Shown in pieces: positions 1 to 64,000 of a DNA stretch of 64,000 bases; position 1 is the stretch's first letter, and each line of letters begins with the position of its first letter. The notes below the pieces were generated by a model. It had not been told where the DNA came from. It worked only from the letters and a program-made list of their open reading frames with translations, and ran no database searches. Source of the stretch: Hydrogenophaga sp. (lineage in GTDB: Bacteria; Pseudomonadota; Gammaproteobacteria; Burkholderiales; Burkholderiaceae_C); contig NZ_JADMJO010000004.1 of NCBI RefSeq assembly GCF_018780385.1, positions 1 to 64,000 of the forward strand, given 5' to 3'. The position numbers and the translations under genes are program-made.

Positions 1-54
1 CCAACGACCAAAGGATTATGAGTCCTCTGCTCTAACCAACTGAGCTAACGGCCC
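1..54 (-). tRNA. tRNA with CAT anticodon (Met or Ile2), 3' part cut off
   Basis: Reading the reverse strand from 54 gives an acceptor 5' arm (GGGCCGT), a D arm with AGCTCAGTTGGTTAGAGC, and an anticodon stem-loop GGACTCATAATCC with the CAT anticodon at 18-20. The T arm and 3' acceptor lie beyond the window edge. CAT can be elongator Met or, after lysidine modification, Ile2. The C4-C5 in the acceptor stem would fit TilS recognition of Ile2 as known from E. coli, so the identity is left open. Confidence 0.85.
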
Positions 55-95
55 GACAACAGCCGGGATTGTAGGGGCCGGACTCCGGCGAACCT

Positions 96-1115
96 CTACT
101 TGTTGTGGCTCAGCGCGTTGCCCACCAGCTTGGCGGTCACATCAACGATCTGGATCATGCGTTCGTAAGGCATGCGCTGGGGGCCGATCACGCCCAGCGT
201 GCCGACGATCTGGCCGTCGACCTCGTAGGGGGCTGTGACCACCGACAGATCTTCGTACGGCACGACCTGGCTTTCACCACCGATGTAGATGCGCACGCCA
301 TCGGCCTGGGCCGACACATCGAGCAGACGAATCAGCTGGGTCTTTTGCTCGAACAGATCGAACATGCGGCGCAGGTTGCCCATGTCACTGGAAAACTCAC
401 TCACCGAGAGCAGGTTGCGCTCGCCCGACACCACCACCTCGTCTTGCGCCGAGTCACCCTCGGCACCGATGTCCACCGCCGCCTTCATGAGATCGGCAAT
501 CTCACCGCGCAAAGCGTCGACCTCATTCTTCAACCGTTCGCGCACGGCCTCCATGGTCAGGCCGGAATAGTGGCTGTTGAGAAAATTGGCGGCTTCAAGC
601 AACTGCGACTGGGTGAACGTGGCCTGGGTGTGGATGATGCGGTTCTGTACCTCGCCCTCGGGCGAGACGATGATCACCAGCACCCGGCGGTCCGACAGAC
701 TCAGGAATTCAATGTGGCGAAACACCGAGGCGCGGCGCGGGGCTGTGATGACGCCCACGAACTGCGACAGGCTGGACAGCATGTTGGCCGCGTGGCTGAT
801 GACACGGTGCGGCTGGCCGGCCTCGATGCCTGGCGCCGTCATCTCGCTCACGGGCGAAAGTCCTTCGCGGCGCACGGTGAGCATGGTGTCAACAAACATG
901 CGATAGCCACGCGCGGTTGGAATGCGGCCGGCCGAGGTGTGCGGGCTGGCGATCAGGCCGAGCTCTTCCAGATCGCTCATCACGTTGCGGATGGTGGCTG
1001 GCGAGAGCTCCATGCCAGCGGCGCGCGCCAGGGTGCGCGAGCCCACGGGCTGGCCGTCGGCGATGTATCGCTCGACAAGAGTTTTGAGCAGCAACTTCGC
1101 GCGGTCGTCCAACAT
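96..1115 (-). CDS. hrcA: Heat-inducible transcription repressor HrcA
   Basis: 339 aa, the usual HrcA length. The N-terminal winged-helix region has the family signature ([18 protein letters not shown], then [11 protein letters not shown], residues about 38-65), followed by the GAF-like dimerisation/HrcA domain. HrcA represses class I chaperone operons by binding CIRCE elements, and its folding depends on GroEL. No CIRCE inverted repeat (TTAGCACTC-N9-GAGTGCTAA) is visible upstream, so autoregulation through CIRCE is not supported here. It is divergent from nadK, with about 90 bp between the starts. dnaK/grpE are not adjacent. Confidence 0.97.
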
Positions 1116-1203
1116 CGCTTCATTTTAAGGAGAGACCACCGCCTGGTACCGTTCGCAAGCGAGGGTTTTCGGGCAATCCACCACAGACGGGCTATGTTGT
1201 AAT

Positions 1204-2127
1204 TTGCGCATGAGCATGCCCCCCGACACACGGTCCACCCCCACCCGATCGGACCGACCCTTGCGCTTCTCGCATGTGGGTATCGTCGGCAAATACCATG
1301 CACCTGGGTCGCGCGACGCGGTCGACGAGATCGCGCGCTTCCTGCACGACGAAGGCTGCGACGTGTCGCTGGAGCAGGAAACTTCCCTCAACACCAGCCT
1401 GACCCAATACCCCGCGCTCTCGGTACCGGAGATGGGCCAGCACTGCGATCTGGCCCTGGTGGTGGGAGGCGACGGCACCATGCTGGGCATTGGTCGCCAA
1501 CTGGCGCGCTTCGGTGTGCCGCTGGTGGGCATCAACCAGGGACGCCTCGGGTTCATCACCGACATTCCTTTTGAAGATTTCCGCGCCAAGCTGCGCCCCA
1601 TCCTGCGCGGCTCGTTTGAGGACGATCCACGTTCGCTCATGGCCGCCAGCGTGTGGCGCGATGGCCTCTGCGTGTTCGAGGCCACCGCACTCAACGACGT
1701 GGTGGTCAACCGAGGTGGCGCCGCCAGCATGATCGAACTGCGGGTGGAGGTGGACGGGCATTTCGTGGCCAACCAACGCGCGGACGGCTTGATCATTGCC
1801 TCGCCCACCGGTTCGACCGCTTACGCCCTGTCGGCGGGGGGCCCACTGCTGCACCCGGCCATTGGCGGCTGGCTCATGGTTCCGATCGCGCCGCACACCT
1901 TGTCAAACCGGCCCGTGGTGTTGCCCGGTCACAGCGAGATTGCCGTGGAGATCGTCTCGGGCAAGGAGGCCAGCGCCAATTTCGACATGCAGTCCTTCAC
2001 CAGCTTGCTGCACGGGGACCGCATCGTGGTGCGCCGCTCCGAACACGCCTTGCGCCTGCTGCACCCGGTGGGATGGAGCTACTTCGACACCTTGCGCAAA
2101 AAGCTGCACTGGAACGAAGGGGTCTGA
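1204..2127 (+). CDS. nadK: NAD kinase
   Basis: 307 aa from a TTG at 1204; ATG at 1210 or 1216 are equally possible starts. It makes NADP from NAD and ATP in the cytoplasm. The diagnostic GGDGT is at about residues 88-92, followed by [13 protein letters not shown] and the [15 protein letters not shown] nucleotide-binding stretch. It lies 44 bp upstream of recN on the same strand. The hrcA/nadK/recN arrangement is common in beta- and gammaproteobacteria. Confidence 0.96.
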
Positions 2128-2171
2128 GGACCCGTCAAAATCCCGCCTGTCCACAACGCCCGACACCCATC

Positions 2172-3815
2172 ATGAGCCTCCGCCGCATCGCCCTGCGCGA
2201 CTTCGTCATCGTGCAGTCCCTCGACCTGGAACTGGGCCAGGGCTTTGGCGTGCTCACCGGCGAGACCGGTGCGGGCAAGTCCATCCTGATCGACGCGCTG
2301 CAACTGGCGCTGGGCGCGCGGGCCGAAAGTGGTGTGGTGCGCGAAGGCGCTGCGCGCTGCGAGATCGCTGCCGAGTTCGACGCGCCCGCTTCACTCACCC
2401 CCTGGTTGGAAGAACAAGGTTTTCCGGTTGAAGACGGCCTGCTGTTGCGCCGCACAGTGGACACCGAGGGCCGCAGCCGCGCCTGGATCAATGGCAGCGC
2501 AGCCACGATGGCGCAGCTCAAGGCCCTGGCCGACGGCCTGGTCGATATCCACGGCCAACATGCCTGGCAGAGCCTCACGCGTGCGGAAGCCGTGCGCGAC
2601 CTGCTCGACGCCTACGCCGGCATCGACACCACCGGCGCCACCCAGGCCTGGGCTCAATGGCGTCACAAACGCAAGGCCCTGGACAACGCGACCGAGAAGC
2701 AGAACACGCTCCAGCAGGAAAGCGAGCGCCTTTCCTGGCAGATCGCCGAACTCGACAAACTCACGCCGCTGCCTGGTGAATGGGAAGACCTGAATGCGCA
2801 GCACAGCCGCCTGGCCAATGCGCAGGGCCTGCTGGACGCCGCGCAAGCAGCTGTCACCGCACTGGACGGCGAGGAGTCGAACGCGGCGGCACTGATCCAC
2901 CGCGCGCTCGCGGCTCTTCAGGCTCAGGCGCACATCGAGCCCCGGTTTGCGGACGCGATCGCGGCACTGGAGGCCGGGTTGGCGCAAGTGCAGGACACCG
3001 TGCACAACCTGCATCAGTACGCGCGCCACACCGACCTGGACCCGGCCAGCCTGGACGCGCTGGATCAACGTCTCGCGCAATGGGTGTCGTTGGCCCGGCG
3101 CTACCGCCGCAGTCCCGACGAACTGGCCGAGGTGCTCGCGCAATGGAAAAGCGAACTGGCCGCAATCGATCAGGCGCTGGACCTCGACGCACTGCAGCAA
3201 GCCGAGCGCTCGGCCTGGAAAGCCTTCAACGCCGAGTTGCAAACCATCACCAAGGAACGCCAGAAGGCAGCGCCCAAGCTGTCCAGGGCGGTCACTCAGA
3301 GCATGCAGACCCTGGGCATGCAGGGCGGTGTGTTTGAAGTGGCGTTGCAACGCCTGGACGACCCCCAGGCCCACGGCTGGGAGCAGGTTGAATTTCGCGT
3401 CGCGGGCCATGCTGGCACCACACCCAAGCCCGTGGGCAAGGTGGCCTCGGGTGGTGAACTCTCGCGCATCGCGCTGGCGATATCGGTGGTCACCAGCCGG
3501 CTGGGGCAGGCACCCACGCTCATCTTCGACGAGGTGGACTCGGGGATCGGCGGCGCCGTGGCGCACACCGTGGGCCAGTTGCTGCGCCAGCTCGGGCGCG
3601 ACCGCCAGGTGCTGGCCGTGACCCACCTGCCCCAGGTCGCAGCCTGCGCCGATCACCACTTGCTGGTGAGCAAGCAGATGGTTGGACGGCAAACCCTGAG
3701 CACGGTGGTGCCCATCGAGCACGAGTCGCGGGTGATCGAACTCGCACGCATGCTCGGTGGCAGCGAGAAGTCGGAGATCTCTCTGGCTCACGCTCGCGAA
3801 CTCCTGTCGGCTTGA
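2172..3815 (+). CDS. recN: DNA repair protein RecN
   Basis: 547 aa, normal for RecN, an SMC-like ATPase that acts early in double-strand break repair. The open frame extends far upstream into nadK, but the ATG at 2172 gives the conserved start [14 protein letters not shown]. Walker A GETGAGKS is at residues 30-37. The central part is coiled-coil, with many Glu/Gln/Ala-rich helices. The C-terminal half has the ABC signature [12 protein letters not shown] and Walker [14 protein letters not shown]. Its stop is 14 bp before the rapZ ATG, so the two are likely co-transcribed. Confidence 0.97.
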
Positions 3816-3829
3816 TCGCTCCAACCGCC

Positions 3830-4753
3830 ATGTCTTCACCCAACGAAACGCCGATCCACCTGGTGTTGATCACCGGCATGTCCGGCTCTGGCAAATCGGT
3901 GGCGCTCACCGCGTTGGAAGACGTGGGTTTCTACTGCGTGGACAACCTGCCGCCCGAGTTGCTCGAATCCTTCATCGAACTGGAACAGAGCCACAAGGCC
4001 AGCAAGGTGGCCATCGCCATGGATGTGCGCAGCGCGGGCTCGCTGCCGGGCCTGCCCAAGCGGCTGGCGCAGTTGCAGCGCCACGCCCAGCGTCCGGTGA
4101 ACCTCACCACCGTGTTTCTCGACGCGACCACCGACACGCTCGTGCGCCGGTTTTCAGAGACGAGACGGCTGCATCCGCTGTCGCTCAAGCAGTTCAACGA
4201 CCAGCACCGAGCCCTGACCGATGCCATCGAGCAGGAGCGCGAGTTGCTCGCTGAATTGCGGGACCAGGCACTGGTGCTCGACACCAGCCTGATCCGTCCC
4301 ACACACCTGCGCAGCCAGATCAAGGACCTGCTGGGTGCCACGCAGGCACCGCTCACGCTGGTGTTTGAGTCGTTCGCGTTCAAGCGCGGCATCCCCATGG
4401 ACGCCGACTTTGTCTTTGATGTGCGCATGCTCGCCAATCCACATTACGAGCCCGAACTCAAGCCCCTGACCGGGCGCGACGAGCCGGTGGCAGCCTACCT
4501 GGCCGCGCAGATCGAAGTGCGGCAGATGGAGCAACAGATCACCGATTTCCTCAAGCACTGGCTGCCCCAGATGCTGCGCGACCACCGCAGCTATGTGACC
4601 GTGGCCATCGGCTGCACGGGCGGGCAGCACCGCTCGGTGTATCTCGTGGAGCAACTCGCTCGTGCGTTCGCCGTCGAATGGTCCACACGGATACGCCACC
4701 GCGAAGCGGACGCCTGGCCCGCCGCGCCGGCAGCGCACGCCGAGCCGGGCTGA
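3830..4753 (+). CDS. rapZ: RNase adapter protein RapZ (P-loop nucleotide-binding)
   Basis: 307 aa from ATG 3830; an in-frame TTG at 3812 would add six residues. Walker A GMSGSGKS at about residues 16-23, then [13 protein letters not shown], and the C-terminal [15 protein letters not shown] are all hallmarks of the RapZ/YvcJ family. In E. coli RapZ binds glucosamine-6-phosphate and directs RNase E to the sRNA GlmZ. Whether that circuit exists in this lineage is unknown. It lies directly after recN and converges on mutY with 7 bp between stops. Confidence 0.95.
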
Positions 4754-4760
4754 TTCCGCT

Positions 4761-5873
4761 TCAGCGGCTCTTCGCTGGCGCAAACAGGTCGGGCTCCAGC
4801 AAGCGCTGCAGCAACAACTTGACGGGCGCGGGCAGCCCGTGTTGGGCCAGTATCTCAGCGTCTACCCACTGACCTTCCGGCATGTCTGCCGGCTGCGGCT
4901 CGTCATCCAGTTCCAGCAACAAGGGATGCAAGCGGAGTTCTCGGTGCGTCAGGCTATGGCTCACCGCGTCCAGTGGCACGAGGCCACCCAACCAGCCGGG
5001 CGGCAGCGCCATGCGGGCCATGTCTTCACTCTCATAGACCGGTGGGCAGAACAAACCCGCCCAGATGCCACTGCCCGGTCGGCGCTGCAGCCAGAAGCGA
5101 TTGCGCTCGCCGCCCAGGCGCAACAGCAGCAACCACCAGCTCTCATGCCTGCGCTTGAGGGTGCGGGTCTTGACGGGAAAACGCTGCGGCTCACCGGATT
5201 GGTGCCCCTGGCAGATGCCCTGCATCGGGCATTGCCCGCAGACCGGGCGACTGCGCGTGCACACGGTTGCCCCCAGATCCATGAGCCCCTGCGTGTAGGC
5301 CGTCATGTCGTCTGCAGAAGGGTCGATCGGCAACAGGGCCTGCGCGATGTCCCACAACGCTCGCTGAGGTGCTGTCTGCGCCAGATCACCCTCAAACGCG
5401 AGCACCCGCGTCAGCACCCTGCGCACATTGCCATCGACGATGGACACGCGTTCACCAAAACAGAACGATGCAATGGCGGCCGCGGTGGAAGCACCGATGC
5501 CCGGCAGCGTTTCAAGCCCTGCGGCCGTAGAAGGAAACTCACCGCCGCGGCTGCTCACCACCGTCTGGGCACAGCGGTGCAGATTGCGCGCACGGCTGTA
5601 GTAGCCCAGGCCGCTCCACAAGGCCATGACCTCGTCGGCTTCAGCGGCGGCCAAAGCGCGCACGTCGGGAAAGCGATCCAGGAAACGCGCGTAGTAGCCC
5701 AGCACGGTGCTCACCTGGGTCTGCTGCAGCATCACCTCGGACAACCACACACGATAAGGATCGCGAATGCCCTGCCAAGGCAGGCCGCTGCGCCCGGCGC
5801 GGCGTTGCCAATCGATCAGCAGAGGCGCAAAAGTGGGAGGCAGATCGGCATGCGGGCCGACGACACGGCTCAT
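4761..5873 (-). CDS. mutY: A/G-specific adenine glycosylase MutY
   Basis: 370 aa. It removes adenine mispaired with 8-oxoguanine. SEVMLQQTQV carries the catalytic Glu, the helix-hairpin-helix is LPGIGASTAAAI, and the catalytic Asp lies in VDGNVRRVLTR. The [4Fe-4S] motif is C-x6-C-x2-C-x5-C (CTRSRPVCGQCPMQGIC). The C-terminal third is a NUDIX-like 8-oxoG recognition domain. The start ATG overlaps the stop of the dynamin-like gene by 4 bp (5870-5873), implying translational coupling. mutM, the other GO-system glycosylase, is two genes upstream. Confidence 0.97.
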   Translation of the reverse strand: MSRVVGPHADLPPTFAPLLIDWQRRAGRSGLPWQGIRDPYRVWLSEVMLQQTQVSTVLGYYARFLDRFPDVRALAAAEADEVMALWSGLGYYSRARNLHRCAQTVVSSRGGEFPSTAAGLETLPGIGASTAAAIASFCFGERVSIVDGNVRRVLTRVLAFEGDLAQTAPQRALWDIAQALLPIDPSADDMTAYTQGLMDLGATVCTRSRPVCGQCPMQGICQGHQSGEPQRFPVKTRTLKRRHESWWLLLLRLGGERNRFWLQRRPGSGIWAGLFCPPVYESEDMARMALPPGWLGGLVPLDAVSHSLTHRELRLHPLLLELDDEPQPADMPEGQWVDAEILAQHGLPAPVKLLLQRLLEPDLFAPAKSR

Positions 5874-7813
5874 GCCGCCAGGGCTTCGGCGGACTCTTCT
5901 TCGGGCGCGGCCAGCAAGTGGTCGGTCAGCTCGGACAACTTGGCATCGAGCAGGTTGAGCTTGTTTTGATGGGTCTGCAATTCGCGGATGCGCTCGTCGA
6001 GCCCACCGGCGGCTTGCTGGATGCGCGAGACCGCTTCAATCCGCCGGGTGAAATTGCGGCGGCGCTCGCGCAACTGGGCGTCCAGTTGAGCCGCGGCCGA
6101 CTTGTTCCACAGCTCCACCTCGTTGACCGCGGTGTCGTACACCACGCGCAAACGGCTCATCAGCGCACGCGCCAGGCGCTCCGCAAATTCGGGCTGCGCC
6201 AGCTTGAGTGCATTGCCCAGACTCAGGTACTGGAGATGGCTTTTCTCGATCAGATCGAGATCTTTGATGTACTGGGCCAACTGTGGCGGCGTGGGCGCCT
6301 GCAACGAGAAGCCGTACTCGGCGTTCAGGCTCTTGAAGCTGCCTTCCAGCATGGACTGAATATCGCCCGCCATGCCATCGGCCTTGGACATGTCGGCGCG
6401 CAGCCGGTCAAACGTGTGGTCGTAGGCGCGGCGCACGCCGAGCTTGATGCCTGGCTGTCGAAGCGCCTTGGACAACACCGACACCTCGGACTTGAGGTGC
6501 GTGGCGCTCAACATGGCAAAGAGGTCCTTGAGCAGGCGCAGGTGGACCGAACGCACCGCCTGGATCTTGGCGCCGCTGGCATCGAAGTCGGCCTGCTCCT
6601 GCTCGATACGCAAGCGCATCTGCTTGATCACGCCGGCGTTCTTGCCTCGCAATCCTTCCAGTTCCTGAATCTGTTCCACCAGGTCGCGTGAGCGGGTGTG
6701 CACCATGCGCGTGGTCTCCACCCGCAACGACTGGATGCCGGTGGCCACGGCCGCGCTCAGGATCTTGCGCCGCTGACCCAGCAGGTCCACACCCAACGCC
6801 GTTTCGAGTTCCATGAGATTGCTCGCTTCGAGCAGCTTCTGGTCGCGATTGACTTTGGCCAGCAGGCCCTTCTGGGCGGACACCGCCAGCACCTGGCGCG
6901 GCGAGAGTCCGAGAATCTCGGCCGAGTCGGTGCGCTGCGATGCGATCTGCAACTGAACTTGCTCGGGCGAGCTCAGCGCGTCCCACATCGTGTCGATCTT
7001 GTTCAGCACAACCAGGCGCGACTCCTTGCCCTCGCCCAGCACCGACAGATGCTGGCGCCAGATGGTGAGGTCGGATTTGGTCACGCCGGTGTCGGCCGCG
7101 AGAATGAACACCACCGCCTGCGCTTGGGGCAGCAGGCTGACGGTCAGCTCGGGTTCGGCACCGATCGCATTGAGCCCGGGCGTGTCCAGAATCACCAGGC
7201 CCTGCTTGAGCAACGGATGCGCCATGTTGATCAAGGCATGGCGCCACTTGGGCACTTCCACCGTGCCATCGGCTGCGGCCAGCGGGTTGTCATCGGGCGT
7301 TTCATCGCTCCAGAAACCCAGGCCACGCGCTTCGTCCTGCGTGACACGGCGAACCTCGGCCACCTTCTGGATCGCACGGGCGAGCTGCTTGGGATCGTTC
7401 ACGTCCAGGTCAATCCGCTCCCACTTGTCGGGCGCATTGCGCCAATCCAGCAACGACAGCGGTTGCAAGCGGGTCTCGATGGGCAACAGCCGAAGGCAAG
7501 GGGGCACTTCAGCGTCGTAGCCCAACTCGGTGGGACACATGGTGGTGCGACCGGCGCTCGCGGGCATGATGCGACGCCCATAGCCGGCAAAAAACACCGC
7601 GTTGATCAGCTCCGATTTCCCGCGCGAGAACTCGGCCACGAAGGCCACCATGATCTTGTCGTTCTTGACCTGCGCATGCAGACCATCCAGACGTTCGCGG
7701 ATGCCAGGCTCCATCAGGTCGTGATCGGTCAGCCACTCGGCGAGCAAGCGCAAACGCAAGGCAAACTGCTTGCGCCACACGCCATGTTGATCAAATTCCT
7801 GATTGAAACTCAT
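5870..7813 (-). CDS. Dynamin-like GTPase
   Basis: 647 aa from the ATG at 7813 (MSFNQEF); an ATG nine codons further upstream is less likely. A dynamin_N GTPase domain fills the first ~300 residues: P-loop region FVAEFSRGKSELINA, a switch threonine stretch (GRTTMCPTELGY), G3 LDTPGLN and G4 VVLNKIDTMWD. The C-terminal half is helical and charged, fitting the stalk of bacterial dynamin-like proteins, which act in membrane remodelling or protection. No transmembrane segment is visible. It is a single-gene DLP, not a tandem pair, and is coupled to mutY through a 4-bp overlap. Its specific role is unknown. Confidence 0.88.
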   Translation of the reverse strand: MSFNQEFDQHGVWRKQFALRLRLLAEWLTDHDLMEPGIRERLDGLHAQVKNDKIMVAFVAEFSRGKSELINAVFFAGYGRRIMPASAGRTTMCPTELGYDAEVPPCLRLLPIETRLQPLSLLDWRNAPDKWERIDLDVNDPKQLARAIQKVAEVRRVTQDEARGLGFWSDETPDDNPLAAADGTVEVPKWRHALINMAHPLLKQGLVILDTPGLNAIGAEPELTVSLLPQAQAVVFILAADTGVTKSDLTIWRQHLSVLGEGKESRLVVLNKIDTMWDALSSPEQVQLQIASQRTDSAEILGLSPRQVLAVSAQKGLLAKVNRDQKLLEASNLMELETALGVDLLGQRRKILSAAVATGIQSLRVETTRMVHTRSRDLVEQIQELEGLRGKNAGVIKQMRLRIEQEQADFDASGAKIQAVRSVHLRLLKDLFAMLSATHLKSEVSVLSKALRQPGIKLGVRRAYDHTFDRLRADMSKADGMAGDIQSMLEGSFKSLNAEYGFSLQAPTPPQLAQYIKDLDLIEKSHLQYLSLGNALKLAQPEFAERLARALMSRLRVVYDTAVNEVELWNKSAAAQLDAQLRERRRNFTRRIEAVSRIQQAAGGLDERIRELQTHQNKLNLLDAKLSELTDHLLAAPEEESAEALAA

Positions 7814-7906
7814 AGGTCTGATGTTGTAACCACTGGTCAATATAGCATCGGCCTCCCTCGCAAAACCGGGCGGCCTGCGCGCCCGACAGCCGGGCCGGTC
7901 AACGGA

Positions 7907-8722
7907 TCAAGCTTTCTGGCAAGTGGTGCAAAAAAACGTCGATCGCTGCCCCTGGCGAATGGCCTTGACGGGTGTACCACATACCCTGCAGGGTTGCCCT
8001 TGCCGACCGTAGACCATGGCATCCAGCTGGAAGTAGCCCGACTGGCCTTCGGCGCTGGAGAAGTCGCGCAAAGTGCTGCCACCCAGTGCCACTGCGCGCA
8101 TGAGCACCTGAACGATCGCGGCGTGCAGACGCAGGGCGCGTGGTTTGCTCAGTCGATCGGCGCGCAAGGTGGGGCGAATACCCGCCATGAACAAGGCCTC
8201 TGACGCATAGATGTTGCCCACGCCCACCACGATGTCACCAGCCAGCAGCACCTGTTTGATCGCTGATCGACGCAACTGCAGGGCCCGGTGGAAAACCAGG
8301 GGGTCAAAGCCAGCTTCAAGCGGCTCCACACCCAGGCCGCCCAGCAGCTTGGCCGCCGGCGCGACGTCCAGCGCCTGGGCGTAGACCACCGCGCCAAAAC
8401 GACGCGGGTCGTGCAGACGCAATGTCCCGCGGCTGGTCAGCAACTCAAAGTGATCGTGATTGCCCCGGGGCGGCAGCACCTGCGCAAACTGCACGCTGCC
8501 CGACATGCCCAGGTGAAGCAGCAGGTGCCCTTCATCCAGGTTGAGCAACAGGTATTTGCCCCGGCGGGTGACCGAGCGTACAGAACGACCCTCCAGAGCG
8601 CTCACTTCGCAGCCCAAAGGCCAGCGCAACGGCTTGCCCATCTCCAGGCGCAGGATCGAAGCTCCCGCGATGCGGTCGGCAAAGCTGCGCCGGGTGACTT
8701 CAACTTCGGGGAGTTCGGGCAT
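7907..8722 (-). CDS. mutM: Formamidopyrimidine-DNA glycosylase MutM (Fpg)
   Basis: 271 aa, standard length. The mature N-terminus PELPEVE supplies the catalytic Pro and Glu. The H2TH region ([13 protein letters not shown]) and the C-terminal zinc finger (CRVC near residue 247, CTTC at the end) are both intact. It excises 8-oxoguanine and nicks the strand. It is transcribed away from the TPR gene; the 91-bp gap between them holds the divergent control region, in which no sharp promoter is recognisable. Confidence 0.97.
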
Positions 8723-8813
8723 GGATCGGTATTTTCTTCAGGGCATCCGGAACGCTTGTGCGGTCTTCCGATCAGACCCCTGCGCCCCGAAAACCTTCCA
8801 TTATCATGACCCG

Positions 8814-10628
8814 ATGAATACCTTGCACCGCATCGCAGGCCCGTCCACCCAGCATGCCGGGCTTGTGCGCAAGTCCGCACTGGCTGTCGCATTGGCCAGC
8901 TGCTTCTGGGGTGCCGTGGCGCAACCTACCCCGACCGCACCTGCGCAAGCGCCAGCCACGGCACCGGACCCCGGAGAGGTCCTCAATTCGGCACTGAACG
9001 CTCCACTGTTCTACCAACTGCTGCTCGGTGAACTCAATGTGCGTGCTGGCGAGCCCGGAACGGGCTACTCCTTCATCCTGGATGCGGCCCGCAAGCAGCG
9101 TGACCCCCTGCTCTATCGCCGTGCAGTCGAAGTGGCGCTGCAAGCGCGCTCGGGTGAGGCGGCGCTGACCGCGGCGCGCGCCTGGTCGCAGGAAATCCCC
9201 GGCAGCTCTGAGGCCAACCGGTTCGTGCTGCAAATCCTGCTGGCCCTTAACCGCGTCAGTGAAACCGGGCCCGTGCTGCAAACCATCCTCAACGATGTCA
9301 GCACAGCGGAACGCAACGACACCATCAACGCCATTCCCCAGACGTTTTCCCGCGTGACGGACAAGGTGCAGGCCGCTGCGGTCGTGCGAGAAGCCTTGGG
9401 CCCCTACCTCAAGCAACCCCCGCATGCAGCCACGGCATTCACCTCGGTGGGTCGCATGTATCTGGCGCAAGACCAGTTGCCTGAAGCGCTGGTCTCGGCC
9501 CGTCTGGGCCACACCGCAGAGCCGGCGTCTCCCTTTCCCGCGCTGCTCGCGCTCGAACTCATGGAACGCGGCGAGCAGTCGGCCGAGCCCATCGTGCAGC
9601 AGCAGCTCAGCGCCAGCAGCATCACCACATCGGCCGACACCGCTGTCGCCCTCGCGTATGCACGCATCCTGCTGGACACGCAGCGCAACCAGGAAGCACG
9701 TGTCCAACTCGAAAAGCTGACGACCCGCCAGCCCGACCAGGCCGAACCCTGGCTGTTGCTCGGCTCACTGCAACTACAGGAAAACGCCCTGCCTGCAGCC
9801 ATTGCATCGCTGGAAAAGTACATGGTGCTGGCCCGGCAGGCGGGCGACGAGCGTTCTGCCCGTGGCCTCACGCAAGCCTATTTGATGATGGCGCAGATCG
9901 CCGAAAAACGGCAGGATTTCCCGGCCGCCACCGCCTGGCTGGACCGCATTGAAAACGCCGACGACATCATGGCGGCTCAGATGCGCCGTGCGTCGCTGCT
10001 GGCCCGGCAAGGCCAGATGCCGCAAGCCCGAGCCCTGCTGCGCAGCCAACCCGAGCGCACTCCTGACGACGCACGCCTGAAGCTGGTGGCCGAAGCCCAG
10101 TTGCTGCGCGACTTCAAGGCCTGGAAAGAGGCCTATGAGGTCTATGGCGAAGCGGTCGCCCGCTTCCCCGATGTGGCCGATCTGCGCTATGACCAGGCCA
10201 TGATGGCGGAGAAAGCCGGCAAGCCCGCCGACATGGAAGTGCTGTTGCGCGCCTTGATCGCCGCCAAGCCCGATTTTCACCACGCCTACAACGCTTTGGG
10301 CTATTCACTGGCCGAGCGCAATGTGCGCCTGCCAGAAGCCAAAAAGCTGATCGAGAAAGCCGTGGAACTGGCACCGGGCGATGCCTATATTCAGGACAGC
10401 CTGGGTTGGGTCGAATTCCGCTTGGGCAACACGGCGCGTGCACTCGACATCCTCCAGGCCGCCTACGGCAAACGACCCGACCCGGAAATCGCGGCGCACC
10501 TGGGTGAAGTGCTGTGGTCACAAGGCCAGCGCGACCAGGCGCTCAAGATCTGGCGCGAAGGCTTGATGCTGTCAGCAGACAACGAGACCTTGCAAGGAAC
10601 GCTCAAGCGCCTGCGCGTCAAGCCATGA
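8814..10628 (+). CDS. Periplasmic TPR-repeat protein
   Basis: 604 aa from ATG 8814; the open frame extends upstream, but this start gives a signal-peptide-like N-terminus (RKSALAVALASCFWGAVAQ). After a Pro/Ala linker there are degenerate TPR helices throughout, clearest in the C-terminal third (HHAYNALGYSLAERN, DAYIQDSLGWVEFRLGN, PEIAAHLGEVLWSQG), a common pattern in tetratricopeptide proteins next to lolB. It probably acts as a periplasmic scaffold, partner unknown. The stop overlaps the lolB ATG by 4 bp. Confidence 0.88.
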   Translation: MNTLHRIAGPSTQHAGLVRKSALAVALASCFWGAVAQPTPTAPAQAPATAPDPGEVLNSALNAPLFYQLLLGELNVRAGEPGTGYSFILDAARKQRDPLLYRRAVEVALQARSGEAALTAARAWSQEIPGSSEANRFVLQILLALNRVSETGPVLQTILNDVSTAERNDTINAIPQTFSRVTDKVQAAAVVREALGPYLKQPPHAATAFTSVGRMYLAQDQLPEALVSARLGHTAEPASPFPALLALELMERGEQSAEPIVQQQLSASSITTSADTAVALAYARILLDTQRNQEARVQLEKLTTRQPDQAEPWLLLGSLQLQENALPAAIASLEKYMVLARQAGDERSARGLTQAYLMMAQIAEKRQDFPAATAWLDRIENADDIMAAQMRRASLLARQGQMPQARALLRSQPERTPDDARLKLVAEAQLLRDFKAWKEAYEVYGEAVARFPDVADLRYDQAMMAEKAGKPADMEVLLRALIAAKPDFHHAYNALGYSLAERNVRLPEAKKLIEKAVELAPGDAYIQDSLGWVEFRLGNTARALDILQAAYGKRPDPEIAAHLGEVLWSQGQRDQALKIWREGLMLSADNETLQGTLKRLRVKP

Positions 10629-11098
10629 GGTGGGCTGCGCTGCTGGTCGTCGTGGCCCTGCTGTCGGCTTGCGCAACCCCCCAGCGCGCCGCCCTGCCGG
10701 GCGAAGAAACCTGGAGTGGCCGCTTGGCCATGACCGTGCAGAGCGATCCGCCACAGTCGTTTTCGGTCAGCTTCGATTTGCGCGGTTCACCGGCTGCCGG
10801 CGAACTACAACTCACGACGCCCCTGGGAACTTCGTTGGCCACGGTGGTGTGGTCGCCCGGGAGCGCCGAACTGCGCCAGGGAGGTCAGGTCACGCGACGT
10901 GGCAGCCTGGACGAACTCACCACCGAACTCAGTGGCACGCCCGTGCCGGTGGCCGCCCTGTTCGGTTGGCTGCGCGGCCGGACAGACGATGTGCCGGGCT
11001 GGCAGGCCGACCTGGCCCGGCAACCTGAAGGCCGCATCACGGCGCGCCGGCTGTCACCGCCTCCCGCAGCCGAGCTTCGGGTCGTCGTGCAGCCATGA
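10625..11098 (+). CDS. lolB: Outer-membrane lipoprotein insertion protein LolB
   Basis: 157 aa from ATG 10625, which overlaps the previous stop (ATGA). The signal peptide ends in a lipobox LLSAC (Cys about residue 16). WSGRLAMTVQSDPPQSFSVSF and the beta-rich remainder fit LolB, the outer-membrane receptor that takes lipoproteins from LolA. It is somewhat shorter than E. coli LolB (207 aa), as is usual in this group. Its stop overlaps the ispE ATG by 4 bp, so TPR-lolB-ispE form one translationally coupled unit. Confidence 0.9.
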   Translation: MRWAALLVVVALLSACATPQRAALPGEETWSGRLAMTVQSDPPQSFSVSFDLRGSPAAGELQLTTPLGTSLATVVWSPGSAELRQGGQVTRRGSLDELTTELSGTPVPVAALFGWLRGRTDDVPGWQADLARQPEGRITARRLSPPPAAELRVVVQP

Positions 11099-12003
11099 GC
11101 CGGGGAACGACCTTGCGGCGCTTGCTGGACGTGCCGGCGCCCGCCAAGCTCAACCTGTTTCTCCATATCACCGGCCGGCGCGACGATGGCTACCACCTGC
11201 TGCAATCGATCTTCATGCTCATCGACTGGAGCGACCGCCTGCACTTTGAATTGCGACCCGACGGTGCCATCAGTCGGGAAGACCTCACACCGATGACACT
11301 GCCGACCGACGACCTCTCGATGCGTGCGGCGCGGGCTCTGCAAGCCGCCACCGCTTGCGCTCACGGGGTGCATATCGGGCTGGAGAAACACCTGCCCGCC
11401 GAAGCCGGCATGGGCGGTGGATCGTCGGATGCAGCCACCACGTTGCTTGCACTCAACCGCCTCTGGGGCTTGGGATTGAGTCGGCAACAACTCGCGACCA
11501 TCGGTTTGAAACTGGGCGCCGACGTGCCTTTCTTCATTGGTGGACACCACGCCTGGGTCGAAGGCGTGGGCGAGCAACTCACCCCGGTGCAACTGCCCAA
11601 GGCACGGTTTGTGGTGGTGAAGCCTCCTGGTGGGGCATCAACACAGCACATCTTCAGCTCACCGGATCTCAAACGGGACACAAAAACTGCTACAATCCAA
11701 GGCTTTGCTGCAAACGACTCGCGAGAAGATGCCCGAGCAATTGGGGTGATCGATATCCAGAAAATCCTGGCTTTCGGACACAACGATCTTCAACCCGTGG
11801 CGCAGGCGCTGTGTCCCGATGTGGGACGCTGCATACAGTGGTTGCAAGACCAGGGTTTGCAGGGGCGCATGACCGGATCGGGTACGGCGGTGTTTGCGCA
11901 GATGCCGCAGCCCATGCAACTGACCACCGCCCCTGGCGACTGGACGGTTCGTGAATGCAGCAACATGGATGTCCATCCATTGCTCGACTGGTGCTCCGAT
12001 TAG
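11095..12003 (+). CDS. ispE: 4-diphosphocytidyl-2-C-methyl-D-erythritol kinase
   Basis: 302 aa GHMP kinase of the MEP isoprenoid pathway. PAPAKLNLFLHITGRRDDGYH near the N-terminus binds CDP-ME. The ATP loop is PAEAGMGGGSSDAATT (about residues 102-117). The C-terminal GSGTAVFA motif (MTGSGTAVFAQM) is present. The ATG at 11095 overlaps the lolB stop. The tRNA-Gln and prs follow on the same strand, an order conserved in Betaproteobacteria. Confidence 0.97.
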   Translation: MSRGTTLRRLLDVPAPAKLNLFLHITGRRDDGYHLLQSIFMLIDWSDRLHFELRPDGAISREDLTPMTLPTDDLSMRAARALQAATACAHGVHIGLEKHLPAEAGMGGGSSDAATTLLALNRLWGLGLSRQQLATIGLKLGADVPFFIGGHHAWVEGVGEQLTPVQLPKARFVVVKPPGGASTQHIFSSPDLKRDTKTATIQGFAANDSREDARAIGVIDIQKILAFGHNDLQPVAQALCPDVGRCIQWLQDQGLQGRMTGSGTAVFAQMPQPMQLTTAPGDWTVRECSNMDVHPLLDWCSD

Positions 12004-12097
12004 AATCGGCAAGCGTTCAGCCCAGGCAGTGGTTGCGCAACCTGCGACAGTTTTTTCGGTGGTCTGTCCGGCTTCACGCTGAACAGGCCTCCTGCGT

Positions 12098-12174
12098 AGG
12101 GGAGTCGCCAAGTTGGTAAAGGCACTGGATTTTGATTCCAGCATGCGAGGGTTCGAGTCCTTCCTCCCCTGCCA
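12098..12174 (+). tRNA. tRNA-Gln (TTG anticodon)
   Basis: The cloverleaf can be folded by eye. Acceptor AGGGGAG pairs with CTCCCCT, the D arm is GCC...GGC, and the anticodon stem CTGGA/TCCAG carries loop TTTTGAT. The T arm is GAGGG-TTCGAGT-CCTTC, with discriminator G and an encoded CCA at 12172-12174. The anticodon TTG reads CAA (and CAG by wobble). It lies between ispE and prs and is followed by its own hairpin terminator. Confidence 0.96.
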
Positions 12175-12204
12175 CCCGGTTTTCATCACATCACGTACCC
12201 AACC

Positions 12205-12230
12205 GGCCGTTCCACGAACGGCCATTTTTT
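12205..12230 (+). terminator. Intrinsic terminator after tRNA-Gln
   Basis: GGCCGTTC (12205-12212) and GAACGGCC (12216-12223) form a perfect 8-bp stem with a 3-nt loop, followed at once by ATTTTTT. This is a strong Rho-independent terminator, so prs, whose ATG is 45 bp further, probably needs its own promoter or read-through. Confidence 0.9.
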
Positions 12231-12274
12231 GACGGCGATCCTTTTGGGCCGTCGCTCAAACAGCTGGGAACCCC

Positions 12275-13249
12275 ATGCAAGTTCAGCCGCCGGATTTCAT
12301 GATCTTCACCGGCAACGCCAATCCGGTGTTGGCCGCGGAGATCGCACAGCATCTGGGCACCCAGCTCGGTGCGGCCAATGTGGGCCGCTTCTCCGACGGT
12401 GAAGTCACCGTGGAAATCACGCAAAACGTGCGCGCGCGCCACGTGTTCGTGATCCAGTCCACCTGCTCGCCGACCAACGAGAACCTGATGGAACTCATCA
12501 TCATGGTCGACGCCCTCAAGCGTGCATCGGCCGTGAGCATCTCCGCCGTCATTCCCTACTTCGGTTACGCCCGCCAGGACCGCCGCCCGCGTTCCGGCCG
12601 CGTGCCGATCTCGGCAAAGGTGGTGGCCAACATGCTGACCGCCGTGGGCGTGAACCGCGTGCTGACCATGGATCTTCACGCCGACCAGATCCAGGGCTTC
12701 TTCGACATCCCGGTGGACAACATCTACGCCTCGCCTGTGTTGCTGGGCGACCTGCGCCAGAAAAACTACCCTGACCTGCTGGTGGTTTCGCCCGACGTGG
12801 GCGGTGTGGTTCGCGCCCGCGCTCTGGCCAAGCAGCTCAACTGCGACATGGCCATCATCGACAAGCGCCGTCCCAAGGCCAATGTGTCGGAGGTCATGCA
12901 CGTGATCGGCGACATCGACGGCCGCAACTGCGTGATCATGGACGACATGATCGACACCGCCGGCACGCTGGTCAAAGCCGCCGAGGTGCTCAAGGAGCGC
13001 GGCGCCAAACACGTCTACGCGTATTGCACGCACCCGATCTTTTCTGGCCCGGCCATCGAACGCATCGCCAAGGGCAACGCCCTCGACGAGGTGGTGGTCA
13101 CCAACACGATTCCCCTGTCGCAAGCCGCCCAGGCCTGCGCCAAGATCCGCCAGCTCTCCGTGGCACCGCTGATGGCCGAAACCATCGCGCGCATTGCCTC
13201 GGGTGAGTCGGTGATGAGTTTGTTTGCCGATCAGGACAACCTCTTCTAA
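12275..13249 (+). CDS. prs: Ribose-phosphate pyrophosphokinase (PRPP synthetase)
   Basis: 324 aa class I enzyme making PRPP from ribose-5-phosphate and ATP for purine, pyrimidine, histidine, tryptophan and NAD synthesis. Recognisable motifs: [31 protein letters not shown] (flexible ATP loop), the metal-binding His in [11 protein letters not shown], and the PRPP-binding loop [13 protein letters not shown]. It is followed by an intrinsic terminator. Confidence 0.98.
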
Positions 13250-13274
13250 GAGGACCTGAAGGCAACAAAAGCGG

Positions 13275-13302
13275 GCGACCTCCATGGTGGGGGTCGCTCT
13301 TT
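13275..13302 (+). terminator. Intrinsic terminator after prs
   Basis: GCGACCTCC (13275-13283) pairs with GGGGGTCGC (13289-13297) with one G-T wobble and a 5-nt loop, followed by TCTTT. It separates prs from rplY. Confidence 0.75.
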
Positions 13303-13349
13303 CGAAACAGAGGCGTTCTGGTCGCGGAACCCCTCCACAGGAGTAATTT

Positions 13350-13982
13350 ATGCAATTCGTCGCTTTTGAGCGCGCCAAGCAGGGTACGGGTGCGAGCCGC
13401 CGTCTCCGCAACACCGGCCGCACGCCCGGTATCGTCTTTGGTGGGGAAACACCCGCCGCCACGATCGAGCTCGATCACAACGCCCTGTGGCACGCCCTGA
13501 AGAAGGAAGCCTTCCACTCGTCGATCCTCGAGATGGACGTGGCTGGCTCGGTGCAGAAAGTGTTGCTGCGCGATGTGCAGTACCACCCGTACAAGCCCCT
13601 CGTGCTGCACGTGGATTTCCAGCGTGTGAACGACAAGACCCGTCTGCACAAGAAAGTGCCCCTGCACTTCATCAATGAAGAGAACTCGCCTGCGGTCAAG
13701 ACCGACAAGTGCGTGATCAACCACGTGATGACCGAGATCGAGATCGAGTGCCTGGCCACCCAGCTGCCCGAGAACATCACGGTTGACCTGGGCGAAGTCG
13801 TCAAGGGCGGCACGGTCCACACCGGTGACATCAAGCTGCCTAAAGGCATCAAGCTCGTCATGCACGGCCGCAAGAACCTGACCATCGCCACCGTGGTGGA
13901 GCCGGTCGAAGACGTGGTGGTGGCTGTTGTGGCCGCACCCGTCGACGACAAAAAGGGCGCTGCCAAAGGCAAGAAGAAGTAA
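13350..13982 (+). CDS. rplY: 50S ribosomal protein L25 (general stress protein Ctc type)
   Basis: 210 aa, the long form with the 5S-rRNA-binding L25 domain first ([27 protein letters not shown], residues about 6-90) and the beta-type TL5/Ctc C-terminal domain after it. The tail is Lys/Ala-rich (KGAAKGKKK). A good ribosome binding site (AGGAG) precedes the ATG. The next gene is pth, a conserved pairing in bacteria. Confidence 0.97.
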
Positions 13983-14008
13983 TCCGTCCGCGGACGATCA
14001 CTGCCTTG

Positions 14009-14035
14009 AAACGGCCCGCCTTGGCGGGCCGTTTT
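14009..14035 (+). terminator. Intrinsic terminator after rplY
   Basis: AAACGGCCCGCC (14009-14020) and GGCGGGCCGTTT (14023-14034) form an almost uninterrupted stem flanked by A- and T-runs, ending TTTTGCTTT. It ends 37 bp before the pth ATG. Confidence 0.92.
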
Positions 14036-14072
14036 GCTTTCAGCCTTTCATACCTGCCGATAATCCGATCCC

Positions 14073-15524
<1,452 letters not shown>

Positions 15525-15560
15525 GGTCGGAATTATGCGCGCGGGGCTGTCAGTGCCCGC

Positions 15561-16175
15561 TCACTGCGCAGGCAATGGCCGCAACAGGTGAAAGGCCACC
15601 GCGCCCGCCTTGCCCTGGCGGTGCACCTGCAAGCCGAGTTGCGCGAGTTCGTCATTGAGCCAGGGCCGCGACGCCTCCAGGTAGACGAGTCCTTCGGCAC
15701 CGATGGCCTGGCGCGCGGCGGTCAGGGCCGAGAGCACCAGCGCTTCGTTCTGCCCATCGGCGAACGGTGGGTCGAGAAACACCACGTCCAGGCCTTGCCC
15801 TGCGCGCTGGCGCAGCGCGGCCACGCCATCACCGCGTTCCACACGCACGCCCGTGGCCTTGAGCTTGGTGGTGACGCGGCTGAGGTTGGCGAGCAAGGCA
15901 CTGTCCTGCTCCACCAGCACCACCTCGGTCGCGCCGCGCGAGGCGGCTTCCAGCCCCAGCGCACCGGTGCCGGCAAAGGCATCCGCACAGCGCAGGCCGG
16001 TGAGGTCCTGCCCGAGCCAGTTGAACAGGGTTTCGCGCACGCGCGATGGCGTGGGGCGCAGGCCGGGGCGGTCGGCCACGGGCAGCAGCGTGCGTTTCCA
16101 GAGGCCGCCAATGATGCGGATTTCATGTGGAGCGCTGGCCACGGCGCGCGCCGCGGTAACGGGAGGTTTTTTCAT
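15561..16175 (-). CDS. rsmD: 16S rRNA (guanine966-N2)-methyltransferase RsmD
   Basis: 204 aa from the ATG at 16175 (MKKPPVTAARA); the frame is open further upstream, but that part lies in a repeat-like intergenic stretch. IRIIGGLWKRTLLPV at the start, SAM motif I DAFAGTGALGLEAASRG and the catalytic motif IV FLDPPF identify RsmD. It is followed by coaD. Confidence 0.95.
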   Translation of the reverse strand: MKKPPVTAARAVASAPHEIRIIGGLWKRTLLPVADRPGLRPTPSRVRETLFNWLGQDLTGLRCADAFAGTGALGLEAASRGATEVVLVEQDSALLANLSRVTTKLKATGVRVERGDGVAALRQRAGQGLDVVFLDPPFADGQNEALVLSALTAARQAIGAEGLVYLEASRPWLNDELAQLGLQVHRQGKAGAVAFHLLRPLPAQ

Positions 16176-16231
16176 AGCAGTGAGCTTACGCGACGCATGA
16201 AACAACGCCAGCCCAGGAACACCGCGGAACT

Positions 16232-16294
16232 GGCTCTGCCAGGCCGCAGGTGTTGCCCCTGGGGGAGGCGCCGAAGGCGCTTCGGGGGGAATCC
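16232..16294. repeat. GC-rich extragenic hairpin element between M16 gene and rsmD
   Basis: The stretch contains CCCCTGGGGGAGGCGCC, then GAAGGCGCTTCGGGGGG, forming nested inverted repeats (CCCC/GGGG outside, GGCGCC/GGCGC and GAAG/CTTC inside). It resembles short extragenic palindromic repeats common between genes in Comamonadaceae (an impression from memory). It lies between the stop of the M16 gene and rsmD. A second relative occurs at 48747-48800. Confidence 0.5.
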
Positions 16295-17667
16295 TAAGGT
16301 TTTGCCCCCACCACCACCGTGACCATTCGGTTCGGCTGCAACACCCGGGCAAACGACCGCCGGATGTCGGCCACGCTCACGCGCTCGATCTGCTGCGTCC
16401 AGGTGTCGAGGTAGTCCAGCGGCAGGCCGTTCCAGCCGATGTTGGCCACGTTGTCGAGCAGCTTGCGGTTGCTGTCGATGCGCAGCGAAAAGCCGTTCAC
16501 CAAAAACGCCTTGGCGGCGCTGAGTTCGGCCTCGGTGGGGCCCTGCTCCACGAACTCGCGCACCACGTTGCGCGAGACCTCCACCGCCTGGGCCGCCTGG
16601 TCGGGGCGCGTGGTGAGGCCTATCTGGAAGGCCCCCGCGTGGCGACCGGGCGCGAAGTAGCTGAACACGCTGTAGCTCAGCCCGCGCTTCTCGCGCACTT
16701 CGGTGGTCAGCCGCGAAACGAAGCCACCACCGCCCAGGATGTAGTTGCCCACGAAGAGCGGGAAGAAGTCGGGGTCGTTTCGGGCGATGCCGGGTTGGCC
16801 GATCGCCACCTGGGCCTGCGCGGCGGCAAAGGGCAGGTGCTCGTTGATCGCGCGTTCCAGCGACTGAACCTCGGGCACCGCAGGCAGCGGCTCGCAACCG
16901 TGGGCTTTAAGCGGCGCCATGAACTGGCCCACGATGGCGTCGGCCTGGGCGCGGTCGATCGCGCCCACCAGCGTCACCTGTGCGCGGCAGGCCGCCACAT
17001 GGCGGCGGTAGAAGGCCTGCATGTCGGCCACATTGATCGCGTTGAAGGTGGCGGCATCGGGCTGAAAGCCATACGGATGGGTGCCATAAACCGCTCGTGC
17101 AAAGGCGCGGCCGGCCCGTGTGCCTGGACGGTTTTCGGCTTCCTTGAGCGACGCCAGCAGACGCTCGCGATCGCGTTGCCACACGGCTTGCGGCCAGGCG
17201 GGCGCACCGATCTGGCGGGCGGCCAGGGCCACGGCGCGCTGCAGCAGGTCGGGCTCGGTCAGGGTTCGCAACGAGAGGGTGAAACGGTCTGCACTGGCCT
17301 GGGCACCGAACTGCGCGCCGAGGTCCACCCACGCTTCGCTGAGCTGGTTCTCGTCCAGCGCGGGCAGGCCCGGCTGCGCGGCCACACCATCCGACAGCAA
17401 GCCCGCCGTTGCGCTGGCCAGCCCGGCCTGGGCCGCCGGGTCGCGCCGGCTGCCACCGTCGAAGTCGAGCTGCACGTCCAGCATCGGAATGGACGGGCTG
17501 GCCACGAGGTAGACCCGCGCGCCGCTGGCATGGGTCCAGTGCTCGATGGGTATGGCCGCCTGCGCGGTGCCGAACCAACCGGCGACCCACACCGACAGCA
17601 GCACGACGGCGATGCGGGTGGACCTTGGGGCGACAGGTGTCACGGCGCGTTGTGGAAAAACATTCAT
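16294..17667 (-). CDS. M16 family peptidase-like protein, non-catalytic partner
   Basis: 457 aa with a signal peptide (VLLSVWVAGWFGTAQAA). The M16 fold is recognisable (LDVQLDFDGGSRRDP, GLASATAGLLSDG; later ILGGGGFVSRLTTEVREKRGLSYSV), but the HxxEH zinc site is replaced by ASATAG, so it should not hydrolyse by itself. The C-terminal R/Y motif (EVREKRGLSYSV) is kept, as in the non-catalytic subunits of heterodimeric M16B enzymes. The ATG overlaps the stop of the active M16 gene by 4 bp. Probably a periplasmic heterodimer, by analogy with mitochondrial-processing-peptidase-like pairs. Confidence 0.9.
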   Translation of the reverse strand: MNVFPQRAVTPVAPRSTRIAVVLLSVWVAGWFGTAQAAIPIEHWTHASGARVYLVASPSIPMLDVQLDFDGGSRRDPAAQAGLASATAGLLSDGVAAQPGLPALDENQLSEAWVDLGAQFGAQASADRFTLSLRTLTEPDLLQRAVALAARQIGAPAWPQAVWQRDRERLLASLKEAENRPGTRAGRAFARAVYGTHPYGFQPDAATFNAINVADMQAFYRRHVAACRAQVTLVGAIDRAQADAIVGQFMAPLKAHGCEPLPAVPEVQSLERAINEHLPFAAAQAQVAIGQPGIARNDPDFFPLFVGNYILGGGGFVSRLTTEVREKRGLSYSVFSYFAPGRHAGAFQIGLTTRPDQAAQAVEVSRNVVREFVEQGPTEAELSAAKAFLVNGFSLRIDSNRKLLDNVANIGWNGLPLDYLDTWTQQIERVSVADIRRSFARVLQPNRMVTVVVGAKP

Positions 17668-19118
17668 TGCGGGTTCACCAGAGGTGCATCAACCATGGGA
17701 CGCGCTGCGGACGCTTCGTTGCGGTTCGGGACGGGCACGAGCACGGCGGTGGTGAGCTGCTCGTCGGAGAAATAGCGCTGCGCGACCGACTGCACCTGGG
17801 CGGCCGTCACCGCGCGCAGTCGACTCATCAAGCGGGCTCCGGTGTTCAGGTCCATGCCGTTGACCCAGTAGCTGCCAAGCTCCTGCGCCTGGTTGAAGAC
17901 CGAGTCGAGTTTGTAGACCTCACCCGCGGTCCATTGCGTCTTGACGCGGCGCAGCTCGGCTTCGCTGATGCCTTCGCGCGCCACGCGCTGCACCTCGGAC
18001 TTCAGCGCGGCGGCGGCCATGTCGGCAGTCACGCCGCGGGCCGGCACCGCGCTGAGCGAAAAGATCTGAGGGCCGCGGCCCATGAGGCCGTAAGACGCTC
18101 CCGCGCTGTCGGCAATGCGCTTGCCCCCCGTGCCCTGGCCCTGCACCAGCGCGCGGTCGAGCCGGGCACCGCTGTAGCCATTCAGCACGGCCGACAACAC
18201 CGTCAAGGCCAGGGCATCCTGGTTGGTCGCGTCTTCCGCGAGGGCACCGTTCCACTGCGGCACCTTGTAGGCCAACGCCACCACGGCCTGATCGGCCACG
18301 GCGCGGTAGTCCATGCGGCGGGGACCGGACTGCGGCGGCTCTTCGCGCGGTTTGCGCGCCGGCACCGCGCGGGCAGGGATGGGGCCGAAGTGTTTTTCGG
18401 CCAGGGCGCGGGTCTGCTCCACGTCCACGTCCCCTGCGATCACCACGGCTGCGTTGGTGGGCGTGTACCAGCGCTGGTGAAATGCGCGTGCGTCGTCGGG
18501 CGTGAGCGACTCGATGTCGCTCATCCAGCCGATGATGGGTCGGCGGTAGGGACTGGCCTGGTAGACCATGGCGTTCATCGCTTCAAACATGCGTGCACGC
18601 GGCGACTCTTCGGTGCGCTGGCGGCGTTCTTCCTTCACCACCTCGATCTCTCGCTTGAACTCGTCATCGCTCCACCGGTTGTTGGCGAAACGGTCGGCCT
18701 CGAGCTTCATCACGGCCTCCAGCGCCTGGGCCGGCACCTGCTGGTGGTAGGCCGTGGCATCGCGGCTGGTGAAGGCGTTGTCACGTCCGCCCAGGGCAGC
18801 GATGCGGCGCGAGAACTCGCCGGGCTGGAGGTCCGGCGTACCCTTGAACATCATGTGTTCAAGCACGTGGGCCACGCCCGAGGTGCCGTCCACCTCGTCG
18901 ATGGAGCCCACCCGCACCCACAGCATGTGGGCCACGGTGGGCGCGCGCCGGTCGGGCCGCACGATCAACGTCATGCCGTTGGACAGCGTGAAGCTGTGTG
19001 CGACCGGCGTGCTGGAGGGGGTGGTTGAAGACTGTGCAAACGACCCGAAGGCCGCGAAAGCCAGTGCAATGGACAGTGCGGCGCGGCGCCCGTCAGGCAG
19101 GTTCGGAGTGCGTTTCAT
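17664..19118 (-). CDS. M16 family zinc metallopeptidase (periplasmic)
   Basis: 484 aa from ATG 19118 (MKRTPNLPDGRR); an ATG three codons upstream is the alternative. The signal peptide is ALSIALAFAAFGSFAQS. The inverted zinc motif HVLEH lies in TSGVAHVLEHMMFKGT, with the downstream Glu in EVVKEERRQRTEESP, so this is the active member of the pair. Substrate is unknown; relatives degrade peptides or process proteins in the envelope. Divergent from ftsY by 29 bp. Confidence 0.93.
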   Translation of the reverse strand: MKRTPNLPDGRRAALSIALAFAAFGSFAQSSTTPSSTPVAHSFTLSNGMTLIVRPDRRAPTVAHMLWVRVGSIDEVDGTSGVAHVLEHMMFKGTPDLQPGEFSRRIAALGGRDNAFTSRDATAYHQQVPAQALEAVMKLEADRFANNRWSDDEFKREIEVVKEERRQRTEESPRARMFEAMNAMVYQASPYRRPIIGWMSDIESLTPDDARAFHQRWYTPTNAAVVIAGDVDVEQTRALAEKHFGPIPARAVPARKPREEPPQSGPRRMDYRAVADQAVVALAYKVPQWNGALAEDATNQDALALTVLSAVLNGYSGARLDRALVQGQGTGGKRIADSAGASYGLMGRGPQIFSLSAVPARGVTADMAAAALKSEVQRVAREGISEAELRRVKTQWTAGEVYKLDSVFNQAQELGSYWVNGMDLNTGARLMSRLRAVTAAQVQSVAQRYFSDEQLTTAVLVPVPNRNEASAARPMVDAPLVNPQ

Positions 19119-19147
19119 AGAATGCAATGGATTCTAGAGATGGACAA

Positions 19148-20173
<1,026 letters not shown>

Positions 20174-20177
20174 GCGC

Positions 20178-20387
20178 TCAGCTCTCGTTGTCGGCGTAAT
20201 TGCGCCACTGGCCCATGGCATTGCGCATGGTGAGCAACTGGCGCTCGAAGCGGGGGCAGGCCTCGCACATCGCCATGTGCAGACGCAGGGCCATACGCTC
20301 GACCAGCGGCAGGGCGCGGTCTTCCCGAGCAATCAACAGTGCGGAGACTTGCCTGCAGGTGCGACGCAACGGGTAAATGGGCTTCAT
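20178..20387 (-). CDS. Small zinc-finger anti-sigma factor
   Basis: 69 aa from ATG 20387, which overlaps the sigma factor stop (4 bp). It contains Cys11 and H37-x3-C41-x2-C44, the zf-HC2/ZAS-like zinc-binding pattern of anti-sigma factors. There is no transmembrane segment, so it is probably a soluble, possibly redox- or metal-sensitive inhibitor of the sigma factor encoded just upstream. Stops 4 bp from the convergent ftsY end. Confidence 0.8.
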   Translation of the reverse strand: MKPIYPLRRTCRQVSALLIAREDRALPLVERMALRLHMAMCEACPRFERQLLTMRNAMGQWRNYADNES

Positions 20388-20965
20388 GGCGTGGTCGGGC
20401 GGGCAAACCAGTTGAGTTCCAGACATTCTCGCAACCGCAGCCGTGCCCGGTGCAACTGCACATAGAGGTTGGTCGGGGTCATTGAGAGTTCCTTACAGAT
20501 CTCCTCGCTGGAAAGCTCCAGCCATTCGCGCATCAGGAACAGCCTCCCCCGCACCGCGGGCAGCTTGTCGGTGCAGGCCTCCAGCACCTCGAAGAACTGC
20601 CGGCTGTTGAGGTCCTGCTCGGGGTTGCCCCATTCGGCGGGCTTCTCGGCGAAGTGTCCGTCGGCCTTGAAGGCCATCTGCTCCAGCGGGTCGGCACCTT
20701 CGTCGTCGTTGCCGCTGGAGAGGCACACCTCGCGGTTGTTCTGCCGCAGGGCGTCGATGATCTTGTGCTTGAGGATGCCCACCAACCAGGTCTTGAGCTG
20801 GGAGCGCTGCTCAAAACCCTGCGGTCGCGAGATCGCGGCCAGCATGGTCTCGGACACCGCGTCTTCGGCCCAGGCGTCGTTGCGCAGCTGCAAGCGCGCG
20901 AATTTGAGGAGATACACCCGCAGATCGGCCACCTGTTGTTCGAATGAAGGCGTGGTGGGCGACAT
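20384..20965 (-). CDS. ECF-type RNA polymerase sigma factor
   Basis: 193 aa from ATG 20965 (MSPTTPSFEQQ). Region 2 (YLLKFARLQLRND, DAVSETMLAAI, LKTWLVGILKHKIIDALR) and region 4 (LPAVRGRLFLMREWLELSSEEICKEL, TPTNLYVQLHRARLRLRECL) are both clear. Between them lies an unusually long charged linker (about residues 73-115). It is coupled to the anti-sigma gene by a 4-bp overlap. Upstream, towards the divergent ynjB-like gene, no conserved ECF promoter could be picked out with confidence. Confidence 0.9.
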   Translation of the reverse strand: MSPTTPSFEQQVADLRVYLLKFARLQLRNDAWAEDAVSETMLAAISRPQGFEQRSQLKTWLVGILKHKIIDALRQNNREVCLSSGNDDEGADPLEQMAFKADGHFAEKPAEWGNPEQDLNSRQFFEVLEACTDKLPAVRGRLFLMREWLELSSEEICKELSMTPTNLYVQLHRARLRLRECLELNWFARPTTP

Positions 20966-21081
20966 GGGGGCCGAGTGTAATGAAACGGGCTCGTGCCCGA
21001 CGAAAGACCAGCCACAAGCTTCAAGCGCAAGCCTGCCAACCGCAGGGCCATGAACTAAGCTTCTGGCTCCACACCGAACCC

Positions 21082-22308
21082 GTGAGACACGCCGTGCACC
21101 CACCGCTCCCGCTCCTCACCCGCCGCCATGTGTTGCTGGCCGCCGGCATCACCGCGCTGCCCCACGCCTTGTCGCAGACCACGCCCGACTGGACGGGGAT
21201 TGAAAAAGCGGCCCGGGGCCAGACCGTGTTCTGGAACGCCTGGGCCGGCAGCGAGCAGACCAACGCCTACATCCAGTGGGTGGCGCAGCAGGTACAGGCC
21301 TGGTTTGGGGTGAAGCTGCAGCACGTGAAGATCACCGACACGGCCGACGTGGTCAAACGTGTGCGCGCGGAAAAGGCCGCGGGCCGCACGGCTGCCGAGG
21401 GCACGGTGGACCTGGTGTGGATCAACGGCGAGAACTTCGCCGCCATGAAACGCGAGGGCCTGCTGTTCGGCCCCTGGGCCGAAACCTTGCCCCATTTCCG
21501 GCTTGTCGACGTGGCCAGCAAACCCACCACGCTGAACGATTTTTCCGTGCCCACCGACGGCATGGAGTCGCCCTGGGGCATGGCGCAGTTCACCTTGTTT
21601 GCGGACAGCAAACGCCTGCCACAGCCACCGCAAAACATGCAGGCCTTGCTGGCGCTGGCCCGCGCCCAACCCGGGCGCATCACCCACCCACGCCTGCCGG
21701 ACTTTCACGGCACCACCTTCATCAAGCAGGCGCTGGTCGAGTTCGCACCCGATGCGAAGGCACTGGCCCAACCCGTGACCGACGCGGCCTTCGCTGCGCA
21801 GACCGCCGCGCTGTGGCCCTTCCTCGATGCGCTGCGCCCGCACCTGTGGCGCGCGGGCAAACAGTTCCCGCAGAACGGCGCTGCGGTGCGTCAGATGATG
21901 GCCGACGGCGAACTGCTGCTGGCCACCACCTTCAACCCCAACGAAGCCGCCAACGAGATCGCGGCCAAGCGGCTGCCCGCTTCCGTGGTGAGCTGGCAGT
22001 ATGAAAAGGGCACGATTGGCAACACGCATTTCGTCGCCATTCCGTACAACGCACGCAGCAAGCCTGGCGCCCAGGTGCTGGCCAATTTCCTGCTCTCGCC
22101 CGCCGCGCAGGCGCGCAAGGCCGATATCGCGCACTGGGGCGACCCCACGGTGCTCGACGTGGCGCGTCTGCCCAGTGCCGAGCGTGCCCTGTTCCAGACC
22201 GGCCAACTGCCCGGCCTCGTGACCCGGGGTGCGCCCACGCTGCCCGAACCCCACGCCTCGTGGGTCGATCCGCTGGAGAAGGAATGGGCACGCCGATACG
22301 GCGTGTGA
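21082..22308 (+). CDS. ynjB: ABC transporter substrate-binding protein, YnjB family
   Basis: 408 aa if it starts at GTG 21082, which gives a short leader with a twin-Arg-like TRRHVLLAAG export signal; the frame is open to 20944, and GTG 21094 is also possible. The mature part (GQTVFWNAWAGSEQTNAYIQWV, VDLVWINGENFAAMK, QYEKGTIGNTHFVAIPYNA) matches the YnjB type of extracellular solute-binding protein. Substrate unknown. It heads a ynjB-C-D-F operon; the next gene starts before this one stops. Confidence 0.85.
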   Translation: MRHAVHPPLPLLTRRHVLLAAGITALPHALSQTTPDWTGIEKAARGQTVFWNAWAGSEQTNAYIQWVAQQVQAWFGVKLQHVKITDTADVVKRVRAEKAAGRTAAEGTVDLVWINGENFAAMKREGLLFGPWAETLPHFRLVDVASKPTTLNDFSVPTDGMESPWGMAQFTLFADSKRLPQPPQNMQALLALARAQPGRITHPRLPDFHGTTFIKQALVEFAPDAKALAQPVTDAAFAAQTAALWPFLDALRPHLWRAGKQFPQNGAAVRQMMADGELLLATTFNPNEAANEIAAKRLPASVVSWQYEKGTIGNTHFVAIPYNARSKPGAQVLANFLLSPAAQARKADIAHWGDPTVLDVARLPSAERALFQTGQLPGLVTRGAPTLPEPHASWVDPLEKEWARRYGV

Positions 22309-23957
22309 TCCCTGTGACACACCACGGCCCCCTTCGCCGACTGGGCGCAGCCGCCCTGCTCGCGCTGGCGGCTGTGCCGCTGTTGTGGACTGCGTTTGAA
22401 GCGCTGAAGACCGGTGGCAGCCCTGCCGCCTGGCACGCGCTCGCGCAAGACCCAGCGCTGCCCGACGCCGCGCTGCTCACGTTGTGGACCGGCCTGGCCT
22501 CCACGCTGCTGGCCTGGTGGGGCGCGGCCGCGTTGCTGGCGCGCGGCTTCGTGCGGCATCGCCTCGCGCGCCTGCTGCGTGGCCTGCCGATGATGCTGGC
22601 CACGCCCCACGCTGCGCTGGCCATCGGCTTTCTGTTTCTGCTCGCGCCCAGCGGTTGGTTGCTGCGCGCGCTCTCGCCCTGGCTCACCGGGTTCGACAGC
22701 CCACCACCCTGGCCCACCACGCAAGACCCCTGGGGCCTGGGTCTGATCGCAGCCCTCGTGATCAAGGAAATTCCGTTCCTGCTCTGGACCGCCGCCACCC
22801 AGCTGCAGCGCGACGACGTGCGCCAACGCTGGCGCGCCGAACACGCGCTGGCGCAAACCCTGGGCTATGCGCCGCGCCGCGCCTTCTGGCTGGTGCTGTG
22901 GCCGCAGTTGTCCACGCGCCTGCGCTGGCCCTTGCTCGCGGTTCTGGCCTATGGACTCACCGTGGTCGACATGGCGCTCGTCATGGGCCCGGCGTCGCCG
23001 CCCACGCTCGCCGTGCTCGCCTGGCAATGGCTGCAGGACGCAGACCCCGCCACCTATGCGCAGGGCGCAGCCGCCGGTGTGTTGCTGGCGCTGATGGTGC
23101 TGGCGTGCAGTGCACTCTGGCAGGCTGCGCAGCAGCTGCAGCGCAAAGTACTCGCGCACGGCCACGGTTTGCGCGGTTCCTCCGCTCGAACACCTGGAAC
23201 CGAACTTGGTCTGTGGCTGCTGGTGGGTGTGTACGCCGTCGTGCTGCTGGCGCTGGCCGTGGGCAGCGTCAGTGGCGTGTGGGCGTTTCCCGCCGTGTGG
23301 CCGCAGAGCTTCACCACCGCTGCCTGGCAGCAGGTGGCGCAGAGCAGCGGCACCGTGTTCACCACCCTGTGGCTCGCAACCGGCAGCAGTGCCATCGCGC
23401 TGGTGTGGAGCGTGGCCTGGCTGGAGCTGGCGCCGCGCCGCTGGGACGAGGCCTTGCGCCCGCTGCTCTACCTGCCGCTGGTGCTGCCCGCCGTGTTGTG
23501 GGTGGTGGGGTTGTATGGCGTGGGTCTGCAGTTGCGGCTGGAAGGCCAGGCCAGCGGCCTGCTGATCGCCCACACGCTCATGGTGCTGCCCTACGTGCTG
23601 CTGGCACTCAGCCCGGCCTACCTCGGTTTTGACCCGCGCTACGCACAGCTCAACGCCAGCCTGGGTCGCTCTGGCAGGGCCTTCCTGCTGCGTGTGAAGT
23701 GGCCGCTGCTCAAGCGCTCGCTGGCCTCGGCCACCGCCGTGGGTTTTGCGGTCAGCGTGGCGCAGTACCTGCCCACGCTGTATGTGGGTGCGGGCCGTTT
23801 TTCCAGCGTCACCACCGAAGCCGTCACACTCGCCTCGGGCGGGCAGCGCTCGCTCACCAGCGCCTATGCCGGCCTGCAGCTCGCGCTGCCCGTGCTGGCC
23901 TTTGCACTCGCCGCCTGGCTGGGCCGCCCCCGCCGATTCCGACACACCGCCGCATGA
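22284..23957 (+). CDS. ynjC: ABC transporter permease, YnjC family (fused two-half permease)
   Basis: 557 aa from ATG 22284 (good GGAGAAGGA ahead), overlapping ynjB by 25 bp; GTG 22314 is an alternative. Hydrophobic throughout, with two copies of a BPD-type permease half: six or so membrane segments in about residues 20-280 and again in 290-555. EAA-like loops are visible (EHALAQTLGYAPRRAFWLVLWP and a second RSGRAFLLRVKWPLLKRSL). So one polypeptide can form the whole membrane channel, as in E. coli YnjC. Confidence 0.88.
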   Translation: MGTPIRRVIPVTHHGPLRRLGAAALLALAAVPLLWTAFEALKTGGSPAAWHALAQDPALPDAALLTLWTGLASTLLAWWGAAALLARGFVRHRLARLLRGLPMMLATPHAALAIGFLFLLAPSGWLLRALSPWLTGFDSPPPWPTTQDPWGLGLIAALVIKEIPFLLWTAATQLQRDDVRQRWRAEHALAQTLGYAPRRAFWLVLWPQLSTRLRWPLLAVLAYGLTVVDMALVMGPASPPTLAVLAWQWLQDADPATYAQGAAAGVLLALMVLACSALWQAAQQLQRKVLAHGHGLRGSSARTPGTELGLWLLVGVYAVVLLALAVGSVSGVWAFPAVWPQSFTTAAWQQVAQSSGTVFTTLWLATGSSAIALVWSVAWLELAPRRWDEALRPLLYLPLVLPAVLWVVGLYGVGLQLRLEGQASGLLIAHTLMVLPYVLLALSPAYLGFDPRYAQLNASLGRSGRAFLLRVKWPLLKRSLASATAVGFAVSVAQYLPTLYVGAGRFSSVTTEAVTLASGGQRSLTSAYAGLQLALPVLAFALAAWLGRPRRFRHTAA

Positions 23958-24604
23958 CGCTCGCCGTTCACATCCACCGCCTCGCCACGCGCGACCACAC
24001 GCTGGTGCAAGACCTGCGCATCGACGTGCCGCCCGGCCGCATCCTCACGCTGATGGGCCCCAGCGGCAGCGGCAAGAGCTCGGTGCTCGCGGCCATCGCC
24101 GGCACGCTGCACAGCGTGGCCGAGGGCAGCGAGGCCTTGCGCTTTGAAGGCACGGTGACGCTGGACGGGCGCGACCTCACAAAGTTGCCCACCGCGCAGC
24201 GCGGCATCGGCCTGCTGTTCCAGGACGACCTGCTGTTCGCCCACATGACGGTGGCCGAGAACCTGCTGTTCGCCGTGCCCGCAGGGCCGAAGCGCGAGCG
24301 GGTAGCCGAGGTGGCGCGAGCGCTGGATGAAGCGGGTCTGGTCGGTTTCGGCGAACGCGACCCGGCCACGCTCTCGGGCGGGCAGCGCGCGCGCGTGGCG
24401 CTCATGCGCGCGCTGCTCGCGCGCCCCCGGGCGCTGCTGCTCGACGAGCCGTTTTCCAAGCTCGACGCCACGCTGCGCGACCAGTTCCGCGCCTTCGTGT
24501 TCGACCACCTGCGCGAAAGCGGCGTGCCCGCCGTGCTGGTGACGCACGATACGGCCGACGTGGCCGACCCTTCACTCGTGGTGGAGCTGGGCCATGCTCG
24601 ATAG
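23954..24604 (+). CDS. ynjD: ABC transporter ATP-binding protein, YnjD family
   Basis: 216 aa. Walker A GPSGSGKSS (about 33-41), Q-loop LLFQDDLLFAHMT, signature LSGGQRARVALMRALL, Walker B ALLLDEPFSKLD and H-loop VTHDTADV are all intact. The ATG at 23954 overlaps the ynjC stop by 4 bp and its own stop runs 11 bp into the next gene, so all four genes are translationally linked. Confidence 0.93.
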   Translation: MTLAVHIHRLATRDHTLVQDLRIDVPPGRILTLMGPSGSGKSSVLAAIAGTLHSVAEGSEALRFEGTVTLDGRDLTKLPTAQRGIGLLFQDDLLFAHMTVAENLLFAVPAGPKRERVAEVARALDEAGLVGFGERDPATLSGGQRARVALMRALLARPRALLLDEPFSKLDATLRDQFRAFVFDHLRESGVPAVLVTHDTADVADPSLVVELGHAR

Positions 24605-25199
24605 CGCGATTCAACACATCCTCAAGCCGCCGCTCACCCGCGTGGCCCACACCCTCGTGCGTGCGGGCGTGGGCGCCGATGCACTCAGCTTCATCGGCTT
24701 CGCCATCGGCATGGCCGCTGCCCTGTCCATCGTTTTCCAGCACTTCATGGCGGGCCTGGTGTTGCTGTTGCTCTCGCGGCTCATGGACGGGCTGGACGGT
24801 GCGGTCGCGCGGCTCACCCAGCCCACCGACCGCGGCGGCTTCCTCGACATCACGCTGGATTTCCTGTTCTACGCGGCGATCCCGCTGGCGTTTGCCGTGG
24901 CCGACCCGGCGCACAACGCGCTGCCCGCCGCCGTGCTGCTGGGCAGCTTCATGGGCACGGCCAGCAGCTTCCTGGCCTTTGCCATCGTGGCCGCCAAGCG
25001 CGATCTCACATCCACCGAATTTCCCGACAAGAGTTTCTATTTCCTGGGTGGCCTGACCGAGGCCACCGAGACCATCGCCGCCTTCGTGGCCATGTGTCTG
25101 TGGCCGCAGTGGTTCGCGCCCATCGCCTACGGCTTCGCGGCGCTGTGCGCCATCACCACGGCGTTGCGCATCGGTTGGGGCTGGCAGCGCTTCAATTGA
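24594..25199 (+). CDS. ynjF: CDP-alcohol phosphatidyltransferase family protein, YnjF-like
   Basis: 201 aa membrane protein with the CDP-alcohol phosphotransferase signature D-G-x2-A-R-x7-G-x3-D-x3-D (from DGAVAR through FLDITLD, about residues 65-87). There are several hydrophobic segments on both sides. The family moves a phospho-alcohol from CDP onto an acceptor in lipid synthesis; the substrate of YnjF is not known. E. coli also keeps ynjF at the end of the ynjABCDEF cluster. Here ynjA and the sulfurtransferase ynjE are absent. Confidence 0.88.
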   Translation: MLDSAIQHILKPPLTRVAHTLVRAGVGADALSFIGFAIGMAAALSIVFQHFMAGLVLLLLSRLMDGLDGAVARLTQPTDRGGFLDITLDFLFYAAIPLAFAVADPAHNALPAAVLLGSFMGTASSFLAFAIVAAKRDLTSTEFPDKSFYFLGGLTEATETIAAFVAMCLWPQWFAPIAYGFAALCAITTALRIGWGWQRFN

Positions 25200-25200
25200 T

Positions 25201-25242
25201 TTACTCAGTGTATTGAGTAAAATATCTCAATGCATTGAGTAA
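25201..25242 (+). promoter_or_regulatory. Two tandem operator-like palindromes upstream of the DUF4143-type ATPase
   Basis: Site 1 (25201-25220) is TTACTCA-N6-TGAGTAA. Site 2 contains the perfect 14-bp palindrome CTCAATGCATTGAG (25226-25239) and ends in the same TTGAGTAA half-site. The two copies are 22 bp apart, about two helical turns, and end only 6 bp before the ATG. The stretch is markedly A+T-rich in a G+C-rich region. It looks like a repressor binding site covering the promoter/leader; no regulator gene is adjacent. Confidence 0.65.
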
Positions 25243-25247
25243 TTTTC

Positions 25248-26462
25248 ATGAGCACTGAAATTCAAAGAGACGGACTCAACAACTTCGTTCAGCGGTTGGG
25301 CGAGCCAAGGCGCTTCCTGCAGGTGGTGGCCGGCCCGCGCCAGGTGGGGAAGACCACCCTGGTGCGGCAGGCGCTGGCAAGGCTCGAATCGGATCGATCC
25401 CGCCCATCGATCGCGCAGCACAGCGTGAGCGCGGACAACCCCGGTCTGCAGGGTTCTGGCTGGTTGTCCACTCACTGGGAAACGGCGCGATTCCTCGCCG
25501 CACAGGCGGGAGCGTGCGTGCTCGTGCTGGACGAAGTTCAAAAGCTCCCGCGCTGGACCGACGAGGTCAAACGGCTTTGGGACGAAGACACGGCTGCGGG
25601 TCGTGATGTGCGGGTCGTGGTTCTGGGGTCCGCACCGCTGTTGATCGCCAGGGGACTGACCGAGAGCATGGCAGGCCGCTTCGAGATGACGCGTCTGGGC
25701 CACTGGCGGTACCGGGAGATGCGGGAAGCATTCGGTTTCACGCTGGACCAGTTCATCTTCCACGGTGGATATCCCGGCTCGGCACCACTGGTGGAGAACG
25801 AAACCCGCTGGGCTACCTACGTGCGTGATGCCTTGATCGAAACCACCATCTCCAAAGATGTGCTGCTGATGGCGCCGGTGCAGAAGCCCGCGCTGCTGCG
25901 GCGGCTCTTCGATCTGGCGTGCCGCTACAGCGGGCAGATGTTGAGCTACCAGAAGATGATGGGGCAACTCACCGACGCGGGCAACACCACCACGCTGGCC
26001 CACTATCTGGAGCTGCTGGAAGGCGCGGGTATGGTGTGCGGCCTGCAGAAGTACGCGGGACAAGTGCTCCGGCAGCGCGCCTCCAGTCCCAAGCTGCAGG
26101 TGTTCAACACGGCGCTGATGGGTTCCATCGCGGCATCTGAGGGCTTCGGATTCGAGCGCTTGCGGTCCACGCCCGAGCTCTGGGGCCGCATGGTGGAGAG
26201 CGCGGTGGGCGCGGAGCTGCTGGCCCGGCACGTGAGTCACAGCACCACCCAACCCTTGATCCACTACTGGCACGACAGTGGCCGCGAGGTCGATTTCGTG
26301 CTGCGCCAGGGCCGCGAGTTGTTCGCGCTGGAAGTCAAGAGCGGCATGCTCCGGGGCAACGTGTCCGGACTGAACGCATTCACCACCGCATTTCCCGGCA
26401 CGCGGCCTCTGGTGCTCGGCACCGGTGGTTTGCCACTGGAGAGCTGGTTCGCTGCCGATTGA
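25248..26462 (+). CDS. ATP-binding protein of the AAA / DUF4143 type
   Basis: 404 aa. The N-terminal AAA domain has Walker A GPRQVGKTT (residues 29-37) and Walker B ACVLVLDEVQKLP; the C-terminal DUF4143-like domain ends with EVDFV...LFALEVKSG, resembling a PD-(D/E)xK nuclease-fold core. Such proteins are widespread, horizontally mobile and of uncertain function. It is a single-gene unit between the ynj operon and the P-type ATPase, preceded by tandem palindromes and without a convincing Shine-Dalgarno, so translation may be leaderless or poorly initiated. Confidence 0.85.
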   Translation: MSTEIQRDGLNNFVQRLGEPRRFLQVVAGPRQVGKTTLVRQALARLESDRSRPSIAQHSVSADNPGLQGSGWLSTHWETARFLAAQAGACVLVLDEVQKLPRWTDEVKRLWDEDTAAGRDVRVVVLGSAPLLIARGLTESMAGRFEMTRLGHWRYREMREAFGFTLDQFIFHGGYPGSAPLVENETRWATYVRDALIETTISKDVLLMAPVQKPALLRRLFDLACRYSGQMLSYQKMMGQLTDAGNTTTLAHYLELLEGAGMVCGLQKYAGQVLRQRASSPKLQVFNTALMGSIAASEGFGFERLRSTPELWGRMVESAVGAELLARHVSHSTTQPLIHYWHDSGREVDFVLRQGRELFALEVKSGMLRGNVSGLNAFTTAFPGTRPLVLGTGGLPLESWFAAD

Positions 26463-26531
26463 TTCGCTGCCGCGGGTCCACGTCAGCAACCGCGGGGTGC
26501 CAAGGGAACGATTCTGGTTTACCGCAGCTAC

Positions 26532-29246
26532 TCAGATGCGGTGCACGCCGCGGTACCGCAGCCACGCCTTTTCGGCCTCCACCGCCACGAACAGGCCAGC
26601 CGCCAGCGCAACGATGACGCCCCAGCTCGCGGCATCCAGCGCAGCGGTTCCGAACAGCTGCTGCATGGGCTGCGCGTAGGTCAGCAGCAGCTGGAGCACG
26701 AGCGTGATCACGCAAGTCCACACCGCGACCGGGTTGCCCAGCAAGGTCTCCCGCGTCAGGCCGCTGGCGGTGAAATGCCGCACATTGAAGAGGTAGAAAA
26801 TTTCACCCACCACCATCATGTTGATGACGGTGGTGCGCGCCATCTCCAGACTGCCACCGCGCGCCAGCTGCCAGTTGAAGACGAAGAAACAGGCGCCCAT
26901 GAGCAGCAGGCTCACGAACACCACGCGTGTCAGCATCCAGCGCGTGATGAGGGGTTCACTGGCCGGTCGCGGCGGACGCTGCATCACGCCGCGCTCGGCC
27001 GGCTCGAAGGCCAGCGAGATGTCCAGCGTGATGCTGGTGACCATGTTGATCCACAAGATCTGCGCTGCCGTGACCGGCATGGCCAGCCCGGCGAACACCG
27101 CGAGCAGGATCAACCCGGCCTCGCCACCGTTGGTGGGCAGCACGAACAGCAGCGACTTCTTGATGTTGTCGAACACGGTGCGGCCCTCGCGCACCGCGCC
27201 GGCGATGGTGGCGAAGTTGTCGTCGGTGAGCACCAGGTCGGCTGCCTCTCGCGCCGCGTCGGTGCCGCGCTGCCCCATGGCCACGCCGATGTCGGCGGTC
27301 TTGAGCGCGGGTGCGTCGTTCACGCCGTCACCCGTCATCGCCACCAGCTTGCCTTCGGATTGCAGCGTGGCCACCAGGCGCAGCTTGTGTTCGGGGCTGG
27401 CGCGCGCCACCACATCGGTCTGCTCCAGCCGCTCTTTCAGCGCTGCATCGTCGAGCCGGTCGATCTCGGTACCGGTCAGTGGCCGGCCATCGCGCAAGCC
27501 GATCTTGTGGCCGATGGCTGCCGCGGTGACCGCGTGGTCGCCGGTGATCATCACCACGCGGATGCCGGCGCGCTGGCACTCGGCCACCGCCACCACGGCC
27601 TCCGGGCGCGGCGGGTCCATCAGCCCCACCAGACCCAGCAGCGTAAAGCGGGGCGTGATGTCGCCCATGCTCAATGACACTGTCCCCGTCGGCCGCTCGC
27701 ATTCGGCCAAGGCCAGCACACGCTGGCCTTCGGCAGCAGCCTCGTCCATGCGCACCTGCCAGGCTGCGCTGTTCAGCGGAGCGCCCCGGTCGTTGTTCAC
27801 GCACAGCGACAGCACGCGCTCGGGGGCGCCCTTGAGCAACGCGAACACCCGCCCGGCGTGGTCGTGGTGCAGCGTGGCCATGAAACGGTGCTCGGACTCG
27901 AACGGAATGTCGTCCAGGCGCGGCGTGAGCGCGGCCTCGTGCGCCGGGTCCAGGCCGGCCTTGCGCGCCATCGACAACAGCGCGCCTTCGGTGGGGTCGC
28001 CCGCCAGCACCCAGCCATCGGCCGGCGTGTGGTGCAGTTGCGCGTCGTTGCAGAGCAGCGCGCAGCGGGCCAGGCGTTGAAGGTCGGCTTCCTGCATCGG
28101 ATCGAGTGCCGATCCACCTTGGTGAAAGCCACCCTCGGGCGCGTAGCCCGCGCCGGTCACGTCCAGCGTGCGCCCGGCCAGCATCACGCGCACGGCGGTC
28201 ATTTCGTTGCGCGTGAGGGTGCCGGTCTTGTCGGTGCAGATCACGCTGACCGATCCCAGCGTTTCCACCGCGGGCAGGCGCCGCACCACCGCGCGCTGAC
28301 GCGCCATGGCCGCAGTGCCGATGGCCAGGGTGATGGTGACGATGGCGGGCAGGCCTTCGGGAATGGCCGCCACGGCCAGCCCCACCACCGCCAGAAAGAG
28401 CGCCATCGGGGGCAGGCCCCCGATGTAGGTGCCGTAGAGAAACGTGATCACGCTCACCACCCCGATCACCAGCGTGATCCGGCGCGCGAACTGGTCCAGG
28501 CGGCGCGTCAGTGGCGTGGCCAGGTTGCTCACGTCCGAGACCAGCGCACCGATCTTGCCGATCTCGGTCTGGTGGGCCGTGGCGACCACCACGCCGCTGG
28601 CCTGTCCCACCGCCACCGTGGTGCTGGCAAACGCCATGCACAAGCGGTCGCCCAGCGGCGCATCCTGCGCCACGGGTGCGGTGTCTTTCTCGGCGGGCAC
28701 CGACTCGCCGGTCAGCGCGGCCTCGTCGATGCGCAGGTTCTTGGTGCGCAGCAGCCGCAGGTCGGCCGGCACGCGCGCGCCCGATTCCAGCAGCACCACA
28801 TCGCCGGGCACCAGGTCAGCGGCATCGATCTCGTGACGGTCGCCTCCGCGCAACACGGTGGCCCGGCTGGCCAACATGGCGCGCACGGCATCCAGTGCAC
28901 GCTCGGCCTTGCCTTCCTGCACGAAGCTGATCAGGGCGTTGATCACCACCACACCCAGGATCACCGCCGCATCAAGGTAGTCGCGCAGCCAGAACGTGAC
29001 GAGTGCGGCCACGAGCAGCACGTAGATCAGCAGGTTGTTGAACTGGCGCACCACGCGCACCCACAGGGCGGTGTGCGCCACCCGTTCGATGCGGTTGGGG
29101 CCGTGCTGCGCCAGGCGCTCGGCGGCCTGGGCGGGGGTGAGGCCGGTGTCGGTGCTGCGCAGACTCTCGAACGCATCTCGGCTATCGAGTGCGTGCCAGG
29201 GTTTCGCTGCGACGGTGCCGGATTCAGCGGTTTGGGCTGTGACCAT
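26532..29246 (-). CDS. P2-type cation-transporting ATPase
   Basis: 904 aa. The order is cation_ATPase_N domain (residues 15-80), TM1-2, actuator with LTGESVPAEK, TM3-4 with PEGLP (296-300), phosphorylation site DKTGTLT (Asp339), the nucleotide-binding domain, TGD (MITGDHAVTA), hinge GDGVNDAPALK, and C-terminal TM5-10. PEGLP and the overall length place it with P2 pumps (Ca2+/Mn2+ or Na+/K+-like bacterial ATPases) rather than heavy-metal P1B pumps, which carry CPx and metal-binding domains. The ion cannot be assigned by eye. A Shine-Dalgarno AAGGTGAT precedes the ATG. Confidence 0.93.
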   Translation of the reverse strand: MVTAQTAESGTVAAKPWHALDSRDAFESLRSTDTGLTPAQAAERLAQHGPNRIERVAHTALWVRVVRQFNNLLIYVLLVAALVTFWLRDYLDAAVILGVVVINALISFVQEGKAERALDAVRAMLASRATVLRGGDRHEIDAADLVPGDVVLLESGARVPADLRLLRTKNLRIDEAALTGESVPAEKDTAPVAQDAPLGDRLCMAFASTTVAVGQASGVVVATAHQTEIGKIGALVSDVSNLATPLTRRLDQFARRITLVIGVVSVITFLYGTYIGGLPPMALFLAVVGLAVAAIPEGLPAIVTITLAIGTAAMARQRAVVRRLPAVETLGSVSVICTDKTGTLTRNEMTAVRVMLAGRTLDVTGAGYAPEGGFHQGGSALDPMQEADLQRLARCALLCNDAQLHHTPADGWVLAGDPTEGALLSMARKAGLDPAHEAALTPRLDDIPFESEHRFMATLHHDHAGRVFALLKGAPERVLSLCVNNDRGAPLNSAAWQVRMDEAAAEGQRVLALAECERPTGTVSLSMGDITPRFTLLGLVGLMDPPRPEAVVAVAECQRAGIRVVMITGDHAVTAAAIGHKIGLRDGRPLTGTEIDRLDDAALKERLEQTDVVARASPEHKLRLVATLQSEGKLVAMTGDGVNDAPALKTADIGVAMGQRGTDAAREAADLVLTDDNFATIAGAVREGRTVFDNIKKSLLFVLPTNGGEAGLILLAVFAGLAMPVTAAQILWINMVTSITLDISLAFEPAERGVMQRPPRPASEPLITRWMLTRVVFVSLLLMGACFFVFNWQLARGGSLEMARTTVINMMVVGEIFYLFNVRHFTASGLTRETLLGNPVAVWTCVITLVLQLLLTYAQPMQQLFGTAALDAASWGVIVALAAGLFVAVEAEKAWLRYRGVHRI

Positions 29247-29397
29247 GGGATCACCTTAACCGGGTGGTACTTCCCGGGCCATGACTCACGTCAAAGGGAA
29301 CATGTCCAGCCTGGCCAACTCGGCGAGCGCCTGGGGTTGGTGTAAGAATGCATCGGCCCCGGCGACCGACAGGTTGCAAACCCACACTGGAATTGTC

Positions 29398-31560
29398 GTG
29401 ACCCTTCGAAAAATCTTGCTGCTGGCCGTGGTGCTGCTGGGCATTGCGGCTTTTTTCCTTTTCGATCTGGGCCGCTTCCTCAGCCTGGACTACCTCAAAC
29501 AAAGCCAGGCGAACTTCGAGGCGCTCTACGCTGCCGAGCCGCTGAAGGTCTCGCTGGCGTACTTCACCCTCTATGTGGTGGTGACCGCGCTGTCGTTCCC
29601 CGGCGCGGCCATCCTCACGCTGGCCGGTGGGGCCATCTTTGGCCTGTGGTGGGGCACGCCGCTGGTGTCGTTTGCCTCCAGCCTGGGCGCCACGCTGGCG
29701 TTTCTGGTCTCGCGCTTCGTGCTGCGCGACAGCATCGAAGCGAAGTTCGGCAACCGCCTCGCCGAGATCAACCGCGGCATCGAGAAGGATGGCGCGTTCT
29801 ACCTGTTCACGCTGCGGCTGATTCCGGTGGTGCCGTTCTTCGTGATCAACCTGGTGATGGGCCTCACCAAGATGAAGGCGCTGACCTTTTACGCGGTGAG
29901 CCAGGTCGGCATGCTGGCCGGCACGCTGGTGTACGTGAACGCGGGCACGCAACTGGCGCAGATCGATTCGCTCCAGGGCATCCTGAGCCCGGCGCTGCTG
30001 GGTTCGTTCGTGCTGCTGGGCGTGTTTCCGCTGATCGCGAAGTGGATCGTGGGCCTGCTGCAGAAGCGCAAGGTGTATGCGCGCTGGGCCAGCGTGAAGC
30101 CCGCGCGATTCGACCGCAACCTGATCGTGATCGGCGCCGGTGCGGGCGGCCTGGTGTCGGCCTACATCGCGGCGGTGGTCAAGGCCAAGGTCACGCTGGT
30201 CGAGTCCCACAAGATGGGCGGCGACTGCCTGAACTACGGCTGCGTGCCGAGCAAGGCCCTGATCAAGAGCGCCAAGCTCGCCCACCAGATGCGCCATGGC
30301 GAAACCTACGGTCTCCACAGCACGCCACCCACCTTCAGCTTCAAGGCGGTGATGCAGCGCGTGCAGGACATCGTGCGCGCCATCGAGCCGCACGACAGCG
30401 TGGAGCGCTACACGGGCCTCGGTGTGGAGGTGCTGCAAGGCCACGCGAAGCTGGTGAACCCATGGACCGTGGAGATTGCCTTGAACGACGGCAGCAAACA
30501 GACCCTCACCACCCGCAGCATCGTGATTGCCGCCGGTGCGCGGCCCTTCGTGCCGCCCCTGCCTGGTTTGGAAGACAGTGGCTACGTGACCAGCGACACC
30601 CTGTGGGAGAAGTTCGGCGAACTCGACGAAGTGCCCAAACGCCTGGTGGTGCTGGGCGGTGGACCCATTGGCTGCGAACTCGCACAGAGTTTTGCGCGGC
30701 TGGGCTCTCAGGTGACACAGGTGGAAATGGCACCGCGCGTGATGGCGCGGGAAGACACTGAGGTGAGCGAGCTGGCCCGCCAGGCGCTCATGAAAGACGG
30801 CGTGGACGTGCGCACCGGCCACAAGGCGCTGCGGGTGGAGGCCACGGGCGGCGTGAAGGCACTGGTGGTGGAGCACGCCGGCGCTGAGCAGCGGTTCGAA
30901 TTCGACGAACTGCTGTGCGCCGTGGGCCGCAGCGCGCGCCTCACCGGCTATGGTCTGGAAGAGTTGGGCATCCCGACGAACAAGACGGTGGAGACCAATG
31001 AGTACCTGCAGACGCTCTACCCGAACATCTTTGCTGCCGGCGACGTGGCCGGGCCTTACCAGTTCACCCACGTGGCGGCGCACCAGGCCTGGTACGCGGC
31101 GGTCAACGCGCTGTTCGGTGACTTCAAGAAGTTCAAGGCCGACTACCGCGTGATCCCCTGGGCCACCTTCATCGACCCCGAGGTGGCGCGCGTGGGCTTG
31201 AACGAACAGGAAGCGAAGGAGCAAGGCATCGCGGTGGAGGTGACGAAGTACGGCATCGACGACCTGGACCGTGCCATTGCCGACAGCGAGGCACACGGCT
31301 TCGTGAAGGTGCTCACCGTGCCAGGCAAGGACACCATCCTGGGCGTGATGATCGTTGGCACACACGCGGGCGACCTGCTGGCCGAGTACGTGCTGGCCAT
31401 GAAACACGGCCTGGGTCTGAACAAGATCCTGGGCACCATCCACACCTACCCCACGCTGTCCGAAGCCAACAAATACGCGGCCGGCGAATGGAAACGCGCG
31501 CACGCGCCGCACAGGCTGCTGGAATGGGTGGGCCGGTTCCACGACTGGCGGCGCGGATGA
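29398..31560 (+). CDS. FAD-dependent pyridine nucleotide-disulfide reductase fused to a TVP38/DedA-like membrane domain
   Basis: 720 aa from GTG 29398; the frame is open to 29281, but this start gives VTLRKILLLAVVLLG as the first membrane helix. Residues ~1-220 form a TVP38/TMEM64 (SNARE-associated) membrane domain (FPGAAILTLAGGAIFG, RLIPVVPFFVINLVMG). Residues ~235-720 form a class I flavoprotein reductase: GAGAGGLVSAY (FAD), redox pair C-x4-C in GGDCLNYGCVPSK, GGGPIGCE (NAD(P)H), AAGDVAGPYQFTH (FAD). The C-terminal motif is IHTYPTLSE: the His just before Pro in HPT-type reductases is Tyr here, as in mercuric-reductase-like enzymes. Substrate unknown. Confidence 0.88.
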   Translation: MTLRKILLLAVVLLGIAAFFLFDLGRFLSLDYLKQSQANFEALYAAEPLKVSLAYFTLYVVVTALSFPGAAILTLAGGAIFGLWWGTPLVSFASSLGATLAFLVSRFVLRDSIEAKFGNRLAEINRGIEKDGAFYLFTLRLIPVVPFFVINLVMGLTKMKALTFYAVSQVGMLAGTLVYVNAGTQLAQIDSLQGILSPALLGSFVLLGVFPLIAKWIVGLLQKRKVYARWASVKPARFDRNLIVIGAGAGGLVSAYIAAVVKAKVTLVESHKMGGDCLNYGCVPSKALIKSAKLAHQMRHGETYGLHSTPPTFSFKAVMQRVQDIVRAIEPHDSVERYTGLGVEVLQGHAKLVNPWTVEIALNDGSKQTLTTRSIVIAAGARPFVPPLPGLEDSGYVTSDTLWEKFGELDEVPKRLVVLGGGPIGCELAQSFARLGSQVTQVEMAPRVMAREDTEVSELARQALMKDGVDVRTGHKALRVEATGGVKALVVEHAGAEQRFEFDELLCAVGRSARLTGYGLEELGIPTNKTVETNEYLQTLYPNIFAAGDVAGPYQFTHVAAHQAWYAAVNALFGDFKKFKADYRVIPWATFIDPEVARVGLNEQEAKEQGIAVEVTKYGIDDLDRAIADSEAHGFVKVLTVPGKDTILGVMIVGTHAGDLLAEYVLAMKHGLGLNKILGTIHTYPTLSEANKYAAGEWKRAHAPHRLLEWVGRFHDWRRG

Positions 31561-31657
31561 CAAGACCTGCCAGCGACGTTTCTCGACGACGACAGGTTGC
31601 ACACCGACAAGATCGACGGGAACGTGGCTTGCCAGACCAAGACAGGAGGACTACGAC

Positions 31658-32188
31658 ATGAACCGCACTGTCAACCTCGTGGGGCACTCCCTGTTCCAGA
31701 TGGTGGTGATGTTTACCGCCGGGCTGCTGCTGAGCTCCGTGCTGGTGGACATGGCCGCCATCCTTTGGAACGCGCGGATTTTTCAGCTGGCCTACTGGCT
31801 GCTGGGCCTGGGCCTGCTCGGTGGCCTCGTGGCTGCGCCGTTGGGTTGGCTCGACTGGCGTCACAACCCCCGTGGGACGCGCGCGCACCGGGTGGGCGCC
31901 CTGCACGGCGTGGGCATGGCGGTGGCGGTTGGCCTGTTCGCGCTGAGCTGGTTCCTCCGCGGGGCGGGAGAGCCGCCCCCGGTATCTGCCTTGAGCCTGA
32001 GCCTGCTGGGTGGCGTCACCATGCTCGGCACCGCTTGGCTGGGCCGTCCGAACGCCGACACCGACGCCGACGCCGCCAGTTTCCTGGCATCTGTGGCCGG
32101 AGAAGAAGACCCGGGCGCTGCCGTCGATGCCCCGGCACCACCGCCTGAAACTTCTGTTGACCCTCCCGCCAGAGAGCGACGCTCCTGA
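31658..32188 (+). CDS. DUF2231-like membrane protein
   Basis: 176 aa with a very good ribosome binding site (AGGAGG). Four hydrophobic segments lie between residues ~10 and 128 with a conserved-looking LGWLDWRHNPRGTRAHRVGALHG loop, matching the DUF2231 membrane fold. A Pro/Asp/Ala-rich, charged tail of about 45 residues follows. Function unknown. It lies 97 bp after the membrane-fused reductase; a 12-nt word CGACAGGTTGCA occurs upstream of both genes. Confidence 0.7.
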   Translation: MNRTVNLVGHSLFQMVVMFTAGLLLSSVLVDMAAILWNARIFQLAYWLLGLGLLGGLVAAPLGWLDWRHNPRGTRAHRVGALHGVGMAVAVGLFALSWFLRGAGEPPPVSALSLSLLGGVTMLGTAWLGRPNADTDADAASFLASVAGEEDPGAAVDAPAPPPETSVDPPARERRS

Positions 32189-32299
32189 TCCTGGAAAAGA
32201 TCGCCGACAAAACGGCATGTTCAATCGCGCCCGATCCCGCAGGAGTTGGCCGCTTGAAGTTTTTCTGGTCTGACGGGTTCCGTCCATCAGAATCCTCCC

Positions 32300-33484
32300 A
32301 TGCACCACGGCATCAAGAAACTCCTCCTGCTCGGCGCTGGCCATGCCCACGTGCATGTGCTGGCCAGCCTGACGCAACACCGCCCCGCCGATCTGGACGT
32401 GACGGTGCTCACGCCCTATGCCCACCAGACCTACAGCGGCATGACGCCCGGCTTCGTGGCCGGCCACTACGCCGAGGCCGACTGCCGCATTGAACTGGAG
32501 CCGCTGGTGCGCGCGGCCGGCGCGCGCTGGGTGCGGGGACGCTGCACCGGTATCGATCCGGCGACCAATACCGTGAGCGTGGCGGCTGGAGGCGGCGCGC
32601 AAGGCGTGCCCGCTTCACTGGCCTTTGACGAGCTGTCCATCGACACCGGCGCGGTGATCGACCGCGCCCGCCTGGAAACCGACATGCCGGGCGCGGCCAC
32701 TCATGCACTCGCCGTGCGCCCCATTGAGGCCTTCGCCCAGCTCTGGCCCCAGGTGCTGGCACTCGCGCAGCAAAAGCCGGTGTCGCTCGCGGTGGTGGGT
32801 GCGGGTGCGGCGGGCATCGAACTCATCTTCGCCGCCGAGCAGGGCATTCGCGAGCAGGGCATGCCGGGCGCACGCTTCACGCTCATCACCGGTGGCCCGG
32901 AGGTGGCCGACAACTACCGGCCGGCGGTGCAACGCAAGGTGCTGCGCCAGTTGAAGCGGCGCGGCATCACCGTGCTGCGCGAAGCCTGTGTGGGCATTGG
33001 TCCAGGCGAGGTGATGCTGGGCAACGGCGCGCGGCTGGCCTGCGACGTGCCGCTGCTGGCCATCGGCACCCACGCACCACCCTGGCTGCAGGGCAGCGGT
33101 CTGGCCTTGTCGGCATCCGGGCAGGTGCTGGTCAACGCATTTCAGCAAAGCACCAGCCATCCCCATGTGTTTGCCGCAGGCGATGTGGCCAGCCGAGCCG
33201 ATGGACCGCACGCCAGAAGTGGTGTGTACGCGGTGCGCGCCGGCCCGCCGCTGGCGCACAACCTGCTGGCGTTTCACCAGCGCAAGCCCCTCAAGCCACA
33301 CCAGCCGCCGACAAACACGCTCAACCTGTTGTCGTGCGGCACCGGCCACGCCATTGCGAGTTATGGAGCCCTGAGCCTGGAGGGCGCCTGGGTCTGGCGC
33401 TGGAAAGACCGCATCGACCGCGGTTTCATCGAGCGCTACCGCGTGGGCCGGGCCGCTCAGGCCTCCGGCGAACCGGTGTCCTGA
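32300..33484 (+). CDS. FAD/NAD(P)-dependent oxidoreductase of the SelD-associated (NDH-2-like) family
   Basis: 394 aa. It opens with a dinucleotide fold (KLLLLGAGHAHVHVL), followed by YSGMTPGFVAGHY, SIDTGAVID, a second Rossmann motif VVGAGAAGIEL and the FAD-contact AAGDVAS with GVYAVRAGPPLAHNL. This is the pattern of the pyridine-nucleotide oxidoreductase family found fused to the N-terminus of SelD in cyanobacteria and other taxa (TIGR03169, by memory). Here it is a separate gene, 2.4 kb from selD, on the opposite strand. A role in selenium handling is inferred from family and context. The last 28 bp overlap the convergent next gene. Confidence 0.85.
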   Translation: MHHGIKKLLLLGAGHAHVHVLASLTQHRPADLDVTVLTPYAHQTYSGMTPGFVAGHYAEADCRIELEPLVRAAGARWVRGRCTGIDPATNTVSVAAGGGAQGVPASLAFDELSIDTGAVIDRARLETDMPGAATHALAVRPIEAFAQLWPQVLALAQQKPVSLAVVGAGAAGIELIFAAEQGIREQGMPGARFTLITGGPEVADNYRPAVQRKVLRQLKRRGITVLREACVGIGPGEVMLGNGARLACDVPLLAIGTHAPPWLQGSGLALSASGQVLVNAFQQSTSHPHVFAAGDVASRADGPHARSGVYAVRAGPPLAHNLLAFHQRKPLKPHQPPTNTLNLLSCGTGHAIASYGALSLEGAWVWRWKDRIDRGFIERYRVGRAAQASGEPVS

Positions 33485-33867
33485 TGGCCCTGCTCCAGCG
33501 CCTTGCGAGCCGCTGCAGCCAGGGCCTCATAACGCTGGCGAAATGCGTCCAGCTCGTCCTGCTCGAGTTCCTCAAGGTCCAGCAACGCGAGGTGCGCGCC
33601 CTTGGTGGCCCGGATCAACTCATCGATCTTGATCTGCAAAGCCTCGGAATCGCGGTTCTGCGTGTTCTGGATCAGGAACACCATGAGAAAGGTGACGATG
33701 GTGGTGCCGGTGTTGATCACTAGCTGCCAGGTGTCGCTGAAACCAAACAGCGGCCCGGTGACCAACCAGACCACGATCACCGCAGCGGCGAGCATGAAGG
33801 TCTTGGGACGCCCGCTCGTCCGGGCAATGCTCTTCGCAAAGTTGGAATACCAGGCCCGATTGTTCAT
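33457..33867 (-). CDS. Low-affinity iron permease family protein
   Basis: 136 aa from ATG 33867, which is preceded by an excellent AGGAGGAATTTCAAC leader; the frame is open a further 34 codons upstream without a better signal. Two hydrophobic segments (TFMLAAAVIVVWLVTGPLFGF and LVINTGTTIVTFLMVFLIQNTQNRD) followed by a helical, acidic tail match the low-affinity iron permease (Fet4-like) small family. Actual iron transport by these short proteins is not established. Convergent overlap of 28 bp with the oxidoreductase. Confidence 0.85.
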   Translation of the reverse strand: MNNRAWYSNFAKSIARTSGRPKTFMLAAAVIVVWLVTGPLFGFSDTWQLVINTGTTIVTFLMVFLIQNTQNRDSEALQIKIDELIRATKGAHLALLDLEELEQDELDAFRQRYEALAAAARKALEQGHQDTGSPEA

Positions 33868-33951
33868 GTTGAAATTCCTCCTGTAACGTGGGGGCGGTCC
33901 GCCGCCAACCGCAGCATTCTTCACCGCTTCGTCACCCGACCATACAACGCC

Positions 33952-34785
33952 ATGTCCACTTCCCTGCACCGACTCGTGATCTCACTGCTGTCGATCACGA
34001 CCTTCCTGATTGCCCTCCCTGCCCATGCGCAGCCCGCCGCTGCACCACCCGCCATCGCAGCGGGCGCTCCGAAGGCCCATCCGTGGCAGGCGGCTCCTCC
34101 GCGGTTGACGGCCGAGGCCTACTTCACCAACCTCAAGGACGGGGACCAGATCGAAACGCCGTTCGTGGTGAAGTTCGGCCTCACCGGCGGCTGGGGGCTG
34201 GCGCCCATCGCCCAGCCGGGCCGGGCCCGCAGCGGTCACCACCACCTGCTGATCAACCGCGACCTGCCCTTGAATTTCAAGGAAGCCCTCCCGTTCAACG
34301 AGCAGTACATCCACTTCGGCAAGGGGCAGATGGAATCCGTGCTCACACTGGAGCCGGGCACCTACACATTGCGCATGCTGCTGGCCGACCAGAAACACCT
34401 GCCGCACTTCGTCTTCAGCAAGCCGACGCGCATCACGGTCACACGCAAGACCGGCGTTGACCCCAAGACCTTGTCGGTCAAGGGCCTGTCCATCGGGCTG
34501 GACCGCACCACGCTGAGAAACCCGATGCGTGTGCAATTTCATGCGTCGGCACTCGAAGTGGCTCACCGCTCGCAAGGCATCCCCGGAACCGGGCATTTCC
34601 GCCTGACCGCCACACCCGAAGGCAACCGCGGCACGCCCGCCGTTCTCGAGTTTCCAGAAGGCCAGACCGAGGTGTGGCTGGCGCCCCCCGCCGGCAACTA
34701 CGCGCTTCAGCTGGATCTGATGGACAACTTGAACCCCGGCAAGACGCTGATCGAGCCGGCGCGCGCGACGGTGCGCGTCGAATGA
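33952..34785 (+). CDS. Exported DUF4399 protein with a second, degenerate repeat
   Basis: 277 aa with a clear signal peptide (ISLLSITTFLIALPAHAQ). Residues ~52-160 carry the DUF4399 signature (SGHHHLLINRDLP, HFGKGQMESVLTLEPGTYTLRMLLAD). A weaker second copy follows at ~180-277 (GTGHFRLTATPEG, EFPEGQTEVWLAPPAGNYALQLDLMD), ending at the stop. Periplasmic or secreted; function unknown. It lies alone between the iron-permease-like gene and the HAD gene, with no visible terminator. Confidence 0.82.
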   Translation: MSTSLHRLVISLLSITTFLIALPAHAQPAAAPPAIAAGAPKAHPWQAAPPRLTAEAYFTNLKDGDQIETPFVVKFGLTGGWGLAPIAQPGRARSGHHHLLINRDLPLNFKEALPFNEQYIHFGKGQMESVLTLEPGTYTLRMLLADQKHLPHFVFSKPTRITVTRKTGVDPKTLSVKGLSIGLDRTTLRNPMRVQFHASALEVAHRSQGIPGTGHFRLTATPEGNRGTPAVLEFPEGQTEVWLAPPAGNYALQLDLMDNLNPGKTLIEPARATVRVE

Positions 34786-34806
34786 TCCAGCGGCGCTGAC
34801 CGGCCT

Positions 34807-35502
34807 TCAGCAGCCCAGTTGTTCGGCCAGGTGCACCAGGCTGCGGGCGTGAAACGTGTTGGCCGCATCGGGCGACACGTCCTTGGGGTGCTTCGCGCCA
34901 AACTCCAGCGCCCGCTCGATGTAGGCCGTGCGCAGGCCGCAAGCCCGTGCCGCCGCGAGGTCTTCCTGATGGGCGGCCACCAGCATCACATCGTGCGGCT
35001 CCACGTCAAACACACGAGCCACGCCGAGGTAGGTGGCGGGGTCGGGCTTGTAGGCACGGAACACCTCGGCCGAGAGCACGCAGTCCCACGGCAGACCTGC
35101 GCGCTTGGCCATGTTGGTGAGCAGGCCGATGTTGCCGTTGGACAGACTGCAGATGGTGTGCCGCGCCTTCAGGCGCGTGAGCCCGGCCACCGTGTCGGGC
35201 CACGGGTCGAGCCGGTGCCAGACCTTGTTGAGGTGCCGCTTCTGCGCTTCGGTGAGTGAGGTCAGGCCGAACGTGGGCAACAGGTCGTCGAGGATCAGGC
35301 GGTGCAGATCGTCGATCAGCGTCCAGCCCAGTTCACCCGAGCGCACACGTTGCATGGCCGGCTGGTAGCCCGCGCGCCAGGCGAGCGCAAAGGCATCGGC
35401 ATCCACCTGCGGATACAGCGCAGCCACCTCGCGCACGATGCTGCCGTGCCAGTCGACCACGGTGCCGAAGATGTCGAAGGCGAGGATGGGGGCGTGGGTC
35501 AT
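34807..35502 (-). CDS. HAD-superfamily hydrolase, type II haloacid dehalogenase family
   Basis: 231 aa from ATG 35502, which overlaps the ridA-like stop by 4 bp; an open frame further upstream is antisense shadow. Nucleophile Asp10 in FDIFGTVVD, then motif II SLSNGN, motif III Lys in RAYKPDPATY, and VAAHQEDLAAARACG near the end, all as in L-2-haloacid dehalogenase-type HADs. Many members are phosphatases or have unknown substrates. It is the last gene of the senB-selD-ridA-HAD run; its coupling to selenium genes is the main clue to function. Confidence 0.88.
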   Translation of the reverse strand: MTHAPILAFDIFGTVVDWHGSIVREVAALYPQVDADAFALAWRAGYQPAMQRVRSGELGWTLIDDLHRLILDDLLPTFGLTSLTEAQKRHLNKVWHRLDPWPDTVAGLTRLKARHTICSLSNGNIGLLTNMAKRAGLPWDCVLSAEVFRAYKPDPATYLGVARVFDVEPHDVMLVAAHQEDLAAARACGLRTAYIERALEFGAKHPKDVSPDAANTFHARSLVHLAEQLGC

Positions 35503-35882
35503 GGGCGTTTGAAGGCCGTGACCTCGATCTCGATTTTCATGCGCGGATCGAGCAGGCCCGCGGTGATCATCATGGCCGCCGGGCGCGCTGTGCCCAGGTG
35601 TTTTCTCAGCACCGGCCAGCAGGCTTCGAAGTCGGCACCCATGGGCAGCACGTAGTTCACGCGCACCACGTCGTCCAGGCTGGAACCCGCTTGCTTGAGC
35701 GCGGCCGCGATGTTCTGCATGCACTGCTCGGCCTGCTCCACCACGTTGTCTGAAATCCTCATGGTGGCGTAGTCAAAACCCGTGGTGCCGGAGACGAAAA
35801 CCCAGTCACCCGCGACCACGGCACGCGAATACCCGATCTGCTCTTCAAACGGCGAGCCGGAGCTGATGCGTTGGCGCTCCAT
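35499..35882 (-). CDS. RidA/YjgF family protein
   Basis: 127 aa. Typical Rid features: a GDWVFVSGTTGFDY beta region, QAEQCMQNIAAALKQAGSSLDDVVRVNYVLP, and a C-terminal KIEIEVTAF strand. The catalytic Arg of classical RidA (usually in a late PARxx motif, here TARPAAMM) appears to be present, so imine/enamine deaminase activity is possible. It starts 3 bp after the selD stop and overlaps the HAD gene by 4 bp, so it is almost certainly in the same transcript as senB and selD. Confidence 0.9.
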   Translation of the reverse strand: MERQRISSGSPFEEQIGYSRAVVAGDWVFVSGTTGFDYATMRISDNVVEQAEQCMQNIAAALKQAGSSLDDVVRVNYVLPMGADFEACWPVLRKHLGTARPAAMMITAGLLDPRMKIEIEVTAFKRP

Positions 35883-35885
35883 GGC

Positions 35886-36959
35886 TCAGCGCACTTCCAG
35901 GCGCACGCCTTCGGCGGCGGGCGCCACGATCTCGCCGATGTCGGCGGCGCCGGCAAAACCGTGCTTCTCGAAGATCGCCAGCACCGCGTCCACCGCTTCG
36001 GGATCGCAGGCCACCAGCAGGCCACCGCTGGTCTGGGGGTCGGACAACAGGGCCTGGTCCACTGGCTGCAGGCCGTCGCCCAAACGCACCTCGTGGCCGT
36101 AGGCGGCCCAGTTGCGGCCCGAGGCACCGGTGACCATGCCGGCGGCGGCGAGATCGCGCACGCCAGCGATCATCGGCACACGGGCCATGTCGATGCGCAC
36201 GGTGGTGTTGGAGCCACGCGCCATTTCCATCACGTGGCCGGCCAAGCCAAAGCCGGTGATGTCGGTGAGCGCATGCACGCCGTCCAGTGCGGCCAGATCG
36301 GGGCCGGGGGTGTTGAGCTTGGTGGTGTTGGCAATCATCTGCGCGTAACCCTCAGCGCTCAGCGCGTCCTTCTTCAAAGCGGCCGAGAGCACGCCCACAC
36401 CAATCGGCTTGCCCAGTATCAGGCGGTCGCCCACTTTCGCGTCGGCGTTGCGCTTCACGCGCTTGGGGTGCACCAGGCCCAGGGCCACCAGGCCGTAGAT
36501 GGGCTCGACCGAGTCGATGGTGTGGCCACCCGCGATCGGAATGCCGGCGGCGCGGCACACGTCCTGCCCGCCCTGGAGAATCTTGCCGATGGTCTCGGTG
36601 GAGAGCACGTTGATGGGCATGCCCACCAGGGCCAGCGCCATGATGGGCGTGCCGCCCATGGCGTACACGTCGCTGATGGCGTTGGTGGCGGCGATGCGGC
36701 CGAAATCGTACGGGTCGTCCACGATGGGCATGAAGAAATCGGTGGTGGCGATCAGTGCCTGCTCGTCGTTGAGCTGGTAGACCGCCGCGTCGTCCGCCGT
36801 CTCGATGCCGACCAGCAACTCCTTGGGCATCGGCATGGCCGCCGTGCCTTTCAGGATTTCACTGAGCACGCCGGGCGCGATCTTGCAGCCGCAGCCGCCG
36901 CCGTGCGAGAGGCTGGTGAGGCGGGGTTGGGTGGCGGCGGTGGGGATGGGTGCGTTCAT
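35886..36959 (-). CDS. selD: Selenophosphate synthetase (SelD / SenC)
   Basis: 357 aa. It makes selenophosphate from selenide and ATP. The glycine-rich N-terminus GGGCGCK provides catalytic Cys23 (not selenocysteine) and Lys26; ATP/metal motifs follow (TTDFFMPIVDDPYDFGRIAATNAISDVYAMGG and GGHTIDS, DITGFGLAGH, LSDPQTSGGLL). Usually SelD feeds selenocysteine or 2-selenouridine, but no selA, selB or mnmH is in the window. It directly follows senB (48 bp, SD GGAGA), so it corresponds to SenC of the selenoneine pathway described in Variovorax. It could also serve other selenium uses in the cell. Confidence 0.93.
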   Translation of the reverse strand: MNAPIPTAATQPRLTSLSHGGGCGCKIAPGVLSEILKGTAAMPMPKELLVGIETADDAAVYQLNDEQALIATTDFFMPIVDDPYDFGRIAATNAISDVYAMGGTPIMALALVGMPINVLSTETIGKILQGGQDVCRAAGIPIAGGHTIDSVEPIYGLVALGLVHPKRVKRNADAKVGDRLILGKPIGVGVLSAALKKDALSAEGYAQMIANTTKLNTPGPDLAALDGVHALTDITGFGLAGHVMEMARGSNTTVRIDMARVPMIAGVRDLAAAGMVTGASGRNWAAYGHEVRLGDGLQPVDQALLSDPQTSGGLLVACDPEAVDAVLAIFEKHGFAGAADIGEIVAPAAEGVRLEVR

Positions 36960-37007
36960 GGGTGTCTCCAGAGAGAAGGGAAATCGGTGCTGATCGGTGC
37001 GCAGGGC

Positions 37008-37976
37008 TCAGTGCAGCTCGTGCAACAGGGCCAGCAGGGTGGTCCGTTCGATGCGCGGATCGAACAGCGGCGCGCGGGCTTCACATTGTGCGTGCAGGGC
37101 GGTCAGCCTGCCAGCCGGCTCGCCCATGCCCGCACGGCAGGCGCGCAAGGCCTGCACCAGTGCCGGCACATCGCCCGGCGCAAAGTAACCACCGTAGTCG
37201 GCCCCCAGCATGCCCACGTTGCCGTCGATGCGCGAGGCCAGCACGGGCGTGCCACCGAGCACGGCTTCCATCAGCACATGGGCCCCGCCCTCCATGCGGC
37301 TGGTGTGCACCAGCAGGTGGGCGCGCTGCATGCGCGAGCGCGTGGCGCCATGGGGCAGGCCACCGAGCCAGCGGTAGTGCGGGCAGGCCTGCGCGGTCGC
37401 TCGGGCAGCCTCGCCCAGTGCGGGGTCGATCGCGGCACCGATGTGGTCGATGCGGATGCCCTCGTCAGCGCGCAGCAGGCGCGCCGCTTCAAACAGGGTC
37501 TGCGGCCATTTTTCGTCGCGCAGGTGGCCCACCATCACCACCCGCAGGTGCGCCGTGGTCTTGGCCAGTGTCTGGCGGCGCGTGCCCGACTGGAACACCA
37601 CGCGGGATTTGTCGCGCAGCGCCTCGGGTAGCGCCAGCGGACCCTGCTCCTGCAGCACGATGAGCCGGTGCGCAAGCGCCAGCGAACGCTGGGCGCTCGC
37701 ATCCGACGCGATGTCGCGGTAGAGGTCGGTGCCGGTCAGCGCCAGCACCAGCGGGCGATCGGGATGCGCCCGCACCCACGCGGCCACCGATGCGGCCGAG
37801 CGCCGCGCGTGCAGGGCCAGCAACACATCGCCCTCATCGCCTTCGGACCACGCCTGCGCCACCCTCACCCGATAATGGCCCGAGAGCATGCGCGCCCAGC
37901 GGCGCGCGGTTTGCCAATTGCCGTTGTTGGCTTCGGCCACGGCCGGCGTGACGATGCACAGGGAAGGTTTTTTCAT
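37008..37976 (-). CDS. senB: Selenosugar synthase SenB (TIGR04348-type glycosyltransferase)
   Basis: 322 aa from ATG 37976 (MKKPSLCIVTPAVAEANNGNW). GT4-like: NNGNWQTARRWARML near the start, LVLALTGTDLYRD, VVMVGHLRDEKWPQTLF, HYRWLGGLPHG and the C-terminal sugar-nucleotide region EGGAHVLMEAVLGGTPVLAS. This matches the family next to selD shown in Variovorax to make a selenosugar from selenophosphate and a UDP-sugar. It precedes selD by 48 bp. Its start codon overlaps the divergent senA start codon by 2 nt, so one of the two starts is probably assigned too far upstream. Confidence 0.88.
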   Translation of the reverse strand: MKKPSLCIVTPAVAEANNGNWQTARRWARMLSGHYRVRVAQAWSEGDEGDVLLALHARRSAASVAAWVRAHPDRPLVLALTGTDLYRDIASDASAQRSLALAHRLIVLQEQGPLALPEALRDKSRVVFQSGTRRQTLAKTTAHLRVVMVGHLRDEKWPQTLFEAARLLRADEGIRIDHIGAAIDPALGEAARATAQACPHYRWLGGLPHGATRSRMQRAHLLVHTSRMEGGAHVLMEAVLGGTPVLASRIDGNVGMLGADYGGYFAPGDVPALVQALRACRAGMGEPAGRLTALHAQCEARAPLFDPRIERTTLLALLHELH

Positions 37977-39168
37977 GGATGTGAACCGGTCGTCGATTGT
38001 GTGCGATGCACCTGCGGGCGCGCTGTCCACCGCGGACATGACCCGCCACGGTGGCGGGCCAACGCTGGCCGGTGCGCTGGTGGAGGCGCGCGAGCGCACG
38101 CTGCGGCAGTTCGCGGCGCTGGAGGCGGCGCTCGGCCCCGCCCTGCGCGTGCCCTGCACGCCCGAGTTGAACCTGCCGCTGTGGGAGCTGGGACACGTCG
38201 GCTGGTTTGCCGACTGGTGGATCGCTCGCAACCCGCAGCTCGGAAGCGGCGTGCAGGCGGACCCGCTGGTGGCCCGCCGCGCCGCGCGCCAGGGCCTGCG
38301 TGGCATCGACGCCGATGCGCTCTACGACTCCAGCGCCGTGCCGCACGACCGGCGCTGGCAGTTGGACCTGCCAGATGCCCACGCCACACGAGCCGACCTC
38401 TCGGCCAGTCTGGATCAAACGCTGGCGCTGCTGCGCGACGCCCCCGACGACGACACCGGCCTCTACTTCTTCCGCCTCGCCCTGTTCCACGAAGACATGC
38501 ACGCCGAGGCGGGCGTCTACATGGCGCAGGCGCTGGGCATCGACGTGGGCCACCGGCCCATGGCCGTTCACGTGGAGCCTGGCGAAGCCAGCGTGCCCGC
38601 CACCGCCTGGCGCCTGGGCTGGGTCGGCCCGGGCTTTGCCTTCGACAACGAACTCGGCGCGCACGTGGTGGCGGTCAACGCCTTCGAGATCGACACACGC
38701 GCCGTCACCTGGGCGCGCTACCTGCCGATGGTGGACGCTGGCCTGGCCGCGGTGCCGCGCTACCTGCGGCGAACACCCGGCGGTTGGCAGGTGCAGCGTT
38801 TCGGCACCTGGCAAGCGCTGGACCTGCAGGCCGCGGCCTGCCACCTCGGCGCGCAGGAAGCACGCGCCTGGTGCCGCTGGGCCGGGCGGCGCCTGCCGAC
38901 CGAAGCCGAGTGGGAAGTGGCCGCGCACACGGTGCCGGGCTTCGCCTGGGGCGAGGTCTGGGAATGGACCGCGAGCACCTTCGCACCCTTCCCTGGCTTC
39001 GCGCCCCACCCCTACCTGGACTACTCCCAACCCTGGTTCGACGGCCGCCCGGTGCTCAAGGGCGCGAGCACCGCGACCCACCCGCGCATGCGCCACCCCA
39101 GGTACCGCAACTACTTCACCGCGGAACGCAATGACATCTTTGCGGGCTTTCGCAGCGCGCGCGCCTGA
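37975..39168 (+). CDS. senA: Selenoneine synthase SenA (EgtB-like non-heme iron enzyme)
   Basis: 397 aa from ATG 37975; ATG 38038 (MTRHGGGPTLAGALVEA) would give 376 aa and leave ~60 bp for a promoter. A DinB-like N-terminal domain provides the iron facial triad His74 (ELGHVGWF), His172 and His176 (HxxxH in LFHEDMHAE), and a C-terminal FGE-sulfatase fold (RRLPTEAEWEVAAHTV, EVWEWTASTFAPFPGF) ends with ERNDIFAGFRSARA. This is the EgtB-related family that joins hercynine to a selenosugar to form the selenoneine precursor. Divergent from senB; converges on an AraC gene with 3 bp between stops. Confidence 0.88.
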   Translation: MDVNRSSIVCDAPAGALSTADMTRHGGGPTLAGALVEARERTLRQFAALEAALGPALRVPCTPELNLPLWELGHVGWFADWWIARNPQLGSGVQADPLVARRAARQGLRGIDADALYDSSAVPHDRRWQLDLPDAHATRADLSASLDQTLALLRDAPDDDTGLYFFRLALFHEDMHAEAGVYMAQALGIDVGHRPMAVHVEPGEASVPATAWRLGWVGPGFAFDNELGAHVVAVNAFEIDTRAVTWARYLPMVDAGLAAVPRYLRRTPGGWQVQRFGTWQALDLQAAACHLGAQEARAWCRWAGRRLPTEAEWEVAAHTVPGFAWGEVWEWTASTFAPFPGFAPHPYLDYSQPWFDGRPVLKGASTATHPRMRHPRYRNYFTAERNDIFAGFRSARA

Positions 39169-39171
39169 GCC

Positions 39172-39966
39172 TCATCGACCTTTGCGGTAGACGTCGGGTG
39201 TCACGCCGGTCAAGCGGCGGAACATCGCGATGAAGGCCGAGGTGGACGCGTAGCCCAGGTCCTGGGCGATGTGCTCCACCTTCTCCCCGGCTTCCAGCAG
39301 GGCCATGGCCTTCACCGCGCGCAGCCGCTGCCGCCATTCGGCCAGCGTCATGCCCAGCTGGCTCTGGCAGCGGCGCATGAGCGTGCGTTCGGTGGTGTGC
39401 ACGAAGGCCGCCCAATCGGCCACCGACCGTGGATCACCGGGCGCCGCTTCCAGCGCCCGCAGCACGGGCGCGAGCAGCGGGTCATCCGAGGCGGGCAGAT
39501 AGCTGCCCGTGACCGGAGCCACCTCCAGTTGGTCCATCACCACCTGCAGCAGCCGGTCGTGCGACGCGCCCTGCGCCAGCGCGGGCGGTGTCTGCCGCAG
39601 ATGCTCCAGCAAGCCGTGCAGCAAGGGACTGACGCTGAGGGCGCACACCTGGGCTGGCATGCGGTCCGCGCGCTCGGGCACCACGTAGACCGAACAGAAG
39701 GACGCTTCCTGACGGTTCATACCGGTGTGGTCCACGTCCGGCGGCAACCACAGGCCGTATTGCGGCGGAATCAAATAGTGCTCGGTGGCGAGTTGCACCT
39801 CCATCACACCGCTGAAGGCGTAGACGAACTCGCCCCAGTGGTGGCGGTGGTGCGGGTACGCCGCGTCGGCGGGCATCTGCGCCGCGCGGAAGACGATTTC
39901 TCCGGGCAGTGCGTCGGTGAATGGCGCGGTCTGCAAATGTCTGGCGGGGGCGCGGGCGCGGGGCAT
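39172..39966 (-). CDS. AraC family transcriptional regulator
   Basis: 264 aa. N-terminal cupin-like sensor (PHHRHHWGEFVYAFSGVMEV, LIPPQYGLWLPPDVDHTG) and C-terminal double HTH (VHTTERTLMRRCQSQLGMTLAEWRQRLRAVKAMALL, HIAQDLGYASTSAFIAMFRRLTGVTPDVYRKG). The divergent neighbour is a DMT transporter, so control of that exporter is the simplest guess. It could also reach the convergent senA, but nothing in the sequence shows this. Confidence 0.92.
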   Translation of the reverse strand: MPRARAPARHLQTAPFTDALPGEIVFRAAQMPADAAYPHHRHHWGEFVYAFSGVMEVQLATEHYLIPPQYGLWLPPDVDHTGMNRQEASFCSVYVVPERADRMPAQVCALSVSPLLHGLLEHLRQTPPALAQGASHDRLLQVVMDQLEVAPVTGSYLPASDDPLLAPVLRALEAAPGDPRSVADWAAFVHTTERTLMRRCQSQLGMTLAEWRQRLRAVKAMALLEAGEKVEHIAQDLGYASTSAFIAMFRRLTGVTPDVYRKGR

Positions 39967-40006
39967 TTTGACGGTCCGGGGGGATGGTTTGTCTGATTTT
40001 CGTTAT

Positions 40007-40020
40007 CTGCTGCGCAGCAG
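40007..40020. promoter_or_regulatory. 14-bp palindrome between AraC and DMT transporter genes
   Basis: CTGCTGCGCAGCAG is a perfect inverted repeat in the 96-bp divergent intergenic region, 43 bp before the transporter GTG and 41 bp before the AraC start. It is a candidate operator or overlapping hairpin; AraC regulators more often use direct repeats, so the link is tentative. Confidence 0.4.
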
Positions 40021-40062
40021 TCAAACGGACAATCACCCTCCGATCAACCCCCGATTGCACCT

Positions 40063-41010
40063 GTGGACACCCGACAAGCCCTCGACGCCCGAGCCATCGG
40101 CCTCATGGTCGTGCTCTGCCTCACCTGGAGCCTGCAGCAGATCGCGCTGAAGGCAACCGCACAGGACTTCTCGCCGATCCTGCAGATCGCGGTGCGTTCG
40201 GGCATCGCCGCGGCACTGGTCGGTCTGCTCATGTGGCGCCAGGGCGAAGGCTCGCTGCTGGCCGGTGGCGCGTGGAAACCCGGCGCGGTGGCCGGTGCCT
40301 TGTTCGGCCTGGAATTCCTGCTGGTGGGCGAAGGGCTGGGCCACACCTCGGCCGCTCACATGGTGGTGTTTCTCTACACCGCGCCGATCTTCGCGGCCCT
40401 GGGTCTGCAGTGGAAACTGCCGTCCGAGCGGTTGGCGCCGGCGCAGTGGCTGGGCATCCTGATGGCCTTTGCGGGCATCGCCATTGCCTTCCTGCTGCGC
40501 GACCCACAGGGCAACCAGGACTGGTCGCGCATGCTCTGGGGCGACCTGCTGGGACTGCTGGGCGGGGTGGCCTGGGGCGCCACCACGGTCGTCATCCGCA
40601 CCACGCGCCTGAGCGGTTTGCCGGCCACGCAGATCCTGCTCTACCAGCTGCTCGGCGCCTTCGCGCTGCTGCTGCCGGCGGCCTTCCTCATGGGGCACAC
40701 CACCTTCAACCCCACGCCCATGGTGTGGGCCACTCTGGCGTTCCAGTCGGTGCTGGTGGCGTTTGTCAGTTTCCTGGTCTGGTTCTGGTTGATGCGCCAC
40801 TACCTGGCGTCGCGGCTGGGTGTGCTGTCGTTCCTCACGCCCTTGTTCGGCGTGGTGCTGGGTGCCTGGCTGTTGAACGAACCCATCGAGTCCAGCTTCC
40901 TCACCGGCGCCCTGCTGGTGCTCGCCGGGGTGGTGCTGGTGAGTGGTCACGCATGGTTCGGCCAGCTGTGGTGGCGCTGGGGCGCAGGACCACTCAGCGC
41001 GCGACAGTGA
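40063..41010 (+). CDS. DMT superfamily (EamA) transporter
   Basis: 315 aa from GTG 40063. Two EamA halves, ten hydrophobic segments, with typical LTWSLQQIALK near the N-terminus, SAAHMVVFLYTAPIFAAL, and FLTPLFGVVLGAWLLNEPI near the C-terminus. Such carriers usually export amino acids or other metabolites. It stands 896 bp from the senA stop, with the AraC gene between, and may export a small molecule; the substrate is unknown. Confidence 0.9.
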   Translation: MDTRQALDARAIGLMVVLCLTWSLQQIALKATAQDFSPILQIAVRSGIAAALVGLLMWRQGEGSLLAGGAWKPGAVAGALFGLEFLLVGEGLGHTSAAHMVVFLYTAPIFAALGLQWKLPSERLAPAQWLGILMAFAGIAIAFLLRDPQGNQDWSRMLWGDLLGLLGGVAWGATTVVIRTTRLSGLPATQILLYQLLGAFALLLPAAFLMGHTTFNPTPMVWATLAFQSVLVAFVSFLVWFWLMRHYLASRLGVLSFLTPLFGVVLGAWLLNEPIESSFLTGALLVLAGVVLVSGHAWFGQLWWRWGAGPLSARQ

Positions 41011-41131
41011 TGGACGTCACGAACCGACCTCGCGCCTGAGAGGACACAGCGCCAGCGGGCGCGCTGCGGCGCATGATGGGCGAGAGACAGGGTTTGTCTG
41101 CTCCTTGACATTCCCGCCATTGGCGTCCGAA

Positions 41132-44100
41132 ATGGCATCCATGCAAACAGCGCAGCTCAGTGGCGACGCGGAAGAACAACTGCACAGAAACCAGTTGCTG
41201 CTGAAGATGGCTGGGCGGGCCGCACGCCTGGGTGGCTGGACGTTCGCCGTTGAGTCACAAACGCTGGTGTGGTCCGACGAAATCTGCGAGATCCATGACA
41301 GACCCGCCGGCTACCTACCGGCACTGGACGAAGGCATTGGCTACTACCTGCCCGAGTACCGCGGCATGATCACGCGCACCGTCGAACGCTGCCTGAGCGA
41401 GGGCACGCCGTTCGACTTCGAGGCCGAACTGACCACAGCCACTCAACGCAGGATCTGGGTGCGTGCCGTCGGCGAAGCCGTGCGGGACACCAGCGGCCAG
41501 ATCATCGGCTTTCAGGGCGCGTTGCAAGACATCACGGGCTTGCGGCTCCACGAACTCGAGCGACATGCGCTGGCCACCAAGCTCAGCGCCACGCTGCAGA
41601 ACATGTCCGACGCCTTCTTCACCCTGAACAGGAACTGGCACATCACCTTCGTCAACGAAGAGATGACGCGAACGGTGAACCGAAGGCGCGAGGACCTGTT
41701 GCACAAGTGCTTGTGGGATGTCTTCCCGGGCACGGAGAACAGCCTTTTCCACAGGAGCTTCCAGCGCGCCGTCGAGACGGGAAAGGTGGCCACGGAAGTG
41801 GGGTTCTATGAACCGCTGGGCAAGTGGTTCGAGTTGCGCTCGCACCCGACCGACGACGGTGTGGCGGTGTATTTTCAGGACGTCACGCAAAAGCGCAGAG
41901 ACGACGAGCAGTTGCGCTTGCTGCAGGCCTGCGTGGAGCGCATGAACGACATCATCGTGGTCACCGAGGCAGAGGCCGTGGGAGGACTGTGGCCCAGGGT
42001 GCTCTATGTCAACAAGGCCTTCGAGCGGCACACCGGCTACCGGCCGCACGAGATCATTGGCAAGACACCGCGCATCCTGCAGGGCCCCCGCACGCAGCGC
42101 GACGTGCTCGACCGCATCCGCGCCAGCCTGAAGCGTTGGGAGCCGGTGCGCGAGGAGATCCTCAACTACACAAAAAACGGCGAGGAAATCTGGCTGGAGC
42201 TCGATATCGTGCCGGTTGCCGATGCCGCCGGCCAGTACACGCACTGGATTTCGATCGAACGCAACATCACCGAGCGCAAGCGTGCCGCCGAGGCTCTGCG
42301 CCAGAAGGACAACCTGCTGAAGGTGGGCGGCCGCGTGGGCAAGGTCGGTGGCTGGACGGCCGTGCCATCAGTCAACGCCGTGGAGTGGTCCGACGAGATC
42401 TACCTCATGCTGGACTGGCCCCGCACCTCACCCCCCACGCTGGGCGAGTTCCTGTCCATCTTTTCCTCCGAGTCGCGCGCATCGTTCAGAGCCGCGCTGG
42501 ACACGTGCGTTGCGCGCGGCACGAGCTTTGACCGCGAGTTCCAGATCACCACCTGCGCGGGTGAGCCGAAGTGGGTGCGCGTGGCCGCAGAGCCCGCCCT
42601 GGCCGAGGGCGGGCAAGTGAACAGCGTGCACGGCGCGCTGCAGGACACCACGTCCATGAAGCAGGTGGAGGAACGCCTGGTGGAGCAGGCCGCGCTGCTC
42701 GACAAGGCCCAGGATGCCATCTGGGTGCTCAACCTGGACGGCACCGTGGCCTTCTGGAACCGGAGCGCCGAGCGCATTTACGGCTGGACGGCCGAAGAGG
42801 TCCGGCACCGTGCCGCGCGCGAGCTGCTGTTCAACAACCCCAACGTCTACGACCGTTGCCGGCAGACGGTGATGGAAGAAGGGGAATGGGTGGGTGAGAT
42901 CGAGCACAAGACCCAGGACGGCAACCACATCCTGCTGGTGTCGCGATGGACCCTGGTGAGGGACGAAGCGGGCCAGCCCCGCTCCATCCTGGCCATCAAC
43001 ACCGATGTGACGCACCAGAAGCTCCTGGAGCAGCAGTTCCTGCGCGCGCAGCGCATGGAGAGCATCGGCACGCTGGCCGGGGGGATTGCGCACGACCTGA
43101 ACAATGTGTTGGCGCCGATCATGATGTCGATCGAGCTGCTCAAGGACTCCCTGCCCAACCCGGACGACCAGGCGGTGCTCAAGACCATCGAGGTGAGTGC
43201 GAGGCGCGGCGCCGACATGATCAAGCAGGTGTTGTCGTTCGCCCGGGGCGTCGAGGGCAAACGGCACGAGGTGAGAATCCGCGACGTGCTGGGCGACCTC
43301 GATCAGATCCTGAGAGAGACCATCTCCAAGAACATTTCCATCGTCTCCACCGTCGCCCCCGACCTGTGGCAGGTGCAGGCCGACCCGACGCAACTGCAGC
43401 AGGTGCTGATGAACCTGTTCGTCAATGCCCGCGACTCGATGCCCAACGGTGGGCGCATCGCGATCTCGGCCGAGAACATGACGGTGGACGCGCACTACGC
43501 CGCGATGAACATCGAGTCGCGTGTGGGCGCCTACGTGAAGATCGAGGTCGAGGACAACGGCGCCGGCATCCCGCCGGCCATCCAGGACCGTGTCTTCGAC
43601 CCGTTCTTCACCACCAAGCCGGTGGGCGAGGGAACGGGTCTGGGGCTGGCCACCACGCTGGCCATCGTCAAGAGTCACGGGGGGTTCGTGCGCCTGTACA
43701 GCGAGGTGGACAAAGGCACGCGCTTTCGCATCTACCTGCCCGCCGATCCAGATGCCGTCAGCACCCAGAGCGGCGACGCAAAGCCCTCCGTGCCACGGGG
43801 CAACGGCGAACTGATCATGGTGGTGGACGACGAGGCCGCCATCCGGCAGGTCACCCGTCAGACCCTGGAGGCCTATGGCTACCGGGTGATCGTTGCCTCC
43901 AACGGCGCGGAGGCGGTGGCCCTGTATGCGCAGGACATCCAGGGCATTGATCTGGTGCTGACCGACATGATGATGCCCGTGATGGACGGCCCGGCGACCA
44001 TCCAGGCGCTGCGGCAGATCAACCCGTTGGTCAAGCTCATCGGCGCCAGCGGCATCTCCCAGAACGGCAAGGTCGCCCGTGCTTCCGGTTCGGGCCTCAA

Positions 44101-44170
44101 ACACTTCCTGCCCAAGCCCTACACCGCCGAAGTCATGCTCCGGCTGATCGACACGGTGCTCAAAGGCTAG
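41132..44170 (+). CDS. Soluble multi-PAS hybrid histidine kinase
   Basis: 1012 aa from ATG 41132 (ATG 41141 also possible); the frame is open into the previous gene. About five PAS/PAC modules fill residues ~20-635 (each ending in a GALQDIT, ITERK or DVTHQK-type linker). Then a HisKA domain with phospho-acceptor His654 in [13 protein letters not shown], HATPase_c ([43 protein letters not shown]), and a receiver domain with Asp945 ([12 protein letters not shown]) and Lys in PKPYT. There are no membrane segments, so it senses something cytoplasmic. One PAS has GKTPRILQG where LOV domains have NCRFLQ: no flavin-binding Cys, so not a photoreceptor. No separate response regulator is adjacent. Confidence 0.92.
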
Positions 44171-44177
44171 GGGCTGT

Positions 44178-45179
44178 TCAGGCCGGCGCCCAGAACACAC
44201 TGAACCAGCCTTGTGCGTCGCTCCAATGGCGCGTCTGGCCGAAGCCGGCGTCCTGCAACAAGGCCTCGAAGGCCTCGGGCTGCCACTTGTAAGAACTCTC
44301 GGTGTGCAGACGCTCGCCCTGCGCAAACACCCGCTCGCCGTCGGGCCAGCGCACGGTCTGCCGCACAGTGGCTTCCAGGTGCATTTCAATGCGCGACAGC
44401 GGCGTGTTGAACAGCCCCACGTGGCGCCAGGCGGCTGGCGCGAAATCGGCGTCGAGCACACGGTTCACGTTGAGCAGCAGGTTGCGGTTGAAGGCCGCGG
44501 TCACCCCCAGCGCATCGTCGTAGGCGGGCTCCAGCACGGCCTTGGGCTTGACGCGGTCCACACCGATCAGCAGGCCGCCGCCTTCGCCACCCGAGCGGCA
44601 CACCGCATGCGCCTGTTTGAGCAAGGCAAGCGCCTCTTCAGGGTTGAAATTGCCGATGCTCGAACCCGGGTAGAACACCACGCGTGGCGCCTGCGCCGCC
44701 GGGCCGTCGGCCAGCCAGTCGGCCACCTCGGCGCCCAAGGCGAAGCGGCTTGAGAAATCCATGCCCAGGCCGAGCATGGCCAGCGAAGGATGTTGCTTCT
44801 GCAATTGCTGCAAGGTGTCGCGCAGGTAGTCCACCGAAATGTCGATGGCCACATAGGCCGCCGGACGCAGCACCGGAAACAGGCGTGCGGCCTTGGCGCA
44901 GCTGCCGGCGCCCAGGTCGAGCAGGATCGAGCCACCGGGCACCACGCGCGCCATGTCGGCGCCGTGCTGCTGAAAGATCGCTGCTTCGGTGCGCGTGGGG
45001 TAGTACTCGGGCAGCTCGGTGATGGCGTCGAACAGGCGCGAGCCCAGCGCGTCGTACAGGAACTTCGGCGCAATGCTCGCGGGCGTCGCCATCAGGCCGG
45101 CCACGAGCTCGGCACGCATCGCTGCGCGGTCCTCGTGGTGGAGCTGGATGAAGGGAGGGGCCGGGGTCTGTATGGGCAT
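44178..45179 (-). CDS. egtD: L-histidine N-alpha-methyltransferase EgtD
   Basis: 333 aa. It trimethylates histidine to hercynine with SAM. TPASIAPKFLYDALGSRLFDAI near the N-terminus, SAM motif ILLDLGAGSCAKAARLF, YPGSSIGNFNPEEA (the Asn used to bind the histidine alpha-amino group in mycobacterial EgtD), and HTESSYKW near the end (Glu/Ser for the imidazole) are all present. Hercynine is the shared acceptor for both EgtB and SenA in this window. Divergent from the PhnD-like gene across a 157-bp control region. Confidence 0.95.
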   Translation of the reverse strand: MPIQTPAPPFIQLHHEDRAAMRAELVAGLMATPASIAPKFLYDALGSRLFDAITELPEYYPTRTEAAIFQQHGADMARVVPGGSILLDLGAGSCAKAARLFPVLRPAAYVAIDISVDYLRDTLQQLQKQHPSLAMLGLGMDFSSRFALGAEVADWLADGPAAQAPRVVFYPGSSIGNFNPEEALALLKQAHAVCRSGGEGGGLLIGVDRVKPKAVLEPAYDDALGVTAAFNRNLLLNVNRVLDADFAPAAWRHVGLFNTPLSRIEMHLEATVRQTVRWPDGERVFAQGERLHTESSYKWQPEAFEALLQDAGFGQTRHWSDAQGWFSVFWAPA

Positions 45180-45233
45180 GAGTGATTCCGGGAGCAGTCT
45201 TTATAGCGGAGGTGTGTTTCAAAGTCGGTGCGG

Positions 45234-45294
45234 TGACCCGCTTTCTTACAGGGTCTTGCAAAGCTGACAGCCACTGCGGGGTTGAAGCGGGTCA
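45234..45294. promoter_or_regulatory. Long-spaced inverted repeat between egtD and the selenium-type transporter
   Basis: TGACCCGCTT (45234-45243) and AAGCGGGTCA (45285-45294) are perfect 10-bp inverted repeats with centres 51 bp apart, about five helical turns. They sit in the 157-bp region between the divergent egtD and phnD-like starts. A dimer or tetramer repressor binding both half-sites could control both directions. A TAATAC box at 45299-45304 reads towards the transporter but lacks a good -35. No second copy of the arm was noticed near senA/senB. Confidence 0.5.
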
Positions 45295-45336
45295 GGTCTA
45301 ATACGCCCTCCCCAATCCCTCTTCACCGGATTCACC

Positions 45337-46200
45337 ATGTTCAAAAACGCCTCCCGCACCCTGCGCGCACTCTTCACCTGCGCCGTGCTGTCCGTCACCG
45401 CCGCCGCGCACGCGCAAACCGTGTTCCGCGTCACCACCATCCCCGAAGAAGCTGCCACCGAGCAGATCCGCAAGTTCACGCCGCTGGCCGCCTACCTGGA
45501 GAAGGAACTGGGTGTGAAGGTTGAGTTCACCCCGGTGAGCGACTACCCCGCCGCCGTGGAGGCGCTGGTCAACAAGAAGGTCGATCTGGTCTGGTTCGGT
45601 GGTTTCACCTTCGTGCAGGCCAACCTCCGCTCGGGCGGCAAGGTCGTGCCGCTGGCCCAGCGCGAAGAAGACACCAAGTTCCAGTCGGTCTTCATCGCCA
45701 AGACCGATTCGGGCATCAAGAGTCTGGCCGACATGAAGGGCAAGCAGGTCTCGTTCGGCTCGCAGAGCAGCACCTCGGGCCACCTGATGCCGCGCAGCTT
45801 CCTGCTGGCGGCCAACATCGAACCCGAGAAGGATTTCCGCCGCATCGCCTACAGCGGCGCGCACGACGCCACCATCGCCTCGGTGGTCAGTGGCAAGGTC
45901 GACGCGGCCGCGCTGGACATCACGGTCTGGAAAAAGTTCGTCGCCGAGAACAAGGTCGATACCAAGGCGGTTGACGTGTTCTTCACCACGCCGGGTTACT
46001 TCAACTACAACTGGTCGGTGCACGCGGACACCCCGGTCGCGATGCAGCAGAAGATCAAGGCCGCGCTCATCGGCCTGTCGCCGGCCAACCCCGAGCACGC
46101 CGAGATCCTCAAGCTCAACCGCGCCACGCGCTACCTCGAAACCAAGCCCGAGAATTACAAAGGCCTGGAAGCCGCCGCCCGCAGCGCCGGTCTGCTCTGA
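45337..46200 (+). CDS. PhnD-like substrate-binding protein, putative selenate/selenium ABC transporter
   Basis: 287 aa with signal peptide (LRALFTCAVLSVTAAAHAQ). PhnD/PtxB-type fold: FRVTTIPEEAATEQIRKFTPLAAYLEKELG, VDLVWFGGFTFVQAN, SFGSQSSTSGHLMPR, RIAYSGAHDATIASVVSGKVDAAALD. This closely resembles the family labelled putative selenate ABC transporter substrate-binding protein (recalled as a TIGRFAMs entry; not checked). Phosphonate uptake is less likely because no C-P lyase or phosphonatase gene is present. It is the first gene of a four-gene transporter flanked by egtD and egtB. Confidence 0.82.
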   Translation: MFKNASRTLRALFTCAVLSVTAAAHAQTVFRVTTIPEEAATEQIRKFTPLAAYLEKELGVKVEFTPVSDYPAAVEALVNKKVDLVWFGGFTFVQANLRSGGKVVPLAQREEDTKFQSVFIAKTDSGIKSLADMKGKQVSFGSQSSTSGHLMPRSFLLAANIEPEKDFRRIAYSGAHDATIASVVSGKVDAAALDITVWKKFVAENKVDTKAVDVFFTTPGYFNYNWSVHADTPVAMQQKIKAALIGLSPANPEHAEILKLNRATRYLETKPENYKGLEAAARSAGLL

Positions 46201-46216
46201 ACGCAAGGCCACTCGA

Positions 46217-47050
46217 TTGAACATCGAACTGCAAGGCGTCTCGGCACGCCACCCCGCGGCGCGGGCAGGCCATGCACCCGCGCTGCGCTCGCTCGATGTG
46301 CAGATCGCCTCGGGCGAGCAGGTGGCCGTGATCGGGCCTTCGGGCGCGGGCAAGACCACGCTGCTGCAGGTCATGGCCTGTGCGCTGCCGCCGGCCGAAG
46401 GCCGGTTGCGGCTCGATGACCGCGACCCGTGGACACTTCCGCGCGCCGCGCTGCAGCGCCAGCGCGGCCAGCTTTTTCTGGCTCCGCAGGTGCCCCCGCT
46501 GCCACCGCGCCAGCGCGTGGTCACCTCGGTGCTGGCGGCCCGCCTGCCCGCCATGGGTTTGCTGGCCAGCCTGCGCTCGCTCTTCTACCCCGACGATATT
46601 CCAGCCGCCTTCGACGCGCTGGACCACTTTGACCTGGCCGACAAGCTCTTCGAACGGGTGGACCGCCTCTCGGGCGGCGAACGCCAGCGCGTGGGCCTGG
46701 CGCGCGCGTTGCTCGCGCCGGCCCGGCTCTGGCTGATCGACGAGCCGCTCTCGGCGCTGGACCCCACACGCTCGAAACAGGCCGTGGCCGCGCTGCAGGA
46801 CGGCGCCCGCGAACGCGGTGTGACGCTGGTGGCCACGCTGCACCAGGTGGACGTGGCGCTGGCCCACTTCCCGCGCATCGTCGGTTTGAGAGACGGCCAG
46901 CTGGCCTTTGACCTGCCGGCCGCCGAGGTCACACAGGATCGCCTGGCACGCCTGTACGACCAGTTCGAACACGAGCTGCGCGGCGAGGTGCCGGTGGTGG
47001 TGGATGCGCAGCCACCCGCGTCGCAGCCTGCGGTGATGCACTGCCGCTGA
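46217..47050 (+). CDS. PhnC-like ABC transporter ATP-binding protein
   Basis: 277 aa from TTG 46217, the only plausible start near the domain (LNIELQGVSARHP); the frame is open upstream into the previous gene. Walker A GPSGAGKTT, Q-loop LAPQVPPLPPRQ, signature LSGGERQRVGLARALL, Walker B LWLIDEPLSALDP and H-loop TLHQVDVAL. It has a non-conserved acidic/Pro tail. It energises the two PhnE-type permeases that follow. Confidence 0.88.
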   Translation: MNIELQGVSARHPAARAGHAPALRSLDVQIASGEQVAVIGPSGAGKTTLLQVMACALPPAEGRLRLDDRDPWTLPRAALQRQRGQLFLAPQVPPLPPRQRVVTSVLAARLPAMGLLASLRSLFYPDDIPAAFDALDHFDLADKLFERVDRLSGGERQRVGLARALLAPARLWLIDEPLSALDPTRSKQAVAALQDGARERGVTLVATLHQVDVALAHFPRIVGLRDGQLAFDLPAAEVTQDRLARLYDQFEHELRGEVPVVVDAQPPASQPAVMHCR

Positions 47051-47051
47051 C

Positions 47052-47894
47052 ATGAACACGGCGGTCCGTCCCTTGCGCAGCGCCCCCGCGCGCGACCCCG
47101 CATGGACGGGCCGCGTGTTCTGGCTCGGCCTGTGCGCCGTGCTGTTGTGGCCCCTCATGGTGGCCACCGAGTTCAAGCCCTGGATCTTCCTGGAGCCCGA
47201 CAACCTCAAGATCAGCCGCCAGTTCATCGCCACGTTCTGGCCACTGGTGGTCAACGCGGAGTTTTTGAGCATGATCGCCCGCGAGACCTGGCGCACCGTG
47301 GCCATGGCCACCGCCGGCGTCACGCTCGCACTGGTGGTGGCGATCCCGCTCGCGCTGATGTCGGTTCGCCTGCTCTCGATCTCGGCACTGTCGGGCCGCA
47401 TGGCGCGCGGACCATTCTGGTTCCGGCAGTCGGTGCGCTGGCTGCTGATCGTGTTGCGCAGCGTGCCCGAGCTGGTGTGGGCGCTGGTGTTCGTGCGCGT
47501 GGTCGGCCTGGGTCCCACGGCCGGCGTGCTGGCCATCGCCCTCACCTACGGCGGCATGCTGGGCAAGGTGTACGGCGAGATTCTGGAGAGCGGCGAATCA
47601 CACGCCACCGAGAACCTGCTGCGCAACGGCAGCTCTCGCCTGCAGGCTTTTTTCTATGGACTGCTGCCGACCAACGCGGCCGAGCTCACCAGCTACACCG
47701 TGTACCGCTGGGAATGCGCGATCCGCTCGTCGGTGGTGCTCGGCTTCGTGGGTGCGGGTGGCCTGGGTCAACAGCTCGACAACTCGATGAAGATGTTCAA
47801 CGGCGGTGAGGTCGCCACCATGCTGCTGGTGTTTGTGTTGCTGGTGGCGCTGGCGGATCGGGTGAGTTCGTGGTTGCGAAAGTCGCTCGGATGA
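47052..47894 (+). CDS. PhnE-like ABC transporter permease (first)
   Basis: 280 aa, about six hydrophobic segments. The BPD loop is YGEILESGESHATENLLRNGSSRLQAFFYGLLP, with SSVVLGFVGAGGLGQQL downstream and the RSVPELVWALVFVRVVGLGPTAG signature of PhnE/PtxC permeases. It starts 1 bp after the ATPase stop, and its own stop overlaps the second permease start by 4 bp. Confidence 0.88.
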   Translation: MNTAVRPLRSAPARDPAWTGRVFWLGLCAVLLWPLMVATEFKPWIFLEPDNLKISRQFIATFWPLVVNAEFLSMIARETWRTVAMATAGVTLALVVAIPLALMSVRLLSISALSGRMARGPFWFRQSVRWLLIVLRSVPELVWALVFVRVVGLGPTAGVLAIALTYGGMLGKVYGEILESGESHATENLLRNGSSRLQAFFYGLLPTNAAELTSYTVYRWECAIRSSVVLGFVGAGGLGQQLDNSMKMFNGGEVATMLLVFVLLVALADRVSSWLRKSLG

Positions 47895-48715
47895 AACCCA
47901 CCGCCGCCAACCCACCTTACAAGCTGCCGCCGCGTTTGTTCGACGCGCGCTGCAAGGCCTGCTGGTTCATGGCCGGCCTGATCGTGCTGGTGGTCGCCAG
48001 CTTCGCTTCGCTGGATCTGCAGTGGGCGCAGTTCCTCTCGTTGGACGCCGCGCGCAGCATGGGCCGTTTCGTGGCCGAGTTTTTCCCGCCCGACCTCTCG
48101 CCGGTGTTCGTGAAGAAGGTCGCCATCGGCGCCTGGGAAACGCTGGCCATGTCGGCGCTGGGCACGGCGTTGGCGGCGGCAGCAGGCCTCGCGCTGGCCC
48201 TGCCCGCGAGCCGCCTGCACCAGGCCGACGCGGCCTGGGCCCGAGCTCCCACGCGCTGGTTGCTCAACGCACTGCGCAGCATTCCCGAGCTGGTGTGGGC
48301 AGCACTCCTGCTCATCTCGGCCGGCCTGGGCCCGTTTGCCGGCACGCTGGCGCTGGCCTTTCACACGACCGGTGTGCTGGGCCGCCTGTTTGCCGAAGCC
48401 ATCGAAAACGCACCACCCGGCCCCGGCGAGGCGCTGCGCGTGCAAGGCGTGGGCAATGGCCGCGTGTTCCTCTACGCCACGCTCCCCCAGGTGTTGCCGC
48501 AGCTCATGAGCTACACGCTGTACCGCTGGGAAAACAACATCCGCGCTGCCGCGGTGCTGGGCGTGGTGGGCGCGGGCGGCCTGGGTCAGCTGCTGGCCTT
48601 CCACATGGGCCTGTTCCAGATGAACAAGACCGCCACCATCCTGAGCGCCATGTTGCTCATGGTGGCGGTGGTGGATGCGTCGAGTCACGGAGCCCGGCGT
48701 TTGCTCACGCGGTGA
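47891..48715 (+). CDS. PhnE-like ABC transporter permease (second)
   Basis: 274 aa from ATG 47891, inside ATGA shared with the previous stop. It parallels the first permease: RSIPELVWAALLLISAGLGPFAG, FAEAIENAPPGPGEALRVQGVGNGRVFLYATLP, RAAAVLGVVGAGGLGQLL. The two permeases therefore look like a diverged duplication forming a heterodimeric channel. Downstream there is a GC-rich repeat, then the convergent egtB. Confidence 0.88.
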   Translation: MKPTAANPPYKLPPRLFDARCKACWFMAGLIVLVVASFASLDLQWAQFLSLDAARSMGRFVAEFFPPDLSPVFVKKVAIGAWETLAMSALGTALAAAAGLALALPASRLHQADAAWARAPTRWLLNALRSIPELVWAALLLISAGLGPFAGTLALAFHTTGVLGRLFAEAIENAPPGPGEALRVQGVGNGRVFLYATLPQVLPQLMSYTLYRWENNIRAAAVLGVVGAGGLGQLLAFHMGLFQMNKTATILSAMLLMVAVVDASSHGARRLLTR

Positions 48716-48746
48716 GTGATCCGGCGCCGGGCCGCCCCAAGCCGGA

Positions 48747-48800
48747 TCAGCCCCCTCGGGGGGCAGCGACCCGCGCAGCGGCTGAGCGTGGGGGCGATGA
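48747..48800. repeat. GC-rich extragenic repeat element overlapping the egtB 3' end
   Basis: Contains CCCCCTCGGGGGG then CAGCGACCCGCGCAGCGG and TGAGCGTGGGGGCG, an imperfect inverted repeat of the kind seen scattered between Comamonadaceae genes (recognition from memory). The egtB frame reads through it, so it supplies the C-terminal tail SSPPRSAAARVAAPRGG. A looser relative is at 16232-16294. Confidence 0.55.
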
Positions 48801-50117
48801 CTTGGCGAGCCTGAGCCCGCTGAACTGCCAGCGCGCATCGGTCGGAAAGAAATTGCGGTAGCTCGCGCGGATGTGCGAGGCCGGTGTGGCGCACGAACCG
48901 CCGCGCAGCACGGTCTGGTTGACCATGAACTTGCCGTTGTACTCACCCACCGCGCCTTCCATGGGCTGGTAGCCCGGGTAGGCGCTGTAGCTGCTCGTGG
49001 TCCATTCCCACACGTCACCGTACATCTGCAGCAGGCCACTGCCCGCCGCGCGCGCGGGCATGGGGTGCAGGGCACCGGCGTCTTGCAGGTTGCCCTGCTC
49101 CGGCAAAGCGGTCGCAGCCGCCTCCCACTCGGCTTCGGTGGGCAGGCGGGCACCTGCGTGCTCAGCATGCGTGGCCGCGCTCCAGCGCGCAAACGCATCG
49201 GCCTCGAAGTAGCTCACGTGCACCACCGGCGTGTGCGGGTCCAGTGGCATCTCGCCGTGCAGGGTGAACACGGTGGGCAAGGCGTTGGCGTCTTGCGGCA
49301 GGGTCCAGTAGAGCGGCGCCCGAACACCTTGGGTGCGCACCCAGTCCCAGCCGGCTGACAGCCACCACCGAGGCTCGGCATAACCACCATCGCGCACGAA
49401 ATCCAGCCACTCGCCATGGGTCACCAGCCGGTTCATCAACGCGTGCGGCTCCAGCCACTGGCGGTGGCGCGGCGTTTCGTTGTCGAATGCAAAACCCTCG
49501 CCGCGGTGGCCAATGTCGGTCAGGCCAGCTTCGCACGCGACCCAGCGCGCGGGCACGGGCGAAACCGACACCAGTGGCCACACGCGCTGGTAGGCCGGGC
49601 GCAGCGGGTTGATGGAGAGCAGGTGCTTGATGTCGGTGAGCAGCAGCTCCTGGTGCTGCTGCTCGTGGTGCAGGCCCATCTCGATCAGGCGCAAGGCGTC
49701 CAGGCTGTCGGTGCGCGGGATCAGCCGGGTGATGCGTTCGTCCACCTGCTCGCGCCAGCGCCACACCTCGGCCAGATCGGGCCGCGTGACCAAGCCGCGC
49801 TGGGGCCGCGGAAACTGCTCCCCCACGCCGTTGTAGTAGCTGTTGTAGAGCACGCGGAACGCGGGGTTGAAGGGCTTGAAGTCGGGCTCGAAGGGTTCGA
49901 GCACGAAGGTCTCGAAGAACCACGTCACGTGGGCGAGGTGCCACTTCGCGGGGCTGGCGTCGGGCATCGACTGGACCTGGCAATCCTCGGACGAGAGCGG
50001 CGCCGTGAGCGCACGCGTCTGATCGCGCACCGCCTGGTAGTGCCGCGCCAGCGCCGCGCGATCCGCATCGGGGCGCGGGCCCGCCGCTGCGATGGGCTGA
50101 GGTGAATGTTGTGGCAT
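48747..50117 (-). CDS. egtB: Ergothioneine biosynthesis protein EgtB (hercynylcysteine sulfoxide synthase type)
   Basis: 456 aa. The DinB-like domain carries iron ligands His63 (WHLAHVTWFF), His151 and His155 (HEQQH). The C-terminal FGE-sulfatase fold has ARLPTEAEWEAAA, GDVWEWTTSSYSAYPGY and SYRNFFPTDARWQFSGLRLAK. It joins hercynine to a thiol donor (cysteine or gamma-glutamylcysteine) with O2; egtA, egtC and egtE are not in the window, so the donor is undecided. The conserved core ends at RLAK; the last ~17 residues are encoded by the GC-rich repeat at 48747-48800. Confidence 0.93.
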   Translation of the reverse strand: MPQHSPQPIAAAGPRPDADRAALARHYQAVRDQTRALTAPLSSEDCQVQSMPDASPAKWHLAHVTWFFETFVLEPFEPDFKPFNPAFRVLYNSYYNGVGEQFPRPQRGLVTRPDLAEVWRWREQVDERITRLIPRTDSLDALRLIEMGLHHEQQHQELLLTDIKHLLSINPLRPAYQRVWPLVSVSPVPARWVACEAGLTDIGHRGEGFAFDNETPRHRQWLEPHALMNRLVTHGEWLDFVRDGGYAEPRWWLSAGWDWVRTQGVRAPLYWTLPQDANALPTVFTLHGEMPLDPHTPVVHVSYFEADAFARWSAATHAEHAGARLPTEAEWEAAATALPEQGNLQDAGALHPMPARAAGSGLLQMYGDVWEWTTSSYSAYPGYQPMEGAVGEYNGKFMVNQTVLRGGSCATPASHIRASYRNFFPTDARWQFSGLRLAKSSPPRSAAARVAAPRGG

Positions 50118-50126
50118 GGTGGCCTT

Positions 50127-51245
50127 TCAGCGCCCGGGCAGCAGGCGCAACAGCTGGCCGTTTCGGTCGTCGGTCAGCAGGTAGATGAAGCCGTCGGGTC
50201 CCTGGCGCACATCGCGCACGCGCTGGTTGAGGTCGGGCAGCAGTTTCTCTTCACGCACCACGCGGTCGCCTTCAATGACCAGACGCGAAAGGTAACGGAA
50301 CTTGAGCGATCCCGCCAGCAGGCTGCCCTGCCAGGCCTTGCCATAGCGCTCGCTCGTCACGAAGGCCAGGCCGGAGGGCGCGATCGACGGTGTCCACTGG
50401 TGCAAGGGTTGCTCCAGTCCGGGCTTGCTGGTGATGCCTGCGCCGATGGCACCACCGCCGTAGTTCTCGCCAAAGGTGATGACGGGCCAGCCGTGGTTCT
50501 TGCCGGCCTGCGGGCGGTTGATCTCGTCACCGCCCTGCGGGCCGTGCTCCGAGGTCCAGAGCCGCCCGTCGGGCGCGAGCGCGGCGCCTTGCAGGTTGCG
50601 GTGGCCGATGCTCCAGATCTCGGGCAGCGCGCCCGCACGACCGACGAAGGGGTTGTCCGGGTGGGCACCGCCGGTGGCGCGCACGCGCACCACCTTGCCG
50701 TGGTGGTTGTCCAGCGTCTGTGCGTCGTTCATGCGCGAGAAGCGGTCGCCCAGGGTCAGAAACAGGCTGCCGTCCGCGGACTGCACGATGCGGCAACCGA
50801 AGTGCGAACGGCTGCTCACCTTCGGCCCCTGGCTGAAGATCACCTTCACGTCATCCAGGCGCGCCGCGTCGCTGGACAGTTTGGCCGAGGCCATGGCGGT
50901 CGAGTTGCCACCGCCGCTGGCCGCGGGCTCCGAATAGCAGAAATACACCGTGCGGTTGCTGGCGAATTCGCGGTCGGTGATCACGTCGAGCAGGCCCCCC
51001 TGTCCACCGGCATCGATCGGCGGCAGACCCGCCACCGGGGCGCCCAGGCGGCCATCGGCGCCCACCACGCGCATGCGCCCGGGCCGTTCGGTCACGAGCA
51101 TGCGGCCTTCGCCGATGAAGGCCACACCCCAGGGGTTCTGCAGGCCGCTGGCCACCACCTCGGTGGTGACGGTTTGGGCAGCAGCAGGCGGCAAGCCGCC
51201 CACAGTGATCAACGCAACCAGGGGCAATGCAAACAAACGGGGCAT
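50127..51245 (-). CDS. Periplasmic PQQ-dependent sugar dehydrogenase (YliI/Asd type)
   Basis: 372 aa from ATG 51245 (good GGAGAA leader); the frame is open 13 codons further. Signal peptide LPLVALITVGGLPPAAAQT. Six-bladed propeller features: GLQNPWGVAFIGEGRMLVTERPG, catalytic His in RSHFGCRI, IGHRNLQGAA, EHGPQGGDEIN, RDVRQGPDGFIYLLTDD. It probably oxidises aldose sugars with PQQ. Its stop is 9 bp before the egtB ATG, so egtB may be transcribed from its promoter. Confidence 0.9.
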   Translation of the reverse strand: MPRLFALPLVALITVGGLPPAAAQTVTTEVVASGLQNPWGVAFIGEGRMLVTERPGRMRVVGADGRLGAPVAGLPPIDAGGQGGLLDVITDREFASNRTVYFCYSEPAASGGGNSTAMASAKLSSDAARLDDVKVIFSQGPKVSSRSHFGCRIVQSADGSLFLTLGDRFSRMNDAQTLDNHHGKVVRVRATGGAHPDNPFVGRAGALPEIWSIGHRNLQGAALAPDGRLWTSEHGPQGGDEINRPQAGKNHGWPVITFGENYGGGAIGAGITSKPGLEQPLHQWTPSIAPSGLAFVTSERYGKAWQGSLLAGSLKFRYLSRLVIEGDRVVREEKLLPDLNQRVRDVRQGPDGFIYLLTDDRNGQLLRLLPGR

Positions 51246-51332
51246 CGGGTTCTCCAGGGTGGGGTGTGACAGGCTCGGCCCCATTGGTGCGCCCGGACTG
51301 CCCAGGGTTCCCGGGGCAAGTGGGGTGCCCGC

Positions 51333-51917
51333 TCAGCCGAAGGGCCGCACGCCGATGAGCCAGGCGTGTGCCCAGACGACAAACAGCCCATAGATCACCA
51401 GGCCGCCGACCAGCGCGATGGCGTCGTTGGCCTTGCTGCCCGGCAGCACCGGGCCGGGGCGCAGCAGACCTGCAGCGGCACGTTTTTTCACCGAGATGCG
51501 GTCGATCACGGCCCAGGCGAGGAAACCGCCGAAGAGCAGCACATCGGCCAGCGTGCCGTTGGCCAGCAGGTGGGCCAGCGCCCACAGCTTCACCGCCAGC
51601 AGCATGGGGTGTTTGGCCGCACGCTGGATGCGCCCGGGCAAATAGGCCGCCAGCAGCAGCACGAACACCGGCAGCATCAACACGGCAGCGAGGTGCCGAA
51701 AACCGTTGGGCAAGGTGTAGAGCAACACCGGGGCCTCGCGCGCCGCGCCATAGCCCACGACGATGAGCAAGAAGCCGGCCAGCGAGACCAGCGAATACAG
51801 GCCCTTCCAGGGCCCTTCGCCCAGCTGCTTCACCAGCCGGTGGCGCCCGTCGGGGGACACGATGGACACCGAGTGCACACCGAGAAACAACACCAGACCC
51901 AGGATCAGCAACAACAT
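51333..51917 (-). CDS. NnrU family membrane protein
   Basis: 194 aa, five or so hydrophobic segments. The starting VLFLGVHSVSIV, LVSLAGFLLIVVGYGAAR, HPMLLAVKLWALAHLLANGTLADVLLFGGFLAWAVIDRISVKKR is the NnrU/isoprenylcysteine-methyltransferase-like pattern. NnrU was named in nitrite/nitric oxide metabolism, but most homologues have no defined role. Same strand as the PQQ dehydrogenase, 87 bp upstream of it. Confidence 0.85.
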   Translation of the reverse strand: MLLLILGLVLFLGVHSVSIVSPDGRHRLVKQLGEGPWKGLYSLVSLAGFLLIVVGYGAAREAPVLLYTLPNGFRHLAAVLMLPVFVLLLAAYLPGRIQRAAKHPMLLAVKLWALAHLLANGTLADVLLFGGFLAWAVIDRISVKKRAAAGLLRPGPVLPGSKANDAIALVGGLVIYGLFVVWAHAWLIGVRPFG

Positions 51918-52014
51918 GAAGGCGCTCCCAGCGCCGTCGGTGGTGGAACCATCCGGCCATCCGCGCGCATGGCGGCACTGTAGCCCCGATGTCGCTCGCC
52001 CGCGCGGGCCGGGG

Positions 52015-52968
52015 TCAAGCGGGCGCGGTTGGGGTCCGCGCCGTGGTGGTCACGAGCCAGATGCCGCCGCACACCAGCAGCAAGGCCACGGCATTGCGCC
52101 AGGCCAGGATCTCTTCGCCCAGGAACAGCGCGGAGAGCAAGGCCCCGAACACCGGTATGAGGAAGTTGAACACCGACACCATGCCCACGCGGTTGTGCTT
52201 GAGCAGCGCGGCCCAGAGCGCGAATGCCACGGCCGAGAGGATGGCCATGTACAGCAGCAACGACGCCGCCGCCCCCCCCATGCCCTGCAACGTGCCGCCC
52301 GTGGCGTGCCCCACCACCGACAAGGCCAGGCCACCGATGGCCAGCTGGTAGCCGGTCATGACCATGGCGTCGATCTGCTGCGACAGGCGCTTGCCGAAGA
52401 TGCTGGCGGCCGAGAGCACGAAGGCCGCGATCACGATGAAGCCGTCGCCCAGCAGGGTGAACTCCGCGTCCAGTTCGTGAGCGCCGCGCAGGTTCACCGC
52501 CATCACGCCCACAAAGCCCACCAGGCAGCCCAGCGCCTTGCGCTGGTTCAGCCGGTCGTTGTGAAAGATGAAGTGCGCCAGCAGCACACTGAAGAAGGTG
52601 CCGGTGGCGTTGAAGATGGACGCCCTCACGCCGGTGGTGTGGGCCAGGCCGACGTAGAAGAACACGTACTGCAGCGAGGTCTGCGCCAGGCCCAGCAGGC
52701 CGATGCGGCCCATGTCCCCGCGCGAGAGTGCGAACACCGGCCGACCCATGGCCTGCGCCATGCCCAGCAGCAGCACGGCCGCGAGCACGAAGCGGTAGCC
52801 GGCAAACACCAGCTGCGAAGCGGTGTCGTCGCGGCCGATGGCCAGCAGCGCGTAGCCGCTCTTGATGGCCGGGTAGGCACTGCCCCAGAGCAGGCAGCAC
52901 AACGTGGCCAGCAGGACCACGTTGCGCGGGCGGGTGAAGAAGGCGGCGCTGTTGCCGCCGCTCAGCAC
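52015..52968 (-). CDS. DMT superfamily (EamA) transporter
   Basis: 317 aa, two EamA repeats with about ten hydrophobic segments (LLWGSAYPAIKSGYALL, ASIFNATGTFFSVLLAHFIF, FNFLIPVFGALLSALFLGEE). Its first 7 bp overlap the end of the semialdehyde dehydrogenase gene, so it is the last gene of the regulator-dehydrogenase-transporter operon. Export of a uronate intermediate or an unrelated metabolite is possible; the substrate is not shown. Confidence 0.9.
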   Translation of the reverse strand: MLSGGNSAAFFTRPRNVVLLATLCCLLWGSAYPAIKSGYALLAIGRDDTASQLVFAGYRFVLAAVLLLGMAQAMGRPVFALSRGDMGRIGLLGLAQTSLQYVFFYVGLAHTTGVRASIFNATGTFFSVLLAHFIFHNDRLNQRKALGCLVGFVGVMAVNLRGAHELDAEFTLLGDGFIVIAAFVLSAASIFGKRLSQQIDAMVMTGYQLAIGGLALSVVGHATGGTLQGMGGAAASLLLYMAILSAVAFALWAALLKHNRVGMVSVFNFLIPVFGALLSALFLGEEILAWRNAVALLLVCGGIWLVTTTARTPTAPA

Positions 52969-54434
52969 GGGCGGCCCTGGCGCGCGAGCACCCAGGCCGG
53001 TGCGTCCTGCAGGCTCACCGGGCGCAGAAAACGCGTCAGTGCGGCGTCGCCCACCGACGTGGTCATGGGCGTGGTGGACGCGGGCCAGGGGCCACCGTGC
53101 TGCTGCGCGGCCGTCACGGCCACGCCCGTGGGCACGCCGGCAAACAGCACGCGACCCGCGATCGCCATGGCACCACGCACCAGCGCGCGGGTGTCATCGG
53201 ACTCGGCGTCTGCCCCCCAGATCGTCACGGTGAGGCTGCCGCCCACGGCGGCCAGCACCGCCAGCACTTCGGCGTGCGAGGCCGCGCGCACGATCAGGCT
53301 CGACGGGCCGAACACCTCGTCGTGCAGCGCGCTCTGTTGCAGGAATTGCTGGGCACTCACCTGCAGCAGCTGTGGACCGGGCGCCTGTGCGCTGCCGGCT
53401 TGCTGCACCAGCGGCTGTGCGCCGTGTTCCACGAAACGCGCCACCCCCGCGTCAAACGCGCGGCGCATGCCGGTGGTGAGCATGGCGTGCGGCTGTTGCG
53501 CAGAAAGCGCGGTGCCGAGCTGCGCCACGAAAGCGTCGGCCTCGGCGCCGTCGATCAGCACGATCAGGCCAGGGTTGGTGCAGAACTGACCACAGCCCTG
53601 CACGATGGAGCCGGCCAACGTGGTGGCGAGTTCAGCGCCCTTGGCGTGCAGCGCGGCGGGCAAGGCCACCACCGGGTTGACGGAGCCCAGCTCGCCGTAA
53701 AACGGAATCGGGCGCGGGCGTGCGTTGGCCTCGGCCTGCAGCGCCGCGCCACCGCGCGTGGAGCCAGTGAAGGCGCCAGCAGCCATGAGTGGATGGCGCA
53801 CCAGCGCCACGCCCACCTCCACCGCCGCGCCCTGCACCAGACCCACCAGGCCGGCCGGCAGACCTTGCGTCTGCAGCACGCCCTGGATGAGACCGAACAC
53901 GCGCTGCGACAGCAGCGGATGGCCCGGATGCGCCTTCACCACCACCGGGCAACCGGCGGCAAGGGCCGAGGCGGTGTCACCGCCGAGCACCGAGAACGCG
54001 AACGGAAAGTTGCTCGCGGCGAACATGGCCACCGGGCCCAGCGGCACCCGCTGCAGCACCATGGCCGGGTGGCCCACGGGCGGCGCGCCGGCCACGGCCG
54101 GGTCGTCCAGTCGCTCGAACGGCACACCCCGCGTGGCGATGTCGGCAAAGCGGCGCAACTGGAACGCGGTGCGGTCGAGCTCGCCGTTGAGGCGTGCGGT
54201 GCCCAGCGCGGTTTCGGTGTCGGCCAGTGCCACGAGCGCTTCGCGATCGGCTTCCAGTGCGGCGGCCAGCGCATTCAAGAGCTCGGCGCGCTGCGCGCCG
54301 GTGCTGCTGCCCCAGGTTTCAAAAGCGGCGGCAGCTGCTTGCGCGGCCGCGTCGATGGCTTCAGGGGTGGAAGCGCGCAGGGGTTCGCCGTGCGCGGCGC
54401 CGGAGCGCGCGTCAAAGGATTGCAGGTCGTTCAT
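52962..54434 (-). CDS. 2,5-dioxovalerate (alpha-ketoglutarate semialdehyde) dehydrogenase
   Basis: 490 aa aldehyde dehydrogenase. SNFPFAFSVLGGDTASALAAGCPVVVKAHPGHP, catalytic Glu248 (FYGELGSVNPV) and Cys285 (GCGQFCTNPG) identify the KGSADH group rather than general ALDHs. It oxidises 2,5-dioxovalerate to 2-oxoglutarate, the last step of oxidative uronate/aldarate catabolism. It matches kdgD at 60992 in the same island. The ATG overlaps the stop of the FadR-type regulator by 4 bp. Confidence 0.9.
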   Translation of the reverse strand: MNDLQSFDARSGAAHGEPLRASTPEAIDAAAQAAAAAFETWGSSTGAQRAELLNALAAALEADREALVALADTETALGTARLNGELDRTAFQLRRFADIATRGVPFERLDDPAVAGAPPVGHPAMVLQRVPLGPVAMFAASNFPFAFSVLGGDTASALAAGCPVVVKAHPGHPLLSQRVFGLIQGVLQTQGLPAGLVGLVQGAAVEVGVALVRHPLMAAGAFTGSTRGGAALQAEANARPRPIPFYGELGSVNPVVALPAALHAKGAELATTLAGSIVQGCGQFCTNPGLIVLIDGAEADAFVAQLGTALSAQQPHAMLTTGMRRAFDAGVARFVEHGAQPLVQQAGSAQAPGPQLLQVSAQQFLQQSALHDEVFGPSSLIVRAASHAEVLAVLAAVGGSLTVTIWGADAESDDTRALVRGAMAIAGRVLFAGVPTGVAVTAAQQHGGPWPASTTPMTTSVGDAALTRFLRPVSLQDAPAWVLARQGRPC

Positions 54435-55201
54435 GTGGATGAGTCGGGTTGTGCGCGGCGCAAGCGTTCGCGGCTGTTGGAGAGATGGGTGCGCATGGCC
54501 ATGCGCGCGGAGTCGGCATCGCGCTGGCGGATCGCGTTGTAGATGTTCTGGTGCTCGGTGTGCACGCGCCGCAGGTAGGCCAGCCGGCCTTCGGGGGCGC
54601 TGTTGGCGGTGTTGATGCGGGTGCGCGGAATGATCATGGTGCCGAGGTAGGTCATGAGGTCGGCGAAGTGGCGGTTGCCGGTGGCGCGCGCCACCTCCAT
54701 GTGGAACTGGAAGTCCGAGGGCACGGCGTCGGACGATTCATCGATCGAGGCCTCGAAGGCCGCGAGCGCGGCGGCCATGCTCTGCAGGTGGCTGTCGTCG
54801 CGGCGCTGCGCGGCCAGGCTGGCGGCTTCGCTCTCCAGGCTGATGCGCAGCTCCAGCAGCGAGATCACGTCGGACACGGTTGCGAAGTCTTCGGGTGCGA
54901 TGCGGAAATTGCTCTGCTCCTGCGGCGCCATCACGAAGGTACCGATGCCGTGACGCGTTTCCACCAGACCCGAGGCCTGCAGGCGCGAGATCGCCTCGCG
55001 CACCACGGTGCGGCTGACCTCGAAACGCCCCATCAGCTCCGACTCGGTGGGCAGCTTGTCGCCGGTCTGCAGACGGCCCTCGCGCATGTCGGCGGCCAGG
55101 GTGTCGACGATCTCGGGCACCAGGCCGCGGTGGCGGCGCGGGCGCGTCGCCACGGCTCCGCTCGCGACCGCTTCGGTACCTAGGGTTTTCACTGAGAGCA
55201 T
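54431..55201 (-). CDS. FadR/GntR family transcriptional regulator of the uronate island
   Basis: 256 aa. GntR winged helix (VPEIVDTLAADMREGRLQTGDKLPTESELMGRFEVSRTVVREAISRLQASGLVETRHGIGTFV) and a C-terminal FCD domain (SDVISLLELRISLESEAASLAA, DFQFHMEVARATGN, HTEHQNIYNAI). FCD-GntR proteins commonly bind carboxylic-acid or sugar-acid ligands and derepress catabolic genes. It is divergent from udh, and a palindromic operator fits its class in the shared region. Shine-Dalgarno AAGGA precedes the ATG. Confidence 0.93.
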   Translation of the reverse strand: MLSVKTLGTEAVASGAVATRPRRHRGLVPEIVDTLAADMREGRLQTGDKLPTESELMGRFEVSRTVVREAISRLQASGLVETRHGIGTFVMAPQEQSNFRIAPEDFATVSDVISLLELRISLESEAASLAAQRRDDSHLQSMAAALAAFEASIDESSDAVPSDFQFHMEVARATGNRHFADLMTYLGTMIIPRTRINTANSAPEGRLAYLRRVHTEHQNIYNAIRQRDADSARMAMRTHLSNSRERLRRAQPDSST

Positions 55202-55211
55202 TGTTTTTTCC

Positions 55212-55240
55212 TTGACACCCCACCTCGGGGTTCACACAAT
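55212..55240 (+). promoter_or_regulatory. Predicted sigma-70 promoter of the udh operon
   Basis: TTGACA (55212-55217), exactly 17 bp spacing, then CACAAT (55235-55240), pointing towards udh. The predicted +1 (~55247) lies at the edge of the operator, so the bound regulator would block transcription start. Confidence 0.6.
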
Positions 55241-55247
55241 TCGCCCA

Positions 55248-55274
55248 GTTGTCTGACAACCGACAACAGACAAC
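55248..55274. promoter_or_regulatory. Operator of the FadR-type uronate regulator
   Basis: Perfect 8-bp arms GTTGTCTG (55248-55255) and CAGACAAC (55267-55274) flank an 11-bp centre. Within the site, TTGTCTGACAA (55249-55259) is itself an inverted repeat, and GACAAC occurs three times at 7-bp steps. TTGTC/GACAA half-sites fit the usual FadR-subfamily GntR consensus. The site sits just downstream of a predicted promoter, between the divergent regulator and udh. Confidence 0.75.
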
Positions 55275-55367
55275 CAAGATGTGCGGACTGTAGCAAAGCA
55301 CTTGCGATAAGTCCAAGCCCTTCGAAAAAATGCCTCCGAAAAACCTCAGTCCAGACCGCCGAGCCCC

Positions 55368-56177
55368 ATGGAAAACACCTTGAAAACCCACCACCGCTTG
55401 CTGCTCACCGGCGCCGCCGGCGGCCTGGGCACCGCGCTGCGCGAGCGCCTCAAGGGCAACTGCGAGGTGCTGCGCCTTTCCGACAAGGCGGGCCTGGGCG
55501 CCGCGCAAGCCGGCGAAGAAATCGTGCTGGCCGACCTGTCCAACGCCGACGAAGTCGACGCCATGGTGGCCGGATGCGACGCCATCGTGCACATGGGCGG
55601 CATCTCGGTGGAGGCGCCGTTCGCCGCCATCCTGCAGGCCAACATCGTGGGCGCGTACCACCTGTATGAGTCGGCGCGCAAACATGGCGTGAAGCGCGTC
55701 GTGTTCGCCAGCTCCAACCACGTGACCGGCTTCTACAAGCAGAGCGAAACCATCCACGCCGACCACCCGGCCCGCCCCGACGGCTTCTATGGCCTGAGCA
55801 AGGCCTTCGGCGAAGACCTCGCGCGCCTCTACTTCGACCGCCACGGCATCGAGACCGCCTGCGTTCGCATCGGCTCCTCGTTCCCCGAGCCGAAAGACCG
55901 CCGCATGCTGGCCACCTGGCTGAGCTTCGACGACCTGCACCGCTTGATCACCGCCTGCCTGAGCACGCCCGTGCTGGGCCACAGCATCGTGTTCGGCATG
56001 TCCAACAACGCCGTGACCTGGTGGGACAACAGCCGGGCGCGCCACGTGGGCTTTGTCGCGAAAGACACCTCTGATGTGTTCCGCGAAGCCATTTACGCCC
56101 GCACCAGCGCACCGGATCTGAGCGACCCGGCAGCCATCTACCAGGGCGGCGGCTTCGTCAAGGCCGGCCCGTTTTGA
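55368..56177 (+). CDS. udh: Uronate dehydrogenase
   Basis: 269 aa short-chain/extended SDR. NAD motif TGAAGGLGTALRERL (residues 14-28), catalytic Tyr141 and Lys145 in FYGLSKAFGED, plus ASSNHVTGFY as in Agrobacterium and Pseudomonas Udh. It oxidises D-galacturonate or D-glucuronate to the aldaro-lactone. First gene of the + strand catabolic operon; the leader (55275-55367) has only a weak Shine-Dalgarno. Confidence 0.93.
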   Translation: MENTLKTHHRLLLTGAAGGLGTALRERLKGNCEVLRLSDKAGLGAAQAGEEIVLADLSNADEVDAMVAGCDAIVHMGGISVEAPFAAILQANIVGAYHLYESARKHGVKRVVFASSNHVTGFYKQSETIHADHPARPDGFYGLSKAFGEDLARLYFDRHGIETACVRIGSSFPEPKDRRMLATWLSFDDLHRLITACLSTPVLGHSIVFGMSNNAVTWWDNSRARHVGFVAKDTSDVFREAIYARTSAPDLSDPAAIYQGGGFVKAGPF

Positions 56178-56182
56178 ACGCC

Positions 56183-57085
56183 ATGAACTCCACCGCTGAA
56201 CTGCTGATCGACGCGCGCAACGGCGTGGGCGAAAGCCCCGTCTGGGACGTGCAGCGCCAGTGCCTGTTCTGGGTCGACATCCCGGGCCGTGCGCTCTGGT
56301 GCTGGAACGCCAGCACCGGCCAGTCGCGCCAGTGGCCCACACCCGAGATGACGGGCTGCGTCGCGCTCGCAGCGGGCAGCGAGGCCACACCCCACGGGCG
56401 CTGGGTCGCGGCGATGGAAACCGGCGTGGCCGTGTTGACACCGCATGAAGACGGCACGCTCGACCAAGAACCGCAGGCCACCGTGCAGCATCCCCAGAGC
56501 GGCATGCGCTTCAACGACGGCCGCTGCGACCGCCAGGGCCGTCTGCGCGCCGGCACCATGGTGTCCGACATGTCGCTCGCCGCGCCTGCGGGCAGCGTGT
56601 ACGCCTTCGATGGCGGCTCGCTGCGCACGCTGCAGGGCGGCTTCATCACGCCCAACGGCATGGCCTTCAGCCCCGACGGCCAGACGATGTACCTCTCGGA
56701 CTCGCACCCCGACGTGCAGACCGTGTGGGCCTTCGACTACGACAAGGACAGCGGCACGCCGAGCCAGCAGCGCGTGTTCATCGACATGAAGCCCCTGCCC
56801 GGCCGGCCCGATGGCGCGGCGGTGGACGAGGACGGCGGCTACTGGATCTGCGGCAACGACGCCGGCCTGGTGCACCGCTTCACACCCGATGGCCGACTCG
56901 ACCGCTCACTCGCCGTGCCGGTGAAGAAGCCCGCGATGTGCGCCTTCGGCGGCAGCGGGCTCGACACCCTGTTCGTCACCTCCATCCGGCCCGGAGGCGA
57001 TCTGTCCGACCAGCCCTTGGCTGGCGGCGTGTTTGCGCTGCACCCTGGCGTGCGCGGACTGCCCGAACCCCTTTGCAACACCTGA
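56183..57085 (+). CDS. SMP-30/gluconolactonase family lactonase
   Basis: 300 aa from ATG 56183; a TTG at 56174 overlapping the udh stop is an alternative. SMP-30 propeller: [82 protein letters not shown], with metal-ligand Glu, Asn and Asp positions conserved. In this island it should open galactaro-/glucaro-lactone made by Udh. Near-zero spacing to udh. Confidence 0.9.
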
Positions 57086-57158
57086 TCCCCGAATTCCGAC
57101 AAGAGGCCCCAGGCCCCCAACTTTTACCATCCAACCAACCGACGACACCGAGGACGAC

Positions 57159-58121
57159 ATGAACTTCAAACCCCTTCTGACCATCGTGGCCGCCTGCGCC
57201 GCCCTCACCGCGCAAGCCACCGAGTTCCGCTCGGCCGACATCCACAACGCCGACGACTACCCCACCGTGGCCGCCGTCAAGTACATGAGCGAGCTGCTCG
57301 ACAAGAAGAGCGGCGGCAAACACAAGATCAAGGTCTTCAACAAAGGCGCACTGGGCACCGAGAAGGAAACCATCGACCAGGTGAAGATCGGCGCGCTGGA
57401 GATGACACGCGTGAACATCAGCCCGATGAACGCGATCTGCCAGAAGACGCAGGTGCCCACCATGCCGTTCCTGTTCGGCTCGGTCGAGCACATGCGCAAG
57501 TCGCTCGACGGCCCGGCCGGCGAGGAGATCCTGAAGTCGTGCGAAGAGCAGGGCTTCATCGGCCTGGCGTTCTACGACAGCGGCGCGCGTTCGCTGTACT
57601 CGAAGAAGCCGATCAAGACCGTGGCCGACGTCAAGGGCCTGAAGGTGCGCGTGCAGCAGTCCGAGCTGTGGGTCGCGCTGATCGGCGCCATGGGCGGCAA
57701 CGCCACGCCCATGCCCTTCGGCGAGGTCTACACGGGCCTGAAGACCGGCCTGATCGACGCCGCGGAAAACAACATTCCCTCGTTCGAGTCCACCAAGCAC
57801 TACGAGTCGGCCAAGTACTACTCGCGCACCGAACATTCGATGGCGCCCGAGATGCTGCTGATGTCCAAGATCGCCTGGGACAAGCTGCCCAAGGCCGAGC
57901 AGGACATGGTGCGCGCCGCGGCCAAGGAATCGGTGGCGTTCCAGCGCAAGAAGTGGGACGAGCAGGAAGCCAAGTCGCTCGCGGCGGTGAAGGCTGGCGG
58001 CGCCGAGATCGCCGAAGTGGACAAAAAGTCGTTCCAGGCGGTGATGGGCCCGGTCTACGACAAGTTCATGACCACCCCGGATCTGAAGCGCCTGGTCAAA
58101 GCGATTCAGGACACCAAGTAA
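57159..58121 (+). CDS. TRAP transporter solute-binding protein (DctP family)
   Basis: 320 aa from ATG 57159. Signal peptide [15 protein letters not shown]. DctP/TAXI-like domain: [26 protein letters not shown], and the ligand-binding Arg in [44 protein letters not shown], as in sugar-acid TRAP receptors. With the DctQ and DctM genes that follow it makes a complete uronate-type TRAP system. A strong hairpin lies between this gene and dctQ. Confidence 0.92.
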
Positions 58122-58134
58122 ACAACCCGCACCC

Positions 58135-58170
58135 GCCGGCCCCGTCCCACTGTGTGGACGGTGGCCGGGC
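58135..58170 (+). promoter_or_regulatory. Strong intergenic hairpin without T-tract between dctP and dctQ
   Basis: CCGGCC (58136-58141) pairs with GGCCGG (58163-58168), continuing inward as CCGTCC/GGACGG and CAC/GTG around a TGT loop, with single bulges. There is no U-run. Such hairpins after binding-protein genes often protect the upstream mRNA or partly stop transcription, giving more receptor than permease. Confidence 0.6.
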
Positions 58171-58187
58171 ACTGCCCAGGAGATTTC

Positions 58188-58676
58188 ATGTACACCAAGC
58201 TCTGTGCCGGCCTCTCCCGGCTCAGCCTGATGCTCGCGGTGGTCGGACTGATCGCACTCGTGTTGTGCGTCCAGTACCAGGTCATCGGGCGCTACGTCTT
58301 CAACGACACCCCCACCTGGGCAGAGGCGCTCGCGCTGTTGCTGGTGTTGTACGTGACCGCGCTCGGCGTGGCCGTGGGCGTGCGCGACGCGGGGCACATC
58401 GGCCTGGAGTCCATGGTGGTGCTGCTGCCCGACCGTTGGCGCCTGCGGGTGGAACTGCTCATCCATGTGCTGGTCGGCGTGTTCGGCGCACTCATGGTCT
58501 ACGGTGGCTGGATCTGGGCGAGCGCCAAGTGGGCCGAGACCAAGCCACTGCTGGGCGTGAGTGAAGCCATGGACTACATCCCGCTGATGGTCGCCGGCGT
58601 GCTGATCGTCATGTTCTCGATCGAACATTTCCTGGCCATGCTGCGCAGCGAGATCGTGGAGCCGTCATGGAACTGA
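58188..58676 (+). CDS. TRAP transporter small permease (DctQ family)
   Basis: 162 aa from ATG 58188 with AGGAGA ahead. Four hydrophobic segments and the DctQ patterns QVIGRYVFNDTPTWAEALALLL and RDAGHIGLESMVVLLP. It overlaps dctM by 10 bp. Forms the membrane complex with the large subunit. Confidence 0.92.
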   Translation: MYTKLCAGLSRLSLMLAVVGLIALVLCVQYQVIGRYVFNDTPTWAEALALLLVLYVTALGVAVGVRDAGHIGLESMVVLLPDRWRLRVELLIHVLVGVFGALMVYGGWIWASAKWAETKPLLGVSEAMDYIPLMVAGVLIVMFSIEHFLAMLRSEIVEPSWN

Positions 58677-59959
58677 CCATCCTCGCCGTCAGCTTCACGC
58701 TGTTCCTGCTCATCGGCGTGCCGGTGGCCTTCGCCATCGGTCTGTCTTCGGTCGTCACCATCATCGCCGCCGGTCTGCCCGTGGCCCTGGTGTTCCAGAA
58801 GATGGTGGGAGGCATGCAGGTGTTCAGCTTCCTGGCCATCCCGTTCTTTGTGTTCGCCGGCGAGCTCATGCTGTACGGCGGCATCGCCGACCGCATCGTG
58901 CGCTTTGCCAACAGCCTGGTGGGCCACGTGCGCGGCGGCCTGGGCATGAGCAACGTGCTGGGTTGCACCATCTTCGGCGGTGTCGCCGGCTCGCCGCTGG
59001 CCGACGTATCCGCGATCGGCTCGGTGATGATTCCGCTGATGAAAAAAGAGGGTTACGACGCCGACTACGCGGTCAACGTCACCACCCACGCTTCGCTGGT
59101 CGGCGCCATCATGCCGACCTCACACAACCTGATCATCTTCACACTCGCCACCTCGGGCATCGCCTCGGTCAGCGTGCTCAGCCTGATGCTCGCCGGCCTG
59201 ATGCCCGCCATCCTGTTGACGGTGTGCAACCTGGCCGCGGCCTACTGGGTGGCCGTCCGTCGGGGCTACCCGGTGCGCGCAGGTGGCTTCGTGGGCTGGA
59301 CCGTGGTGCTCGCCGCCTTCCTGGCATCGCTGCCCGGCCTGATGGTGGTGGTGATCATCCTGGTGGGCATCCTCTCGGGCGCCTTCACCGCCACCGAGTC
59401 GGCTTCGATCGCCGTGGCCTGGGCGCTGCTCATCACCACCCTGGTGTACCGCTCGCTGTCATGGACCAACTTCATCAAGGCCTGCGCCAAAGCCTGCAAG
59501 ACGACCGGCGTGGTGCTGCTGCTGATCGGCATCTCGGCCGCCTTCGGCTACTTCATGGCGCTGTACGAAGTCCCGCAGATCACGGGCGAGCTCATGAAGG
59601 CGGTGTCGGACAAGCCGTGGGTGATCTTCCTCATGATCAACCTGCTGCTGTTCGTGCTCGGCACCTTCCTCGACATGGCGGCCACCATCCTGATCTGCAC
59701 GCCGATCTTCCTGCCGATCGCCATGCAATTCGGCATGGACCCGATCCAGTTCGGCATCGTGATCCTGATCAATTGCGCGCTCGGTCTCAACACCCCACCC
59801 GTGGGTTCGGTGCAGTTCGTGGGCTGCGCCATCGGTGGCATTTCGGTCGGCCAGGTGATGCGCACCATCGCACCGTTCTACGGCGCGTTGGGCGTGTGCC
59901 TGCTGCTGGTCACCTACATCCCCGCGTTCTCGCTCTGGCTGCCCAGCCTCGTCAAATAA
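58667..59959 (+). CDS. TRAP transporter large permease (DctM family)
   Basis: 430 aa, about twelve hydrophobic segments. LLIGVPVAFAIGLSS, IPFFVFAGELMLYGGIADRIVRFANSLVGHVRGGLGMSNVLGC and GVAGSPLADVSAIGSVMIP are standard DctM motifs; PLGLNTPPVG-like GLNTPPVGSVQFVG near the end. Overlaps dctQ and is followed by the TctC-type receptor after 18 bp. Confidence 0.95.
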   Translation: MELTILAVSFTLFLLIGVPVAFAIGLSSVVTIIAAGLPVALVFQKMVGGMQVFSFLAIPFFVFAGELMLYGGIADRIVRFANSLVGHVRGGLGMSNVLGCTIFGGVAGSPLADVSAIGSVMIPLMKKEGYDADYAVNVTTHASLVGAIMPTSHNLIIFTLATSGIASVSVLSLMLAGLMPAILLTVCNLAAAYWVAVRRGYPVRAGGFVGWTVVLAAFLASLPGLMVVVIILVGILSGAFTATESASIAVAWALLITTLVYRSLSWTNFIKACAKACKTTGVVLLLIGISAAFGYFMALYEVPQITGELMKAVSDKPWVIFLMINLLLFVLGTFLDMAATILICTPIFLPIAMQFGMDPIQFGIVILINCALGLNTPPVGSVQFVGCAIGGISVGQVMRTIAPFYGALGVCLLLVTYIPAFSLWLPSLVK

Positions 59960-59977
59960 CCCCTCAAGGAGATCTCC

Positions 59978-60955
59978 ATGTCATTGAACCGCAGGCAACT
60001 CATTGCCACGTCCGCTGCTTCTGCCGCCCTGGCCACCGTGGGCCTGCCAGCGTACGCGCAGAGCTTTCCCAACAAGCCGGTGCGCCTCATCGTGCCCTAC
60101 CCACCCGGCGGCTCGTCCGACATCATCGCGCGCGCCATCAGCCAGCTGCTCTCGGAGAGTCTGGGTCAACCGGTGGTGGTGGAGAACCGCGCCGGTGCCA
60201 ACGGCAACATCGGCGCCGACCTGGTGGCCAAGTCCGCACCCGACGGCCACACCATGCTGCTGTGCGACGTGGGCGCGCTGGCCATCAGCCCCTCGGTCTA
60301 CACCAAGCTGGCGTTCAACCCCAGCAAAGACCTGCGCGGCGTGACCATGCTGGCCTACTCGCCGCACATGCTGGCCGTGCACCCCTCGGTCAAGGCGAAC
60401 AACCTCAAAGAACTGGTCGAGCTGTCCAAGACCTCGGACCTGAACTTCGCCGTGACGGCCGTGGGCAGCGCTCCGCACGTGGCCGGTGTGGCCGTGCAGC
60501 GCGCCACCGGCGCGAAATGGATCTACGTGCCGTACAAGGGCGGCTCGCAGGCCGTGACCGACACCGTGGCGGGTCAGACCCAGGTCATCATGAACGGCAT
60601 GCTGGCCACGCTGCCGCACGTGCAGAGCGGGCGCCTCAAGGTGCTGGGCATTTCCAAGAAAACACGCATGCCGCTGGTGGGCAACGTGCCCACGCTGGCC
60701 GAACAAGGCGTCACCGGTTTTGAGTCCGGCACCTGGCAAGGCGTGCTGGTGGCCAACGGCACACCGCCGGCCATCATCGCGCGCCTGAACAGCGAGCTGA
60801 TCAAGATCATCCGCAGCCCCGATGTGCGCGCGCGCCTGACCGGTCAGGGTGCCGAGGTGGTGACCATGCAGCCCGCCGAGCAGGACGCCCTCTTCGAGCG
60901 TGAGCGCAAGCGCTGGGGTGAGGTGGTGGCCGAGGCCAACATCAAGCTTGACTGA
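59978..60955 (+). CDS. Tripartite tricarboxylate transporter receptor-like protein (Bug/TctC family)
   Basis: 325 aa. Export signal with NRRQLIATSAASAALATVGLPAYAQ (twin-Arg-like). Bug signature FPNKPVRLIVPYPPGGSSDIIAR, VENRAGANGNIGADLVAKSAPDGHTML, YVPYKGGSQAVTDTVAGQ, TLAEQGVTGFE. No TctA/TctB membrane genes accompany it, as for the many orphan Bug receptors of Burkholderiales. The ATG is directly preceded by the palindromic Shine-Dalgarno GGAGATCTCC. It may sense or deliver a uronate-derived acid. Confidence 0.92.
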   Translation: MSLNRRQLIATSAASAALATVGLPAYAQSFPNKPVRLIVPYPPGGSSDIIARAISQLLSESLGQPVVVENRAGANGNIGADLVAKSAPDGHTMLLCDVGALAISPSVYTKLAFNPSKDLRGVTMLAYSPHMLAVHPSVKANNLKELVELSKTSDLNFAVTAVGSAPHVAGVAVQRATGAKWIYVPYKGGSQAVTDTVAGQTQVIMNGMLATLPHVQSGRLKVLGISKKTRMPLVGNVPTLAEQGVTGFESGTWQGVLVANGTPPAIIARLNSELIKIIRSPDVRARLTGQGAEVVTMQPAEQDALFERERKRWGEVVAEANIKLD

Positions 60956-60991
60956 TTTTTTCAACACTATTTTCAAGAAGAGGACGCTTAC

Positions 60992-61903
60992 GTGAATCCC
61001 CAGGATCTCAAATCCATCGTCAGCAGCGGACTGCTGTCGTTCCCCGTCACCGACTTCGACGCACAAGGTGAGTTCAACGCCAAGGGCTACGCCGCCCGGC
61101 TGGAATGGCTGGCGCCCTACGGGGCCAGCGCCCTGTTCGCGGCGGGTGGCACGGGCGAGTACTTCTCGCTCAGTGGCCCGGAATACGGCGCCGTGGTGAA
61201 GACCGCGGTGGACACCTGCCGCGGCAAGGTGCCCATCATTGCCGGAGCGGGTGGCCCCACCCGCACCGCCATTGCGCATGCACAGGAGGCCGAGCGCCTG
61301 GGCGCGCACGGCGTGCTGCTGCTGCCGCACTACCTCACCGAGGCTGGCCAGGAAGGCCTGATCGCCCACGTGGAGCAGGTCTGCAAGAGCGTGAAGTTCG
61401 GCGTGATCGTCTACAACCGCAACGTCTGCAAGCTCACACCGGAGTCGCTCGCGATCCTGGCCGACCGTTGCCCCAACCTCATCGGCTTCAAGGACGGCGT
61501 GGGCGACATCGAAATGATGATGTCGATCTACCTGAAGATGGGCGAGCGCTTCTCCTACCTGGGCGGTCTGCCCACGGCCGAGGTGTATGCCGCGGCCTAC
61601 AAGGCACTGGGCACACCGGTGTATTCGTCGGCGGTGTTCAACTTCATTCCGAAGACCGCGATGGACTTTTATGAGGCCGTGCGCACCGACGACCACGCCA
61701 CGCAGCACCGCTTGCTCAAGTCCTTCTTCATGCCCTACCTGGACATCCGCAACAGATGCCAGGGCTACGCGGTGAGCATCGTCAAGGCGGGTGCCCAATT
61801 GGTGGGCCACGGTGCCGGCCCGGTGCGCGCACCGTTGACCGACCTGAAGCCGGCCGAGATGGAACAGCTCGACCAGCTCATCCGCTCGCTCGGCCCACAA
61901 TAA
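60992..61903 (+). CDS. kdgD: 5-dehydro-4-deoxyglucarate dehydratase
   Basis: 303 aa from GTG 60992 (AAGAAGAGGA ahead). DHDPS/NAL superfamily: GGTGEYFSL (52-60), Tyr141 in VIVYNRN, Schiff-base Lys167 in [10 protein letters not shown]. The N-terminal [16 protein letters not shown] is characteristic of KdgD, which dehydrates and decarboxylates 5-keto-4-deoxyglucarate to 2,5-dioxovalerate, the substrate of the dehydrogenase at 52962. Confidence 0.93.
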
Positions 61904-61908
61904 GGGCG

Positions 61909-62985
61909 ATGAGCCAAGCACCCCAACCGTTCCCGCACCTGCTCGATCCGGCCCGTTTCACGGGCACCGTGGACGGCCGGCCCACCGCCCTCTTCCTGCT
62001 ACGCAACGCGCGCGGCATGGTGGTAGCGATCACGAACCTCGGCGCCAAGGTGCTGCAGATCGTGGTGCCGGATCGGCAGGGGGTGCTGGACGATGTGGCG
62101 CTGGGCTACGACAGCCTGGATGCCGTGCTCACCGGCTCACCCTCCATGGGTGCGTTCGTGGGGCGCTACGCCGGACGCATCGGTGGCGCGCGTTTCACGC
62201 TCGCTGGCCAGGAACACCGCCTCGCGCCCAATGCCGGGGCCCACTGCATTCACGGCGGGCCGCGTGGCGCGCGGCACCGCGCCTTTGACGCCACGCAAAC
62301 AGACGCGCAGACGCTGGAACTGCGCCACCGTTTTCTGACCGCGGAAGACGACTTCCCCGGCACGCTCGACCTGCAGCTCACCTACCGGCTGACCGACGAC
62401 AACGCGCTGGTGATCGAGCACCTGGCCACCGCGCTGGACGATGCCGGCCCAGCCAGCTTCACCAGCCACATCTATTTCAACCTCGACGGGGTGACCGAAG
62501 GCCAGACCATCGACGGCCATGTGTTGCACGTGCCACATGCCAACGAGGTGCTGGCCACCGGGCTTGACGGCATTGCCACCGGCGAACGCGTGTCGTTGAA
62601 CGGCCATGTGCACGACCTGCGCAGCGCAAAAATGCTGGGCGCGCTGCCCGACATCGACCTGAGCTATCCACTGGAGGCCCACCTGGGCAACGAAGCACGC
62701 CTGTGTGCGCAACTGCGCAGCGAAGCCAGCGGCCGCTCGCTCGATGTGTGGACCACGGAGCCCTTGCTGCAGGTGTACACCGCGGGCCAGCTGGGCGTGG
62801 CCGAGAAGCCCGATGTGGGCAAACGGGGCGTGCGGCACCGTCCGCGCTCGGCCGTGTGCCTGGAGCCGCAGTGGTTTCCCAATGCGCCCAACTGCCCGAC
62901 GCTGCCGCAAAACGTGGTGGCACCGGGACGGCCTTACCGGGGCACCACGGTCTATCGCTTCGGCGTGACCTCAGCGTTGGCCTGA
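61909..62985 (+). CDS. Aldose 1-epimerase (GalM family)
   Basis: 358 aa from ATG 61909, 5 bp after the kdgD stop. GAKVLQIVVPDRQG, GRYAGRIGGARFTL, HCIHGGPRGARHRAF, SHIYFNLDG (catalytic His region), and CLEPQWFPNAPN with the catalytic Glu. It interconverts alpha and beta sugar anomers; in this operon it likely supplies the uronate anomer used by Udh. Last gene of the + operon. Confidence 0.93.
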   Translation: MSQAPQPFPHLLDPARFTGTVDGRPTALFLLRNARGMVVAITNLGAKVLQIVVPDRQGVLDDVALGYDSLDAVLTGSPSMGAFVGRYAGRIGGARFTLAGQEHRLAPNAGAHCIHGGPRGARHRAFDATQTDAQTLELRHRFLTAEDDFPGTLDLQLTYRLTDDNALVIEHLATALDDAGPASFTSHIYFNLDGVTEGQTIDGHVLHVPHANEVLATGLDGIATGERVSLNGHVHDLRSAKMLGALPDIDLSYPLEAHLGNEARLCAQLRSEASGRSLDVWTTEPLLQVYTAGQLGVAEKPDVGKRGVRHRPRSAVCLEPQWFPNAPNCPTLPQNVVAPGRPYRGTTVYRFGVTSALA

Positions 62986-63004
62986 CCGGGCCATGGCCGC
63001 TTGC

Positions 63005-63493
63005 TCAGGGGATGAAGACCCTGTTCCGTCGGTTGCATTCCGGTGGCTCCCCATGCCCGGCCGAACGCACCTTCCGCTCTTCGGAAATCTCGACCTGAAA
63101 CCACAGGCAAAACGGATTCTCGTAGCGGTAGCTCCAGACCACGCCACGGGAACGCGCCAGCCCATGCACCTCACCCGGACGACCCAGCCTTTGGCGAACC
63201 TCGTCCTGATCCATGCCGGGGTTGATGTGCAGGAAGTTCTTTTCGGTCAGCACCTGCTCTGCGCGAATGGCACGCCCGGAGGCATCCAGGTCAACGAACC
63301 AGGTGTGGCGGCCATAGGGACCACGTGGAAACTCCAGCCGGGTGCCGCCGTCCACCTGCCGCCTCGTTTCCGGCGGCCCCATGACGGTCACGATTTGCTC
63401 GGCTGTGGCCCCGATCACGTCCTTGGGCGGCGCGTAGCCGCTGCAGGCTGACAAGAAGACGACACCGATCAGACTCCACGAGGACATGCGCAT
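63005..63493 (-). CDS. Lipoprotein with BamE/OmlA-like repeats
   Basis: 162 aa from ATG 63493 (GGGAG seven bases ahead; GTG 63496 is an alternative). The signal peptide ends in lipobox FLSAC. Two small BamE-like units follow: GATAEQIVTVMGPPETRRQ with GTRLEFPRGPYGRHTWFVDLD, then INPGMDQDEVRQRLGRPGEVHG with VVWSYRYENPF. Probably an outer-membrane lipoprotein; function unknown. Convergent with the epimerase gene, 19 bp apart. Confidence 0.8.
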   Translation of the reverse strand: MRMSSWSLIGVVFLSACSGYAPPKDVIGATAEQIVTVMGPPETRRQVDGGTRLEFPRGPYGRHTWFVDLDASGRAIRAEQVLTEKNFLHINPGMDQDEVRQRLGRPGEVHGLARSRGVVWSYRYENPFCLWFQVEISEERKVRSAGHGEPPECNRRNRVFIP

Positions 63494-63550
63494 CACTCGA
63501 CTCCCGCGTTCACGACGAAGCCAGGTTTGAGCGTGTTCCCGGGCGCAAGT

Positions 63551-64000
63551 TCACGAGCGGCTGTAGGCCAGGCCCGAGGCCACGCCCCCGAACAGATCAC
63601 CCTCGACCATGGCCACGCCGGGGAACTCGGCCTGCAGCGCGCGCTGGAATGGCCGCAAGGCCGAGGAACCACCGGTGAGGTAGATCGCGTCCAGCGTGCT
63701 GTCGGTGAGGCCGGCACGTTGCACGCATTCGCGCGCGCAGGCCACGGTGCGCGCGAGCAGGTGCCCCAAGTGGTCGCGCATCGCGTCCGCGTCCATGGCC
63801 GCGCCGAGCCCGCGCTCCACTTCGGACAAATCCACCCGCGTGGCGCCGTCCTGCTCCGAGCAGCGGATCTTGGCCTGCTCCACCTCGTGCGCGATGCGGT
63901 GGCCGTCGCGGTGTTTGAGCACCTTCATCAGGCGCTCGTGCAGCGCCACGTTGGTGTAATTCACGCGCAATTGCTGCGCCTGACTCAAGGCGCGCGGCTG
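63551..64000 (-). CDS. Hsp70 family protein (YegD-like), C-terminal end only
   Basis: The frame is open to the window edge, so the N-terminal ATPase half lies outside. The visible ~149 residues have the end of an actin-like ATPase domain: VEQAKIRCSE, DAIYLTGGSSALRPFQRALQAEFPGVAMVEGDLFGGVASGLAY, with no peptide-binding beta domain after it. That ending matches YegD/Hsp110-short relatives rather than DnaK. Its stop is 57 bp before the lipoprotein gene on the same strand. Confidence 0.85.
   Translation of the reverse strand, partial: QPRALSQAQQLRVNYTNVALHERLMKVLKHRDGHRIAHEVEQAKIRCSEQDGATRVDLSEVERGLGAAMDADAMRDHLGHLLARTVACARECVQRAGLTDSTLDAIYLTGGSSALRPFQRALQAEFPGVAMVEGDLFGGVASGLAYSRS

Follow-up and report, generated by a model that had tools for sequence, protein, structure and literature searches.

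The window analyzed here, a 64,000-nucleotide stretch of DNA from Hydrogenophaga sp., contains a predicted selenoneine biosynthesis locus accompanied by egtD, egtB, and a transporter, an assignment supported by profile scores and motifs. The SenB, SelD/SenC, and SenA homologs that the initial annotation had placed at 35.9–39.2 kb were all found there, with scores above the curated cut-offs. The SelD/SenC selenophosphate synthetase (35886..36959, minus strand; NF002098, 546 bits, cut-off 299) possesses the GGGCGCK motif and adjoins the selenosugar synthase SenB (37008..37976, minus strand, start inferred; TIGR04348, 435 bits, cut-off 300). In an alignment with the solved SenB structure 8jjn (385 bits), a lysine residue of SenB aligns to K158, and the EGGAHV motif is kept; the catalytic Lys158 and the EGGAHV residues are named in PMC10891094. 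The gene of the selenoneine synthase SenA (about 38038..39168, plus strand, start inferred) is transcribed divergently from senB. Its product gave 460 bits on NF041186 (cut-off 420) but only 168 bits on the EgtB model, and its scores against solved structures were 368 bits for SenA, 104 for OvsA, and 78 for EgtB; by these scores, it is closer to SenA than to EgtB. Between senA and egtD lie a PAS histidine kinase, noted for this genome, and an AraC-family regulator beside senA (39172..39966, minus strand; PF12833), which is kept in three related loci (L039, L062, and L063).

The source of hercynine that completes this gene set is the histidine methyltransferase EgtD (44178..45179, minus strand; TIGR03438, 354 bits, cut-off 291), the sole PF10017 match in its genome. 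EgtD and the sulfoxide synthase EgtB (48747..50117, minus strand; TIGR03440, 553 bits, cut-off 360) flank the four-gene transporter, as had been described. No match to EgtC of the gamma-glutamyl route exceeded the cut-off genome-wide (best 46 bits versus 219), although EgtC is dispensable in the ergothioneine route that starts from cysteine. The description of the region as an ergothioneine locus therefore stands for EgtB and EgtD but not for a complete route including EgtC.

The TIGR03169 pyridine nucleotide-disulphide oxidoreductase (32300..33484, plus strand; 323 bits, cut-off 310) is a candidate supplier of reduced selenium, a role to which we give even odds. Of 27 loci with both SelD and a TIGR03169 domain, 20 encode the two as a single fused frame and seven encode them separately. 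This protein is a better candidate partner than the two accessory proteins initially put forward as partners, a HAD type II hydrolase (34807..35490, minus strand; TIGR01428, 162 bits, cut-off 125) and a protein (35499..35882, minus strand) that we call RidA-like only, because its TIGR00004 score of 70 bits is below the cut-off of 106. Both genes are indeed present by selD, but RidA and HAD occur near SelD in just 3 and 8, respectively, of 57 SelD-holding loci, and they were thus ruled out as core partners.

The cassette between egtD and egtB consists of a periplasmic binding protein (45337..46200), a PhnC-like ABC ATPase (about 46217..47050, start inferred), and two PhnE-like permeases (47052..47894 and 47870..48715), all on the plus strand. 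The claimed resemblance of the binding protein to a putative selenate family was confirmed by a TIGR04553 score of 355.7 bits (cut-off 250); the protein is also the only strong PF12974 match in its genome (229 bits, the next being 40). As a PhnCDE phosphonate transporter the cassette falls short: the binding protein gave 170 bits on the PhnD model (cut-off 261), the ATPase about 184 bits on TIGR02315 (cut-off 266), and only the second of the two permeases, with 196 and 260 bits, respectively, exceeded the TIGR01097 cut-off of 217. In the same genome, no match to the C-P lyase component PhnJ was found, SelU is present outside the locus, and SelA is absent. An Rfam search over 28000-54000 gave no matches at gathering scores, and a promising 8-mer 5′ of the cassette was rejected as a shared DNA motif, as it proved to be two stretches, each limited to close relatives.

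The gene neighborhoods of related cassettes tie the importer to selenium. Selenium markers were defined as selD, senB, selU, selA, or a TGA-containing formate dehydrogenase gene (fdnG) on a stretch of up to 20 kb, detected with set bit-score cut-offs; egtD, egtB, and senA were excluded as markers, and the SelB match of L148 (69 bits) was left out of the count. A marker gene was present on the fetched stretch in 24 of 73 genomes, comprising 13 of 45 in the order sample, with the window counted, and 11 of 28 additional loci from the phylum sample; the other 49 had none, some of their stretches being short. Among 80 close-relative loci, 38 had the full 20-kb stretch, and 36 of these carried a selenium gene. 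None of 12 control loci did; the controls were lower-scoring TIGR04553 matches, judged to be of the phosphonate type by their score and by having a single permease, from which a fragment of a true member (L056) was left out. In nine loci, the nearest part of selD, as measured from alignment ends, lies 105–300 bp upstream of the binding-protein gene, either in line or divergent. This arrangement of importer and selenium genes is far beyond chance. Weighing the other way, two further protein clusters recur beside the cassette in the order sample, in 7 and 6 loci versus 6 for selD. In L074 and L108, the binding-protein gene stands alone, with transporter-type genes of other kinds after it. Some of the related cassettes have selD-selU, selA, or the TGA-containing formate dehydrogenase gene as neighbors but lack senB on the stretch retrieved, and the importer therefore probably supports selenium use at large and not just selenoneine synthesis. 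The initial proposal that the transporter imports a selenium compound thus survives as likely, but not a specificity for selenoneine.

Co-occurrence was examined in a phylum sample of 398 genomes and an order sample of 200, six genomes being common to both; the p values ignore shared ancestry. In the phylum sample, a TIGR04553 protein above the cut-off was found in 34 genomes and SelD in 129, with both in 32 (odds ratio 44, p = 3.7e-15; the 32 of 34 was tallied by eye and then tested statistically). In the order sample, the 45 genomes with the binding protein shared 26 with the 57 possessing SenB (p = 2e-6), 35 with the 85 possessing EgtD (p = 6e-8), and 40 with the 143 possessing SelD (p = 0.002), all one-sided. 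No association was seen with PhnJ (16 genomes, 4 shared, odds ratio 1.2, one-sided p = 0.5). The suggested comparison within Burkholderiales thus came out with the binding protein accompanying SenB and EgtD, not C-P lyase, and a phosphonate role deduced from C-P lyase co-occurrence was ruled out. Against the selenium tie, the binding protein occurred without a SelD match in 5 of the 45 order genomes and 2 of the 34 phylum genomes. Among these carriers, G159 and G195 also had no SenB and EgtD matches, and in G338, rated 100% complete, the binding protein has no capping tyrosine and no transporter partner beside it. Eight SelD-positive carriers had neither an EgtD match nor SenB above the cut-off, two of them showing a SenB-like match below it. 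The best 120 of 7,988 SenB matches in a big protein set included named Marinobacter, Polynucleobacter, and Hydrogenophaga proteins and no cyanobacterium.

The anion pocket was compared at 12 positions in an alignment of binding proteins of 230–420 residues (165 of 166), and a tree of 107 tips was built in which about one in five of L062–L141 were kept. The closest relatives of solved structure have phosphite, phosphate, and methylphosphonate as ligands, and the window protein is 43% identical to 7s6g and 35% to 5lq5. The anion-holding tyrosine, Ser-Thr-Ser, and histidine of the picocyanobacterial PhnD1, as well as its capping tyrosine, are kept in the window protein. The two differ in that the window protein has E37/D194/N223 where PhnD1 has D/N/D, the proton-accepting aspartate of PhnD1 being replaced with asparagine. 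Of 154 family proteins aligned, 97 (the window's included) show this pattern, and 50 keep the aspartate, 15 of them with a marker gene nearby. In the tree, PhnD1 groups within a supported clade that also contains binding proteins located beside SenB and a SelD-TIGR03169 fusion (L142, L143, L144, and L146). The window protein is a full member of TIGR04553, an NCBIfam hypothetical equivalog whose name, "putative selenate," is itself a prediction. The Prochlorococcus and Synechococcus PhnD1 proteins, which bind phosphite, likewise score above its cut-off, and selenate specificity therefore does not follow from membership. Placement by HMM, proposed as a means of refuting the selenium assignment, accordingly put the protein within TIGR04553 and below the PhnD cut-off but did not separate it cleanly from phosphite binders.

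From this genomic context, we consider that the importer carries selenium, with a probability of roughly 0.8, and it is likely, though slightly less so, that the locus combines selenoneine synthesis with a selenium supply of its own. In this model, the periplasmic binding protein (45337-46200) would capture a selenium oxyanion, most likely selenite in its protonated form, HSeO3-, and the ATPase and two permeases would import it. The TIGR03169 flavoprotein may aid selenite reduction. The chemistry of SenA, SenB, SelD, and EgtD is established by earlier work; here SelD would form selenophosphate and SenB the selenosugar, EgtD would provide hercynine to both SenA and EgtB, and SenA would join selenosugar and hercynine into selenoneine. 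The same importer may supply selenium for tRNA selenouridine through SelU and, in other bacteria, for selenocysteine.

Given that selenium is carried, selenite is somewhat favored over selenate, being the better guess for its closeness to phosphite in shape; the retention of the anion-holding and capping residues of PhnD1 speaks for it as well. Selenate, after which the family is named, is a minority possibility within the selenium assignment. The asparagine in place of the proton-accepting aspartate in 97 of the 154 proteins could suit a fully ionized anion, but the substitution appears to be balanced by a second one, as in an exchange, since the nearby asparagine is aspartate where the aspartate is asparagine. 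Asn223 alone was dropped as a mark of selenate in view of the Asp194 swap and the selenium-linked Asp223 type. Discrimination by Prochlorococcus PhnD1 also argues against selenate: this protein binds phosphite with a Kd of 51 nM and some 3,500-fold more tightly than the four-oxygen phosphate.

That tight phosphite binding by the nearest solved relative, the nearly identical pocket residues among those compared, and the PhnCDE-type parts would suit an importer of phosphite or another phosphorus compound beside which the selenium genes are incidental, an explanation that we regard as unlikely. Pseudomonas putida PhnD2, a possible family member later annotated as phosphonate/selenate in PMC9426549, is tabled as unaffected by PhoBR in PMC5082522, which favors selenium, but one passage of the same paper has it reduced in a phoBR mutant compared to wild type under phosphate depletion. 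Its share of the exoproteome is given as rising from 0.309 to 0.959 per cent on phosphate depletion, which favors phosphorus. Against this, picocyanobacteria with PhnD1 but without ptxD fail to grow on phosphite, as stated in PMC10284923. The recurrent linkage to selD, selU, selA, and senB, the odds ratio of 1.2 with C-P lyase, and the lack of a PhnJ match in the window's own genome likewise speak against a phosphorus substrate. Import of an organic compound (ergothioneine, for which EgtUV is a known importer, or hercynine, selenoneine, or a selenosugar) would fit the divergence of the cassette from egtD, seen here as in many close relatives, and the tie to EgtD, statistically the strongest at the order level, but is very improbable in view of the eight SelD-positive carriers described above, the relatives lying beside selD-selU, selA, or the formate dehydrogenase gene, and compared residues that, at 12 positions only, hold a small closed phosphite pocket.

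Selenium remains the preferred candidate substrate. What is established here is the identity of the genes, their conserved arrangement, and the association of the importer with selenium genes across genomes, the last being new comparative evidence. We found no transporter associated with sen genes described in the open-access literature and no selenium binding or uptake reported for any TIGR04553 member in the literature searched; two papers searched for a selenium test of PhnD1 contain none. The four-gene cassette is consequently a candidate, open to testing, for a bacterial transporter devoted to selenium; because it shows an association with selenium use in samples of one phylum and adjoins selenoneine, selenouridine, and selenocysteine genes, one deletion strain or binding assay can test its role. 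A broader proposal is that the high-affinity selenium importer so far missing in bacteria is the whole TIGR04553 clade, including PhnD1CE of Prochlorococcus and marine Synechococcus, whose function has been described as unknown. In this scheme, the binding protein would accept selenite in place of phosphite, the lone pair on selenium pointing toward the capping tyrosine in the position that the P-H bond of phosphite takes up. The picocyanobacterial SelD-like protein carries an NADH-dehydrogenase-like N-terminal extension, and the paper reporting it excludes cyanobacterial proteins from the likely true SelD orthologs; this exclusion lowered our estimate slightly, and the proposal is doubtful. 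If PhnD1 does belong with the selenium importers, this would assign a function to a marine transporter that has been puzzling and bring selenium into models of ocean picocyanobacteria.

Compared with known systems, the binding protein most resembles, among relatives of solved structure, the picocyanobacterial PhnD1 of PhnDCE (PDB 5LQ5, 5LQ8, and 7S6G), with which it shares the tree clade and the anion-holding residues, and differs in the pocket residues noted above and in its cassette with two permeases. PtxB (phosphite), AioX (arsenite), and ArrX (arsenate) have the same fold with about 20–29% identity; PtxB lies outside the TIGR04553 clade, and AioX and ArrX indicate that the fold also holds non-phosphorus oxyanions. 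The sulfate/thiosulfate ABC transporter of E. coli, which according to PMC3781023 also carries selenite and selenate, is likewise an ABC route for selenium oxyanions. That system is, however, a sulfate carrier that takes selenium only in passing. The senABC pathway for selenoneine is reportedly from Variovorax paradoxus, and the window matches it in its SenA, SenB, and SelD/SenC homologs above curated cut-offs, with EgtD for hercynine. It would differ from the Variovorax arrangement in that senA is divergent from senB-selD and that a four-gene importer, EgtB, the TIGR03169 oxidoreductase, and an AraC regulator stand alongside.

In the source genome of the window (5.38 Mb, 161 contigs), the locus begins at its left with the genes for a TIGR03169 oxidoreductase and a DUF4399 protein (forward strand), followed on the reverse strand by those for a HAD protein, a RidA-like protein, SelD, and SenB. 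The senA gene is divergent from senB (forward strand; gap of about 60 bp, given the inferred starts). To its right lies an AraC regulator gene, joined in this genome by a PAS histidine kinase gene; then come egtD (reverse strand), the importer genes (binding protein, 45337–46200, ATPase, and two permeases; forward strand), and egtB (reverse strand). The initial annotation claimed homologues of SenB, SelD/SenC, and SenA, as well as a four-gene transporter flanked by EgtD and EgtB. Both claims were borne out: SenA (460 bits, cut-off 420), SenB (435 bits, cut-off 300), SelD, EgtD, and EgtB are all above cut-off, and the importer is located between the last two. The EgtB model gave only 168 bits with the SenA protein, whose best solved relatives are SenA structures (368 bits), ahead of OvsA (104) and EgtB (78). 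SenB keeps the lysine and the EGGAHV motif named in PMC10891094. The ergothioneine route in this genome may be incomplete, EgtC having no match above its cut-off (best 46 bits, cut-off 219). In the transporter, initially described as PhnCDE-type, permease 2 is above the PhnE cut-off, the ATPase and permease 1 fall below the PhnC and PhnE cut-offs, and the binding protein is below the PhnD and above the TIGR04553 cut-off.

Two further features were observed around the locus. At 29281–31560, a VTT (DedA-like) membrane domain is fused to a mercuric-reductase-like oxidoreductase, and a closely similar fusion lies near the cassette in the fetched loci L064, L071, L090, L099, and L145. In Cupriavidus, uptake of selenite has reportedly been connected with DedA. 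The stretch 39984–44170, between senA and egtD, holds the PAS histidine kinase, with a receiver domain, and a 351-residue ORF, as also found in locus L039; no kinase match of at least 100 bits was found in the 80 loci described below.

Among named genomes, those of Hydrogenophaga supply the binding protein's nearest relatives, with identities of up to 97%. Among 80 loci with close relatives, fetched by name, a selenium marker gene was present on the fetched stretch in 54 and egtD in 60. The full 20 kb was available for 38 loci, 36 of which were selenium-linked; the two unlinked were L108, with a lone binding protein, and L130, where SenA and EgtD were found and SenB and SelD were not. In L074 (9234–15122), a lone binding protein lies between upstream selA and selB and other ABC-transporter-type genes, with a nitroreductase adjoining. 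The RidA and HAD partners proposed initially are not general: of the 57 SelD-bearing loci, only 3 have RidA and 8 have HAD in the vicinity of SelD. SelD and a TIGR03169-like domain occurred together in 27 loci, separately in seven, which include the closest relatives of the window. In the other 20 they are fused in frame, which speaks well for a joint function.

Linkage was examined on stretches of up to 20 kb around the binding protein. These came from the order sample (44 genomes, with the window representing its own genome as the 45th) and from the 28 genomes that the phylum sample added, using selD, senB, selU, selA, selB, and TGA-containing fdnG as markers. Linked loci numbered 13 of 45 and 11 of 28, respectively, against 0 of 12 controls with lower-scoring proteins (p = 0.013); the other 49 genomes showed no marker on the fetched stretch. 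The contexts vary by lineage: egtD, senA, senB, and fused SelD (L003 and L145), senB with fused SelD (L142, L144, and L146), a divergent selD-selU pair (L161, L164, and L165), selA (L162), a formate dehydrogenase with one in-frame TGA (L027 and L045), or selD 105–124 bp upstream on the same strand (L019 and L023). Neighbours thus range from selenoneine to selenouridine and selenocysteine genes, as would be expected if the importer supplied selenium in general; such a range speaks against the alternative that it carries ergothioneine or hercynine.

Neighbour clustering of the 44 order loci yielded, beyond the cassette, one cluster in seven, one in six, and selD in six; the first two look by eye like members of large common families. 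The TGA-containing formate dehydrogenase-N genes, both from one genus, lie 5.5 kb (L027) and 4.2 kb (L045) downstream of the binding-protein gene. Seven loci of one family, f55 (L154, L155, L158, L161, L162, L164, and L165), share a conserved leader some 25 bases ahead of the start of the binding-protein gene, close to CCGGTTCAATAGCGGAAAA on the reverse strand. L168, from a genome outside the class, has two tandem binding-protein copies before the ATPase, with selD adjoining.

In the order sample (n = 200), the binding protein and SenB were above cut-off in 45 and 57 genomes, respectively; SelD was found in 143, EgtD in 85 (one below cut-off), and PhnJ in 16. The binding protein shared 35 genomes with EgtD and 40 with SelD. 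The comparison of SenB with C-P lyase suggested in the initial annotation gave 26 shared genomes for SenB and 4 for PhnJ, the only one of the four proteins unrelated to the binding protein (odds ratio 1.2, p = 0.5; p-values assume independent genomes, which these are not). In the phylum sample (n = 398, six genomes overlapping), the binding protein was above cut-off in 34 genomes and SelD in 129, including 32 of the 34 (p = 3.7e-15, under the same assumption). As a point against the selenium reading, seven genomes with the binding protein had no SelD match (five in the order sample, two in the phylum sample), and two of these had no SenB or EgtD match either. The SelD gene carries one in-frame TGA in 13 of the 143 SelD-positive order genomes (e.g. 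G005, G012, G046, G055, G060, and G090), and these genes likely encode selenoprotein SelD. Eleven of the 57 SenB genomes had no EgtD match; therefore, the pathway may there stop at the selenosugar or lead on from it to a product other than selenoneine.

The sen pathway is already known, and the selenium link of TIGR04553 is not new, appearing in the database name and in a genome paper; the family label (selenate) is a prediction. In the open-access literature we found no test or analysis of this link and no member tested with selenium. According to PMC13188914 (2026), a high-affinity transport system specific for selenium has yet to be identified in any prokaryote, and PMC9312934 (2022) is of much the same view. 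A further point against the selenium reading is that Pseudomonas putida PhnD2, a possible member of TIGR04553, rises under phosphate depletion (PMC9426549, PMC5082522); within PMC5082522, one table gives it as not affected by PhoBR, and a passage as reduced in the phoBR mutant. The present analysis contributes the association of this importer with the use of selenium, selenite as the likelier substrate, and the link to PhnD1.

The nearest solved proteins to the binding protein are PhnD1 of Synechococcus and Prochlorococcus. With its AlphaFold model (mean pLDDT 86), Foldseek ranks PhnD1 structures first by E-value, though at low TM-scores near 0.6. Open-form PtxB superposes better (0.78), and the low scores may reflect the closed state of the PhnD1 structures. 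Both PhnD1 chains exceed the TIGR04553 cut-off in NCBIfam (337 and 302 bits) and fall inside the TIGR04553 clade in a tree with the control proteins and PtxB as outgroup. Placement in a phosphonate or phosphite clade had been named as evidence against selenium, and the outcome is divided: the binding protein scores below the PhnD cut-off, but a phosphite binder lies within its clade. Compared with PhnD1, whose anion-holding residues are described in PMC10284923, the protein keeps Tyr70, Ser145-Thr146-Ser147, His176, and the cap Tyr224, whereas E37, D194, and N223 replace D, N, and D. Among 154 aligned family proteins, 97 (including that of the window) have E37/D194/N223, 50 have D/N/D, and 7 have others; selenium-linked loci occur in both main patterns. 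Prochlorococcus PhnD1 binds phosphite at 0.051 µM, phosphate at 182 µM, and methylphosphonate at 109 µM (PMC5700983); the phosphite is apparently bound as the mono-anion, its P-H bond facing the cap tyrosine. The PhnD1 proteins of Synechococcus bind phosphite less tightly (1.7 and 2.8 µM among the values listed in PMC10284923). Solved relatives of the same fold bind arsenite (AioX) and arsenate (ArrX). Hydrogen selenite at neutral pH is, like phosphite, a pyramidal three-oxygen mono-anion, and because of this selenite would suit a PhnD1-like pocket better than four-oxygen selenate.

The in vivo function of Prochlorococcus PhnDCE is described as unknown in PMC5700983. In PMC10284923, the transporter is termed paradoxical; it is also reported there that two Synechococcus strains did not use phosphite and that phnD1C1E1, which adjoins tesA in picocyanobacteria, was not significantly up-regulated upon phosphate depletion. 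The alternative offered there is a constitutive phosphate transporter. According to PMC1273633, Prochlorococcus and Synechococcus possess a putative SelD that carries an extension resembling NADH dehydrogenase, but these proteins are excluded there from the likely true orthologs. Three Prochlorococcus are among the orphan-SelD organisms of PMC5029168. The extension resembles that of the fused SelD beside senB in L142–L144 and L146, whose binding proteins form one supported clade with PhnD1, where 6 of the 15 other tips are selenium-linked. That PhnD1, too, is tied to selenium is a prediction.
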